A stretch of DNA of 64,000 nt. Source: Halichondria panicea (taxonomy: Eukaryota; Porifera; Demospongiae; Suberitida; Halichondriidae). Of this stretch, positions 1 through 64,000 are shown one piece after another. Numbering within the stretch: position 1 is the stretch's first letter; each line of letters begins with the position of its first letter. Both the position numbers and the translations under genes were made by a program. Under the pieces are notes generated by a model. That model was not told the origin of the DNA. It was given only the letters and a program-made list of their open reading frames with translations, and did not search any database. The stretch covers positions 5,777,566 through 5,841,565 of the forward strand of contig NC_087386.1 in the NCBI RefSeq assembly GCF_963675165.1, in the 5' to 3' direction.

Positions 1-122
1 AATATTACGAAACATATTCTTAGGGACTAAATTACGGGTACTAAGGTTTTACGTTTGTAGTACGATTACCCATATTCTGAAGGTACCAGGCAGTATTTTA
101 ATGCGGCCTGGAATCGAGGCTA
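1..122. mobile_element. Right part of a non-autonomous TAGCCTC-family element
   Basis: The segment matches the right part of the complete copies at 28783-29298 and 51467-51998 and ends in the inverted terminus GGCCTGGAATCGAGGCTA. It lies in the intron before the first ANK exon and its left end is outside the window. It has no coding capacity. Confidence 0.6.
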
Positions 123-731
123 CTATACACACATCTCAGAGGCCACTAGCCACAAAGCCTCCTCATGTTCTGTTGACCTGGTCCATTAGACACCAGAGCT
201 AGTCATGTTTGTGTAGAGAGCGCTGGTAGTTGGTGTACCGAGGTACAACGCGCATCTCGTGATCTATCCAATCTTTTTTACATTGGTTTTCAATGCAATG
301 TGTTCCCCACAATAACTCTGTTATTTTGTGACTAAGGCTCTAGGGTAGTATAGTTTAGACCTAGATCTAACTGTTTCCGTTGCTGAACCCCAGTGAACCC
401 TATTCAGTTAGGAGATATGCTTGCTACAAATGTTGAGAGCACTGCACCTTTCATATACATCTGGACGAGTTCTAACCAGGACCTCAGCTGGAGAAACACT
501 ATAGCTAGCCATAGAGACCTTGAGCAATGTACAGAGCCAGCTAAATTGTCAGTTACAAGTGTTGTACAAGCCTAGAGTTTGTCGTAGCAAGGTCACGATA
601 AACTGCCAGCTAAGCAAACGTCATCAATTAAAAAAGTGTCCTCTGCCCTGACATTAGTGTAGATAGTCATGTGATATTGTATGAGTGATATTGTGTAATG
701 AGTGGATCTGTACTATCTTGACTCTGTACAG

Positions 732-3700
732 ACTGGAGCCACTGCATTGTGGGTAGCTGCTCAGAATGGTCATGTGAGGGCAGTGGAATTGTTGATTGCT
801 GCCAAAGCTAGAGTTGACATTCAAAATAAGGTGAGATTTACTAGAGTAGTGGATTGAGTAGTGGATTAGCTGGTCCAGTTGCCGGTTAGTGTAAAGCTGG
901 AATGCGGAATAGAACGGAATATGGAATGACTAAAAAGAGAGCTGCTGATGGTGCTCTGTATTTTTTTAGTGTAGTATGACTTAAATACTCCTTTTATAGA
1001 CACAAAGCTAATTTTAGAAGACTATTATGTAAAAAAAGTAGACTGAGTATAATTATAGTAGCAACATTGAACATTACAAATACACATAATTATACGTGTC
1101 TATAGACTTAGCGAAGTAATTATGTTGTGCCCAAAGTAAGGTGGAGTGTGAAGTCTATAGCTATACAGGACACTCCAAAGCTATACCTTTCTTCTATCTG
1201 CATGCCTACAAAGTTTTTGGCCCTTGGTGAAACTTTAAACGATTTGTGCGTGTTGAAGAGACACACTGACCAAGCATTTTGCCATTGATTTCCACACACA
1301 TTGGGTTGTGGAGTCAGCAAATTCCACATTTATACTCTCAACAATGAAACTGTTATCTCAATATCTACCACTGTGCAACAGTGTGTGTAAGTTGTTGATC
1401 CTCTTTCCAATAACAGGTGTCATGTGATGATTAGAGCCAACTACATGTTCCGTTCCATATCTGCTTTCCAGCTTTTACACTAACCCTCCAGTTGCTGTTA
1501 TACATAATTATAATTATGGTTTATGGGTCTATATAACACAGGACAACCAGACAACTCTGTATGCATGTAGCCAGTAACAACAGCATCGTGATCTCTCTTT
1601 TAATTGCATTCCAATCTTTTTTACATTGGTTTTCAATGTAGTGTGTTCCCTACAATAACTCTATTATTCTGTGACTAAGGCTCAAGGGTAATATAGTTTA
1701 GACATAGATCTAACTGTTTCCGTCGCTGAACCCCAGTGAACCCTATTCAGTTAGGAGATATGCTTGCTACAAATGTTGAGAGCACTGCACCTTTCATATA
1801 CATCTGGACGAGTTCTAACCAGGACCTCAGCTGGAGAAACACTATAGCTAGCCATAGAGACCTTGAGCAACGTACAGAGCTAGCTAAACAGCTAGTTACA
1901 AGGCCTATAGAGTTTGTTGTGACAAGGTCGCGGTTAAGGTTACAGTATACTAATTGCTCATGAATGATTCATAAGATATTTATTTCTCATCACAACGTTA
2001 TTTTTGTAACTTGCAACGATTATCAATGGAAAGAGAACATGGAACAATGCTAGCTACAATAATAACTCAGAGTTTATATGTCTTGTTATCCAATGAAGTG
2101 GTCTGAGGTCAGCTGGAAAAACTGAGTATTTAGTTGCAAAATTTTGTTGACTGCATAGCTTCTAGGTTGTCTTTCTGACCAGTATTCGATCCCTGAAGAC
2201 TTACTGGAGGGCGACTCAAAGAGATCTTGTTCATAGAGACCTTACAGCAAAAAATATATCCTTGTTACTACTCTACAGTCGCCATATTAGCCTACAAAAA
2301 CAGCTAGAAAAATGGCCGTAACTTAGTTGTAACTTACTCTCTTGGGAAAAACTCTTCGAGTCACCCTGCCCCTTTATTCGTATAATAAGAAACAGCAGAG
2401 TATACGGTAAGGTGGGGTTTTCTGGTGCCTAGAATTAACGCAGAGTAACCATTGCCAGATGAGAGCCATTTTACTAGCTGAACTACATTGAACACCCACG
2501 CAGATTTGAGCGTGGGTGGAACAGTATACCGTAACCTTAACTACCAGCTAAACAAACGTCATCACAAATGAAGATTCAGTGTCGTACCTCCTCTGCCCTG
2601 ACATTAGTGTAGATAGTCATGTGATATTGTATGAGTGATATTGTGTAATGAGTGGATCTGTACTTGTACAGGATGGAGGCACAGCATTGTACATGGCCAG
2701 TATGGAGGGTCATTGTGGAGTTGTTAGAATGTTGTTGGAGGCCAAGGCTGACGTTCACGTCAAGACTAATGTGAGTCACGCTGCATGCATGGTGGTCTTT
2801 GTGTACTCTGCTGATTCCATGGTTGAGTGTGTGTATTGTCACCTCTGTGTTAGCCTCATTCCCAGACCGATTTTTTTAGAAGGGGGAAAAAGCCTTGTCT
2901 CCATTGCTTGGGTGTTAGTGCGCATGGTAATCGTGCACTAATGTAAAACTTTTGCAAACTAGTCCGTTTACTAGGAATATGTTCCGTAATACGTACTTCC
3001 ATACTGAAGCTATGGCTTATGCCCTCTATTGCGTTGGCCAAGAAAGCTGGTACACTTAGTCTGAAGTCTGAGGTCAGTAGTCTCTAGTTCTACGATGGTC
3101 GTATAGTTGTCTTCTCAAGCAGCAGTTAGAAGTACCATAGGAAGCATGCACAAAGACTTGCTTTAGCCAGTCCTTCCAAGCTCAGACATTCCGACCATAC
3201 GACTGTCGTGAAGTAGACGAGAGGCTCTTCTGGCTTCAGACTAGTGTGCAAGCCTTCTTGATCAACACAATAGAAGCACAGCAGGGTAGATAGGGGGAAA
3301 AGAAGGGGATTACCCATATTTACAGCAAAACTAAGTGCATGCGCACTCTCAGTAGACACCAGGCCGCATTTTCCTCCCTTCCATTCCATACAAAAGAATC
3401 GGCCTGGGAACGAGGCTACCTCTGTGTATGAGTGGACTGAGTACGTAGTGGAGAGTGTACAATTAGCTGGTCCAGTTGCTGTGATATACATAATTATATG
3501 GTTTATGGTCTATAACAGGACAACCAGACAGCTCTGTATGTAGCCAGTTACCAGGGACATGATGAGATAGTGAGGGTCCTCTTAGCAGCCAAGGCTACAG
3601 TCAACACTCAGGAGAAGGTTGGTTTTGTTGTACAAACACATTTCCCACAACATGCTGTTTACATTGTTTTCCTCCTATGTACAGTCGAGACCGACCCCTC

Positions 3701-5930
3701 TTCACGTAGCCCGTTTCAATGGTCACTATAAATGTATGGAGCTCCTAATCGATGCTGGGGCCAATGTTGATATACCCGAAGAGGTGAGTGTAAGTAGCGC
3801 TGTACACACATCTCAGAGGCCACTAGCCACAGAGCCTCCCCATGCTCTGTTGACCTGGTCCATTAGACACCAAAGCTAGTCATGTTTGTGTAGAGAGCAC
3901 TGGTAGTTGGTGTACCGAGGTACGACACGCATCTCGTGATCTCTCTTTTAATTGCATTCCAAAAATTTTGCACAATTAATAACTTTGACTAAGGCTCAAG
4001 GGTAGTATAGTTTAGACCTAGATCTAACTGTTTCCGTCACTGAACCCGTTCCATTAAAGATAAGGACTTCATGACAGCTTGCGCATGGATTATAAAATTT
4101 CTCAGTGAAAATAATACAAATTGTTATTGAAAGTCATACACAGAGCTATATATAGCTAGCTAGCTAGAGACAGAGCTATAGGCTTGTTGTACAGCTATTT
4201 TCTTTCAGTAGCAGTAGTATAGTAGACTTTCATTGAAGTTAGTATTAGATGGGCGTGGCCTGTCCATATAGGCTATTGTCAGCCCTCACTGCTTTCAGAC
4301 GATTATCATCCACACTGTTGCTGGTTATGAGTATTTTGTTAAGGTTACGGTATACTAATTGCTCATGAATAATTCATAAGATATTTATTTTCTTTATTTC
4401 TCATCACTACATTATTTTTGTAACTAGCAATGATTATCAATGAAAAGAGAACATGAAACAATGCTAGCTATTATTGTAGCTAAAAGTATCTATGTCTTAT
4501 AATCCAATGAAGTGGTCTGAGGTCAGCTGGAAAAAACTGAAAATTTTAGCGTCAAGTTTTATTGACTGCATAGCTTCCAGATTGTCTTTCTGACCAGTAT
4601 TCGATGCCTAAAGACTTACTGGAGGGCGACTTGAAGAGATCTTGTTTATAGAGACCTTACAGCAAAAAATATATCCTTGTTACTACTCTACAGTTGCTAT
4701 ATTAGCCTACAAAAACAGCTAGAAATGGCCGTAACTTTGTTTCAACTTACTCTCTTGGGAAAAACTCTTCGAGTCGCCCTGCCCCTTTATTCGTATAATA
4801 AGAAACAGCAGACTATACGGTAAGGAGGGGTTTCCTGATGCTTAGAATTGACGCCAAGTGACCATTGCCAGATGAGAGCCATTTTACTAGTGTACTGCAT
4901 TGAACACCCACGCAAATTTGAGCGTGGGTGGAACAGTATACCGTACCCTTAACATAGCAGGCTAAGGGTAGCTATCAGAATGCTATCAGATGGCAACCTT
5001 CTATCGAACTATCTATACTGTATAGCGCGAACTATTCGAGGAGCTTAATTTTTGCGGATTTCGTGGTTTAGCAATCCTATACGAAAATTAAGTCCACGAA
5101 AATTGTTCTTTAATTAGAATTATCTGCATGCTATAACGTGCAAAGATTAAAAGACGTGTCTTCCTGTAAAGCAGTCATTCCACGAACATTGTGCAACGAA
5201 ATGGTTTTAGAGGCCATTCCACGATATATACGTAAGTGCCTCGAAAATTTTGCGCTACACGGTATATGACATCATTGTTTTACTGAGCATACACGTTGTT
5301 ATCCTGTGTTAGCCGGTATCTAGCTCTCAGAGGAAGTGCGGCCTGGGATCGAGGCTAGTGTATCCCCTGACATTAGTGTAGATAGTCATGTGATATTGTA
5401 TAATGAGTGGGTCTGTGATGAGTGACGGTTCACCTGCTCACACTATATTGACTCTGTACAGACTAGTGGATACACTGAGTTGATGGTAGCTGCTTATAAT
5501 GGTGATGTGAGGGCAGTGGAATTATTAATTGCTGCAAAGGCTAGAGTTGACATTCAAAAGGTGGTGAGATTTACTGCTTAAGCTTGTCTGCTTTAAATGA
5601 TTTTGTTATTGTACAGGATGGTTGGACGGCATTGCACATAGCCAGTCAGAAGGGTCACTGTGGAATTGTTAGAATGTTGTTGGAGGCCAAGGCTAACGTC
5701 AACATCAAGACTAATGTGAGTCACGCTGCATGATTGTATAATTATGATAATGGTAGCAACTGTTCATCACCATGGCAACAGTATGTCCACTGTTTATGTG
5801 TAATTGTGTTAAAATTCCTTATTTCCCTTCATCACTAACTGCTCACATATCCACTATACAGGGCGGACGTACTGCCTATGATCTGGCTAGTGGGAATGGA
5901 CACACTCAAGTGTGTGAACTACTACACTGA
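732..5930 (+). CDS. Ankyrin-repeat gene, 3' part (N-terminal effector outside window)
   Basis: Seven spliced exons are visible: 732-830, 2672-2770, 3519-3617, 3685-3783, 5462-5563, 5617-5715 and the terminal 5862-5930, which ends in TGA. Each follows a CAG acceptor, is followed by a GTGAG or GTTGG donor, keeps phase 0 and encodes one ankyrin repeat of 33 (once 34) residues with the TALxxA..GH signature. The last exon encodes a capping half repeat (GRTAYDLAS...CELLH). Repeat order and introns match the three complete ANK genes downstream, so the missing 5' end probably encodes a kinase, CARD-TIR or another effector; which one cannot be told. The exon at 5462 is one codon longer and has GD instead of GH. 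Introns hold MITEs and a relic exon at 1552. Ankyrin stacks bind proteins; the partner is unknown. Confidence 0.8.
1552..1583 (+). pseudogene. Truncated relic of a D-type ANK exon
   Basis: After a good acceptor the first ~32 nt match the DNQTALY.. ankyrin exon, then the sequence jumps into intron sequence normally found after the E-type exon, giving an immediate stop. The same junction occurs at 16566, 30674 and 53058, so the deletion predates the block duplications. It removed the rest of a D exon and the following E exon. Confidence 0.65.
1938..2536. mobile_element. TTAA-flanked MITE, copy a
   Basis: Inverted termini GGTTACAGTATAC and GTATACCGTAACC are flanked on both sides by TTAA (1934-1937 and 2537-2540). 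The element is ~600 bp, lacks a coding frame and contains a short hairpin (CACCCACGC..GCGTGGGTG) near its right end. At ~597-612 a related intron lacks the element. The TTAA duplication suggests a piggyBac-type or other TTAA-targeting transposase. Confidence 0.75.
2851..3418. mobile_element. TAGCCTC MITE (long form), copy a
   Basis: Inverted ends TAGCCTCATTCCCAG and CTGGGAACGAGGCTA are flanked by a perfect 9-bp direct repeat CCTCTGTGT (2842-2850, 3419-3427). It sits in the intron between a C-type and a D-type ANK exon. A 9-bp duplication is typical of Mutator-like elements. Open frames inside it are fortuitous. Confidence 0.7.
4343..4948. mobile_element. TTAA-flanked MITE, copy b (unique location)
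   Basis: Termini GGTTACGGTATAC and GTATACCGTACCC are flanked by TTAA at 4339-4342 and 4949-4952. It has the same family interior as the copies at 1938, 16978, 31080 and 53464, but lies in a different intron. The paralogous intron at 33509-33512 carries one uninterrupted TTAA, so this is a clear filled/empty pair. Confidence 0.82.
5014..5266. mobile_element. Short palindromic MITE (GTATAGCGCGAA family)
   Basis: Inverted ends of the type TACTGTATAGCGCGAA and TTTTGCGCTACACGGTA bound a ~250-bp AT-rich non-coding segment. A second copy is at 33579-33810. The TA-rich edges suggest a Tc1/mariner-type MITE; the exact target duplication is not certain. Confidence 0.5.
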
Positions 5931-6206
5931 CTCTGTACCTTATTAACTGTACTGTTACCATGGCAGCTAGCCTCTGATAGATACGTAGATTGCTTTATAT
6001 ACACTACATCATTTTGTCTTATAATTTTTGTGTCTACTGTTTCTGAACCATTGCCATGCATTTCACCATATAGTTACATTCTCTTTTATCATGTAAAAAC
6101 TTTAAAATTGATGGGCAAAATAATTATTAATATAATATAACAAATATAATCTTTGATCATGTAAATTAATGGTAAGTAGATTGTTCAATTAAAAAGTTGT
6201 TGATAG

Positions 6207-6316
6207 TCACATAATTATATTTTGAGGTAGGTTGCCATCACAATCTGCAATGTATGTTCTTGCTTTGGCCACTTGCAGTAGATAAGAGATGACAGCATGA
6301 TGATCACATGACACAG
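6207..6316 (-). pseudogene. Isolated ACBD6-like last ankyrin exon (relic)
   Basis: On the - strand, after acceptor CTACAG, the frame encodes VSCDHHAVISYLLQVAKAR followed by IADCDGNLPQ, matching the last ankyrin repeat of ACBD6-type acyl-CoA-binding proteins (DGCLPEEV in the family). It then runs into a new tail and stop. No other ACBD6 exon is present in this block; it lies directly 3' of COLGALT exon 9. Confidence 0.6.
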
Positions 6317-6751
6317 CTGTAGAGGAAATACAATCAATCAATCAATCGCGAAAATCAAGGAATTCAAAAATATTATTATCAAGGAATATTATTACCACTA
6401 ATTCATCAACCAGCTCAACTTCTATAGCGCTAGCTACATTAGACAGGTTTCACACAGTTACAAGTGCCCACAATGCAACAGGTAGCAATACTTTCTGTAC
6501 ACATCAACAAGTGTTCACTAACGCCCACTCACCTGCTGCCATATCGTGTGGTGACTAAGGAAACAGCCGACCTCTCCAAAGGTCATAGGTCGTTCTCCCC
6601 AAGGGTCCTTCCAGCCAGGTAAGTACTTGATGCCCAGACTGTCCAGGTAGCTCTGATTTAACTGTCTGTAGTGGCCAGGGATAAAATAAACAAAAGAGGT
6701 TCTTTTAAATATGAGTTCCCCACCACATCCTTGCGTATCAATTAGTGTGTA

Positions 6752-6885
6752 TTGTCTCCTCCCCCATCCCTCTGTGTTGTACAGCCAGTTATGTCTCCCC
6801 TCACACACAGTGAACCTATACTCTACACCATGCAGTACATCTCAAGACTACCCTCTCTCAATGACAATTTGGGGTTGGACGTGAT
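6752..6885 (+). repeat. Inverted, diverged copy of COLGALT intron end plus exon 7
   Basis: On the + strand this stretch reads as a pyrimidine tract ending CACACACAG, then a sequence encoding QYISRLPSLNDNLGLDV, clearly homologous to the - strand exon 7 at 7135-7211 (QYISRPSPVKNNLGLDA). The donor is lost (ATAAG instead of GTAAG). It sits downstream of exon 8, so exon 8 lies between two complementary sequences. The same arrangement recurs at 21499-21633. Confidence 0.7.
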
Positions 6886-7194
6886 AAGCCACTATCTAAA
6901 ACCTTACTCCATACGATGTATAATTATTAATTTTCTCTCACCTTCCATCGACAGCATCAAAGAGGGTGTAGTTGAAGTTGAGCTCGTCCAGGCTTAAAAT
7001 CATCCGGTTCCTTCTTTCTGGCCTCCGTACTAGCCCAATCATGAACACCTACCAAATATTGTTTGGAAATTATCAGTGAACTTTTATGATTTCCGTACAC
7101 ATACAACATAACTGTAATAGTAGAGACAGCTTACCGCGTCCAACCCCAAGTTGTTCTTGACAGGGGATGGTCTGGAGATGTACTGACTGTACAG

Positions 7195-10100
7195 TATAGG
7201 GGGGTGGTCCACTGTGTGGGGGGGAGACAACACACACACTAATGCAGTATAGGGGGGTGGTCCACTGTGTGGGGGGAGACAATACACACACTAATGCAGT
7301 ATAGGGGGGTGGTCCACCGTGTGGGGGGAGACAACACGCACACTAATGCAGTATAGGGGGTGGTCCACTGTGTGGGGAGGAGACAACACACACACACTAG
7401 TGCAGTATAGGGGGGTGGTCCACTGTGTGGGGGGAGACAACACGCACACTAATGCAGTATAGGGGGTGGTCCACTGTGTGGGGAGGAGACAACACACACA
7501 CACTAGTGCAGTATAGGGGGTGGTCCACTGTGTGGGGGGAGACAATACACACACTAATGCAGTATAGGGGGGTGGTCCACTGTGTGGGGGGAGACAACAC
7601 ACACACTAATGCAGTATAGGGGGGTGGTCCACTGTGTGGGGGGAGACAACACGCACACTAATGCAGTATAGGGGGGTGGTCCACTGTGTGGGGGGAGACA
7701 ACACGCACACTAATGCAGTATAGGGGGGTGGTCCACTGTGTGGGGGGAGACAACACGCACACTAATGCAGTATAGGGGGGTGGTCCACTGTGTGGGGGGA
7801 GACAACACGCACACTAATGCAGTATAGGGGGGTGGTCCACTGTGTGGGGGGAGACAACACGCACACTAATGCAGTATAGGGGGGTGGTCCACTGTGTGGG
7901 GGGAGACAACACGCACACTAATGCAGTATAGGGGGGTGGTCCACTGTGTGGGGGGAGACAACACGCAAACTAATGCAGTATAGGGGGGTGGTCCACTGTG
8001 TGGGGGGAGACAACACGCACACTAATGCAGTATAGGGGGGTGTTCCACTGTGTGGGGGGAGACAACACGCACACTAATGCAGAATAGGGGGGTGGTCCAC
8101 TGTGTGGGGGGAGACAACACGCACACTAATGCAGTATAGGGGGTGGTCCACTGTGTGGGGGGAGACAACACGCACACTAATGCAGTATAGGGGGGTGGTC
8201 CACTGTGTGGGGGGAGACAACACGCACACTAATGCAGTATAGGGGGGTGGTCCTCTGTGTGGGGGGAGACAACACGCACACTAATGCAGTATAGGGGGGT
8301 GGTCCACTGTGTGGGGGGAGACAACACGCACACTAATGCAGTATAGGGGGGTGGTCCACTGTGTGGGGGGAGACAACACGCACACTAATGCAGTATAGGG
8401 GGGTGGTCCTCTGTGTGGGGGGAGACAACACGCACACTAATGCAGTATAGGGGGGTGGTCCACTGTGTGGGGGGAGACAACACGCACACTAATGCAGTAT
8501 AGGGGGGTGGTCCACTGTGTGGGGGGAGACAACACACACTAATGCAGTACAGGGAGGTGGTCCACTGTGTGGGGGGAGACAACACGCACACTAATGCAGT
8601 ATAGGGGGTGGTCCACTGTGTGGGGGGAGACAACACGCACACTAATGCAGTATAGGGGGGTGGTCCACTGTGTGGGGGGAGACAACACACACTAATGCAG
8701 TACAGGGAGGTGGTCCACTGTGTGGGGGGAGACAACACGCACACTAATGCAGTATAGGGGGGTGGTCCTCTGTGTGGGGGGAGACAACACACACACTAAT
8801 GCAGTATAGGGGGGTGTTCCACTGTGTGGGGGGAGACAACACGCACACTAATGCAGTATAGGGGGGTGGTCCACTGTGTGGGGGGAGACAACACGCACAC
8901 TAATGCAGTATAGGGGGGGTGGTCCACTGTGTGGGGGGAGACAACACACACACTAATGCACTATAGGGGGGTGGTCCACTGTGTGGGGGGAGACAACACA
9001 CAGCAGTATAGGGGGGTGGTCCACTGTGTGGGGGGAGACAACACGCACACTAATGCAGTATAGGAGGGTGGTCCACTGTGTGGGGGGAGACAATACACAC
9101 ACTAGTGCAGTATAGGGGGGTGGTCCACTGTGTGGGGGGAGACAACACACACACTAATGCAGTATAGGGGGTGGTCCACTGTGTGGGGGGAGACAACACA
9201 CACTAATGCAGTACAGGGAGGTGGTCCACTGTGTGGGGGGAGACAACACGCACACTAATGCAGTATAGGGGGTGGTCCACTGTGTGGGGGGAGACAACAC
9301 ACACTAATGCAGTACAGGGAGGTGGTCCACTGTGTGGGGGGAGACAACACGCACACTAATGCAGTATAGGGGGGGTGGTCCACTGTGTGGGGGGAGACAA
9401 CACACACTAATGCAGTACAGGGAGGTGGTCCACTGTGTGGGGGGAGACAACACGCACACTAATGCAGTATAGGGGGGTGGTCCACCGTGTGGGGGGAGAC
9501 AACACACACACTAATGCAGTATAGGGGGGTGGTCCTCTGTGTGGGGGGAGACAACACGCACACTAGTGCAGTATAGGGGGGTGGTCCTCTGTGTGGGGGG
9601 AGACAACACGCACACTAATGCAGTATAGGGGGGTGTTCCACTGTGTGGGGGGAGACAACACGCACACTAATGCAGTATAGGGGGGTGGTCCACTGTGTGG
9701 GGGGGAGACAACACACACACACTAGTGCAGTATAGGGGGGTGGTCCACTGTGTGGGGGGAGACAACACGCACACTAATGCAGTATAGGGGGGTGGTCCAC
9801 TGTGTGGGGGGAGACAACACGCACACTAATGCAGTATAGGGGGGTGGTCCACTGTGTGGGGGGGAGACAACACGCACACTAATGCAGTATAGGGGGGTGG
9901 TCCACCGTGTGGGGGGAGACAACACGCACACTAATGCAGTACAGGGGGGTGGTCCACTGTGTGGGGGAGACAACACGCACACTAATGCAGTACAGGGGGG
10001 TGGTCCACTGTGTGGGGGAGACAACACGCACACTAATGCAGTATAGGAGGGTGGTCCACTGTGTGGGGGAGACAACACACACACTAATGCAGTATAGGGG

Positions 10101-10244
10101 GGTGGTCCACTGTGTGGGGGGGAGACAACACGCACACTAATGCAGTATAGGGGGGTGGTCCACTGTGTGGGGGGAGACAACACACACACTAATGCAGTAC
10201 AGGGGGTGGTCCACTGTGTGGGGGGAGACAATACACACACTAAT
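7195..10244. repeat. Minisatellite, ~52-bp unit, ~58 copies, in COLGALT copy 1 intron
   Basis: The + strand unit is GTATAGGGGGGTGGTCCACT followed by GTGTGGGGGGAGACAAC, a short CA run and CTAATGCA. Units vary by a few bases. On the - strand (gene sense) each unit reads as a pyrimidine tract, CACACAG, then TGGACCACCCCCCTATAC, which is the start of COLGALT exon 7. G6 runs recur two per unit, giving G-quadruplex potential. Open frames on both strands follow from the low-complexity unit and are not protein genes. Confidence 0.92.
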
Positions 10245-11042
10245 GGATACACAGTCAAGGATGTTGTGGGAACATTATTAAAAGAGCCCCTCTCTGTTAT
10301 GAATTATACCAGCCCACACATATTGTTCACAGCAACAATGGACGTACTGAGATGGCTACTGGCTATACTAACAAAGAGCAGATGACACCGCAGCCTTAAG
10401 GGGGAAGGGCTTACCAAGATTCTCCAACTTAAAGTTGAGGAAGTCCTGAGCAGTGTGGTCCAGGCTCTCATAGTCCTCTGGTTTGACCATGAACCCCAAC
10501 ACCTCGGTGTTCAGAATGTGCATAGGCAGATCTACAGTGGAGGGAAGGAGTTAATATCGTATTTTGAGCTAAATCGACAGGAAAATAGGACTCTCCAACA
10601 CAGTATCTGCCATTTTTGCCGAGTATGCCAAGTGTGTGACCTCATCCATGGGTCCAGTGAACCCGTCCAGTGCCGGCCAGTGTTGGAGCCTTTCTGACCC
10701 CGCCCACCTTAGGTCAACGAGGAGGCCGGAGTGAACCACAGGGACTGGGATACAGCCCACCTGCGTCCCTCAGAGGATAGAGATATAGTCAGGGGTACGT
10801 TTGTAGTAGCCCTGAGGGGAACGAAGAAATCTTTGGTAAAGTTGTACAGACACAGGCCACTTGACAGCATTGGTACATTACTCAGCCTGAATCACAACTT
10901 GTACCAGTGTGTACAGGTAATAATACTTGTACTCCAGTAGATCTAGACCTTCTTAGCTCAACTCACCCGGCTGTCTATTCCACACCAGAAGTTGGAGTAA
11001 GCAGCATCCTTGCCCGACTTTAGCATCGGAGCCACTATTTCC

Positions 11043-12687
11043 CTGTGTGTGGTGTGTGTGTGTGTGTGTGATGTGTGATGTGTGTGTGGTGTGTGTGTGT
11101 GGGAGGGGGACTTTACAATGTTGACTCAGTACGTCCCTTGGTTACAGAGGGAGGTGTGGGAAAGTAGAGTGATTATGTAATCAATGTGAGAGTGTTGATG
11201 AATGGTAATAGTGACTAAATGCTGTGTGTCTATTTGTTAAGACAATAAGAGCATTTTTTGAGACAATGGCTTTAGCCTACACGCTGTATCTATCGCTATA
11301 GCAACACACAGGAAAAGGTCAGCTGACTCTCAGAGTACGTTGTCTGACTCTCACTCTATTACAAATAGTTTAACAATGCAGAAAAAATAAACAGTAATCC
11401 AATGTCAGCCATATAACTAAAGGCCAGGCACTCACAGACAGAGGAAACTCTTAATGCTTTACACTGTATATCTGTGCAGAGCTACAGTGTGGTCACCCTC
11501 TAATAATATAGACAGGTTAAACAGCCGCAAAGTCTCCATAGCATGTGTTTTTGTGTTACTGCCCAAGGGGATCCCCTCCCTATAGACTGTACATGCACTG
11601 ACTTACCTTTGCTGATCCATCAGAATCCGTAGTGTCCTGTTGTTCACCAGAAAGTTGTCACAGTCTAGCCGCTGGATAAACAACAATTGTATAGTTAATC
11701 TGAGCTAGATACTGTGGATACCAAAATTGCAATAACTAAAACTGTATCTACTACTGTCTTGGGCAGACCAACAGTGGTTGAAATAAAGAGGTGGCCTGCT
11801 AACACAGGTCCAAACACATGCTATGGAGACTTTGGGCCCATTAACCTGGCTGTATTATAGAGGGTGACCTGCTTACAGGGTGACCACTATAGACAGGTTT
11901 CACTGTATCATAATGGCACAGTGCATCCAGCTTAGAGAGTAGATTACCACAAATTTGTGAGTAGCTGTACTTAAATGTAAATCTCTTTTGATTGGAACCT
12001 TTCTAAGAAATTGTGCTGATACTAATGTGTAGGTGAATGACCAAGCTACAACATACTCAAAAATGTTTTCATGGAAACATAAGGTGGTGGGTTTGTGGTG
12101 ATTAATAGAACAAGAACAAATTTTTATAGTGGTTGATAAAGGGTTGGTTTGTGGTTTTCAGCTGCTGATGTCATCAAAATAGTAGAAAATAGTAATTATG
12201 TAGCTTTTCAGTGTTATCTCAACGATGGGATATAGGATGTTCTTGGTATCAAAATGTAGCCCATTTATCTGTTAACTTACTACAGAAATTTGAAAGCTAA
12301 GCTATTAATTTGTCAGAAGTTATTACTCTAACCAAAAGTGTACCTGAAAACCAGTAAATCATGAATTATAAACACTGTGAACATAATGTAACACCCATAA
12401 AGGGATAGTCAGGATACCTAAACCATTGAACAATTATGTGATGAAGTCTAGGACCTTAGCTGTACAAGATTACTGTTTTCATGGTCATTCACCTACACAT
12501 TGGTATCAACACCATTTCTTAGAAATGTTCCGATCAAAAGATATTTACATTTAAATACAGCTATTCACAAATTTGTGGTAATCTACTCTCTAAGCTGGAT
12601 GCACTGTACGTCTAGAGAGAGCCTTGCTAGGTCGTTACAATAGATGGGCCGGGAATGAGGCTAGAGATGGCCACACTGATAACTCAC
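11043..12687 (-). other. COLGALT copy 1 intronic sequence
   Basis: A GT/TG microsatellite is present at ~11046-11100. The rest flanks the 65-nt exon 11607-11671 and is near-identical to 25380-26279 and 60481-61476 with indels. The part 11935-12600, shared with 60735-61410, contains an inverted pair (around GTGAATGACCA..TGGTCATTCACCTACAC), so it may be another foldback element. No gene is seen. Confidence 0.4.
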
Positions 12688-12802
12688 AAAGAGGTAGTCT
12701 GCCCCTGAACGCCTGGCCGCCTCCAGACCTTCTTGTCTCAGCTGGGCAACATGGACAAACCTCTCGTCATGCTCCTCGAAGGGGTCAAGTTTCAGATACA
12801 GC

Positions 12803-13645
12803 CAGGGAGTTGGACCAACACGTAGCGATTCAACTTCCCAATCGTGCACACCATCTGCACAGTGGGGGAGTAAGTGGATATAAATGAAGTGATGTCACCC
12901 GTACACAGTGATACATAGCTCAAGTTGTGTAGTGAAAGCAAAGGCAAGAATAGCTGAAAGCATAACAACACGTACTGTCTATCTAAGACATTAATGTAAG
13001 TGGGTCAGCCCCAGTCAATTAGCCAACTCACAGTGCAGTTGTACTTTGCAATATCGGTCCAAAAGTGTTTGGCAGAGAACTTTTTCCTAATGATGAGAGT
13101 GGCTCCTGTGTAGATCATAGGCCCTCCACCGTGTGCGAGGCCATGGGAATGGTAGAGGGGCAGGACAGAGTACACACAGTCACTGTCAGTCACTCCTCCG
13201 GCAATCCCAAAGAAAGTAGGAGAACGAAACAATCTGTGAGAGAGAGGGACGGGATTAGTACAGTCTGATACTCAAGGTGTGTGTGTGTGAGGTATCTAGT
13301 GGTGGGGTAGCTGAGATAATAAGGTGCAATTCTGTACACAATAATAACAGACTGAAATGATAAAATCTACAGATATATGCAGCTAGCTAGCTAGATGGCC
13401 GTTGAAAGGTACGTGACTTAGAAGATCTGACGCCTCTCAGATCCAGACACATGAGAGTAGTGAGAATGATATCTTAGCCAGCTGATGGAGGTATCTATTG
13501 TAGGATGGGAGGGTACTCACACTTACCATGAATTGTGTTGCCTATACAGTAGGTCTTTAGATTCTCCATTCGCCATGGTCCAAGACACATCATGCAAGTC
13601 CTTGAATTTATTTATGTGTCTGATTTGGTAAAGATCATTAAGCCT
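12803..13645 (-). pseudogene. FATP/SLC27-type acyl-CoA synthetase fragment, fused to COLGALT exon 2
   Basis: The - strand exon 13233-13032 encodes GGVTDSDCVYSVLPLYHSHG, then GATLIIRKKFSAKHFW and KYNCT. The next exon starts at 12854 with MVCTIGELNRYVL. Both match the AMP-binding core of very-long-chain acyl-CoA synthetases/FATPs (LPLYH; KKFSA..FW; GE..RYL). At ~12800 the FATP frame stops and COLGALT exon 2 begins with no intron: a chimeric breakpoint shared with ~61593. A candidate upstream exon (13645-13527) contains an ATG in good context but is of unknown identity. The 13032-13233 exon is one base shorter than the 36.8 kb copy, so the reading frame across the exon differs. Confidence 0.65.
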
Positions 13646-13749
13646 CTGAAATACACCGCGGTTACAGAATACCAATTATTTGGGCATGCGCAGTAGGAGT
13701 ATGTGTCATATGACCAACGAGATCTCCCCTTTTTCTGCAAAAGTCCAAA
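13646..13749. promoter_or_regulatory. Head-to-head promoter region of kinase-ANK gene 1
   Basis: The ~100-bp gap between the - strand candidate exon and the kinase ATG contains GGGCATGCGCAGTAGGAG (about 13682-13699). CATGCGCAGTA recurs before the second kinase (27123-27133) and at 37444-37454. It resembles an NRF-1-type half site. Sharing it across copies supports a bidirectional promoter, but no transcription data were available. Confidence 0.45.
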
Positions 13750-16700
13750 ATGGCTACAAGAAGTGACCTTGATGCTCTGGTGGTCCAGGTGGAAGGATTG
13801 GGTCTAGAGGAGAACCAAGCTGGCTCAGGGGCTTATGGCTGTGTCTTTAGAGTGACGGTGAATGGAAGACACTGCATTGCTAAGAAGCTTCACTCCATAT
13901 TGCTCCAAGAGCGATCCCTTGGACAGAGGGAGAGCATTGTGACAAAGTTCAGAAATGAATGTCATATTCTGAGTGTTTTACATCACCCCAACATAGTAGG
14001 TTTCGTTGGAGTCCATTACGGCCGCAATAAGAACGACATCAGTCTAATAATGGAGAGGCTTCATTCCGACTTGGCTGATTTCGTTGAAACCCATCGAGAC
14101 ACGAATATCGCCACTAGAATCCATATCCTGTATGATGTATCCAAAGGCCTTCACTATCTTCACTCTCTGACCCCTTCCCTCATCCATCGTGACCTCACTG
14201 CTCCCAACATCCTGCTCACTGAGGACCTCACTGCCAAGATCGGAGACCTGGGTGTCTCCAGGTATGTTTGCAAAGGAAAATGTTTTTTAATAGACAAAAT
14301 GAGATTTACTTAATGTGGGAAAACAAAGGCAGACATGTAAAACCTAATGTTCATTTACAGGTATGTTGATCTGGAGAGGTTGACTCATGTTCTGACAAAT
14401 ATCCCGGGAAATCCAACCTACATGCCTCCCGAGTGTCATGAGGAACGGCCCACCTACACTACCAAGCTGGACATCTTTTCATTCGGTCATCTCATCATTC
14501 ACACTGTTATCGGTGATTTCCCTAAAGTATACAACATACCTCGAAGTGATCGCAACTATTTAAAATATCTAAATGGGGGAAAGGAAGAGCTCATGCGTCG
14601 AAGCACTGCTGTCCATGACAAAATGGGTGTCACACATGATCTTTATCCTCTTGTTGTTAGCTGCCTCCATGACCGACCTCAACAGAGACCATCAGTTGAC
14701 GAAGTGATTGTCTCACTCAGAAAGCTGTGTCTACAGCACCCCAGGATGGTACGTGAGTGAGTGGGTGGAGGTATCAAATGTGCATTGTCAGCTTATATAG
14801 TGTTAGTGTCGACTGTATGCTGGTACTTCTGTGTGGGTGGCTATAGAATCTTGAACAGTATATAACATGTACATACAATTTTTGTCATTCCATCTTTTGT
14901 GTGTGTTTACTGAGAGTGTATTTTCTCCCAGGAATTTGTGGATGCTTATAAGACGGGTGATGTGGGTGTGGTTCTGGAGCTACTGGAGTGTGGGGCTGAT
15001 CCCAACCAGGCAGACAAGGTGAGGGGAATACTGTCTACAGTGCCAATATGTCCGTTGGTTGATGATATTGTCTCTACAGGATGGTGCTCTTTACTGGGCT
15101 AGTGACAATGGACATGATGAGATAGTGAGGGTCCTCTTAGCAGCCAAGGCTACAGTCAACACTCAGAACAAGGTTGGTTTTGTTTTTTAAACACATTCTG
15201 TTTACATTAATATCGTTTTCCTCCTATGTACAGTCAGGAGAGACCCCTCTTTGGACTGCCAGTTTTGATGGTCACCAGAAATGTATGGAGCTTCTAATCG
15301 ATTCTGGGGCCAATGTTGATGTGCCCGAAGAGGTGAGTGTAAGTAGCTGTACACACATCTCAGATGCCACTAGCCACAGAGCCTCTGTTGACCTGGTCCA
15401 TTAGACACCAGAGCTAGTCATGTTTGTGTAGAGAGCACTGGTAGTTAGTGTACCGAGGTACGACACGCATCTCGTGATCTATTCAAACAATTTTTACGTT
15501 CTTTTTGATATAATGTGTTCCCAACAATAACTCTGTTATTCTGTGACTAAGGCTCAAGGGTAGTATAGTTTAGACCTAGAGGTAACTGTTTATGTCGCTG
15601 AACCCGTAAACGTCATCACAATGGAATATTCAATTAAAAAACAATGTCGTACCTCCTCTGCCCTGACATTAGTGTAGATAGTCATGTGATATTGTATGAG
15701 TGATATTGTGTAATGAGTGGATCTGTACTATCTTGACTCTGTACAGGATGGAACCACAGCATTGTGGGTAGCTGCTCAGAATGGTCATGTGAGGGCAGTG
15801 GAATTGTTGATTGCTGCCAAAGCTAGAGTTGACATTCAAAATAAGGTGAGATTTACTAGAGTAGTGGATTGAGTAGTGGATTAGCTGGTCCAGTTGCGGG
15901 TTAGTGTAAAAGCTGGAATGCGGAATAGAACGAAAAATGGAATGACTAAAAAGAGAGCTGCTGATGGTGTTCTTAGTCTTAAATACTTGTGCTACAGAAG
16001 CCTTTTATAGACACAAAGCTAATTTTAGAAGACTATTACTATAGGAGTAAAAAGTAGACTGAGTATAATTATAGTAGCAACATTGAACATTACAAATACA
16101 CATAATTATACGTGTCTATAGACTTAGCGAAGTAATTATGTTGTGCCCAAAGTAAGGTGGAGTGTGAAGTCTATAGCTATAGTTTTATATACAGGACACT
16201 CCAAAGCTATACCTTTCTTCTATCTGCATGCCTGCAAAGTTTTGGCCCTTGGTGAAACTTTAAACAATTTGTGCGTGTTGAAGAGACACACTGACCAAGC
16301 ATTTTGCCATTGATTTCTGAACACATTGGGTTGTGGAGTCAGCAAATTCCACATTTATACTCTCAACAATGAAACTGTTATCTCAATATCTACCACTGTG
16401 CAACAGTGTGTGTAAGTTGTTGATCCTCTTTCCAATAACAGGTGTCATGTGATGATTACAGCCAGCTACATGTTCCGTTCCATATCTGCATTCCAGCTTT
16501 TACACTAACCCTCCAGTTGCTGTTATACATAATTATAATTATGGTTTATGGTCTATATAACACAGGACAACCAGACAGCTCTGTATGCATGTAGCCAGTA
16601 ACAACAGCATCGTGATCTCTCTTTTAATTGCATTCCAATTAATCTTTTTTACATTGGTTTTCAATGTAGTGTGTTCCCTACAATAACTCTATTATTCTGT

Positions 16701-19684
16701 GACTAAGGCTCAAGGGTAGTATAGTTTAGACATAGATCTAACTGTTTCCGTCGCTGAACCCCAGTGAACCCTATTCAGTTAGGAGATATGCTTGCTACAA
16801 ATGTTGAGAGCACTGCACCTTTCATATACATCTGGACGAGTTCTAACCAGGACCTCAGCTGGAGAAACACTATAGCTAGCCATAGAGACCTTGAGCAACG
16901 TACAGAGCTAGCTAAACAGCTAGTTTTACAAGCGTTCTACAGGTCTATAGAGTTTGTCGTGACAAGGTCGCGGTTAAGGTTACAGTATACTAATTGCTCA
17001 TGAATGATTCATAAGATATTTATTTCTCATCACAACGTTATATTTGTAACTTGCAACGATTATCAATGGAAAGAGAACATGGAACAATGCTAGCTACAAT
17101 AATAACTCAGAGTTTATATGTCGTGTAATCCAATGAAGTGGTCTGAGGTCAGCTGGAAAAACTGAGTATTTTGTCGTCAAATTTTGTTGACTGCATAGCT
17201 TCTAGGTTGTCTTTCTGACCAGTATTCGATGCCTGAAGACTTACTGGAGGGCGACTCGAAGAGATCTTGTTCATAGAGACCTTACAGCAAAAAATATATC
17301 CTTGTTACTATACTCTACAGTCGCTATATTAGCCTACAAAAACAGCTAGAAAAATAGCCGTAACTTTGTTGTAACTTACTCTCTTGGGAAAAACTCTTCG
17401 AGTCACCCTGCCCCTTTATTCGTATAATAAGAAACAGCAGAGTATACGGTAAGGAGGGGTTTCCTGGTGCCTGGAATTAACGCAGAGTAACCATTGCCAC
17501 ATGAGAGCCATTTTACTAGCTGAACTACATTGAACACCCACGCAGATTTGAGCGTGGGTGGAACAGTATACCGTAACCTTAACTACCAGCTAAACAAACG
17601 TCATCACAAATGAAGATTCAATTAAATAAGTGTCGTACCTCTTCTGCCCTGACATTAGTGTAGATAGTCATGTGATATTGTATGAGTGATAATATGATTG
17701 TGTAATGAGTGGATCTGTACTATCTTGACTCTGTACAGAATGGAACCACGGCATTGTACATGGCCTGTAGGAATGGTCACTGTGGAGTTGTTAGAATGTT
17801 GTTGGAGGCCAAGGCTGACGTTCACAACAAGAATAATGTGAGTCACGCTGCATGGTGGTCTTTGTGTACTCTGCTGATTCCACGGTTGAGTGTGTGTACT
17901 GTCACCTCTGTGTCAGTCTCGTTCCTAGGCCGCTTTTTTTGAAGGGGGAAAAGGCCTGGTGTCCATTGCTTGGGTGTTAGTGCGCATGGTAATCGTGCAC
18001 TAATGTAAAACTTTTGCAAACTAGTCCGTTTACTAGGAATATGTTCCGTAATACGTACTTCCATACTGAAGCTATGGCTTATGCCCTCTATTGCGTTGGC
18101 CAAGAAAGCTGGTACACTTAGTCTGAAGTCTGAGGCCAGTAGTCTCTAGTTCTACGATGGTCGTATAGTTGTCTTCTCAAGCAGCAGTTAGAAGTACCAT
18201 AGGAAGCATGCACAAAGACTTGCTATAGCCAGTCCTTCCAAGCTCAGACATTCCGACCATACGACTGTCGTGAAGTAGACGAGAGGCTCTTCTGGCTTCA
18301 GACTAGTGTGCAAGCCTTCTTGATCAACACAATAGAAGCACGGTAGATAGATGGAAAAGAAGGGGATTACCCATATTTTACAGCAAAACTAAGTGCATGC
18401 GCACTATCAGTAGACACCAGGCCGCATTTTCCTCCCTTCCATTCCATACAAAAGAATCGGCCTGGGAACGAGGCTACCTCTGTGTATGAGTGGACTGAGT
18501 AGTGGAGAGTGTACAATTAGCTGGTCCAGTTGCTGTGATATATAATTATATGGTTTATGGTCTATAACAGGACAACCAGACAGCTCTGTATGCAGCCAGT
18601 AATCATGGACATGATGAGATAGTGAGGGTCCTCTTAGCAGCCAAGGCTACAGTCAACACTCAGGAGAAGGTTGGTTTTGTTGTACAAATACATTTCCCAC
18701 AACATGCTGTTTACATTGTTTTCCTCCTATGTACAGGAGGGACGGTCCCCTCTTTGGACAGCCAGTTTCAGTGGTCACCAGAAATGTATGGAGCTCCTAA
18801 TCGATGCTGGGGCCAATGTTGATGTACCTCAACAGGTGAGTGTAAGTATCTGTACACACATCTCAGAGGCCACTAGCCACAGAGCCTCCCCATGTTCTGT
18901 TGATCTGGTCCATTATACACCAGAGCTAGTCATGTTTGTGTAGAGAGCACTGGTAGTTGGTGTACCGAGGTACGACACGCATCTATTCATACGTTGTTTT
19001 ATATAATGTGTTCCCAACAATAACTCTGTTATTCTGTGACTAAGGCTCAAGGGTAGTATAGTTTAGACCTAGATCTAACTGTTTCCGTTGCTGAACCCGT
19101 AAACGTCATCACAATGGAATATTCAATTCAAAAACAATGTCGTACCTCCTCTGCCCTGACATTATTGTAGATAGTCATGTGATATTGTATGAGGTGATAT
19201 TGTGTAATGAGTGGATCTGTACTATCTTGACTCTGTACAGGGTGGAGGCACTGCGCTGATGGTAGCTGCTCAGAATGGTCATGTGAGGGCAGTGGAATTA
19301 TTAATTGCTGCAAAAGCTAAAATTGACATTCAACAGAAGGTGAGATTTACTACTTGTCTGTTAGTAATTATTTGGATCTGTACACAGAACGGAGCCACAG
19401 CATTGTACATGGCCAGTCAGAATGGTCACTGTGGAGTTGTTAGAATGTTGTTGGAGGCCAAGGCTGACGTTAAAATCAAAACTAATGTGAGTCACGCTGC
19501 ATGATTGTATATAATTATGATACTGTATATCACCATGGCAACATTAAATCCAGTGGTTTTGTGATAAATTCCTTATTTCCCTTCATCACTAACTGCTCAC
19601 ATACCCACTATACAGAACGGACGTACTGCCTATGATGTGGCTAGTAGGAAAGGACATACTCAAGTGTGTGAACTACTACACTGA
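13750..19684 (+). CDS. Kinase-ankyrin receptor-like gene 1 (TKL-type kinase + 10 ANK exons)
   Basis: Exons: 13750-14261, 14361-14748 (kinase, 300 codons), then ANK exons 14932-15018, 15080-15172, 15234-15332, 15747-15845, 17739-17837, 18571-18669, 18737-18835, 19241-19339, 19388-19486 and 19616-19684 (TGA). All junctions keep frame and give ~613 residues. Kinase features: glycine loop GSGAYG (25-30), Lys45/46 in IAKKLH, Glu70, HRDL (146-149) with Asn153, DLG (166-168) in place of DFG, MPPE, DIFSFG and the C-lobe RP in DRPQQRPS. The key catalytic residues are present, so an active Ser/Thr/Tyr kinase is likely. No signal peptide or membrane segment is seen; a cytoplasmic sensor-kinase is inferred. 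The second ANK exon (15080) is two codons short. If the intron after the kinase is not spliced, a kinase-only product ends four codons later (MVRE, stop at 14758). Confidence 0.88.
16978..17578. mobile_element. TTAA-flanked MITE, copy c
   Basis: Same termini as copy a, with TTAA at 16974-16977 and 17579-17582. It sits at the equivalent position of kinase-ANK gene 1, in the intron before the C-type ANK exon, so it was inherited with the block. Confidence 0.75.
17914..18476. mobile_element. TAGCCTC MITE (long form), copy b
   Basis: Flanked by CCTCTGTGT at 17905-17913 and again immediately right of 18476. The left terminus is decayed (CAGTCTCGTTCC) and the right terminus GGGAACGAGGCTA is intact. 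It occupies the same intron as copy a. Confidence 0.65.
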
Positions 19685-19947
19685 CTCTGTACCTTATTAA
19701 CTGTACTGTTACCATGGCAGCTAGCCTCTGATAGATACGTTGATTGCAAATTTATACACTACATCATTTTGTCTTATAATTAATTTTTTTTCTATATACG
19801 GTTTCTCATGTATTTCACCAAGTTACATTCTGATCATGTAAAACTTGAAAGTTAATTGGTCAATAATGAGAAATGTGCAAAATTAATAACCTGAAACTAG
19901 ATTGAATTGTTTGTCTAAAGGTGCGGCCTGGAATCGAGGCTATATAA

Positions 19948-20463
19948 TTATATAGGTGCTTGATTCTCAATCACATCTTGAGATAGGAATCCCACTTGTA
20001 GTAGATAAGAGATGACAGCATGATGATCACATGACACAGCTGTAGAGGAAATACAATCACGAATATAATTATAAGGAATTCAAAAAAAGACAATAATTAT
20101 TACCGCAAATAAATCTAATAACCAGCTCAACTTCTACAGCTATAGGGTATAATATGTTTCCTCGATCACCATCAGTAATGCAAATACAAAAAGATTTCCA
20201 AGGTTACCATAGATACACAGCCAAACTGACTTCCCTCACTATTCCGTAGAGGGGACTCAAACAAAGATCTACAAACAGACAGCTAGCTTCAACATGTATT
20301 AACACACACGCACCCTCTGTAAAGGAATACTCCATCTCTCACCATAATGAAGAGGTGTCTGATTGTCTGTGTCCTCAATATTAACATCTGCTCCCCTCTT
20401 CACAAGTAGTTTCACCATGTTCAGGTTGCCACGGTCACAGGCTCAGTGAAGAAGACCCATCCC
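19948..20463 (-). pseudogene. ACBD6-like ankyrin exons, nonsense-mutated copy
   Basis: The - strand exon 20463-20343 (121 nt) encodes the ankyrin repeat with ACDRGNLNMVKLLVKRGADV but carries TGA in place of the Trp of LLHW. The last exon, 20039-19948, has the same net 33-nt in-frame deletion seen in the copies at 35.1 and 56.5 kb. The pair lies 3' of COLGALT copy 2 and tail-to-tail with kinase-ANK gene 1. Confidence 0.65.
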
Positions 20464-21498
20464 CTGTATCATGAAATGCATCTCTATATACAACAATCTA
20501 GCGTTAATTTGTTGTAAGTTCGGACAATCCAAACTAGCATGGTTATAGTTCAAGGAAATTAGACAGCAATATTCTTACTTTTAGACTACTGTCAGCTGAT
20601 TATAAGGTGTGCCTTATTTATGGTGTTGCACTGAACTACTTGTAAGCAAAGATTGGACTAACGAGATACGGACATTGCGTATAATAATAGACTGTATATC
20701 TCCAGAGCTCTCACATGAGGTCCCAGTTTGGTGTGATCCGATTGGCCTCTTCCAGCACTCAAACACGACATCATCCTCCAGAATCAGGATTTGATCCAGA
20801 CCCTCTGTCATCATCTGGGGAGCAAGAGAGGTACAGTAAGACTTGTCTATACTGGTCACCCTTGGACAGACCAACAGTGGCTATTATAACAAGATGCTCA
20901 GTAGAGCATTCATCTCGTGCGTTGACATAACGGACACGCAATGAACTTTATTGTAATGACTTTAACATATGGGGATTCTACAAAGCAACGATTGGATTGA
21001 TTAGAGAAAACAGTGTTTTTTGTCACCTTTGAAGACAAGTAGTTTATTATTTTTCAACCACTGTCTCATTATCAGTTAAAGCAATTCATGAAAGTGTCTA
21101 GTTCGCTCAAACAGCTAATGTTTGTGTCCGCACACAGGAGACTTAGGAGCACATTAACCTGGCTGTACTATTATAGAGGGTGACCACATTAGACAGGTTT
21201 CACACAGTTACAAGTGCCCACAATGCAACAGGTAGCAATACTTTCTGTACACATCAAGTATCCACTAATGACCACTCACCTGCTGCCATATCGTGTGGTG
21301 ACTAAGGAAACAGCTGACCTCTCCAAAGGTCATAGATCGTTCTCCCCAAGGGTCCTTCCAGCCAGAAAGGTACTTGATGCCCAGACTGTCCAGGTAGCTC
21401 TGATTCAACTGTCTGTAGTGGCGAGGGATAAAATAAACAAAAGAGGTTCTTTTAAATATGAGTTCCCCACCACATCCTTGTGTATCAATTAGTGTGTA

Positions 21499-21633
21499 TT
21501 GTCTCCTCCCCCATCCCTCTGTATTGTACAGCCAGTTATGTCTCCCCTCACACACAGTGAACCTATACTCTACACCATGCAGTACATCTCAAGACTACCC
21601 TCTCTCAATGACAATTTGGGGTTGGACGTGAAA
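21499..21633 (+). repeat. Inverted copy of COLGALT exon 7 region (second block)
   Basis: Same inverted segment as 6752-6885; the donor position is further decayed (GTGAAAAG). It lies between exons 8 and 9 of COLGALT copy 2. Confidence 0.65.
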
Positions 21634-21943
21634 AGCCACTATCTAAAACCTTACTCCATACGATGTATAATTATTAATTTTCTCTCACCTTCCATCGACA
21701 GCATCAAAGAGGGTGTAGTTGAAGTTGAGCTCGTCCAGGCTTAAAATCATCCGGTTCCTTCTTTCTGGCCTCCGTACTAGCCCAATCATAAACACCTACC
21801 AAATATTGTTTGGAAATTATCAGTGAACTTTTATGATTTCCGTACACATACAACATAACTGTAATAGTAGAGACAGCTTACCGCGTCCAACCCCAAGTTG
21901 TTCTTGACAGGGGGTGGTCTGGAGATGTGCTGACTGTACAATA

Positions 21944-24466
21944 TAGGGGGGTGGTCCACTGTGTGGGGGGAGACAACACGCACACTAATGCAGTATAGGG
22001 GGTGGTCCACTGTGTGGGGGGAGACAACACGCACACTAATGCAGTATAGGGGGGTGGTCCACTGTGTGGGGGGAGACAACACACACACTAATGCAGTATA
22101 GGGGGGTGGTCCACTGTGTGGGGGGAGACAATACACACACACTAATGCAGTATAGGGGGGTGGTCCACTGTGTGGGGGGAGACAACACACACACACTAAT
22201 GCAGTATAGGGGGGTGGTCCACTGTGGGGGGGGGAGACAACACACACACTAATGCAGTATAGGGGGGTGGTCCACTGTGTGGGGGGAGACAACACACACA
22301 CACACTAATGCAGTATAGGGGGGTGGTCCACTGTGTGGGGGGAGACAAGATACACACTAATGCAGTATAGGGGGGTGGTCCACTGTGTGGGGGGAAACAA
22401 AACACACACTAGTGCAGTATAGGGGGGTGGTCCACTGTGTGGGGGGAGACAACACACACACCAATGCAGTATAGGGGGGGTGGTCCACTGTGTGGGGGAG
22501 ACAATACACACACTAATGCAGTATAGGGGGGTGGTCCACTGTGTGGAGGGAGACAATACACACACTAATGCAGTTGGTCCACTGTGTGGGGGGAGACAAG
22601 ATACACACCAATGTAGTATAGGGGGGTGGTCCACTGTGTGGGGGGAGACAAGATACACACCAATGCAGTATAGGGGGGTGGTCCACTGTGTGGGGGGAGA
22701 CAAGATACACACACTAATGCAGTATAGGGGGGGGTGGTCCACTGTGTGGGGGGAGACAATACACACACTAATGCAGTATAGGGGGGTGGTCCACTGTGTG
22801 GGGGGAGACAAAACACACACACTAATGCAGTATACGGGGGGGTGGTCCACTGTGTGGGGGAGAAAATACACACACTAATGCAGTATAGGGGGGTGGTCCA
22901 CTGTGTGGAGGGAGACAATACACACACTAATGCAGTTGGTCCACTGCGTGGGGGGAGACAAGATACACACCAATGCAGTATAGGGGGATTGTCCACTGTG
23001 TGGGGGGAGACAATACACACACTAATGCAGTATAGGGGGGGTGGTCCACTGTGTGGAGGGAGACAATACACACACTAATGCAGTTGGTCCACTGCGTGGG
23101 GGGAGACAAGATACACACTAATGCAGTATAGGGGGGTGGTCCACTGTGTGGGGGGAGACAACACACACACTAATGCAGTATAGGGGGGTGGTCCACTGTG
23201 TGGGGGGAGACAATACACACACTAATGCAGTATAGGGGGGTGGTCCACTGTGTGGGGGGAGACAACACACACACTAATGCAGTATAGGGGGGTGGTCCAC
23301 TGTGTGGGGGGAGACAACACACACACTAATGCAGTATAGGGGGTGGTCCACCGTGTGGGGGGAGACAAGATACACACTAATGCAGTATAGGGGGGTGGTC
23401 CACTGTGTGGGGGGAGACAACACACACACTAATGCAGTATAGGGGGGTGGTCCACTGTGTGGGGGGAGACAATACACACACTAATGCAGTATAGGGGGGT
23501 GGTCCACTGTGTGGAGGGAGACAATACACACACTAATGCAGTTGGTCCACTGCGTGGGGGGAGACAAGATACACACCAATGCAGTATAGGGGGATTGTCC
23601 ACTGTGTGGGGGGGAGACAACACACACACACTAATGCAGTATAGGGGGGTGGTCCACTGTGTGGGGGGAGACAACACACACACACTAATGCAGTATAGGG
23701 GGGTGGTCCACTGTGTGGGGGGAGACAATACACACACTAATGCAGTATAGGGGGGTGGTCCACTGTGTGGGGGGAGACAATACACACACTAATGCAGTAT
23801 AGGGGGGTGGTCCACTGTGTGGGGGGAGACAACACACACACTAATGCAGTATAGGGGGGGGTGGTCCACTGTGTGGGGGGAGACAAGATACACATACTAA
23901 TGCAGTATAGGGGGATTGTCCACTGTGTGGGGGGAGACAATACACACACTAATGCAGTATAGGGGGGGGTGGTCCACTGTGTGGAGGGAGACAATACACA
24001 CACTAATGCAGTTGGTCCACTGCGTGGGGGGAGACAAGATACACACCAATGCAGTATAGGGGGATTGTCCACTGTGTGGGGGGAGACAAGATACACACCA
24101 ATGCAGTATAGGGGGGTGGTCCACTGTGTGGGGGGAGACAACACACACACTAATGCAGTATAGGGGGGTGGTCCACTGTGTGGGGGAGACAACACGCACA
24201 CTAACGCAGTATAGGGGGGTGGTCCACCGTGTGGGGGGAGACACCACGCACACTAATGCAGTATAGGGGGGTGGTCCACTGTGTGGGGGGAGACAACACG
24301 CACACTAACGCAGTATAGGGGGGTGGTCCACCGTGTGGGGGGAGACACCACGCACACTAATGCAGTATAGGGGGGTGGTCCACTGTGTGGGGGGGACACA
24401 ACACACACACTAATGCAGTATAGGGGGGTGGTCCACTGTGTGGGGGGAGACAACACACACACTAAT
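21944..24466. repeat. Minisatellite, ~52-bp unit, ~48 copies, in COLGALT copy 2 intron
   Basis: Same unit and position as 7195-10244, between COLGALT exons 6 and 7, but with its own variants: AGATACACAC types, a shortened unit in which GTATAGGGGGG is missing (CAGTTGGTCC), and a higher-order pattern repeating those shortened units at ~22575, 22936, 23085, 23540 and 24010. This shows independent homogenisation after block duplication. Confidence 0.9.
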
Positions 24467-26902
24467 GGATACACAGTCAAGGATGTTGTGGGAACACTAT
24501 TAAAAGAGCCCCTCTATTATGACCTGCACTAATTATACCCGCCCACACACATTGTTCACAGCAACAATGGAGCTACATCAGCACACACTGAGATGGCTAC
24601 TGGCTATACTAACAAAGAGCAGATGACACCGCAGCCTTAAGGGGGAGAGGCTTACCAAGGTTTTCCAGCTTAAAGTTGAGGAAGTCCTGAGCAGCGTGGT
24701 CCAGGCTCTCATAGTCCTCTGGTTTGACCATGAACCCAAACACCTCGGTGTTCAGAATGTGCATAGGCAGATCTACAGTGGAGGGAAGGAGTTAATATCG
24801 TATTCAGAGCTAAATTGACAGGAAAATAGGACTGTCCAACACAGTACCTGCCATTTTTGCCGAGTATGCCAAGTGTGTGACCTTATCCATGGGTCCAGTG
24901 AACCCGTCCAGTGCCGGCCAGTGTTGGAGCCTCTCTGACCCCGCCCACCTCAGGTCAACGAGGAGGGCGGAGTGAACCACAGGGACTGGGATACAGCCCA
25001 CCTGCGTCCCTTGGAGGATAGGGATATAGTCAGGGGTACGTTTGTAGTAGCCCTGAGGGGAAACAGTCAAAAGATGAAAACGCATTATTTGGTCAAGTTG
25101 TCAGACACAGGTCACACTTGATTGACACTTGACATTGGGAATGACTTAATTTGTACACAGTGCATTGGCACAGTACAGCTTGTGGGCATGTTCATGATAG
25201 AGAGGCAGACTTTACACAAAAGTACAGTGCGACAGTATGGTATAATCCATGAAATGGAGTACCCTCCACTCCACTAGATCTAGACCTCCTTAGCTCAACT
25301 CACCCGGCTGTCTATTCCACACCAGAAGTTGGAGTAAGCAGCATCCTTGCCCGACTTTAGCATCGGAGCCACTATTGCCCTGTGTGTGGTGTGTGTGTGA
25401 TGTGTGCAGTGTGTGGGTGTGGGGGGGACCATACAATGTTGACTATGTAATCAATGTGAGAGTGTTGATGAATGGTAATAGTGACTAAATGCTGTGTGTC
25501 TAAGATAATAAGAGCATTTTTTGAGACAATGGCTTTAGCCTACACGCTGTATCTATCGCTATAGCAACACACAGGAAAAGGTCAGCTGACTCTCAGAGTA
25601 CGTTGTCTGACTCTCACTCTATTACAGACAAATCAAATAGTTCAACAATGGAGAAAAAATAAACAGTAATCCAATGTCAGCCATAACTAAGGACCAGGCA
25701 CTCACAGAGAGAGGAAACTCTTAATGCTTTACACTGTACATATCTGAGCAGAGCTACAGTGTGGTCACCCTCTAATAATACAGACAGGTTAAACAGCCCC
25801 AAAGTCTCCATAGCATGTGTTTCAATCAACCTGTGTTACTGCCCAAGGGGGATCCCCTCCCTATGGACTGTACACGCACTGACTTACCTTTGCTGATCCA
25901 TCAGAATCCGTAGTGTCCTGTTGTTCACCAGAAAGTTGTCACAGTCTAGCCGCTGGATAAACAACAATTGTATAGTTAATCTGAGCTAGATACTGTGGAT
26001 ACCAAAATTGCAATAACTAAAACTGTATCTACTACTGTCTTGGGCAGACTAACAGTGGTTGAAATAAAGAGGTGGCCTGCTAACACAGGTCCAAACACAT
26101 GCTATGGAGGCTTTGGGCCCCATTAACCTGGCTGTATTATAGAGGGTGGCCTGCTTACAGGGTGACCACTACAGACAGGTTTCACTGTATCATAATGGTA
26201 CGTCTAGAGATAGCCTAGCTAGGTCCTTACAATAGATGGGCCAGGAACGAGGCTAGAGATGGTCACACTGATAACTCACAAAGAGGTAGTCTGCCCCTGA
26301 ACGCCTGGCCGCCTCCAGACCTTCCTGTCTCAGCTGGGCAACATGGATGAACCTCTCATCATGCTCCTCGAAAGGGTCAATGTTCGGATACAGCCACTCG
26401 TCTGATGACTTCAAGTCCACAGATTTGTACACGAGCTTAACGTTTTCTGCCCACTCAGCAAGTATTGCCGTGGTGTTGTCACCGTTATGGTCTGTTCTGA
26501 TCCTACAGTGTAGTTAATGATATTCATAGGTGGGTGGGGCTGGTATGAACACAATAGGGTTTTGTTTGCATGCAAGAAACAGAAATAGAAATTCTGCAAA
26601 CTATTACATACAATGCATCTGATATAGAGTAACAACCTCTAATGATGATGCATAGTGGCAGGTGCAACTTACCACAATGAAATCCTGTCTTTAGGATAGT
26701 CCAAGTTCTCTAGATAACCGAAAAAGTTGGGTAGCATGTGAGCTGAATTTCTAGCCAGAATAGCAAGGAAGACACTCGGCAGAACTTCAGCTGCTTCTAA
26801 CGAGGAGTCTCCATTGTCCAACGTATATACAGACGGTATGGCAGTCACTAGGAGAGCTATGCACACGGCAAGTGCAATCCAGTGTATCGAGAGACTATTC
26901 AT

Positions 26903-27181
26903 AGATGATCTGTGGAGCTGGGAATTTGATGGAGTTTATCTTAACATATGACTGGTGATTATTTCACTGCTTCTCGAGCCTTACTCTGTGTGACAGCCTC
27001 GCTTCTTTGATGGAGAACTGTGCTTCTTTATCTTGACAAGAGGAGGATGTCCCTATTGTTATTGCTTAACTATTATATTGAGTTTATTTCAATAATGATC
27101 TTTTCCATTCTCTGCTATCTGAGCATGCGCAGTAAGCACGTGTTTTGCCCCTTATTATGTAAACCAGAGTAAACTGTGCAA
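26903..27181. promoter_or_regulatory. Divergent promoter region between COLGALT copy 2 and kinase-ANK gene 2
   Basis: About 280 bp separate the two divergent ATGs. The motif GAGCATGCGCAGTAAGCACG lies ~50 bp before the kinase ATG and shares CATGCGCAGTA with 13685 and 37444. No TATA box is evident at a fixed distance. Confidence 0.45.
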
Positions 27182-30100
27182 ATGGCTACAAGAAGTGACC
27201 TTGATGCTCTGGTGGTCCAAGTGGAAGGATTGAATCTAGAGGAGAACAAAGCTGGCTCAGGGGCTTATGGCTGTGTCTTTAGAGTGACGGTGAATGGAAG
27301 ACACTGCATTGCTAAGAAGCTTCACTCCATATTGCTCCAAGAGCTATCCCTTGGACAGAGGGAGAGCATTGTGACCAAGTTCAGAAATGAATGTCATATT
27401 CTGAGTGTTTTACATCACCCCAACATAGTAGGATTCGTTGGAGTCCATTACGGCCGCGGTAAGAACGACATCAGTCTAATAATGGAGAGGCTTCATTCCG
27501 ACTTGGCTGATTTTGTTGAAACCCATCGAGACACGAATACCGCCACTAGAATCCATATCCTGTATGATGTATCCAAAGGCCTTCACTATCTTCACTCTCT
27601 GACCCCTTCCCTCATCCATCGTGACCTCACTGCTCCCAACATCCTGCTCACTGAGGACCTCACTGCCAAGATCGGAGACCTGGGTGTCTCCAGGTACGTA
27701 TTTTTTTGCAACAAAGGATTTTTTAAATGACATGTGGGAAAATAAAGGCAGACATGTAAAACCTAATATTCATTTGCAGGTATGTTGATCTGGAGAGATT
27801 GACTCATGTTCTGACAAATATCCCGGGAAATCCAACCTACATGCCTCCCGAGTGTCATGACGAACAGCCCACCTACACTACCAAGCTGGACATCTTCTCA
27901 TTCGGTCATCTCATCATTCACACTGTTATCGGTGACTTCCCTAAAGTCTCTTACTTTACTCCTGAGGTTATCAAGCACGTGGATGATGGGAAAATGGAGC
28001 TCATGCGTCGAAGCACTGCTGTCCATGGTGACAAAATGGGGGAGAAACACGCTCTTTATCCTCTTGTTGTTAGCTGCCTCCATGACCGACCTCAACAGAG
28101 ACCATCAGTTGACGAAGTGATTGTCTCACTCAGAAAGCTGTGTCTACAGCACCCCAGGATGGTACGTGAGTGAGTGGGTGGAGGTATCAAATGTGCATTG
28201 TCAGCTTATATAGTGTTAGTGTCGACTGTATGCTGGTACTTCTGTGTGGGTGGCTATAGAATCTTGAACAGTATATAACATGTACATACAATTTGTGTGA
28301 TTCCATCTTTTGGGTGTGTTTACTGATAGTGTATTTTCTCCCAGGCATTTCTAGATGCTTGTGAGACGGGTGATGTGGGTGTGGTTCTGGAGCTACTGGA
28401 GTGTGGGGCTGATCCCAACCAGGCAGACAAGGTGAGGGGAATACTGTCTACAGTGCCAATATGTCCGTTGGTTGATGATATTGTCTCTACAGGATGGTTG
28501 GACTGCTCTTCACTGGGCCAGTAGGAATGGACATGATGAGATAGTGAGGGTCCTCTTAGCAGCCAAGGCTACAGTCAACACTCAGCCCAAGGTTGGTTTT
28601 GTTGTACAAACACATTTCCCACAACATGCTGTTTACATTGTTTTCCTCCTATGTACAGTCGGGACAGACCCCTCTTCGGACAGCCAGTTTCAATGGTCAC
28701 CAGAAATGTATGGAGCTCCTAATCGATGCTGGGGCCAATGTTGATGTACCTCAAGAGGTGAGTGTAAGTAGCTATATACACATAGCCTCGATTCCAGGCC
28801 AATTAAAGTATGGCCTGGTACTTATTGCATGGTAGCATGTGATAGTTTATTCTCCAGAATCTGGGGAATCCCCTCTTTTCTTTCTCTCTGTCTATGTACA
28901 TCAGCTTAGCTCTCTATTGCGTTGTTCCAAAAGGCTTTCACACTAGTCTAAAGCCAGAAGAGGCTCTCATCCACCTCTATGACGGCTGTATGGTCAGGAT
29001 GTCTTAGCTTAGATCTGTACAGGCTATGGGAAGTGTATGGTGCCTCTTGACTGCTTCTTGCGAAGACAGCCTGGCTATAGGACCATCGTAGACGTAGATG
29101 AAAGCCTCCAAACTAGTGTTCAAGCCTTCTAAGCAATAGATGCAGCTTCACGGAACTCAGTATGGAGATAAAATATTACGGAACATATTCTTAGTAAAGG
29201 GACTAAATTACGGGTACTAATGTTTTACGTTCGTAGTACGATTACCCTTATTCTGAAGGTACCAGGCCGTATTTTAATGCGGCCTGGAATCGAGGCTACT
29301 ATACACACATCTCAGAGGCCACTAGCCACAGAGCCTCCTCATATTCTGTTGACCTGGTCCATTAGACACCAGAGCTAGTCATATTTGTGTAGATAGCACT
29401 GGTAGTTGGTGTACCGAGGTACGACACGCATCTCGTGATCTCTCTTTTAATTGCATTCCAATGTAATGCACAATAACTTTGACTAAGGTTCAAGGGTAGT
29501 ATAGTTTAGACCTAGAGGTAACTGTTTATGTCGCTGAACCAGTAAACATCATCAGAATGGAATATTCAATTAAAAAACAATGTCGTACCTCCTCTGCCCT
29601 GACATCAGAGGAGGTACGACTAGCGTGCCTCGATTAGGCTAATTACCTCTGCAATACTGTTGAGCGTGGGTGTAACCACGCCTCGATTATCCGCCCACGC
29701 TCAACGGTATTGCAGAGACAATTAGCCTAATCGAGGCACGCGTGTCGTACCTCCTCTGCCCTGACATTAGTGTAGATAGTCATGTGATATTGTATGAGTG
29801 ATATTGTGTAATGAGTGGATCTGTACTATCTTGACTCTGTACAGGATGGGACCACAGCGTTGTGGGTAGCTGCTCAGAATGGTCATGTGAGGGCAGTGGA
29901 ATTGTTGATTGCTGCCAAAGCTAGAGTTGACATTCAAAATAAGGTGAGATTTACTAGAGTAGTGGATTGAGTAGTGGATTAGCTGGTCCAGTTGCGGGTT
30001 AGTGTAAAGCTGGAATGCGGAATAGAACGGAATATGGAATGACTAAAAAGAGAGCTGCTGATGGTGCTCTGTATTTTTTTAGTGTAGTATGACTTAAATA

Positions 30101-33100
30101 CTTGTAAAAAGTGCTACAGAAGCCTTTTATAGACACAAAGCTAATTTTAGAAGACTATTATGTAAAAAAAAGTAGACTGAGTATAATTATAGTAGCAACA
30201 TTGAACATTACAAATACACATAATTATACGTGTCTATAGACTTAGCGAAGTAATTATGTTGTGCCCAAAGTAAGGTGGAGTGTGAAGTCTATAGCTATAC
30301 AGGACACTCCAAAGCTATACCCTTCTTCTATCTGCATGCCTGCAAAGTTTTGGCCCTAGGTGAAACTTTAAACGATTTGTGCGTGTTGAAGAGACACACT
30401 GACCAAGCCTTTTGCCATTGATTTCCACACACATTGGGTTGTGGAGTCAGCAAATTCCACATTTATACTATCAACAATGAAACTGTTATCTCAATAGCTA
30501 CCACTGTGCAACAGTGTGTGTAAGTTGTTGATCCTCTTTCCAATAACAGGTGTCATGTGATGATTACAGCCAGCTACATGTTCCGTTCCATATCTGCATT
30601 CCAGCTTTTACACTAACCCTCCAGTTGCTGTTATACATAATTATAATTATGGTTTATGGTCTATATAACACAGGACAACCAGACAACTCTGTATGCATGT
30701 AGCCAGTAACAACAGCATCGTGATCTCTCTTTTAATTGCATTCCAATCTTTTTTACATTGGTTTTCAATGTAGTGTGTTCCCTACAATAACTCTGTTATT
30801 CTGTGACTAAGGCTCAAGGGTAGTATAGTTTAGACATAGATCTAACTGTTTCCGTCGCTGAACCCCAGTGAACCCTATTCAGTTAGGAGATATGCTTGCT
30901 ACAAATATGGAGAGCACTGCACCGTTCATATACATCTGGACGAGTTCTAACCAGGACCTTAGCTGGAGAAACACTATAGCTAGCCATAGAGACCTTGAGC
31001 AACGTACAGAGCTAGCTAAACAGCTAGTTACTAGCGTTCTACAGGCCAATAGAGTTTGTCGTGACAAGGTCGCGGTTAAGGTTACAGTATACTAATTGCT
31101 CATGAATGATTCATAAGATATTTATTTCTCATCACAACGTTATTTTTGTAACTTGCAACGATTATCAATGGAAAGAGAACATGGAACAATGCTAGCTACA
31201 ATAATAACTCAGAGTTTATATGTCTTGTAATCCAATGAAGTGGTCTGAGGTCAGCTGGAAAAACTGAGTATTTTGTCGTCAAATTTTGTTGACTGCATAG
31301 CTTCTAGGTTGTCTTTCTAACCAGTATTCGATGCTTGAATACTTACTGGAGGGCGACTCGAAGAGATCTTGTTCATAGAGACCTTACAGCAAAAAATATA
31401 TCCTTGTTACTACTCTACAGTCGCTATATTAGCCTACAAAAAGAGCTAGAAAAATAGCCGTAACTTTGTTGTAACTTACTCTCTTGGGAAAAACTCTTCA
31501 AGTCACCCTGCCCCTTTATTCATATAATAAGAAACAGCAGAGTATACGGTAAGGAGGGGTTTCCTGGTGCCTGGAATTAACGCAGAGTAACCATTGCCAG
31601 ATGAGAGCCATTTTACTAGCTGAACTACATTGAACACCCACGCATATTTGAGCGTGGGTGGAACAGTATACCGTAACCTTAACTACCAGCTAAACAAACG
31701 TCATCACAAATGAAGATTCAATTAAATAAGTGTCGTACCTCCTCTGCCCTGACATTAGTGTAGATAGTCATGTGATATTGTATGAGTGATATTGTGTAAT
31801 GAGTGGATCTGTACTGTCTTGACTTTGTACAGGATGGAGCCACGGCATTGTACATGGCCTGTAGGAATGGTCACTGTGGAGTTGTTAGAATGTTGTTGGA
31901 GGCCAAGGCTGACGTTCACAACAAGACTAATGTGAGTCACGCTGCATGGTGGTGTTTGTGTACTCTGCTGATTCCATGGTTGAGTGTGTGTACTGTCACC
32001 TCTGTGTTAGTCTCGTTCCTAGGCCGCTTTTTTCAAAGGGGGAAAAGGCCTGGTGTCCATTGCTTGGGTGTTAGTGCGCATGGTAATCGTGCACTAATGT
32101 AAAACTTTTGCAAACTAGTCCGTTTACTAGGAATATGTTCCGTAATACGTACTTCCATACTGAAGCTATGGCTTATGCCCTCTATTGCGTTGGTGGCCAA
32201 GAAAGCTGGTACACTTAGTCTGAAGTCTGAGGCCAGTAGTCTCTAGTTCTACGATGGTCGTATAGTTGTCTTCTCAAGCAGCAGTTAGAAGTACCATAGG
32301 AAGCATGCACAAAGACTTGCTATAGCCAGTCCTTCCAAGCTCAGACATTCCGACCATACGACTGTCGTGAAGTAGACGAGAGCCTCTTCTGGCTTCAGAC
32401 TAGTGTGCAAGCCTTCTTGATCAACACAATAGAAGCACAGCATGGTAGATAGGGGGAAAAGAAGGGGATTCCCCATATTCTACAACAAAACTAAATGCAT
32501 GCGCACTCTCAGTAGACACCAGGCCGCATTTTCCTCCCTTCCATTCGATACCAAAAAATCGGCCTGGGAATGAGGCTACCTCTGTGTATGAGTGAACTGA
32601 GTAGTGGAGAGTGTACAATTAGCTGGTCCAGTTGCTGTGATATATAATTATATGGTTTATGGTCTATAACAGGACAACCAGACAGCTCTGTATGTAGCCT
32701 GTAACCAGGGACATGATGAGGTAGTGAGGGTCCTCTTAGCAGCCAAGGCTACAGTCAACACTAAGGAGAAGGTTGGTTTTGTTGTACAAACACATTTCCC
32801 ACAACATGCTGTTTACATTGTTTTCCTCTTATGTACAGTCGAGAGCGACCCCTCTTTACACAGCCAGTTTCAATGGTCACCAGAAATGTATGGAGCTTCT
32901 AATCGATGCTGGGGCCAATGTTGATGTACCCAAAGAGGTGAGTGTAAGTAGCTGTACACACATCTCAGAGGCCACTAGCCACAGAGCCTCCCCATGTTCT
33001 GTTGACCTGGTCCATTAGACACCAGAGCTAGTCATGTTTGTGTAGAGAGCACTTGTAGTTGGTGTATCGAGGTACGACATGCATCTCGTGATCTCTCTTT

Positions 33101-34788
33101 TAATTGCATTCCAAAAATTGTTCACAGTAACTTTGATAAAGAATCAAGGGTAGTATAGTTTAGACCTAGATCTAACTGTTTCCGTCACTGAACCTCAGCT
33201 TCCATTAAAGATAAGGACTGCTACTGACTGCTTGCGCATGAATATTTTTCCTGTAAAATTTCTGTGAAAATATCCTAAAAAAGATACAAATTCTTATTGA
33301 AAGTCATACACAGAGCTATATATAGCTAGCTAGCTAGAGACAGAGCTATAGGCTTGTTGTACAGCTATTTTCTTTCAGTAGCAGTAGTATAGTAGACTTT
33401 CATCGAAGTTAGTATTAGATGGGCGTGGCCTGTCCATATAGGCTATTGTCAGCCTTCACTCCGTTTAGACGATTGTCATCCACACTGTTGCAGGTTATAA
33501 GTCTTTTGTTAACATAGCAGGCTAAGGGTAGCTATCAGAATACTATCAGATGGGCTAGAAACCTTCAATCGAACTTTCTATACCGTATAGCGCGAAATTT
33601 TCGAGGGGCTTAATTTTCGCGAATTTGTGGGTTAGAGATCCTACACGAAAATTAAGTCCACGAATTGTTCTTTAATTAGAATTATCTGCTATAACGTGCA
33701 AAGAGCGTGTCTTCCGGTAAGCAGTCATTCCACGAACATTGTGCAACGAAATGTTTTAGAGGCCATTCCACAAAATATAAGTGCCTCGAAAATTTCGCGC
33801 TATACGGTATGTAACATCATTGTTTTACTGAGCATACACGTTGTTATCCTGTGTTAGCCAGTATCTGTCTCTCAGAGGAAGTGCGGCCTGGGATCGAGGC
33901 TAGTGTACCCCCTGACATTAGTGTAGATAGTCATGTGATATTGTATAATGAGTGGGTTTGTGATGAGTGATTGGTTCACCTGCTCACACTATCTTCCATT
34001 AGACACCAGAGCTAGTCATGTTTGTGTAGAAAACACTGGTAGTTGGTGTACCGAGGTACGACACGCATCTCGTGATCTATTCAAACATTTTTTACGTTGT
34101 TTTATATAATGTGTTCCCAACAATAACTCTGTTATTCTGTGACTAAAGCTCAAGGGTAGTATAGTTTAGACCTAGATCTAACTTTTTCCGTCGCTGAACC
34201 CATAAACGTCATCACAATGGAATATTCAATTCAAAAACAATGTCGTACCTCCTCTGCCCTGACTTTAGTGTAGATAGTCATGTGATATTGTATGAGTGAT
34301 ATTGTGTAATGAGTGGATCTGTACTATCTTGACTCTCTGTACAGGGTGGAGGCACTGCGCTGATGGTAGCTGCTCAGGAGGGTCATGTGAGGGCAGTGGA
34401 AATATTAATTGCTGCAAAAGCTAAAGTTGACGTTCCACAGAAGGTGAGATTTACTATTTGTCTGTTAGTAATTATTTGGATCTGTACACAGAACGGAGCC
34501 ACAGCATTGCACGTGGCCAGTCTACAGGGTCATTGTGGAGTTGTTAGAATGTTGTTGGAGGCCAAGGCTGACGTTAAAATCAAAACTAATGTGAGTCACG
34601 CTGCATGATTGTATATAATTATGATACTGTATATCACCATGGCAACATTAAATCCAGTGGTTTTGTGATAAATTCCTTATTTCCCTTCATCACTAACTGC
34701 TCACATACCCACTATACAGAACGGACATACTGCCTATGATCTGGCTAGTAGGAATGGACACACTCAAGTGTGTGAACTACTACACTGA
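27182..34788 (+). CDS. Kinase-ankyrin receptor-like gene 2 (TKL-type kinase + 10 ANK exons)
   Basis: Exons: 27182-27693, 27780-28161 (kinase, 298 codons), then 28345-28431, 28493-28591, 28659-28757, 29845-29943, 31833-31931, 32673-32771, 32839-32937, 34345-34443, 34492-34590 and 34720-34788 (TGA); ~613 residues. The ATG at 27182 was chosen because it aligns with the start of gene 1; an upstream in-frame GTG is ignored. The kinase keeps the GSGAYG loop, the KK pair, HRDL..N, DLG, MPPE and DIFSFG. Most differences from gene 1 are in the C-lobe segment between FPKV and EELMRRS/MELMRRS. ANK repeats differ from gene 1 mainly at the surface positions of each repeat. The intron after 28161 again allows a kinase-only MVRE stop. 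Confidence 0.88.
28783..29298. mobile_element. TAGCCTC MITE (short form)
   Basis: Inverted ends TAGCCTCGATTCCAGGCC and GGCCTGGAATCGAGGCTA. Homologous introns (for example after 3783 or 15332) lack it and read straight through CTGTACACACATCTC. The flanks look like an imperfect ~9-bp duplication of the CTRTACACA type. Confidence 0.7.
29581..29775. mobile_element. Foldback (hairpin) insertion
   Basis: Two ~48-bp arms (29622-29670 and 29694-29741) are near-perfect inverted complements, each running from GCGTGCCTCGATTAGGCTAA to the GAGCGTGGG region, with a ~23-bp loop. The insertion is bounded by two copies of GTCGTACCTCCTCTGCCCTG plus an inverted piece CAGAGGAGGTACGAC. Only this one of the homologous introns has it. 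Confidence 0.65.
31080..31678. mobile_element. TTAA-flanked MITE, copy d
   Basis: TTAA at 31076-31079 and 31679-31682. It is in the same intron position as copies a, c and e, before the C-type ANK exon. Confidence 0.75.
32008..32578. mobile_element. TAGCCTC MITE (long form), copy c
   Basis: CCTCTGTGT direct repeats flank the element (31999-32007 and right after 32578). It lies in the intron between the C-type and D-type ANK exons of kinase-ANK gene 2. Confidence 0.65.
33509..33512. other. Empty TTAA target site matching the filled site at 4339-4952
   Basis: The flanks TTTTG and CATAGCAGGCTAAGGG match those of the element at 4343-4948, with a single TTAA between them. Confidence 0.8.
33579..33810. 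mobile_element. Short palindromic MITE, second copy
   Basis: Ends TATACCGTATAGCGCGAAAT and ATTTCGCGCTATACGGTAT are near-perfect inverted repeats, cleaner than at 5014-5266. Confidence 0.55.
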
Positions 34789-35052
34789 CTCTGTACCTTA
34801 TTAACTGTACTGTTACCATGGCAGCTAGCCTCTGATAGATACGTTGATTGCAAATTTATACACTACATCATTTTGTCTTATAATAAATTTTTTTTCTATA
34901 TACGGTTTTCTCATGTATTTCACCAAGTTACATTCTGATCATGTAAAACTTGAAAGTTAATTGGTCAATAATGAGAAATGTGCAAAATTAATAACCTGAA
35001 ACTAGATTGAATTGTTTGTCTAAAGGTGCGGCCTGGAATCGAGGCTATATAA

Positions 35053-35919
35053 TTATATAGGTGCTTGATTCTCAATCACATCTTGAGATAGGAATCCCAC
35101 TTGTAGTAGATAAGAGATGACAGCATGATGATCACATGACACAGCTGTAGAGGAAATACAATCACGAATATAATTATAAGGAATTCAAAAAAAGACAATA
35201 ATTATTACCGCGAATAAATCTAATAACCAGCTCAACTTCTATAGCTATAGGGTATAATATGTTTCCTCGATCACCATCATTAATGCAAATACAAAAAGAT
35301 CTCCAAGGTTACCATAGATACTCAGCCAAACTGACTTCCCTCACTATTCAGTAGAGGGAGCATTGGACTCAAACAAAGATCTACAAACAGACAGCTAGCT
35401 TCAACATGTATTAACACACAAGCACCCTCTGTAAAGGAATACTCCATCTCTCACCATAATGAAGAGGTGTCTGATTGTCTGTGTCCTCAATATTAACATC
35501 TGCTCCCCTCTTCACAAGTAGTTTCACCATGTTCAGGTTGCCACGGTCACAGGCCCAGTGAAGAAGACCCATCCCCTGTATCATGAAATGCATCCGGATA
35601 ATTATACATGTGCAAGTATGTGTACAGCATTCTACAATTAGCATTAGTCTCAAACATTCAACACGCTCAGTTAGTTCAAATTATACAGCAATTTTCTTAT
35701 AATTTGAGAGTCTTTTCAGAATGTGTATATCAACTATATAACTATTTTGGCACATAATTACAGGAATGAACTATATTATAACATTATTAACCTGTCTACT
35801 CACCTCTTGGTCAGTTTGATTGACATTGGTGTCAGAGTGTAGAGATCGTAATTTCTTTTCATTCCCCTCCTTACACCAGTCGAACATTGTCTTCTTGTCG
35901 TCAGTTAGTGCCTCCTCTG
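35053..35919 (-). CDS. ACBD6-like C-terminal part (open copy), joined to a FATP pseudogene
   Basis: The - strand exon ending at 35804 encodes EEALTDDKKTMFDWCKEGNE, 35575-35455 encodes LLHWACDRGNLNMVKLLVKR, then GADVNIEDTDNQTPLHY, and 35144-35053 encodes VSCDHHAVISYLLQV with a stop. These match the linker and two ankyrin repeats of ACBD6 (FDYCKEGN, LLHWACDRG, ALHYA), a protein that binds long-chain acyl-CoA. The N-terminal acyl-CoA-binding domain is absent. Upstream the frame continues into FATP sequence after one TGA at ~35920. The last exon has a net 33-nt in-frame deletion in the loop of its ankyrin repeat. All visible junction phases fit, so this is the only copy that could still be translated. 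Confidence 0.55.
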
Positions 35920-37410
35920 TGTCTCATCCAGCCAGAGTGCTTCCCTGCATGACCAGAGTCCCCACAATGGCAGCCATTCCAGTACACCCCTCGTTACCAG
36001 GCACCTCAACACCGTACACCACCACATCCGTCAACTTCAACACAGTAGCAATACGAGTCTCAACCTCTGCCGTGGATACGTTCTCCCCCTTCCAACAAAA
36101 CGTGTCCCCAGATCGATCACACAAATACACCCAACCTTCCTCGTCAATGCGCATTATGTCTCCAGTTCTGAAAAAAGCATCTCCTGCTTTGAAACAATTC
36201 CTAAGAATTTTTTTGTCGAGTTTTCTTTGTTTCGATATCCGTAGAAGGGAGAGACTTTAGTAATCTCAAACAGTTTCACCAGGTTCGCTCACACCACACT
36301 CGACACAGAAACCATTCTCATCTCTTAGGTAATCACCAGTCTCCGGATGAAGCTTCAGGATAGTGACGTTTTGAAGGGACGGTACAAACAGTGGGAGAGC
36401 TCCAACAGATTCCTGGCTTGTTGTCAATGTTGATGATACCAAAGTTGCCCTCAGTAGAGCCATAAAACTCGATAATATGATCCACTTCAAATCATTTCTG
36501 GAACTCCAGCCACAGCTCTTTTCTGAGTCCTGCAGTGATGATTAGACGTAATTTGTGTTGTGTGTCAGTGGGTTGAGAGGGTTGGGCCAACACGTAGCGA
36601 TTCAACTCCCCAATCGTGCACACCATCTGCACAGTGGGGGAGTAAGTGGATATAAATGAAGTGATGTCACCCGTACACAGTGATACATAGCTCAAGTTGT
36701 GTAGTGAAAGCAAAGGCAAGAATAGCTGAAAGCATAACAACACGTACTATTAATGTAAGTGGGTCAGCCCCAGTCAATTAGCCAACTCACAGTGCAGTTG
36801 TACTTTGCACTATCGGTACAAAAGTGTTTGGCAGAGAACTTTTTCCTAATGACAAGAGTGGCTCCTGTGTAGATCATAGGCCCTCCACTGTGTGCGAGGC
36901 CGTGGGAATGGTAGAGGGGCAGGACAGAGTACACACAGTCACTGTCAGTCACTCCTCCGGCAATCCCCAAAGAAAGTAGGAGAACAAAACAATCTGTGAG
37001 AGAGAGGGACGGGATTAGTACACTCTGATACTCAAGATGTGTGTGTGTGAGGTATCTAGTGGTGGGGTAGCTGAGATAATAAGGTACAATTCTGTACACA
37101 ATAATAACAGACTGAAATGATAAAATCCACAGATATATGCAGCTAGCTAGCTAGATGGCCGTTGAAAGGTACGTGACTTAGAAGATCTGACGCCTCTCAG
37201 ATCGATCCAGACACATGAGAGTAGTGAGAATGATATCTTAGCCAGCTGATGGAGGTATCTATTGTAGGGTGGGAGGGTACTCACACTTACCATGAATTGT
37301 GTTGCCTATACAGTAGGTCTTTAGATTTTCCATTCGCCATGGTCCAAGACACATCATGCAAGTCCTAGTATTTATGTGTGTGATTTGGTAAAGATCATTA
37401 AGCCTCTGAA
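35920..37410 (-). pseudogene. FATP/SLC27-type acyl-CoA synthetase pseudogene
   Basis: This is the most complete FATP copy: exon 36993-36791 (LPLYHSHG; KKFSAKHF), then an intronless run from 36626 down to ~35920 with GELNRYVLAQPS, LRLIITAGLRKELW, IEFYGSTEGNFG, RTGDIMRIDEEGWVYLCDRS, GDTFCWKGENVSTAEV and YGVEVPGNEG. FATPs activate very-long-chain fatty acids to acyl-CoA at ER or plasma membranes. It is disabled: TGA after LEFQK (CGA expected), a 1-nt shift just after NKPG, a shift between SEPGET and the FEITKVSPFYGY segment, a 7- instead of 8-base A run near 36210, and loss of the C-terminus. The 3' end runs in frame into ACBD6-like sequence after one TGA. Confidence 0.75.
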
Positions 37411-37544
37411 ATACACCGCGGTTACTGAATACCAATTATTTGGGCATGCGCAGTAGGAGTATGTGTCATATTATGACCAATGAACACAAAGAAAATTAAT
37501 ACTCCCCTTTTTCGAGTTATTACACTTTCCAGATTGTGGCAATG

Positions 37545-38423
37545 TATGGAACGCCGTTTGCGACAAAATTCAGGCAGAATGTGATAGGCGTGTGCATCCA
37601 ATATAAAATCGATTTTTGAAGATCGATTTTTAATAATCGATTTTTTACAGTTGATTTTCGATTTACACGTGAACGATCTGTGACAATCGATCTGATAATC
37701 GATTTTTGATAATCGATTACAAAAATCGCGATACTAGCCTCAAATCCAGGCCGATTAAAATGGATTCAAGACTACAGTTAGGCCGCCCTTGAAACTCAGA
37801 ACATGCACAAACTACTCCTTCTCCGCGGCCTGGAATCAAAGCTTGGCTTGGTTAGCTATCTCACATGATAGACTACATTGCAAAAGCGAAACATTATTGT
37901 TTTTTGCGAAACATTATTGTTTTTTGGAACCATTAAAAAGAAGGCCCATAAGTCACAGTAAAAATCATTAATTTTAGAACTGTTCAGTTGATACTATTTT
38001 ATTTAGTTCCTTCGTGCACTCATTTTTGTATGCTTTCTCGCCAGCACTGTTTTATTTGGCCATCTTGTGTGTGCTTAGAGAGCTGAGAAAGAGTTTGGTG
38101 ATTCCAGATAGAATAGAAGTCATGAATAGTGGCTTCTTCAATGCAAAATTTCTCTAAGGATAGTCTCACGTGATACAGCTTTAGACAGGGCCCCCCCAGC
38201 CCACCTCAGAGCAGTTCTAAAATAGATTATCAAAAATCGATTTATCAAAAATCGAATTTCAAAAATCGATTATCATATCGATTGTCAAAGATCGTTCACA
38301 TGTAAATCGAAAATCAACTGTAAAAAATCGATTATTAAAAATCGATCTTCAAAAATCGATTTTATATTGGATGCACACGCCTATCACATTCCGCCTGAAT
38401 TTTGTCGCAAACGGCGTTCCATA
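37545..38423. mobile_element. Nested 879-bp MITE with TATGGAACGCC termini
   Basis: Inverted ends TATGGAACGCCGTTTGCG and CGCAAACGGCGTTCCATA extend ~190 bp with repeated ATCGATTTTT blocks. The flanking 6-bp direct repeat is GCAATG (37539-37544, 38424-38429). The empty site is preserved in the opposite terminal repeat of the giant element (48568-48573, complement). Superfamily unknown. It has no coding sequence. Confidence 0.8.
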
Positions 38424-38699
38424 GCAATGGACTCTGATGAATGGACCAACGGTAGATTACGTCATGAGGAGGCTGAGAGCCTGCAGGGTGGGTGGGGCTC
38501 ACACACACAAGCCCCATGCAGTATGCACACGTACACAGTACAGTGCTAGACGCTCAAGTATCCACTGCAGCATGTAGACTAGATCTACTGTTGATTGAAG
38601 CATAGATAGTAGAAGAAGTAAGGGAGTAGTCTCTCGAAACATGTCTGTCGATTCCTCTACTATATATCTATAATTGAAGCAACAATTTAAGAAAGGTAT

Positions 38700-40430
38700 G
38701 GAACAGCTGGTCCAGGTCTCCTTGGTGTCGTCCTTTCACTCCCTACACAAAGTACAAGTGTTTAAACATTTTCGGTATGGCTCCGTTGGTATCAGGTAAA
38801 CCTGAAAATGCATTCGTTGGTCCATTAAAGTTCCTATTTCAGTGGGTGGACCAACGGGCTGGTTAACAAGCAAGAAAATAGTTTACTTACATTGTACTTT
38901 GCATGCATTCTTTTTTATAGTCGTATCCGAGCTCATTTAAAAGCTTGGTGTCTTTGTTGGCATCAGGAAAACCTGCTCGTTAGTCCATACAGGAGGCCGT
39001 TTCTGGAAACTAGGTGGACCAACGGCCTGGACGACAAGTAAAAAAATAGTTCACGCACTTTGAATGCATGCACTTTGAATGCATTCTGTGTTCCCCAGTT
39101 TGGTGTGATTATGAGCTCATTTCAAAGCTTGGTGTCTCCGTTGGCATCATTATAAACTGGAAATCCTGCTTGTTGGTCTATGAGGTTTCCTGTTTCTGGA
39201 AACTGGATGGACCAACGGCCTGGACGACAAGTAAAAAAATAGTTCGCGCACTTTGAATGTATTCTTTTAATGTGTTCTCCAGTTTGGTGTGATTATGAGC
39301 TCATTTCAAAGCTTGGTGTCTCCGTTGGCATCATTATAAACTGGAAATCCTGCTTGTTGGTCTATGAGGTTTCCTGTTTCTGGAAACTGGATAGACCAAC
39401 GGCCTGGACGACAAGTAAAAAAATAGTTCGCACACTTTGAATGTATTCTTTTAATGTGTTCTCCAGTTTGGTGTGATTATGAGCTCATTTCAAAGCTTGG
39501 TGTCTCCGTTGCATCATTATAAACTGGAAATCCTGCTTGTTGGTCTATGAGGTTTCCTGTTTCTGGAAACTGGATGGACCAACGGCCTGGACGACAAGTA
39601 AAAAAATAGTTCGCACACTTAGAATGTATTCTTTTTAATGTGTTCTCCAGTTTGGTGTGAGCAAGCTTGCATGGTGTCTCCGTTGGCATCATTAAACTGG
39701 AAAACCTGCTCGTTGGTCCATATAAGGTTTCATGTTTCTGGAAACTGGGTGGACAATTAATGGCCTGAACGACAAGTAAGAAAATAGTTCACGCACTTTC
39801 TTTTAATGTGTTCCAGGTTGGTGTGAGCTTCAAAGCTTGCATGGTGTCTCCGTTGGCATCTTTAAACTAGAAAACCTGCTCATTGGTCCATAAGATTTCC
39901 TGCTTCTGGAAACTAGGTGGACCAACGGCCTGGACGACAAGTAAGAAATAGTTCACGCAGCTTGAATGCAATGTGTTCCAGGTTGGTGTCAGCTCATTTC
40001 AAAGCTTAGTGTCTCTTGTTTGCATCAATTAAGGAAACTAGGTGGACCAACGGCCTGGACGACAAGTAAGAAAATAGTTCACGCAGCTTGAGCATTCTTT
40101 TAATGTGTTCCTGCATAGTTGGTTGTCAGAGCTTGGTGGCTCTCCGTTGGCATCATGCAGTTATACTAATAAACCTGGACGTTGGCCCATAACCTTTTCT
40201 GTTTTGGAAACTGGGTGGACCAACAGCCTGGACGACACTGACAGGTAAGAAAATAGTTCATGCAGCTTAGCTTGCATTCATTCTTTTATAGGTGGGTATC
40301 AGCTCATTTCAAATGCTGCATGCATGGTGGCTTTGTTGGAAACTCGAAAACCTGTTCCCTGCATGGTCTATCAGAATATCATATCCAGCCGGAAATTGGA
40401 TAGACAACAGCCTATACGACAGGTAAGGTA
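38700..40430. repeat. Left subterminal tandem array (~180-bp unit)
   Basis: About nine or ten diverged units carry GGACCAACGGCCTGGACGAC, AAGTAARAAAATAGTTC, TCATTTCAAAGCTTGGTGTC and CGTTGGCATCAT. Spacing between equivalent GGAAACTGG motifs is ~183 bp in the best-preserved part (39198, 39382, 39564). The inverted counterpart is 47310-48200. Confidence 0.8.
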
Positions 40431-40439
40431 ATAAGTAAC

Positions 40440-41277
40440 ACACGACAGTCTGGTATGTACACTTTTACAGCTGTGATAATCACAATGATATCGACTAATT
40501 CAAGTCTATAATTATTAATTTTGTTTACACAATTTGTCAGACTACTGTCGTAAAAACTCATCATACAGCTGCATCTACAGACTCTATTATACATCAGACT
40601 GAATGAAAGCCTCACTGCGACTCTGTATATGCTGAAATCTACAATGACATTTAAGGATTCTGTTTCCGTGTAGAGTAAGGTATAAGTTGTCACACTGAAT
40701 TCACTTTCATATTGTGTTTATGAGAATTTCATTGTTCCCACGTATACATCATAGAGGCTGGCACGGGATTAATTCTTGTTGCTGTCAATCTCCCAAAGAA
40801 AACGTACATTATTATGCATGTGATTGAGTTTCTGGAGTCTAATTCGACCAGTACCTATACATGCATGTGAGCTCCTCATGGATGCATTATATTGTGTGAT
40901 AGGATTACATGTTTTGTTGGTCTGTCAAAAAGGTTATTACTAATGTGAGTACAATTTTCCTTTTCTGTAGTGTCTATGTTCTTGACTCCCAGTCGCCAAT
41001 TCTCTCACCTTTTACTGAGCAGGCAACATGCATGCACAAGACATTAATCAATTCTTAAGCATGTGCATTCGATCACCTGCAAAGATGGATATACAGTGTG
41101 TGAAGGTATAATTATAATTTATAATAATTTATAGAGTGCACATGCATGGGGTAATCATAAAAGTTAAATCATTGACTTGCTTAGTTGCCCCAAATGCAAT
41201 TTTTTTTGTCTTCTTGGATACTCCACGCACTCCTTGTTTCGTGATGGATTTTATTTCACGAATGTTTATTGTATTAG
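40440..41277. other. AT-rich interior of giant element, no clear gene
   Basis: A possible + strand exon after TTTTCTGTAG (about 40971) starts VYVLDSQSPILSPF, which would suit the DS strand of a C48 protease. Its frame then breaks near a GCATGCATGC run. Otherwise I see nothing. Confidence 0.3.
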
Positions 41278-41819
41278 GTGGCCGCTCAGGATGGAGTTGA
41301 ATGTGGCATTCATGTGATACACAATAATTATTATGACAATGGTCAAGGTACGTGATGGTATATGTAAAAGCATTCGTGAGTATTTACACTAACACAATTG
41401 ATCAGTTTTCTGGACTACCTGCATCAAAGCACCTGCAAAAGTCTGTAAACACTGCTGAATTACGTGGATTGATCCTGTTATCATGCTACTCCACTCAACA
41501 AAGGTAAAAAAAATGATTTTGGCTACTCCCTCATGTGTACCTATATACTGCAGCCAAAAGACATCTCACGGCATCAGAAGGAGTAAAAGGGTTGCTAATA
41601 CAGATCTGCAGGTGAGTACACCATGCATGCACACTGACACACACTCATGATTGTGTTCATGCATTCACAAACGTTGATTGCTATGTACTTATATAATGTG
41701 TATATGAGCATTCTTCACTGCATGCTGGTATATAAACTATACCGACATTGTCTACTATGCAATAGACTGATGATGATGCCAGTGTATCTGTTAAGAAGAC
41801 AGCAAAATCGAAGCCTTAA
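41278..41819 (+). pseudogene. C48/ULP1-like cysteine protease remnant, 3' exons
   Basis: Exon 41278-41347 encodes AAQDGVECGIHVIHNNYY, matching the Q-DG-x-x-CG active-site motif of ULP1/C48 proteases. Candidate following exons are 41406-41503, 41554-41611 (HGIRRSKRVANTDLQ) and 41766-41819, ending KKTAKSKP and TAA. The last three join in phase; the join from the active-site exon is out of frame, so decay or a wrong boundary is likely. The catalytic His exon was not found. Ulp1-like proteases accompany several large transposon families. Confidence 0.45.
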
Positions 41820-42142
41820 CTGCTAACATTAATTATATAGCTTGTAGTATAGCTCAGAATGTTTATTTACTATTGTATATAATTATGTGCAATAATATAG
41901 TTACTAGTTTCCCTCATATAGTTTCTCATCTGTTATTCCCCCATGCATATAATTATATGATTGTGTTGTGTGTAATTTCTTCAGTCACCCCTTATTGTAA
42001 CGCATGCATGATAAATCAGAACAAGTGACGCCACAATTTTAAATTTATATGGTTGTAAAAACAAAAAGTGCATGACAAGACCACCATGCATGTGAGTACA
42101 ATATACAATATTATACTTATAATTTTTCTGATTGTGATATAC

Positions 42143-45100
42143 CATAGATAAAATCCACAATGTGTGAGGAAATTTCTTTTATTCAGTGACGATTTGATTC
42201 TCTTCAAGCATGAATTGTTCTACCATCTGGCTGTTCAAGGCATCATATTGTCTATAGGTGCTCATTTTGTAAGCACATCCTGTATGATATATAAGTGCAT
42301 GGTAATTAAAATCATATAATTATACTTAACATACAATTATTATATACCTGAATGATTTGGCCAATGGAAACGATCTACTAGAAACCGACTGTGCCTGAAA
42401 AAGGAGGGCTCTCTATTCAAGCAGTATTGGTGCATGCATGCAGGTTGCAACTATTGTCGTATATGATGACTTCAGGTGCTGCAGATACAAGGGCATATAA
42501 TTATATTATTATGCAATTGCATGCCGGAAGAGTTCGTCCCGATATAGCATTTATACCTGATGAGAATCGTTCATATAAGATAGTGAAAGGAATGTTGGGG
42601 GATTCCTGAACTTCCATCAGTTGGAATCCATAGCAAATTCCTATACAATATTGATGCAAATTAGTGTACCATAATTATTACTAGAATTTTTGCGAGCATC
42701 AAACATTTGCGAATTTTGCGAGGGTTGATCAATAAAATCCGCAAAACCTAAATTATTACTAGTAAATACTTGCCAGAACACAATAGTTAGATAGCAAAGG
42801 GTCAAATTTTCTGCTGATTTGGCTCATTCGCAAAGGTTTTTCACCCGCAAAATATTCTAGTAATACGGTATGAGGCGTAATAATTATAATTATCATGCAT
42901 GCAGCATTACCATGCTGACAATACAGAGTAAATATCCCCGGTAGCAGTGATGGATGTCTTGAGCTTTTTTTTGTACATACAGAGGATTTAGAACTGTCAG
43001 CCTTATAAATCTTTTGTTTTCTTAGTGAAGGAAGCTTTGGAAAGTACGATATCATATCATCATCATTAATGTCAGTGTGCATGGTCACCAGTACTATAGA
43101 CTCTGTGAAGTCTTGCGTAAATGGGGCTAATGATAATTCCACAAGCCTTTTTAGTATAGGCTGAAATGCTTCAGTGGGGTAAGAAGGAAGACATTCAATT
43201 AAAGTGAACAGTACTGGAGCTTCCTTTTGTAGAAAGGCCATCTTTTTTGCATTTGACTTCAAGGAGCCAGAAGACTCCATTTCCTTTAGCATTTTGTGCA
43301 CTTCTTCTGTAGGTGGTACCAAAGCACACACAGGTGATGCTGAACTGAGAGCTTGCAGTAAATTAATCCAGTGCTTGCAACAGGAGACAGCTGTATCAGC
43401 CTCGTTGACTTCTTTAGCTATTGCGTGGTGATAAGTTTGACCAAACTTGGTGCGTGCAAATGTAGTAATTCTAGAAGAGAAGTGAATTCATGCTGGCTTA
43501 TACACTTCTTTGTAGTAAACATCTTCAGCTGCGTGCGTGTTGTCTTGTTGTTGATGTATATCCGATCATGGAAACTAGTGTTGAAAGAAAATAAATACAG
43601 TAACTTTTCAGCTGTCTGCATGATCCTAAACTTATCACAACAATAATTGCTGAATAAGTAAAACAGCTTTCGCCACACTGTATATATGATTACTATGATG
43701 AGAGGCACCTTCTAAAAATTGATTTCAAGTTTTGAATAAATCTGTGCATGCATGCTTGGCAAGGTATTTATTTTGTTTTAGCTCAGGGAGGACTATCATT
43801 ATATATATAATCATTATATACATGCAGTGTTTGATCACATGGGAAAATTTGCACTTATCTTCCAGTACAGCTGATATAGGGGATGAGGTTTTATGAACTC
43901 CAGAACCGTTGAGTTGGGACTTCCAGGGCATAAGGTCTTTTCTGAATGCTAAACTAGTAGCATCCATGACAACAATGGGTGGACAATCTCCACACGCAGT
44001 GCACTGAAATCCTACTTGATAATCAATGTCTAACGGGTCAAGAAAGGCATACCACGACAACCGATAGTGATTGTATGTAAACATATACTTAAACTGATCG
44101 CCGAATCCTGCATCTTCATGGTTTTTAACCAACACACAATACTGGGTATATATAGTTGTTCTGAAGAGGAAATGTATCGTTAATAGTCAAATTAATGCAC
44201 ACACATGCAACCTTCCCAAAAGGAATTGATGCATAAAACCTCGCAGAATTTAACTTCATAGGATACCAGGAACTTGCCCATATTCAATAATCCTACTAGT
44301 TGGCCATCAAATTCTTTACGTTTCTTACATCCTGAGCAATACCTAACATGCACTGTTTGGTCAATATAATAATTGTTATGGATTTATACTTCTAAAGCTA
44401 CCTACCATTCGCATTGATAACTGTATTGAACAGTATAATTTTGCTCCGTACAGATTCCTGCTTGTCTTCTTCATCTCGTGTAAGCGTACTGCACACTTTA
44501 CAATATGTGTCAACTGAGCCCAAAATAGAAGTGTTGTTTACAATGTTGAAGCGATCAGCTACAGTACATGCCAGTTGTTGAGACAATTCACTTGATAAAT
44601 TGAATGGTATACTGCTTGATGAAAGGGACCGATACTGATGCACGTGCACTTGTCTATTCTGCTGCACACTAGACAGATCTTTGCAATTTTATTGAGGCAG
44701 TCATGTTTATCCTCATCCGGGCTATTCAATGCTTTCTCGACAATGTCCGCATGTGAACTGTGCTGTTTATTGTATTTGCATGTACAACAGTACAGACCCC
44801 TTAATTGTTTATCATCAATACGAACTTGTACAACACCATGGCCACTATCAGCTCTTGTACATACCGCCTGCCCAATAGAGCATACAACCTGTAAATCATT
44901 ATAATTATATAGTTGTGATTGGAGACGTACATGCATGCACAATAGTGTCCAACTTACCTCTGTGCCAACATTTATACTGTAGGAGGTGTCCTCCTTGTGA
45001 GGTTCAATATTCAAAGTATACGAATGATCTGAATGGGTATGAGGATAATTCATAAATATTAGCTGTGCATGCACTTTTTTAGAAGACATGTACCTGATAA

Positions 45101-45800
45101 TTCTTGAGCTGATGTAATGTTGTGAATATTGTCAGTCTCTTGGATAATCAGTCTAGTTGCTTCGATGTGGATACATTCAGAGCCAACAATGCTTGTGAAT
45201 GCATCATATATATGGAATCAACCGAAGTGGAGCAGCTATTTAGTAAGTGGCCACGTGCACTATCACAACTGCACCAGTATACCCACTGTATACCATCACT
45301 GAAGTGCAACCCACAGCGTGAGACGAAAAGAAACTCCATGCTCTAGCTGTGAAGTTAATAGATCAACAGACCAACTACATGAATATAATTATACTTCATC
45401 TCTCTATAATTATATTATATGCATGCAATTATACGCACGAAAAAGATAATATACTTACATTCAAAGAGGAATCGATTCTATTGATTCCCTGTATAACAAA
45501 CGACCGGAGAGAGTTGTCCAATGAGTTGAAAGCACGCTGTTCATGTACACTGATGAGATATGCAGACAGCAATGGCACTGGAATTCCAGACGGCTCTGTT
45601 TCTGACTTTGAAACATTATCCTGCAATGGCATGATTGTAGAGATCTAATGTTTGAGTTTGTACAATTACCTGTACTTTGTATCCGGCTTGACTTAGTGTC
45701 ATATCATCAAAAGGCTCATTATGGCCCTCTTGGTCACTCCTGAATTGAGTTGACACGATTCCCTTTCCCTGAACAACTCGGTGCATTTTCTTGATCTGAC
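42143..45800 (-). pseudogene. KDZ/HMGXB3-like transposase gene, multiply frameshifted
   Basis: Exons in transcript order: 45800-45670, 45620-45459, ~45340-45108, 45028-44958, 44888-44406, 44342 to ~44170, 44160 to ~43860, 43574-42911, 42640-42557, 42478-42348 and 42279-42143. Recognisable pieces: RYCSGCKKRKEFDGQLVG, FQCTACGDCPPIVVMDATSL, SLLPGIFTLYCQHG, ICYGFQLMEVQESPNIPF, EVIIYDNSCNL, QYCLNREPSFFRHSRFLVDR, FHWPNH and KRIKSSLNKRNFLTHCGF. These are the Cys clusters and catalytic core of KDZ-superfamily transposases. Frame breaks are seen near 45.15, 44.67, 43.43, 42.43 (8 extra bases, CATGCATG) and 42.20 kb. It is therefore an inactive copy. Confidence 0.7.
42676..42865. mobile_element. ~190-bp TATTACTAG MITE inside the transposase intron
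   Basis: Ends TATTACTAGAATTTTTGCGA and GCAAAATATTCTAGTAATA are inverted repeats. It sits between two transposase exons. Related copies lie at 59931-60119 and 62954-63132. TA edges suggest a Tc1/mariner-type MITE. Confidence 0.6.
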
Positions 45801-47310
45801 CTACAAATTGAACGATATTATAATAAACGATATAATACACACTTGGGATTAATTTACTTCTTCGTGATCACTTAGCAATAGGTTGTGGATGGTACCGTAT
45901 ATTGGAGGATAGTTCTTTCTACTGCAAACTGCGAATGCATAATTCGCAATCGAAATAAACGCAAAGAAAGAGCATGCGCATGCATTTCGCAATAGCAATC
46001 AGGCTTGCATGTACATGCATCAATATATCGAATACCCCGCATTCATACCCATATAGATTTATACATAATTATGCTTTAATTCTCTTACTAGGGTAGTGTT
46101 TCCTCTTCTTCTTTAACTTGTTTGAGCAAAATGAATATTTATCTTCGTTAGCCTCTCGAATCCGTTTCCATGAGTGGCTTATAACTAGATCATAGGCCTT
46201 CTATAATTGATGACGTGTTTTATTGCCACGAGTGCATTTGTACATAGCACATGCACAATGATAGCTATACATTATTATAGCGACTCACTACATCAGTGTT
46301 GCAGATGTTGCATGAATGAATAGGAATCACCCATGCAGTGATACCCAACCAATTATACTGATTACTCATATACATGTCATTGGATACAATATATATATAA
46401 ATATATACATGGGTATATATATTACTATATAATAATTATAATATACTCATGCATGGCAAATATCGTCATGGTCAATGTTGCTAGATTAAAAAAACCGATT
46501 CAGGATCATAGGCCTTCTATAATTGATGACGATATGATTGATGGATGTTATAGAGGTCCGGGATAATTATATTTATTGTTCACCCAAAAATAGCAATATA
46601 TATAGATAGGAGAAGTATAAATTTCAGCCCCACTACGCCCCGTGTATGTATATATGTCGGGGTTTAGTGGGGATTTGATTTGCATCAATATCCTGGGAGC
46701 CTGGGTGAAATCAAATCGCCTCTTTCCCTCCCATATACCCCCACTTAATAACCTCAGGATTTGACTACTGCATGATACACGCGTGCATGTGCTATACACT
46801 TCTCTGCATGGATATTGCTGTTGTAAGTTTGTATACTAAGGAACTCAAATTCTCACCCTATATATCCCGCACCTCAGGGTTACCAAAACCCCACTATGTC
46901 CTACAGGGAGAGGGGGGGCAGTGGGGACTGACATGGATCGGTGCATAATTCACTTGTGCATGGTATCACTATTTTTATATATTATAGATCTAGGACTGAG
47001 GCTCAGTATCACTGTTGCTCACCGAGAATTCAAAGTCATCTTGTTCATTGCCTGTGGCAGCCTGCTCTTCATTACATTATACAGCCTAAGTCTAGAATTA
47101 AGCTGATGTACATATTCAGAAAGATCAGAGTTCATTAGATGTCATAATCGAACCGCAGCCAGGTTTAAATCAACCACATCAAATAGCAAAGTTTATGCAA
47201 CAACACCCACACACACATATTCAAAAGATGTGCTGTCTAACCACAGGATGTCAGGTCCCACACTGAGGCAGCATGCACTGTATGTAATAGTAGTCAACAA
47301 CTGGAGAAAC
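45801..47310. other. AT-rich 5' side of the transposase gene, no supported gene
   Basis: Contains runs of CATGCATG and TATATA. A short inverted-repeat stretch around 46640-46740 involves AGTGGGG-type and AAATCAAATC motifs. Open frames here have no recognisable similarity or splice support. Confidence 0.3.
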
Positions 47311-48230
47311 ATAATTATTTTCTTACCTGTCGTCCTGGCCCTTTAATTGGTCCATCGAATTTCCAGGAATAATTTTTATGATACTTATACAATGGGGCCC
47401 CATGCAGTTATCTTGTTTAATTGATGCCAATGGAGCCACCAAACTTGGAAAGTTGAAACCAACACAATAAATGCAAGCTGCATAAACTCTTTTCTTACCC
47501 CTGTTGTCTGTTGGTCTACCCAATTTCCAGAAACTGGAAACTTTAATAGATCAACAACAGGTTTTCAATGCTAAAGGAGCCACCAAACATTGAAATGAGT
47601 ACATGAAATCAAACTGCGTGAACTATTTCTTGCTTGTCGTCCAAAGACGTTAGTCCATCCAGTTTGCATAAACAGGTAACCTTATGGACCAACGAGCAGG
47701 TTTTCCAGTTTAATGATGCCAAAGGAGACACCAAGCTTTGAAATGAGCTCACACCAACCTGGAACACATTAAATTATGCATTCAAGCTGCGTGAACTATT
47801 TTCTTACTTGTCGTCCAGGCCGTTGGTCCACCCAATTTCCAGAAAAAGGAAACCTTATGGACCAACAAGCAAGTTTTCTTTTAATTGATGCCAATGGAGA
47901 CACTAAACTTTGAAAAATGAGCTGTGACACCAGCCTGGAACACATTATTCAAGCTGCGCGACTATTTTCTTACTTGCCGTCCAGGTCGTTGGTCCACCTA
48001 GTTTCCAGAAACAGCCTCCTATGGACCAACAAGCAGGTTTTCCTGATGCCAACGAACCCCTGCAAGCTTTGAAATGAGCTGCCCACCTAGAACACTTTAT
48101 GCAAGCTGGGTGAATTCTTTTACCAGTCGTCCAGGCAGTTGGTCCATGCACCTAATTTTAATAGGCCCCTTAGGACCAACGAGCAGGTTTTAATGATGCC
48201 TGGAGCAATCAAGCAAGTGTAACATGCAAC
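47310..48230. repeat. Right subterminal tandem array, inverted relative to left array
   Basis: About five or six units of the same ~180-bp family read in complement (CTTACTTGTCGTCCAGGC, GTTGGTCCACC, TGATGCCAA..GGAGACAC). With 38700-40430 it makes long inverted flanks around the transposase and protease genes. Confidence 0.75.
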
Positions 48231-49002
48231 ACTGTTTGCTGTAGATCCTGTGAACAGAAGTTTGCAATGAAACGGATAAAGAAACTGGCAAACTGTAGGG
48301 CAACCCAGACATGCATTAAAAATTAAAATATGCATGCAGCCTTCCATATCCTTTTGCTTCAAGACATAGATCTAGTACATGCTGCAGGGGGGTACTTTAT
48401 ATAACCATATTTTTCTGTGCTCTATTATCTATGATATAACTAGTCTATATATCTCTAGCTAGCTGTGTGTGGTGGTATCAGCTTGCAATTGTTGCGTGAG
48501 CCCCACCCACCATGCAAGCTCTCAAGCCTCTATGACATAATCTACCGTTGGTCCATTTATCAGAGTCCATTGCCACAATCTGGAGAGTGTAATACCTCAA
48601 TTCCATGTGGAACCAGGTTAAATTATGGTGCGTTAGGGGTTAAGTATGGCATTTCCTGTCACATGACGCAACTAGCCTATAGTACAGGATTTCTATTGCG
48701 TTTCCAATCCCTTTCCTTCTTCTATAGGCTATGGTTTAGCAAAGAACAAGAACTGTCTAGACCAGAATAGCTCACAGTTTAGGGACTAAATCGTTTTGCT
48801 TGCCTACTAGGTAGCTAACTGCAGCAAGATTGGGAAGAAAGGGAGTGCTCAGCAAGATAATCAGCTACACTAACCTGAGCTGAGTAGTAGAGATCCAGAA
48901 AAAGGGGGGCCCCTTTGCCACCCCCTGCCTACACCACTGGCTAAGGTGTGTTGAAGTGCACAGAGTCAGCATTACACATTTAAATATCCCCCCTCACAGC
49001 AG

Positions 49003-52000
49003 ATGACTACTGGTACCCCTGAATACAAAGCCATCTGTAGCTGCAGAGTGGAGCTGACAGAGAAGCTCTCTGCATGCATCCAAGATGTAGCTAAATACTT
49101 ACGTCAGAGTGGAGAACTGACTAACAGCCAATGCCAGACAATCGTCCGCCATGAAGACGGTGCTGAGAAGCTCATGGATATGATCATTGTCGACGTCAAA
49201 GCGCCAAAAACCACATTGGACGCTTTTACCGACTTAGTCACAGCAATAAAAAACAGTGGGAACAAACACTTCCTTACATTTGTCAAGGATGTGATTGAAG
49301 AGAAACGAAAAGAGTTCTATAGGGAATTGCTCACAGTTCCACCAAGTATGTGATATAAATAGTTATTAATGGTGATCATTTGAATTTTCCCATGTTCACA
49401 GGTTTCGTGGCATCTCAGAAATATGACGTCTTCATCAGCTACAGCCGTGAGGCTGACACTATGCGCACAGTGGACACTCTTTTGCGTCCTCCACTGGAAC
49501 AAAAAGGCCTCACCGTGTTTGTAGACAGAGATGGCGTTCGTCCTGGGGGCAGATGGCGATCTGAGATTGCCTCCGCTATCAAAACTTGCAAAGCCTTTAT
49601 CTGTGTGCTCACTAAACGCTATATGAGGTCCTTGTACTGCAATGGAGAGTTGTACGAAGCAGAAGCTCTTCGCAAGAGTATGTTCCCAGTGGTGTGCGAG
49701 AAGGGATGGGAAGGTGTGCCTGGAGGTGCTCCTGTGACGGAGATAGTGAATGAGGTTCAGTATGTCTCACTGGACAGGGAGACGGACCTGGAAAGACTGT
49801 TCCAAAGGATCAAAGGTCAGTCAGTGCATTCTCACAGTGTTACTGTCTCCACGTAGCAAGTACCTTGATGATATTGAGCTTATATTGAGTAATCATTTTG
49901 CAGAAACTGTGACATCTTTATCACCTGTTGCTGTAGCTCCAGGCTCGTCTAGTCTACCCACTGACCAGGCTGGTAAGATGTGCTATATACTTGATTAGCA
50001 GTTTATTTGTTGTGTAAAATGTTTGTATTGTATTATCCGTTTATCCCTCCTCAGGCAAATCATCCTCTGTAATGCAAGATGTGTGGAAGGAGACTGGAGT
50101 GAGTGATCAGTAGAATTATAACCAAGTATAAGAATAATTAAGATTAGGTACATAACATCAGTCATAGCATGAACAAAGTAAGGTTGTTCCACCCCCCCCC
50201 CCCCCTCTCCACTGATAGCATTCACTAGTCTGTTGATAGGAGGTGGGGTTATCACAGCTTTGCAATGAAACTTATAATTATTATGGGACGAAATAAGACA
50301 TCACTAACGTTTATTCATCCATTCATAGCATGAACAAAGTAAGGTTCCCTCCCCCCCTCTCCACTGAGTTTTTACAGCGCCGCTAAAGATTTTCAGTGGC
50401 GCACAAATAGAACAAGAAAAAACCATAATTCCAGTTTGGCACTTATAATATTATTTAGAGTGGTGTTTAGCAGTACTATAGTATAGCTGTTTCCACGAGG
50501 CTATCAGATCAATTGTACATGTAGCCTCGAATTAAGGATGCGTTATTTCTAATTATGTAAGCGCTAGCAACTTGGCGCTTAATTGTTATTGAACTTGGCC
50601 CTTCAATTAGAGTGGTGCTGTAATTAAATAACTCACTTATTGTGCTATGAAACTTGGGCAATATAGGCTTCAATTGGTCTCCACTTGCACTTTGTTTGAG
50701 CCCCATTCAATCTTTTACTTGCTTGTCCTTCCTGCATATTATATTGTAGAGTTATTACAGGGGGTCATACAGGATTTTAAAGTAGAGGGGGGAATATAAA
50801 AAAAGTCAACTGCATGTTATTATAATTATGCCTACAAACTGTTTAGCACACCACGATGCTAATATAGCACACGCTCAGGGTCTAAAAAAGCACACCTCTT
50901 TTCTCTGTGTAGTTGTGTAAACTGTATGCTGGTACTTCTGTGTGTGTGGCTATAGAATCTTGAACAGTATATAACATGTACATACAATTTTTGTCATTCC
51001 ATCTTTTGGGTGTGTTTATTGATAGTGTATTTTCTCCTAGGCCGCATTTCTGGATGCCTGTAAGACGGGAAATGTGGGTGTGGTTCTGGAGCTACTGGAG
51101 TGTGGGGCTGATCCCAACCAGGCAGACAAGGTGAGGGGAATACTACAGTGCCAATATGTCCGTTGGTTGATGATATTGTCTCTACAGAATGGTTGGACTG
51201 CTCTTTTCTGGGCCAGTATGAATGGACATGATGAGATAGTGAGGGTCCTCTTAGCAGCCAAGGCTACAGTCAACACTCAGATCAAGGTTGGTTTGTTGCA
51301 TTTCCCACAACATGCTGTTTACATTGTTTTCCTCCTATGCACAGTCGGGAGAGACCCCTCTTTGGAAAGCCAGTTTCAATGGTCACCAGAAATGTATGGA
51401 GCTCCTAATCGATGCTGGGGCCAATGTTGATGTACCCAAAGAGGTGAGTGTAAGTAGCTGTACACATAGCCTCGATTCCAGGCCAATTAAAGTATGGCCT
51501 GGTACTTATTGCATGGTGATAGTGAGCATGTGATAGTTTATTCTCCAGAATCTGGGGAATCCCCTCTTTTCTTTCTTTCATATATTTTCTATCTATGTAC
51601 ATCAGCTTAGCTCTCTATTGCGTTGTTCCAGAAGGCTTTCACACTAGTCTGAAGCCAAAAGAGTCTCTCATCCACCTCTATGATGGCTGTATGGTCAGGA
51701 TATCTTAGCTTAGATCTGTACAGGCTATGGGAAGTGTATGGTCCTCTTGACTGCTTCTTGCGAAGACAACCTGGCTATAGGACCATCGTAGACGTAGATG
51801 AGAGCCTCCAAACTAGTGTTCAAGCCTTCTAAGCAATAGATACAGCTTCACGGAACTCAGTATGGAGATAAAATATTACAAAACATATTCTTAGTAAAGG
51901 GACTAAATTACGGGTACTAAGGTTTTACGTTTGTAGTACGATTACCCATATTATGAAGGTACCAGGCAGTATTTTAATGCGACCTGGAATCGAGGCTACT

Positions 52001-55000
52001 ATACACACATCTCGATCAGAGGCCACTAGCCACAGAGCCTCCCCATGTTCTGTTGACCTGGTCCATTAGACACCAGAGCTAGTCATGTTTGTCATTACAA
52101 TGGAATATTCAAGTAAAAACAGTGTCATACCTCCTCTGCCCTGACATTAGCGTAGATAGTCATGTGATATTGTATGAGTGATATTGTGTAATGAGTGGAT
52201 CTGTACTATCTTGACTCTGTACAGACTGGAACCACAGCATTGGGGGTAGCTGCTCAGAATGGTCATGTGAGGGCAGTGGAAGTCTTGATTGCTGCCAAGG
52301 CTGGAGTTGACATTCAAAATAAGGTGAGATTTACTAGAGTAGTGGATTGAGTAGTGGATTAGCTGGTCCAGTTGCGGGTTAGTGTAAAGCTGGAATGCAG
52401 AATGGAACGGAATATGGAATGACTAAAAAGAGAGCTGCTGATGGTGCTCTGTATTTTTTTAGTGTAGTATGACTTAAATACTTGTAAAAAGTGCTACAGA
52501 ATCCTTTTATAGACAGCTAATTTTAGAAGACTATTACTGTAGGAGTAAAAAGTAGACTGAGTATAATTATAGTAGCAACATTGAACATTACAAATAGACA
52601 TAATTATACGTGTCTATAGACTTAGCGAAGTAATTATGTTGTGCCCAAAGTAAGGTGGAGTGTGAAGTCTATAGCTATACAGGACACTCCAAAGCTATAC
52701 CTTTCTTCAATCTGCATGCCTGCAAAGTTTTGGCCCTTGGTGAAACTTAAACGATTTGTGCGTGTTGAAGAGACACACTGACCAAGCCTTTTGCCATTGG
52801 TTTCCACACACATTGAGTTGTGGAGTCAGCAAATTCCACATTTATACTCTCAACAATGAAACTGTTATCTCAATATCTACCACGTACTGTGCAACAGTGT
52901 GTGTAAGTTGTTGATCCTCTTTCCAATAACAGGGTGTCATGTGATGATTACAGCCAGCTACATGTTCCGTTCTATATCTGCATTCCAGCTTTTACACTAA
53001 CCCTCCAGTTGCTGTTATACATAATTATAATTATGGTTTATGGTCTATATAACACAGGACAACCAGACAGCTCTGTATGCATGTAGCCAGTAACAACAGC
53101 ATCGTGATCTCTCTTTTAATTGCATTCCAATCTTTTTTACATTGGTTTTCAATGTAGTGTGTTCCCTACAATAACTCTGTTATTCTGTGACTAAGGCTCA
53201 AGGGTAGTATAGTTTAGACATAGATCTAACTGTTTCCGTTGCTGAACCCCAGTGAACCCTATTTAGTTAGGAGATATGCTTGCTACAAATGTTGAGAGCA
53301 CTGCACCTTTCATATACATCTGGACGAGTTCTAACCAGGACCTCAGCTGGAGAAACACTATAGCTAGCCATAGAGACCTTGAGCAACGTACAGAGCTAGC
53401 TAAACAGCTAGTTACAAGCGTTCTACAGGCCTATAGAGTTTGTCGTGACAAGGTCGCGGTTAAGGTTACAGTATACTAATTGCTCATGAATGATTCATAA
53501 GATATTTATTTCTCATCACAAACTCATCACAACGTTATTTTTGTAACTTGCAACGATTATCAATGGAAAGAGAACATGGAACAATGCTAGCTACAATAAT
53601 AACTCAGAGTTTATATGTCTTGTAATCCAATGAAGTGGTCTGAGGTCAGCTGGAAAAACTGAGTATTTTGTCATCAAATTTTGTTGACTGCATAGCTTCT
53701 AGGTTGTCTTTCTGACCAGTATTCGATGCCTGAAGACTTACTGGAGGGCGACTCAGAGAGATCTTGTTCATAGAGACCTTACAGCAAAAAATATATCCTT
53801 GTTACTACTCTACAGTTGCTATATTAGCCTACAAAAACAGCGCCGTAACTTTGTTGTAACTTACTCTAGACTTGGGAAAAACTCTTTCAGTCACCTGCCC
53901 CTTTATTCGTATAATAAGAAACAGCAGAGTATACGGTAAGGAGGGGTTTCCTGGTGCCTAGAATTAACTCAGAGTAACCATTGCCAGATGAGAGCCATTT
54001 TACTAGCTGAACTACATTGAACACCCACGCAGATTTGAGCGTGGGTGGAACAGTATACCGTAACCTTAACTACCAGCTAAACAAACGTCGTCACAAATGA
54101 AGATTCAATTAAATAAGTGTCGTACCTCCTCTGCCCTGACATTAGTGTAGATAGTCATGTGATATTGTATGAGTGATATTGTGTAATAAGTGGATCTGTA
54201 CTATCTTGACTCTGTACAGGATGGAGCCACAGCATTGTACATGGCCAGTAAGAATGGTCACTGTGGAGTTGTTAGAATGTTGTTGGAGGCCAAGGCTGAC
54301 GTTCACAACAAGACTAATGTGAGTCACGCTGCATGGTGGTGTTTGTGTACTCTGCTGATTCCATGGTTGAGTGTGTGTACTACTGTCACCTCTGTGTTAG
54401 TCTCGTTCCTAGGCCGCTTTTTTCAAAGGGGGAAAAGGCCTGGTGTCCATTGCTTGGGTGTTAGTGCGCATGGTAATCGTGCACTAATGTAAAACTTTTG
54501 CAAACTAGTCCGTTTACTAGGAATATGTTCCGTAATACGTACTTCCATACTGAAGCTATGGCTTATGCCCTCTATTGCGTTGGCCAAGAAAGCTGGTACA
54601 CTTAGTCTGAAGTCTGAGGCTAGTAGGCTCTAGTTCTACGATGGTCGTATAGTTGTCTTCTCAAGCAGCAGTTAGAAGTACCATAGGAAGCATGCACAAA
54701 GACTTGCTATAGCCAGTCCTTCCAAGCTCAGACATTCCGACCATACGACTGTCGTGAAGTAGACGAGAGGCTCTTCTGGCTTCAGACTAGTGTGCAAGCC
54801 TTCTTGATCAACACAATAGAAGCACAGCACGGTAGATAGGGGGAAAAGAAGGGGATTACCCATATTTTACAGCAAAACTAAGTGCATGCGCACTATCAGT
54901 AGACACCAGGCCGCATTTTCCTCCCTTCCATTCCATACAAAAGAATCGGCCTGGGAACAAGGCTACCTCTGTGTATGAGTGGACTGAGTAGTGGAGAGTG

Positions 55001-56183
55001 TACAATTAGCTGGTCCAGTTGCTGTGATATATAATTATATGGTTTATGGTCTATAACAGGACAACCAGACAGCTCTGTTTGTAGCCTCTCACCAGGGACA
55101 TGATGAGATAGTGAGGGTCCTCTTAGCAGCCAAGGCTACAGTCAACACTCAGGAGAAGGTTGGTTTTGTTGTCATTTCCCACAACATGCTGTTTACATTG
55201 TTTTCCTCCTATGTACAGTCGGGAGAGACCCCTCTTTGGACAGCCAGTTTCAGTGGTTACCAGAAATGTATGGAGGTTCTAATCGATGCTGGGGCCAATG
55301 TTGATTTACCCAAAGAGGTGAGTGTAAGTAGCTGTACACACATCTCAGAGGCCACTAGCCACAGAGCCTCCCCATGTTCTGTTGACCTGGTCCATTAGAC
55401 ACCAGAGCTAGTCATGTTTGTGTAGAGAGCACTGGTAGTTGGTGTACCGAGGTACGACACGCATCTCGTGATCTATTCAAGCAATTTTTACGTTGTTTTC
55501 ATGTAGTGTGTTCCTAACAATAACTCTGTTATTCTGTGACTAAGGCTCAAGGGTAGTATAGTTTAGACCTAGATCTAACTGTTTCCGTCGCTGAACCCGT
55601 AAACGTCATCACAATGGAATATTCAATTCAAAAACAATGTCGTACCTCCTCTGCCCTGATATTAGTGTAGATAGTCATGTGATATTGTATGAGTGATATT
55701 GTGTAATGAGTGGATCTGTACTATCTTGACTCTGTACAGGGTGGATTCACTGCGTTGATGGTAGCTGCTCAGAATGGTCATGTGAGGGCAGTGGAAATAT
55801 TAATTGCTGCCAAAGCTAAAATTGACATTCAAGCGAAGGTGAGATTTACTATTTGTCTGTTAGTAATTATTTGGATCTGTACACAGAACGGAGCCACAGC
55901 ATTGCACATAGCCAGTCAGGAGGGTCATTGTGGAGTTGTTAGAATGTTGTTGGAGGCCAAGGCTGACGTTAATATCAAAGCTAATGTGAGTCACGCTGCA
56001 TGATTGTATATAATTATGATACTGTATATCACCATGGCAACATTAAATCCAGTGGTTTTGTGATAAATTCCTTATTTCCCTTCATCACTAACTGCTCACA
56101 TACCCACTATACAGGACGGACGTACTGCCTATGATGTGGCTAGTCAGTATGGACACACTCAAGTGTGTGAACTACTACACTGA
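49003..56183 (+). CDS. CARD-TIR-ankyrin receptor-like gene
   Basis: Exons: 49003-49345 (CARD-like), 49402-49815 (TIR), 49904-49972 and 50055-50098 (Ser/Pro linker), then ANK exons 51041-51130, 51188-51286, 51345-51443, 52225-52323, 54220-54318, 55060-55158, 55219-55317, 55740-55838, 55887-55985 and 56115-56183 (TGA). All phases fit (~606 residues). Residues ~10-100 resemble a CARD/death-fold helix bundle (YLRQSGELTNSQCQTI; GAEKLMDMI). TIR residues ~117-252 show YDVFISYSREAD, FVDRDGVRPGGRWRSEI and SLYCNGELYEAEAL; Glu197 aligns with the Glu that is catalytic in NAD-cleaving TIRs. The ANK half is homologous exon by exon with the kinase-ANK genes. I infer an innate immune adaptor or sensor; whether the TIR acts as scaffold or NADase is open. 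Confidence 0.88.
50103..51040 (+). other. Long intron joining TIR linker to ankyrin part; effector/ANK junction
   Basis: Contains a C14-16 homopolymer at ~50191-50205 and a second C/T run at ~50349. From ~50925 (CTGTATGCTGGTACTTCTGT) to the acceptor at 51040 it is near-identical to the intron after the kinase exons (14813-14931 and 28226-28344). Left of that point there is no similarity to the kinase genes. Confidence 0.7.
51467..51998. mobile_element. TAGCCTC MITE (short form), second copy
   Basis: Left end TAGCCTCGATTCCAGGCC, right end CTGGAATCGAGGCTA. Flanking CTGTACACA / CTATACACA fits a 9-bp duplication with one mismatch. Same intron position as 28783-29298. Confidence 0.7.
53464..54065. 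mobile_element. TTAA-flanked MITE, copy e
   Basis: TTAA at 53460-53463 and 54066-54069. It is in the CARD-TIR-ANK gene, in the same intron as copies a, c and d. Confidence 0.75.
54398..54965. mobile_element. TAGCCTC MITE (long form), copy d
   Basis: CCTCTGTGT direct repeats flank 54398-54965. Same C-to-D intron as the three other copies. Confidence 0.65.
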
Positions 56184-56445
56184 CTCTGTACCTTATTAAC
56201 TGTACTGTTACCATGGCAGCTAGCCTCTGATAGATACGTTGATTGCAAATTTATACACTACATCATTTTGTCTTATAATTAAATTTTTTCTATATACGGT
56301 TTCTCATGTATTTCACCAAGTTACATTCTGATCATGTAAAACTTGAAAGTTAATTGGTCAATAATGGGAAATGTGCAAAATTAATAACCTGAAACTAGAT
56401 TGAATTGTTTGTCTAAAGGTGCGGCCTGGAATCGAGGCTATATAA

Positions 56446-56967
56446 TTATATAGGTGCTTGATTCTCAATCACATCTTGAGATAGGAATCCCACTTGTAGT
56501 AGATAAGAGATGACAGCATGATGATCACATGACACAGCTGTAGAGGAAATACAATCACGAATATAATTATAAGGAATTCAAAAAAAGACAATAATTATTA
56601 CCGCGAATAAATCTAATAACCAGCTCAACTTCTACAGCTATAGGGTATAATATGTCTCCTCGATCACTATCATTAATGCAAATACAAAAAGATCTCCCAG
56701 GTTACCATAGATACACAGCCAAACTGACTTCCCTCACTATTCAGTAGAGGGAGCATTGGACTCAAACAAAGATCTACAAACAGACAGCTAGCTTCAACAT
56801 GTATTAACACACAAGCACCCTCTGTAAAGGAATACTCCATCTCTCACCATAATGAAGAGGTGTCTGATTGTCTGTGTCCTCAATATTAACATCTGCTCCC
56901 CTCTTCACAAGTAGTTTCACCATGTTCAGGTTGCCACGGTCACAGGCCCAGTGAAGAAGACCATCCC
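56446..56967 (-). pseudogene. ACBD6-like ankyrin exons, frameshifted copy
   Basis: Exon 56967-56848 is 120 nt against 121 in the open copy at 35455-35575; a G is missing near GGGATGG, shifting the frame before LLHWACDRG. The last exon, 56537-56446, has the shared net 33-nt deletion. Confidence 0.65.
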
Positions 56968-57607
56968 CTGTATCATGAAATGCATCTCTATATACAACAA
57001 TCTAGCGTTAATTTGTTGTAAGTTGGACAATCCAAACTAGCATGGTTATAGTTCAAGGAAATTAGACAGCAATTTTCTTACTTCTAGACTACTGTCAGCT
57101 GATTATAAGGTGTGCCTTATTTATGGTGTTGCACTGAACTACTTGTAAGCAAAGATTGGACTAACGAGATACGGACATTGCGTATAATAATAGACTGTAT
57201 ATCTCCAGAGCTCTCACATGAGGTCCCAGTTTGGTGTGATCCGATTGGCCTCTTCTAGCACTCTAGTGAGGTCATGTCGGAAGTAGGGCTCAAACACGAC
57301 ATCATCCTCCAGAATCAGGATTTGATCCAGACCCTCTGTCATCATCTGGGGGGCAAGAGAGGTACAGTAAGACTTGTCTATACTGGTCATCCTTGGACAG
57401 ACCAACAGTGGCTATTATAACAAGATGCTCAGTAGAGCATTCATCCGTGCGTTGACATAACGGACACGCAATTAACTTTTTATTTTAATGACTTTAACAT
57501 TATGGGGATCCTACAAAGCAACGATTGGATCGATTAGAAAACAGTGTTTTTTGTCGCCTTTGAAGACAAGTAGTTTATTATTTTTCAACCACTGCCTCAT
57601 TATCAGT

Positions 57608-58184
57608 GGGGAGACAACACACACACTAGTGCAGTATAGGGGGGTGGTCCACCGTGTGGGGGGAGACAACACACACACTAGTGCAGTATAGGGGGGGTGG
57701 TCCACTGTGTGGGGGGAGACAACACACACACTAGTGCAGTATAGGGGGGGGTGGTCCACTGTGTGGGGGGAGACAACACACACTAATGCAGTATAGGGGG
57801 GGTGGTCCACTGTGTGGGGGGAGACAACACACACACTAGTGCAGTATAGGGGGGTGGTCCACTGTGTGGGGGGAGACAACACGCACACTAATGCAGTATA
57901 GGGGGGTGGTCCACTGTGTGGGGGGAGACAACACACACACTAGTGCAGTATAGGAGGGTGGTCCACACTAATGCAGTATAGGGGGGTGGTCCACCGTGTG
58001 GGGGGAGACAACACACACACAATGCAGTATAGGGGGGTGGTCCACTGTGTGGGGGGAGACAACACACACACTAATGCAGTATAGGGGGGTGGTCCACTGT
58101 GTGGGGGGAGACAACACACACACTAATGCAGTATAGGGGGGTGGTCCACTGTGTGGGGGGAGACAACACACACACTAATGCAGT
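57608..58184. repeat. Minisatellite remnant, ~11 units
   Basis: Same ~52-bp unit as 7195-10244, here without the adjoining exon 7. Some units carry CTAGTGCAG instead of CTAATGCAG, and one is truncated at ~57960. Confidence 0.9.
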
Positions 58185-58189
58185 CACTA

Positions 58190-59750
58190 CTGGTCTCATA
58201 TCCTTTGAATCGCAAATGAAAAAGCAATTAATTGTAGTAGCAACCAATGAAACATTCATTATATAATGTTTCATAGACTTTTCATTGATAACAGCTTTAA
58301 CTGTAAAACATCGTGAAATCAAAGCATACCCATGAAAATACAATTAGTTCACCATGATTTTCGTATTCACGTTGTATTCACGGTGATTTGATGGGTATGC
58401 TGTTTTTGACAACTTTATTCAATCCATGAAACTAACAGTAAAATAATATTAATTTTTGGCCTGATAATAATTGCAGCAGGTAAAAATTTATGGCCTAAAT
58501 TTAATATCATGTGAGCACTGAACAAGTAGATCTAAGTTAACATAAGAAAGTTTGGATCATGTCTGGTGGATCTTGCAGACACCCCTCCATAAAGCAAGAG
58601 AAGACCATTGAGTTCTCATTAAAGTCTTAGACTCTGTTGGTTGCTTTTCTTTTCTTTTTTCAGAATTTCTATATAAAGCCCAGTGCAGCAGTTGCTATGC
58701 GCATGCGCAGTTACTAGTTGCTATAGCTCCAGAACTGAGAGTCTAAAAATTAAAGCAGGGAAACTTCAGAGGATACCATGTACGCCACTACTACGTATAC
58801 CAGGGAACAAAGGCTCAAAGAGGATGAAACAGAGGATGGTGTCATGACCAGGATAGCAAGTGGTGAGTTTCTCCAGGCAGTATAATAGCTGTACACATCC
58901 AACAGTAAAATACCTATAATTATATATACTTTGCAGCGGCAGCCTAGGATTCTACTAGAGAGACTTGAGTCAAAGTAGTCTGAAATAAGGAGGGACCAAG
59001 AGTGGCTTCTTATTATAAGTGAGTTTCTCCAGGCAGTTGTTCTGGCTAGCAGTAGACAACAGTTAATACCTACCTGTTTATTAGTGTTCTGTGTGTGTTG
59101 GTGTATCTCTACAATAATTATACACATGCAGTCTCATAATAATTATGTTTATACAGGTAAATCTATTGTATTCACTGTTATTCCTCATGAATACAAATCA
59201 ATAGAAATTTTTTATATGCACATAGGGCTCGAAATATTGGTTGTCAGAGATAACGAAAAGAACGATCCTTCTACGTGTGCACTGGGAGAGGAAAAAGAGA
59301 CAAAAGAGACAGGAAGATATTATGTTATGTTATGGCATACAAATGCTCGTGGCCATAGCATGTACGTTTTAATTTTAAGTTTCATTTGATGGATATGTAA
59401 ATTTTGACTCACTTTATAACTATTATTAAATTTTAATGGATATTTCACAATGCTCAATCTTTGAAATTCTAAAATTTAATAGATGTATCCATGAATTTCC
59501 CATGAAAACAATGATGCCGTAGTTTGATTTTCCATCTGCTTTTCATGGGTGTGTAAAATTTTCAGCTGGTCTATCGGGCTGTGAAATGCACATGATTTTT
59601 AATGGATATTTCAAATTTCATGGTATGTACTATCCTTGAAATTCTTAATTTTAATAGGTGTTATCAATGATTTGCCCATGAAAAGGCAATTAAGTCATTG
59701 TGATTAATCCATAACATTTTCCCTGAAAAGTAATGGATATGCACCCAACA
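58190..59750. other. Unassigned sequence between minisatellite remnants
   Basis: Present only in this block. A + strand frame after a possible acceptor at ~59157 contains SIVFTVIPHEYKSIEIFYMH and VRDNEKNDPSTCALGEE; it has no family I recognise and could be an exon. GAGTTTCTCCAGGCAGT occurs twice (58864, 59021). AT-rich duplicated segments with CATGAAAA occur at 58.3-58.4 and 59.4-59.7 kb. Confidence 0.25.
58698..58709. promoter_or_regulatory. Palindromic TGCGCATGCGCA (NRF-1-like) site
   Basis: A perfect match to the full NRF-1-type palindrome. About 70 bp downstream an ATG (58779) opens a short frame beginning MYATTTYTREQRLKEDETED, with a donor at ~58862; the next candidate exon stops after three codons. 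This may be the promoter and first exon of a lost or very short gene. Confidence 0.35.
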
Positions 59751-59754
59751 GTGA

Positions 59755-59925
59755 GTATAGGGGGGTGGTCCACTGTGTGGGGGGAGACAATACACACACT
59801 AATGCAGTATAAGGGGGTGGTCCACTGTGTGGGGGGAGACAACACACACACTAATGCAGTATAGGGGGGTGGTCCACTGTGTGGGGGGAGACAACACACA
59901 CACTAATGCAGTATAGGGGGTGTAT
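59755..59925. repeat. Minisatellite remnant, ~3 units
   Basis: Three units of the ~52-bp repeat, separated by ~1.57 kb from the 57.6 kb remnant, so the array was split by an insertion or rearrangement. Confidence 0.88.
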
Positions 59926-59930
59926 AGGAG

Positions 59931-60119
59931 TATTACTAGAATAATTATTTTGTTGGTGAAAAATGAACAGACCCTTTGCTAGATCTAACTATTGCGTTCT
60001 GGCGAGGATTGTGTGTATTTACTAGTAATAATTTAGGTTTAGCGATTTTATTGTTGAGAATTGATCAACCCTCGGCAAGTTCACATAATTATGTTTGATG
60101 CTCGCAAAACATTAGTGAT
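59931..60119. mobile_element. TATTACTAG MITE, copy 2
   Basis: Starts TATTACTAGAATAATTATTT and ends GCAAAACATTAGTGATA; related to 42676-42865. A near-identical copy is at 62954-63132, about 3.0 kb away, as part of a larger duplication. Confidence 0.5.
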
Positions 60120-61592
60120 ACAGAGAGTGTCTAGTGGGCAAGTAGTGGCTTACCAAGGTTGTCCAGCTTAAAGTGCAGGCAGGGTGGTCCAGGCTCTCAT
60201 AGTCCAGGCTCTCATAGTCCTCTGAACCCAAACACCTCGGTGTTCAGAATGTGCATAGGCAGATCTACAGTGGAGGGAAGGGGACAATTCAAACTTGTTC
60301 TACATGTACATACATGTACCATAATAAAGTGCACAGGTCAGCAAATAATGTATTCAGGCCTCGTACATATAGACAAGTTATCCCCTCCCTATGGACTGTA
60401 CACGCACTGACTTACCTTTGCTGATCCATCAGAATCCCTAGTGTCTTGTTGTTCACCAGAAAGTTGTCACAGTCTAGCCGCTGGATAAACAACAATTGTA
60501 TAGTTAATCTGAGCTAGATACTGTGGATACCAAAATTGCAATAACTAAAACTGTATCTACTACTGTCTTGGGCAGACTAACAGTGGTTGAAATAAAGAGG
60601 TGGCCTGCTAACACAGGTCCAAACACATGCTGTGGAGACTTTGGGCCTCATTAACCTGGCTGTATTATAGAGGGTGACCTGCTTACAGGGTGACCACTAT
60701 AGACAGGTTTCACTGTATCATAATGGCACAGTGCATCCAGCTTAGAGAGTAGATTACCACAAATTTGTGAGTAGCTGTACTTATATGTAAATCTCTTTGA
60801 TTGGAACCTTTCTAAGAAATTGTGCTGATACTAATGTGTAGGTGAATGACCAAGCTACAACATACTCAAAAATGTTTCCATGGAAACATAAGGTGGTGGG
60901 TTTGTGGTGATTAATAGAACAACAACAAATTGTTATAGTGATTGATAAAGGCATTGGTTTGTGGTTTTCAGCTGCTGATGTCATCAAAACAGTAGAAAAT
61001 AGTAATTATGTAGCTTTTCAGTGTTATCTCAACAATGGGATATAGGATGTTCTTGGTATCAAAATGTAGCCCATTTATCTGTTAACTTACTACAGAAATT
61101 TGAAAGCTAAGCTATTAATTTTTCAAAAGTTATTACTCTAACCAAAAGTGTACCTGAAAACCAGTAAATTATGAATTATAAACACTGTGAACATAATGTA
61201 ACACCCATAAAGGGATAGTCAGGATACCTAAACCATTGAACAACTATGTGATGAAGTCTAGGACCTTAGCTGTGCAAGATTACTGTTTTCATGGTCATTC
61301 ACCTACACATTGGTATCAACACCATTTCTTAGAAATGTTCCGATCAAAAGATATTTACATTTAAGTACAGCTACTCACAAATTTGTGGTAATCTACTCTC
61401 TAAGCTGGATGCACTATAGGTCGTTACAATAGATGGGCCAGGAACGAGGCTAGAGATGGTCACACTGATAACTCACAAAGAGGTAGTCTGCCCCTGAACG
61501 CCTGGCCGCCTCCAGACCTTCCTGTCTCAACTGGGCAACATGGACGAACCTCTCGTCATGCTCCTCGAAAGGGTCAAGGTTTGGATACAGCC

Positions 61593-62400
61593 AGGGGGTT
61601 GGGCCAACACGTAGCGATTCAACTCCCCAATCGTGCACACCATCTGCACAGTGGGGGAGTAAGTGGATATAAATGAAGTGATGTCACCCGTACACAGTGA
61701 TACATAGCTCAAGTTGTGTAGTGAAAGCAAAGGCAAGAATAGCTGAAATCATAACAACACGTACTGTCTATCTAAGACATTAATGTAAGTGGGTCAGCCC
61801 CAGTCAATTAGCCAACTCACAGTGCAGTTGTACTTTGCACTATCGGTCCAAAAGTGTTTGGCAGAGAACTTCTTCCTAATGACGAGAGTGGCTCCTGTGT
61901 AGATCATAGGCCCTCCACCGTGTGCGAGGCCGTGGGAATGGTAGAGGGGCAGGACAGAGTACACACAGTCACTGTCAGTCACTCCTCCGGCAATCACAAA
62001 GAAAGTAGGAGAACGAAACAATCTGTGAGAGAGAGGGACGGGATTAGTACACTCTGATACTCAAGATGTGTGTGTGTGAGGTATCTAGTGGTGGGGTAGC
62101 TGAGATAATAAGGTGCAATTCTGTACACAATAATAACAGACTGAAATGATAAAATCCACAGATATATGCAGCTAGCTAGCTAGATGGCCGTTGAAAGGTA
62201 CGTGACTTAGAAGATGTGACACCTCTGAGATCCAGACACATGAGAGTAGTGAGAATGATATCTTAGCCAGCTGATGGAGGTATCTATTGTAGGGTGGGAG
62301 GGTACTCACACTCACCATGAATTGTGTTGCCTATACAGTAGGTCTTTAGATTCTCCATTCGCCATGGTCCAAGACACATCATGCGGTAAAGATCATTAAG
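61593..62400 (-). pseudogene. FATP fragment fused to COLGALT exon 2, second copy of chimera
   Basis: Encodes MVCTIGELNRYVLAQP, then switches to COLGALT exon 2 at the same point as ~12800. The upstream exon (~62022-61820) has VYSVLPLYHSHGLAHGGG and KKFSAKHFW. The candidate first exon near 62.33 kb has lost ~30 bp relative to 13527-13645. Confidence 0.65.
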
Positions 62401-62554
62401 CCTCTGAAATACACCGTGGTTACTGAATACCTAGATTGTTGTTGATTCTCAGTCACATCTTGAGGTAGGTTGCCATCACAATCTGCAATGTCTGTTCTTG
62501 CTTTGGCCACTTGCAGTAGATAAGAGATGACAGCATGATGATCACATGACACAG
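62379..62554 (-). pseudogene. ACBD6-like last ankyrin exon, undeleted form
   Basis: Encodes SCDHHAVISYLLQVAKAR, TDIADCDGNLPQDVTENQ and a run-on tail with a stop at 62379. It keeps the 13 codons lost in the copies at 19.9, 35.1 and 56.5 kb. It abuts the FATP first-exon region at ~62430, a breakpoint not seen in the other blocks. Confidence 0.6.
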
Positions 62555-62953
62555 CTGTAGAGGAAGTACGATCAATCAACCAAAATTCCTTCTGAAATTA
62601 TAATTATGTAAGTACAAAATTAAATTTACCGGAAGAGGACCCGGTGGATTACACATTCCCCCTCCCCACTAAACCATGTGTGATTACCATTCTGCTTTCC
62701 CAGTGAAGTGACACCATCCATCTGATCTCTGGTTACAGCAGTCTCCTTCATTAGCCTGTATGCATGGAAGCAAAACAGTTAGAGAGTTGTTCATGTGTTG
62801 TACCAAAACAGAAGATGACAAATCTGACATCTTCGGGTACAATAGTATGGTAATCACTGATCTAATTTAACACAATAGATACCGTACAGCGGGAAAATTT
62901 CGTGACTATGTGGTACAGCAAAGAAAGTAGAGCTAAAAAGAAAGGGGGATCTG

Positions 62954-63132
62954 TATTACTAGAATATTTTATTGGCCTTTACAAATGAGCATACCCTTTG
63001 CTAGATCTAACTATTGCGTTCTGGCAAAGATAGCGTGTATTTACTTAGGTTTTGCGATTTTATTGTTGCGAATTGATAAACCCTCGCAAAGTTCGCATAA
63101 TTATGTTTGATGCTCACAAAACCTTAGTGATA
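62954..63132. mobile_element. TATTACTAG MITE, copy 3
   Basis: Begins TATTACTAGAATATTTTATT; the right edge ends in a TTAGTGATA motif. Immediately downstream lies the scrambled COLGALT exon 6. Confidence 0.45.
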
Positions 63133-63158
63133 CAGAGAGTGTCTAGTGGGCAAGTAGT

Positions 63159-64000
63159 GGCTTACCAAGGTTGTCCAGCTTAAAGTGCAGGCAGGGTGGT
63201 CCAGGCTCTCATAGTCCAGGCTCTCATAGTCCTCTGAACCCAAACACCTCGGTGTTCAGAATGTGCATAGGCAGATCTACAGTGGAGGGAAGGGGACAAT
63301 TCAAACTTGTTCTACATGTACATACATGTACCATAATAAAGTGCACAGGTCAGCAAATAATGTATTCAGTGCAAGCCTCGTACATATAGACAAGTTATCC
63401 CCTCCCTATGGACTGTACATGCACTGACTTACCTTTGCTGATCCATCAGAATCCGTAGTGTCCTGTTGTTCACCAGAAAGTTGTCACAGTCTAGCCGCTG
63501 GATAAACAACAATTGTATAGTTAATCTGAGCTAGATACTGTGGATACCAAAATTGCAATAACTAAAACTGTATCTACTACTGTCTTGGGCAGACTAACAG
63601 TGGTTGAAATAAAGAGGTGGCCTGCTAACACAGGTCCAAACACATGCTATGGAGACTTTGGGCCCCATTAACCTGGCTGTATTATAGAGGGTGGTCTGCT
63701 TACAGGGTGACCACTATAGACAGGTTTCACTGTATCATAATGGTACGTCTAGAGATAGCCTAGCTAGGTCGTTACAATAGATGGGCCGGGAACGAGGCTA
63801 GAGATGGTCACACTGATAACTCACAAAGAGGTAGTCTGCCCCTGAACGCCTGGCCGCCTCCAGACCTTCCTGTCTCAGCTGGGCAACATGGACGAACCTC
63901 TCGTCATGCTCCTCGAAGGGGTCAAGGTTCGGATACAGCCACTCGTCTGATGACTTCAAGTCCACCGATTTGTACAAGAGCTTAACGTTTTCTGCCCACT
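63159..64000 (-). pseudogene. Procollagen galactosyltransferase copy 4, partial at window end
   Basis: Contains the same scrambled exon 6 as copy 3, exon 3 (63497-63433, normal sequence), and exon 2 (64000-63825) running off the window with SSDEWLYPNLDPFEEHDERF, as in copy 2, so it is not fused to FATP. Exons 4-5 are missing as in copy 3. Confidence 0.7.

Follow-up and report, generated by a model that had tools for sequence, protein, structure and literature searches.

A clustered ankyrin-repeat family of the sponge Halichondria panicea with kinase and putative CARD-TIR heads on a shared ankyrin chassis

Introduction

The sensing of microbes in animals is usually ascribed to LRR, lectin, scavenger, and NACHT receptors. 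Among animal kinase-ankyrin proteins, RIPK4 and ANKK1 carry an N-terminal TKL-type kinase followed by a C-terminal ankyrin stack, the layout that the sponge family described here resembles. On the other hand, this family differs from them in its dozens of clustered copies, its hypervariable contacts, the replacement of some heads, and a kinase that is closest to TNNI3K (PDB sequence search). Fungal NLRs with ANK, TPR, or WD arrays have variable residues on the concave face, a changing repeat number, and combinatorial N-terminal effectors, according to the passages of PMC4986451 that treat these arrays. The sponge family likewise joins a variable repeat array to different effectors, but it belongs to an animal, lacks a NACHT/NB-ARC domain, and carries the kinase or TIR head directly on the repeats.

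In DARPins, a constant scaffold bears variable positions, including 3, 5, 13, and 14 (the positions used here for comparison come from excerpts of PMC1261162). The sponge chassis follows the same plan, but it is of natural origin and varies at positions 1, 9, and 10 instead of 2 and 33, which are quiet. Sponge Ig-TIR receptors also combine TIR with other modules, as described in sections of PMC8242945, whereas the TIR gene reported below has CARD-TIR followed by ankyrin exons, and the window yielded no Ig exon upstream of it. No paper on this ankyrin family was found in the open-access PMC literature.

Results

Three Genes Share One Ankyrin Chassis

The window analyzed here, a stretch of 64,000 nucleotides from H. 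panicea, contains two kinase-ANK genes and one putative CARD-TIR-ANK gene. The chassis is taken here as ten exons, a junction exon (J) and the nine ANK exons after it. The features, in window positions, are as follows.

732-5930, +, remainder of a fourth chassis (L024), continuing from a kinase head (C10:5775675-5776568) and a junction exon situated to the left of the window
732-830, 2672-2770, 3519-3617, 3685-3783, 5465-5563, 5617-5715, 5862-5930, +, fourth chassis exons, approximate; 5465-5563 is without an AG directly 5' of it
13750-19684, +, gene 1, kinase-ANK
13750-14261, 14361-14748, +, gene 1 TKL kinase head exons (Pfam PF07714, E 1.3e-36), phase-0 end ATG/gtacgt
14932-15018 (J), 15080-15172, 15234-15332, 15747-15845, 17739-17837, +, gene 1 ankyrin chassis, first half
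18571-18669, 18737-18835, 19241-19339, 19388-19486, 19616-19684 (stop), +, gene 1 ankyrin chassis, second half
27182-34788, +, gene 2, kinase-ANK
27182-27693, 27780-28161, +, gene 2 TKL kinase head exons
28345-28431 (J), 28493-28591, 28659-28757, 29845-29943, 31833-31931, +, gene 2 ankyrin chassis, first half
32673-32771, 32839-32937, 34345-34443, 34492-34590, 34720-34788 (stop), +, gene 2 ankyrin chassis, second half
49003-56183, +, gene 3, putative CARD-TIR-ANK
49003-49345, +, gene 3 CARD-like exon (PF00619, E 6.6e-4, below cut-off)
49402-49815, +, gene 3 TIR exon (PF13676, E 5.4e-19)
49904-49972, +, gene 3 linker exon, shared with further CARD-TIR genes in the genome
50055-50109, +, gene 3 cut first exon of a Death-like module, with the proposed phase-0 donor GGA/gtgagt after 50098
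50110-50911, +, dispersed repeat in the head/chassis seam of gene 3
51041-51130 (J), 51188-51286, 51345-51443, 52225-52323, 54220-54318, +, gene 3 ankyrin chassis, first half
55060-55158, 55219-55317, 55740-55838, 55887-55985, 56115-56183 (stop), +, gene 3 ankyrin chassis, second half

The cluster is rich in repeats and contains satellite arrays.

The main observations of the first-pass annotation were borne out. All three genes have the ten ANK exons in the same order, open and in phase 0, AG/GT flanks them wherever the boundaries were inspected, and the near-identity reported for the introns is reflected in a chassis DNA identity of 93-95% across thousands of bases, introns included; the J exon of gene 3 is three bases longer than those of genes 1 and 2. 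The effector halves are unrelated, as had been stated (PK_Tyr_Ser-Thr/Pkinase versus TIR_2/TIR in Pfam), and the homology, placed at ~14813/50925, begins close by (14806/50915 by BLAST, 14802/50912 by eye). This sharing of one chassis by different heads is confirmed as real and beyond chance, because the genome contains 37 chassis copies and CARD-TIR recurs as a head 540 kb away.

Kinase Heads Predominate Genome-Wide

The genome-wide search for the ankyrin array and its upstream domains, proposed in that annotation, returned at least 37 chassis copies, led by a TKL kinase (32), CARD-TIR (2), Death-Death (1), a possible Kelch region (1), or no recognised head (1). The pattern of one chassis with different heads thus extends to two more non-kinase situations elsewhere in the genome. 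Since 32 of the 37 copies carry a kinase, the interchange of heads is rare. An N-terminal signalling domain with a C-terminal repeat array is present in family members, and Pfam scans of these genes detected no NACHT domain, in agreement with the earlier reading; none of the 102 scored NACHT matches (265 candidates genome-wide) fell within C10:5.05-6.86 Mb.

Gene models put the kinase at the N-terminus and the ankyrin repeats at the C-terminus of a single protein, as in RefSeq P0008 ('ankyrin repeat and protein kinase domain-containing protein 1-like'). Across 30 kinase loci (28 of L009-L038, plus L040 and L064), the strict beta-3 Lys was found in 27, HRD in 28, and DxG in 27, some of the misses being cut or diverged loci; the heads with these catalytic motifs are predicted to be active kinases. 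At least three kinase heads have stops within the matched stretch. The Death-Death head is represented by one RefSeq model (P0013), so that RefSeq contains both kinase-ANK and Death-ANK fusions. In the Death-Death copy, the break falls within the last kinase exon, and the P0013 head joins the same junction exon in phase 0 at CAA/GTGAGT. At C10:5293842 (L061), the kinase is reduced to its last 28 residues close to the junction and a Kelch profile (PF24681) scores 58.5 bits, above the cut-off; our RefSeq search returned no model, and the Kelch region is a possible fourth head type.

The CARD assignment for gene 3 is putative: the domain is weak (PF00619, 20.1 bits against a cut-off of 23.9), but its 77%-identical relative P0058 reaches 25.8 bits. 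This assignment, like the surface mapping below, relies on sequence profiles and standard ankyrin numbering. In the TIR domain, YCNGEL aligns with WCLDEL of RPP1 (motif S-x-W/Y-C-x-x-E-L), the Glu of which would be the candidate catalytic residue for any NADase activity. An acceptor-like CAG directly precedes the CARD-like exon, so an upstream exon is possible. Ahead of its CARD-TIR, the RefSeq relative P0001 carries a stretch resembling Ig (below the Pfam cut-off), and tblastn of the window found no such Ig-type exons upstream of the gene 3 CARD exon.

The CARD-TIR/Ankyrin Seam

How did the CARD-TIR head come to lie on the chassis? The proposed exon shuffling inside a phase-0 intron is not supported for the seam: the break on the TIR side lies inside an exon of the Death-like module, a dispersed repeat fills the gap, and the Death-Death copy is broken inside a kinase exon. 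A phase-0 junction between head and ankyrin exons holds for the kinase side, whereas on the TIR side phase 0 would be obtained only via the proposed donor within the short last head exon, and the remaining head introns of gene 3 are in phase 1. Reading past this donor leads to VSDQ-stop. Six relatives (L041, L051, L053, L055, L056, and L057) continue the Death-like exon that is cut in gene 3, and the GTGAGT motif also occurs in ANK-less relatives, where it is read through as old coding sequence.

A genome search identified the seam sequence as a dispersed repeat of ~0.8 kb rather than plain intron. Its right edge is the 3' end common to six other copies and its left edge is internal to the element; flush element ends at both edges were accordingly rejected in favor of the right edge only. 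A longer relative of the repeat has a 3.2-kb interior stretch with no open frame of more than 107 codons. The combination of 5' truncation and a fixed 3' end recalls LINE-type copies.

The second CARD-TIR-led copy, on the opposite strand, has the same seam with a 98% identical element. RefSeq model searches found no CARD-TIR-ANK model, and therefore the putative splicing of the CARD-TIR head to the ANK exons rests on the frame, the splice sites, and this second copy. In the portions compared, neither TIR-led gene has lost an open frame or a splice site in its ANK exons; of 165 codons, 26 differ by replacement and 7 silently between the two, and 18 of the 26 lie at the seven variable positions described below. 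In a tree of 34 of the 37 chassis copies, the TIR-led pair forms one clade (96/94) nested among kinase-led copies, which suggests a single replacement followed by duplication.

Variation Is Concentrated at Likely Ankyrin Contact Positions

For the variation analysis, only intact exons were counted: those not of 99 nt, with a stop, with less than 18/33 identity to the four templates, or without AG before and GT/GC after were dropped. Placement of the exons on the standard numbering was our own step. The remaining 134 exons, of four repeat types, are hypervariable at positions 1, 3, 5, 9, 10, 13, and 14. These seven positions, like the subset 3, 5, 13, and 14 that matches four of the six DARPin positions, are post hoc choices, unlike the DARPin six and the held-out positions, and the preset six give a permutation p of 0.004. 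The same positions vary in all four types (entropy correlations 0.40-0.57).

Binding-face positions show excess replacement among these paralogues of one genome, with pN/pS at held-out surface positions of 0.67, 2.08, 4.56, and 0.92 in the four types (above 1 in two of them) and of 0.74, 1.09, 3.74, and 0.51 at the six DARPin positions. As the ratio is not uniformly above 1, we compared introns and codon positions: surface pN was 4.9 and 5.5 times the intron distance, and diversity at surface codons peaked at codon positions 1 and 2 in types A2 and A3, while elsewhere the peak was at position 3. In type A1, variability at the third position of surface codons equals that at the first. Surface codons of A1, A2, and A4 also have elevated silent change, so exchange between divergent exons contributes. 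The suggestion that the genes share one recognition surface is therefore not supported: the likely contact residues are where copies diverge most, and what they share is the scaffold.

Discussion

The reading that we favor, with somewhat more confidence than doubt, is a clustered receptor-like family in which an N-terminal signalling head is joined to a stack of about ten ankyrin repeats with a variable binding face, the head having been replaced in a few copies. The stack would provide a constant scaffold with its variable residues on the usual binding face of ankyrin proteins, so the partner probably differs from copy to copy. Most heads would be RIPK4/ANKK1-like TKL kinases; where CARD-TIR or Death-Death replaces the kinase, binding would feed other outputs. 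Ligand binding may cluster or release the head, leading to trans-phosphorylation by the kinase or to assembly of TIR/CARD or Death folds, while contact codons would diversify under selection. CARD-TIR would have been joined once, by a rearrangement that deleted both the kinase exons and the Death-like tail and left behind the dispersed repeat now found at the seam, after which GTGAGT in former coding sequence may have become a donor into the ankyrin exons. A role of the family in immunity is plausible.

Could the CARD-TIR gene simply stop at VSDQ-stop, with the ankyrin exons stranded behind it? The kinase-ANK family would then be real and the TIR swap a neighbor effect of rearrangement. This is the strongest competitor, although we hold it less probable than a fusion: the in-frame stop lies a few codons past the proposed donor, the motif is old coding sequence, two other CARD-TIR genes stop directly behind TIR, RefSeq offers no fused model, and stranded exons might stay open through gene conversion from kinase-led copies. 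However, no CARD-TIR-only RefSeq model of gene 3 was found either, the frame fits (one chance in three), the donor matches GTGAGT with the preceding A also used in P0013, and the ankyrin exons behind both CARD-TIR heads have open frames that differ at contact positions. Joining of the modules by an assembly error is highly improbable even in a repeat-rich cluster with satellite arrays, as the same CARD-TIR/repeat/ANK seam occurs twice, 540 kb apart on opposite strands, in copies that are ~2% diverged and differ in ANK residues.

Two further explanations concern the variable face. Sponges show tissue compatibility reactions, and a tandem cluster with diversified contact residues would suit self/non-self recognition between sponges (allorecognition), or an endogenous fast-evolving partner, as well as it suits microbe sensing. 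We consider these tasks rather unlikely, since immune and cell-death signalling commonly employs TIR, CARD-like, Death, and TKL kinase domains. H. panicea ankyrin-repeat and kinase genes are, moreover, regulated after LPS in the results of PMC8242945 that bear on such genes, which are unmatched to this cluster. A process of birth-and-death and gene conversion among the ankyrin exons, with no selection favoring new binding, would account for the near-identical introns and shared exons that demonstrate exchange and for the raised silent change at variable codons in three types. It is less likely still, given that the variable positions recur across repeat types, that surface-codon diversity in A2 and A3 is highest at codon positions 1 and 2, and that surface pN is ~5 times the intron distance.

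Returning to the favored receptor-like family, its fullest version is somewhat less likely to be right than wrong in our judgement: an NTPase-free, NLR-like combinatorial system, in an early-branching animal, of dozens of DARPin-like sensors with selected contacts and at least three exchangeable heads, one of them acquired via a rearrangement that left a seam repeat and a donor taken out of a severed Death-like exon. It seems that intracellular ankyrin kinases grew, in an animal, into a diversified repertoire whose output changed in a few copies, following the repertoire logic of fungal and plant NLRs but without an ATPase switch. The family would be a source of natural DARPin-like binders with which ligands can be hunted, and the rearrangement behind a receptor head swap would still be legible in its DNA.

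A Shared Ankyrin Chassis in Three Window Genes

In the window (C10:5777566–5841565 of the 131 Mb genome of the breadcrumb sponge Halichondria panicea), one array of ten ankyrin (ANK) exons, the chassis, follows two kinds of signalling part, or head:

13750–19684: gene 1, two-exon TKL kinase joined to ten ankyrin exons
27182–34788: gene 2, two-exon TKL kinase joined to ten ankyrin exons
49003–56183: third gene, CARD-like exon, TIR exon, linker exon and short exon, leading into the same ten ankyrin exons

The ANK exons of all three genes are open, in phase 0 and bounded by AG and GT, and the chassis runs from an N-cap exon (J) through two rounds of a four-repeat unit (types A1–A4) to a C-cap. 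In the window self-comparison, chassis copies are 93–95% identical across exons and introns alike; a fourth chassis, with its own kinase head, starts left of the window. Inside the chassis, both gene 1 (16566) and the TIR gene (53058) also carry a relic ANK exon interrupted by an in-frame stop.

A different ankyrin frame (GNLNMVKLLVKRGADVNIEDTDNQTPLHYG) lies on the minus strand 3' of each of three chassis (about 20140–20500, 35245–35600 and 56640–57000). Because its three copies are near-identical, whole gene pairs must have been duplicated. Arrays of a 52-bp satellite near the chassis copies, at 7192–10245 (about 59 copies), 21942–24467 (about 49), 57608–58184 and 59754–59922 (fewer), are possible substrates for unequal exchange within the cluster. 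The segments 12809–13720 and 36581–37483 are 95% identical; an AMP-binding enzyme match at 36764–37147 (minus strand, E 5.4e-5) is weak and below the cut-off; and tandem repeats at 39087–39968 (period about 184 bp) and 47609–48042 (period about 173 bp) align with each other in inverted orientation.

Chassis Copies and Heads Across the Genome

The J-to-A2 region, used as a DNA query, had 41 matches; since 40 of 298 candidates were scored, the chassis counts are lower bounds. At least 37 copies carry the junction region; the other four matches are three partial pieces and the second piece of one copy. A kinase lies 5' of 32 of the 37, namely 28 of the 30 loci L009–L038 and four placed by coordinates; at L036, it is about 1 kb from the chassis, and stops fall within the matched kinase stretch in at least three of the 32. 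Strict patterns recovered the beta-3 lysine in 27, HRD in 28 and DLG in 27 of 30 kinase loci.

C10:5520049, C10:5581321, C10:6418686, C13:4015832: kinase-led copies placed by coordinates
Window gene; C10:6371188 (minus strand): two CARD-TIR-led copies
C10:6855819: one Death-Death-led copy, in locus L062 (C10:6855700–6860700, minus strand; protein P0013); one Death domain scores exactly at the Pfam cut-off (E 1.2e-4), and another stretch is about 37% like it
C10:5293842: one copy with a possible Kelch head, where Kelch profiles match and 28 residues of a kinase are left

For the copy at C10:5493945, about 4 kb were inspected and contained no head. All copies but the one on C13 lie within C10:5.05–6.86 Mb. 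The TKL kinase family is itself large (scoring 131 of 802 candidates gave at least 136 matches), reaching contigs C1, C3, C8, C12, C16 and C17, with clusters among the matches on C17 (71–73% identity), C1 and C3. The RefSeq model P0012, from another contig, likewise combines a TKL-type kinase with ankyrin repeats.

Are heads and chassis joined in one protein? In the annotation, P0008 (617 aa, "ankyrin repeat and protein kinase domain-containing protein 1-like isoform X3") is modelled as kinase, J and ANK. The model P0013 ("ankyrin-3-like isoform X2", 627 aa) runs from a hydrophobic N-terminal part through Death-Death and the last kinase residues into the same chassis as the kinase-led genes, with a modelled phase-0 head-to-J joint of CAA|GTGAGT. 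Its hydrophobic N-terminus terminates in a 2A-like GDVESNPGP, which could split the product in two or serve as a signal; 2A-like signal sequences reportedly have a precedent (PMC4981915). For the CARD-TIR-ANK fusion, which we infer, RefSeq searches covering 333–1060, 337–1073 and 160–507 residues returned no model, nor did they return one of the window CARD-TIR gene ending at VSDQ, the read-through past the proposed donor.

Origin of the TIR-Led Pair

In a midpoint-rooted chassis tree, built from 34 of the 37 copies and with 17 of 31 forks unresolved, the TIR-led pair forms a single clade (96/94) amid kinase-led copies, with one kinase-led copy as neighbour (86/90). Because the pair is one clade among kinase-led copies and the two genes have in common a repeat, 98% identical, in the seam between head and chassis, a single replacement of a kinase head followed by duplication would account for both. 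Their J exons are identical, and their 290-codon heads show 5 replacement and 4 silent differences. Of 165 codons in five more ANK exons (A1, both A2, A4, and A3 paired with one of its two counterparts), 26 show replacement and 7 silent differences, with 18 of the 26 replacements at seven ankyrin positions (1, 3, 5, 9, 10, 13 and 14). Over the part that the comparison covered, the gene at C10:6371188 has one A3 exon more, and six bases are inserted in one of its exons.

At five CARD-TIR loci (C10:6.45–6.58 Mb), the linker is followed by an exon like GKSSSVMEDVCKKTGVSDHQLDQEIPE, the first part of a C-terminal module for which the label Death-like is provisional, its Pfam match being weak (E 0.089). 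At C13:4028649, a module resembling it comes after an Ig-like stretch. In the window gene, this exon is severed after GTGAGTGATCA (50109), and a dispersed repeat (at least 100 matches from the scoring of 40 of 555 candidates) occupies the seam from there to 50911, its 3' end adjoining chassis-intron sequence at 50912, which corresponds to 14802. Since six other copies share this 3' end and five extend further left than the window copy, the right edge is the end of the element and the left edge a join within the exon. In a one-step model, the repeat would have inserted into the chassis intron while the Death-like tail and the kinase exons in between were lost; alternatively, recombination between repeats may have made the seam. 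The proposed donor, GGA|GTGAGT, is formerly coding sequence. Other CARD-TIR tails vary too: two genes stop right after TIR, and P0049 has a cysteine-rich tail.

Relatives of the P0013 Death domains occur at C10:6450957, 6504679, 6527193, 6581533 and C13:4031128. Because they lie 1–5 kb downstream of CARD-TIR genes, the Death-Death and CARD-TIR heads may come from one gene neighbourhood.

A Variable Ankyrin Face

Among 134 intact 99-nt ANK exons (34, 45, 36 and 19 of types A1–A4), the most variable ankyrin-consensus positions were 5, 1, 14, 13, 9, 10 and 3. Mean entropy was 1.17 bits at six preset DARPin positions versus 0.36 elsewhere (permutation p 0.004), with little variation at DARPin positions 2 and 33. 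When the surface positions of each type were defined by the other three, pN at these positions was 0.27–0.34 versus 0.03–0.05 at the remaining positions, and pN/pS for A1–A4 was 0.67, 2.08, 4.56 and 0.92 at the surface and 0.50, 0.35, 0.25 and 0.28 at the rest. The DARPin six gave 0.74, 1.09, 3.74 and 0.51, and positions elsewhere 0.58, 0.90, 0.51 and 0.52.

The intron distance of the same loci was 0.04–0.05 (33 loci, with exons off the pattern left out). Surface pN exceeded it 4.9 times in first-unit A1 (20 exons; interval 3.5–7.4) and 5.5 times in first-unit A2 (32 exons; interval 4.1–7.1), where surface pS was 0.26 and 0.19, respectively. The mean diversity of the types at the first, second and third codon position was 0.376, 0.320 and 0.283 in surface codons and 0.058, 0.026 and 0.100 in other codons; in type A1, the third position of surface codons matches the first in variability. 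The surface codons of A1, A2 and A4 also have elevated silent differences, and exchange with divergent ANK exons likely explains part of this rise.

Comparison with Known Systems

The family combines a constant scaffold, a diverse contact face and few but differing heads. Fungal NLRs with repeat arrays follow the same logic: most of their positively selected ANK residues map to the concave face, and their N-terminal domains are swapped (PMC4986451). Unlike fungal NLRs, it is without an NTPase; none of 102 scored NACHT matches in the genome fell inside the chassis cluster. By domain order, the main, kinase-led form is RIPK4/ANKK1-like. Ankyrin-repeat and kinase genes, which may or may not include those of the C10 cluster, are regulated in H. 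panicea after LPS (PMC8242945). Microbe sensing and allorecognition are both candidate tasks of the chassis family.
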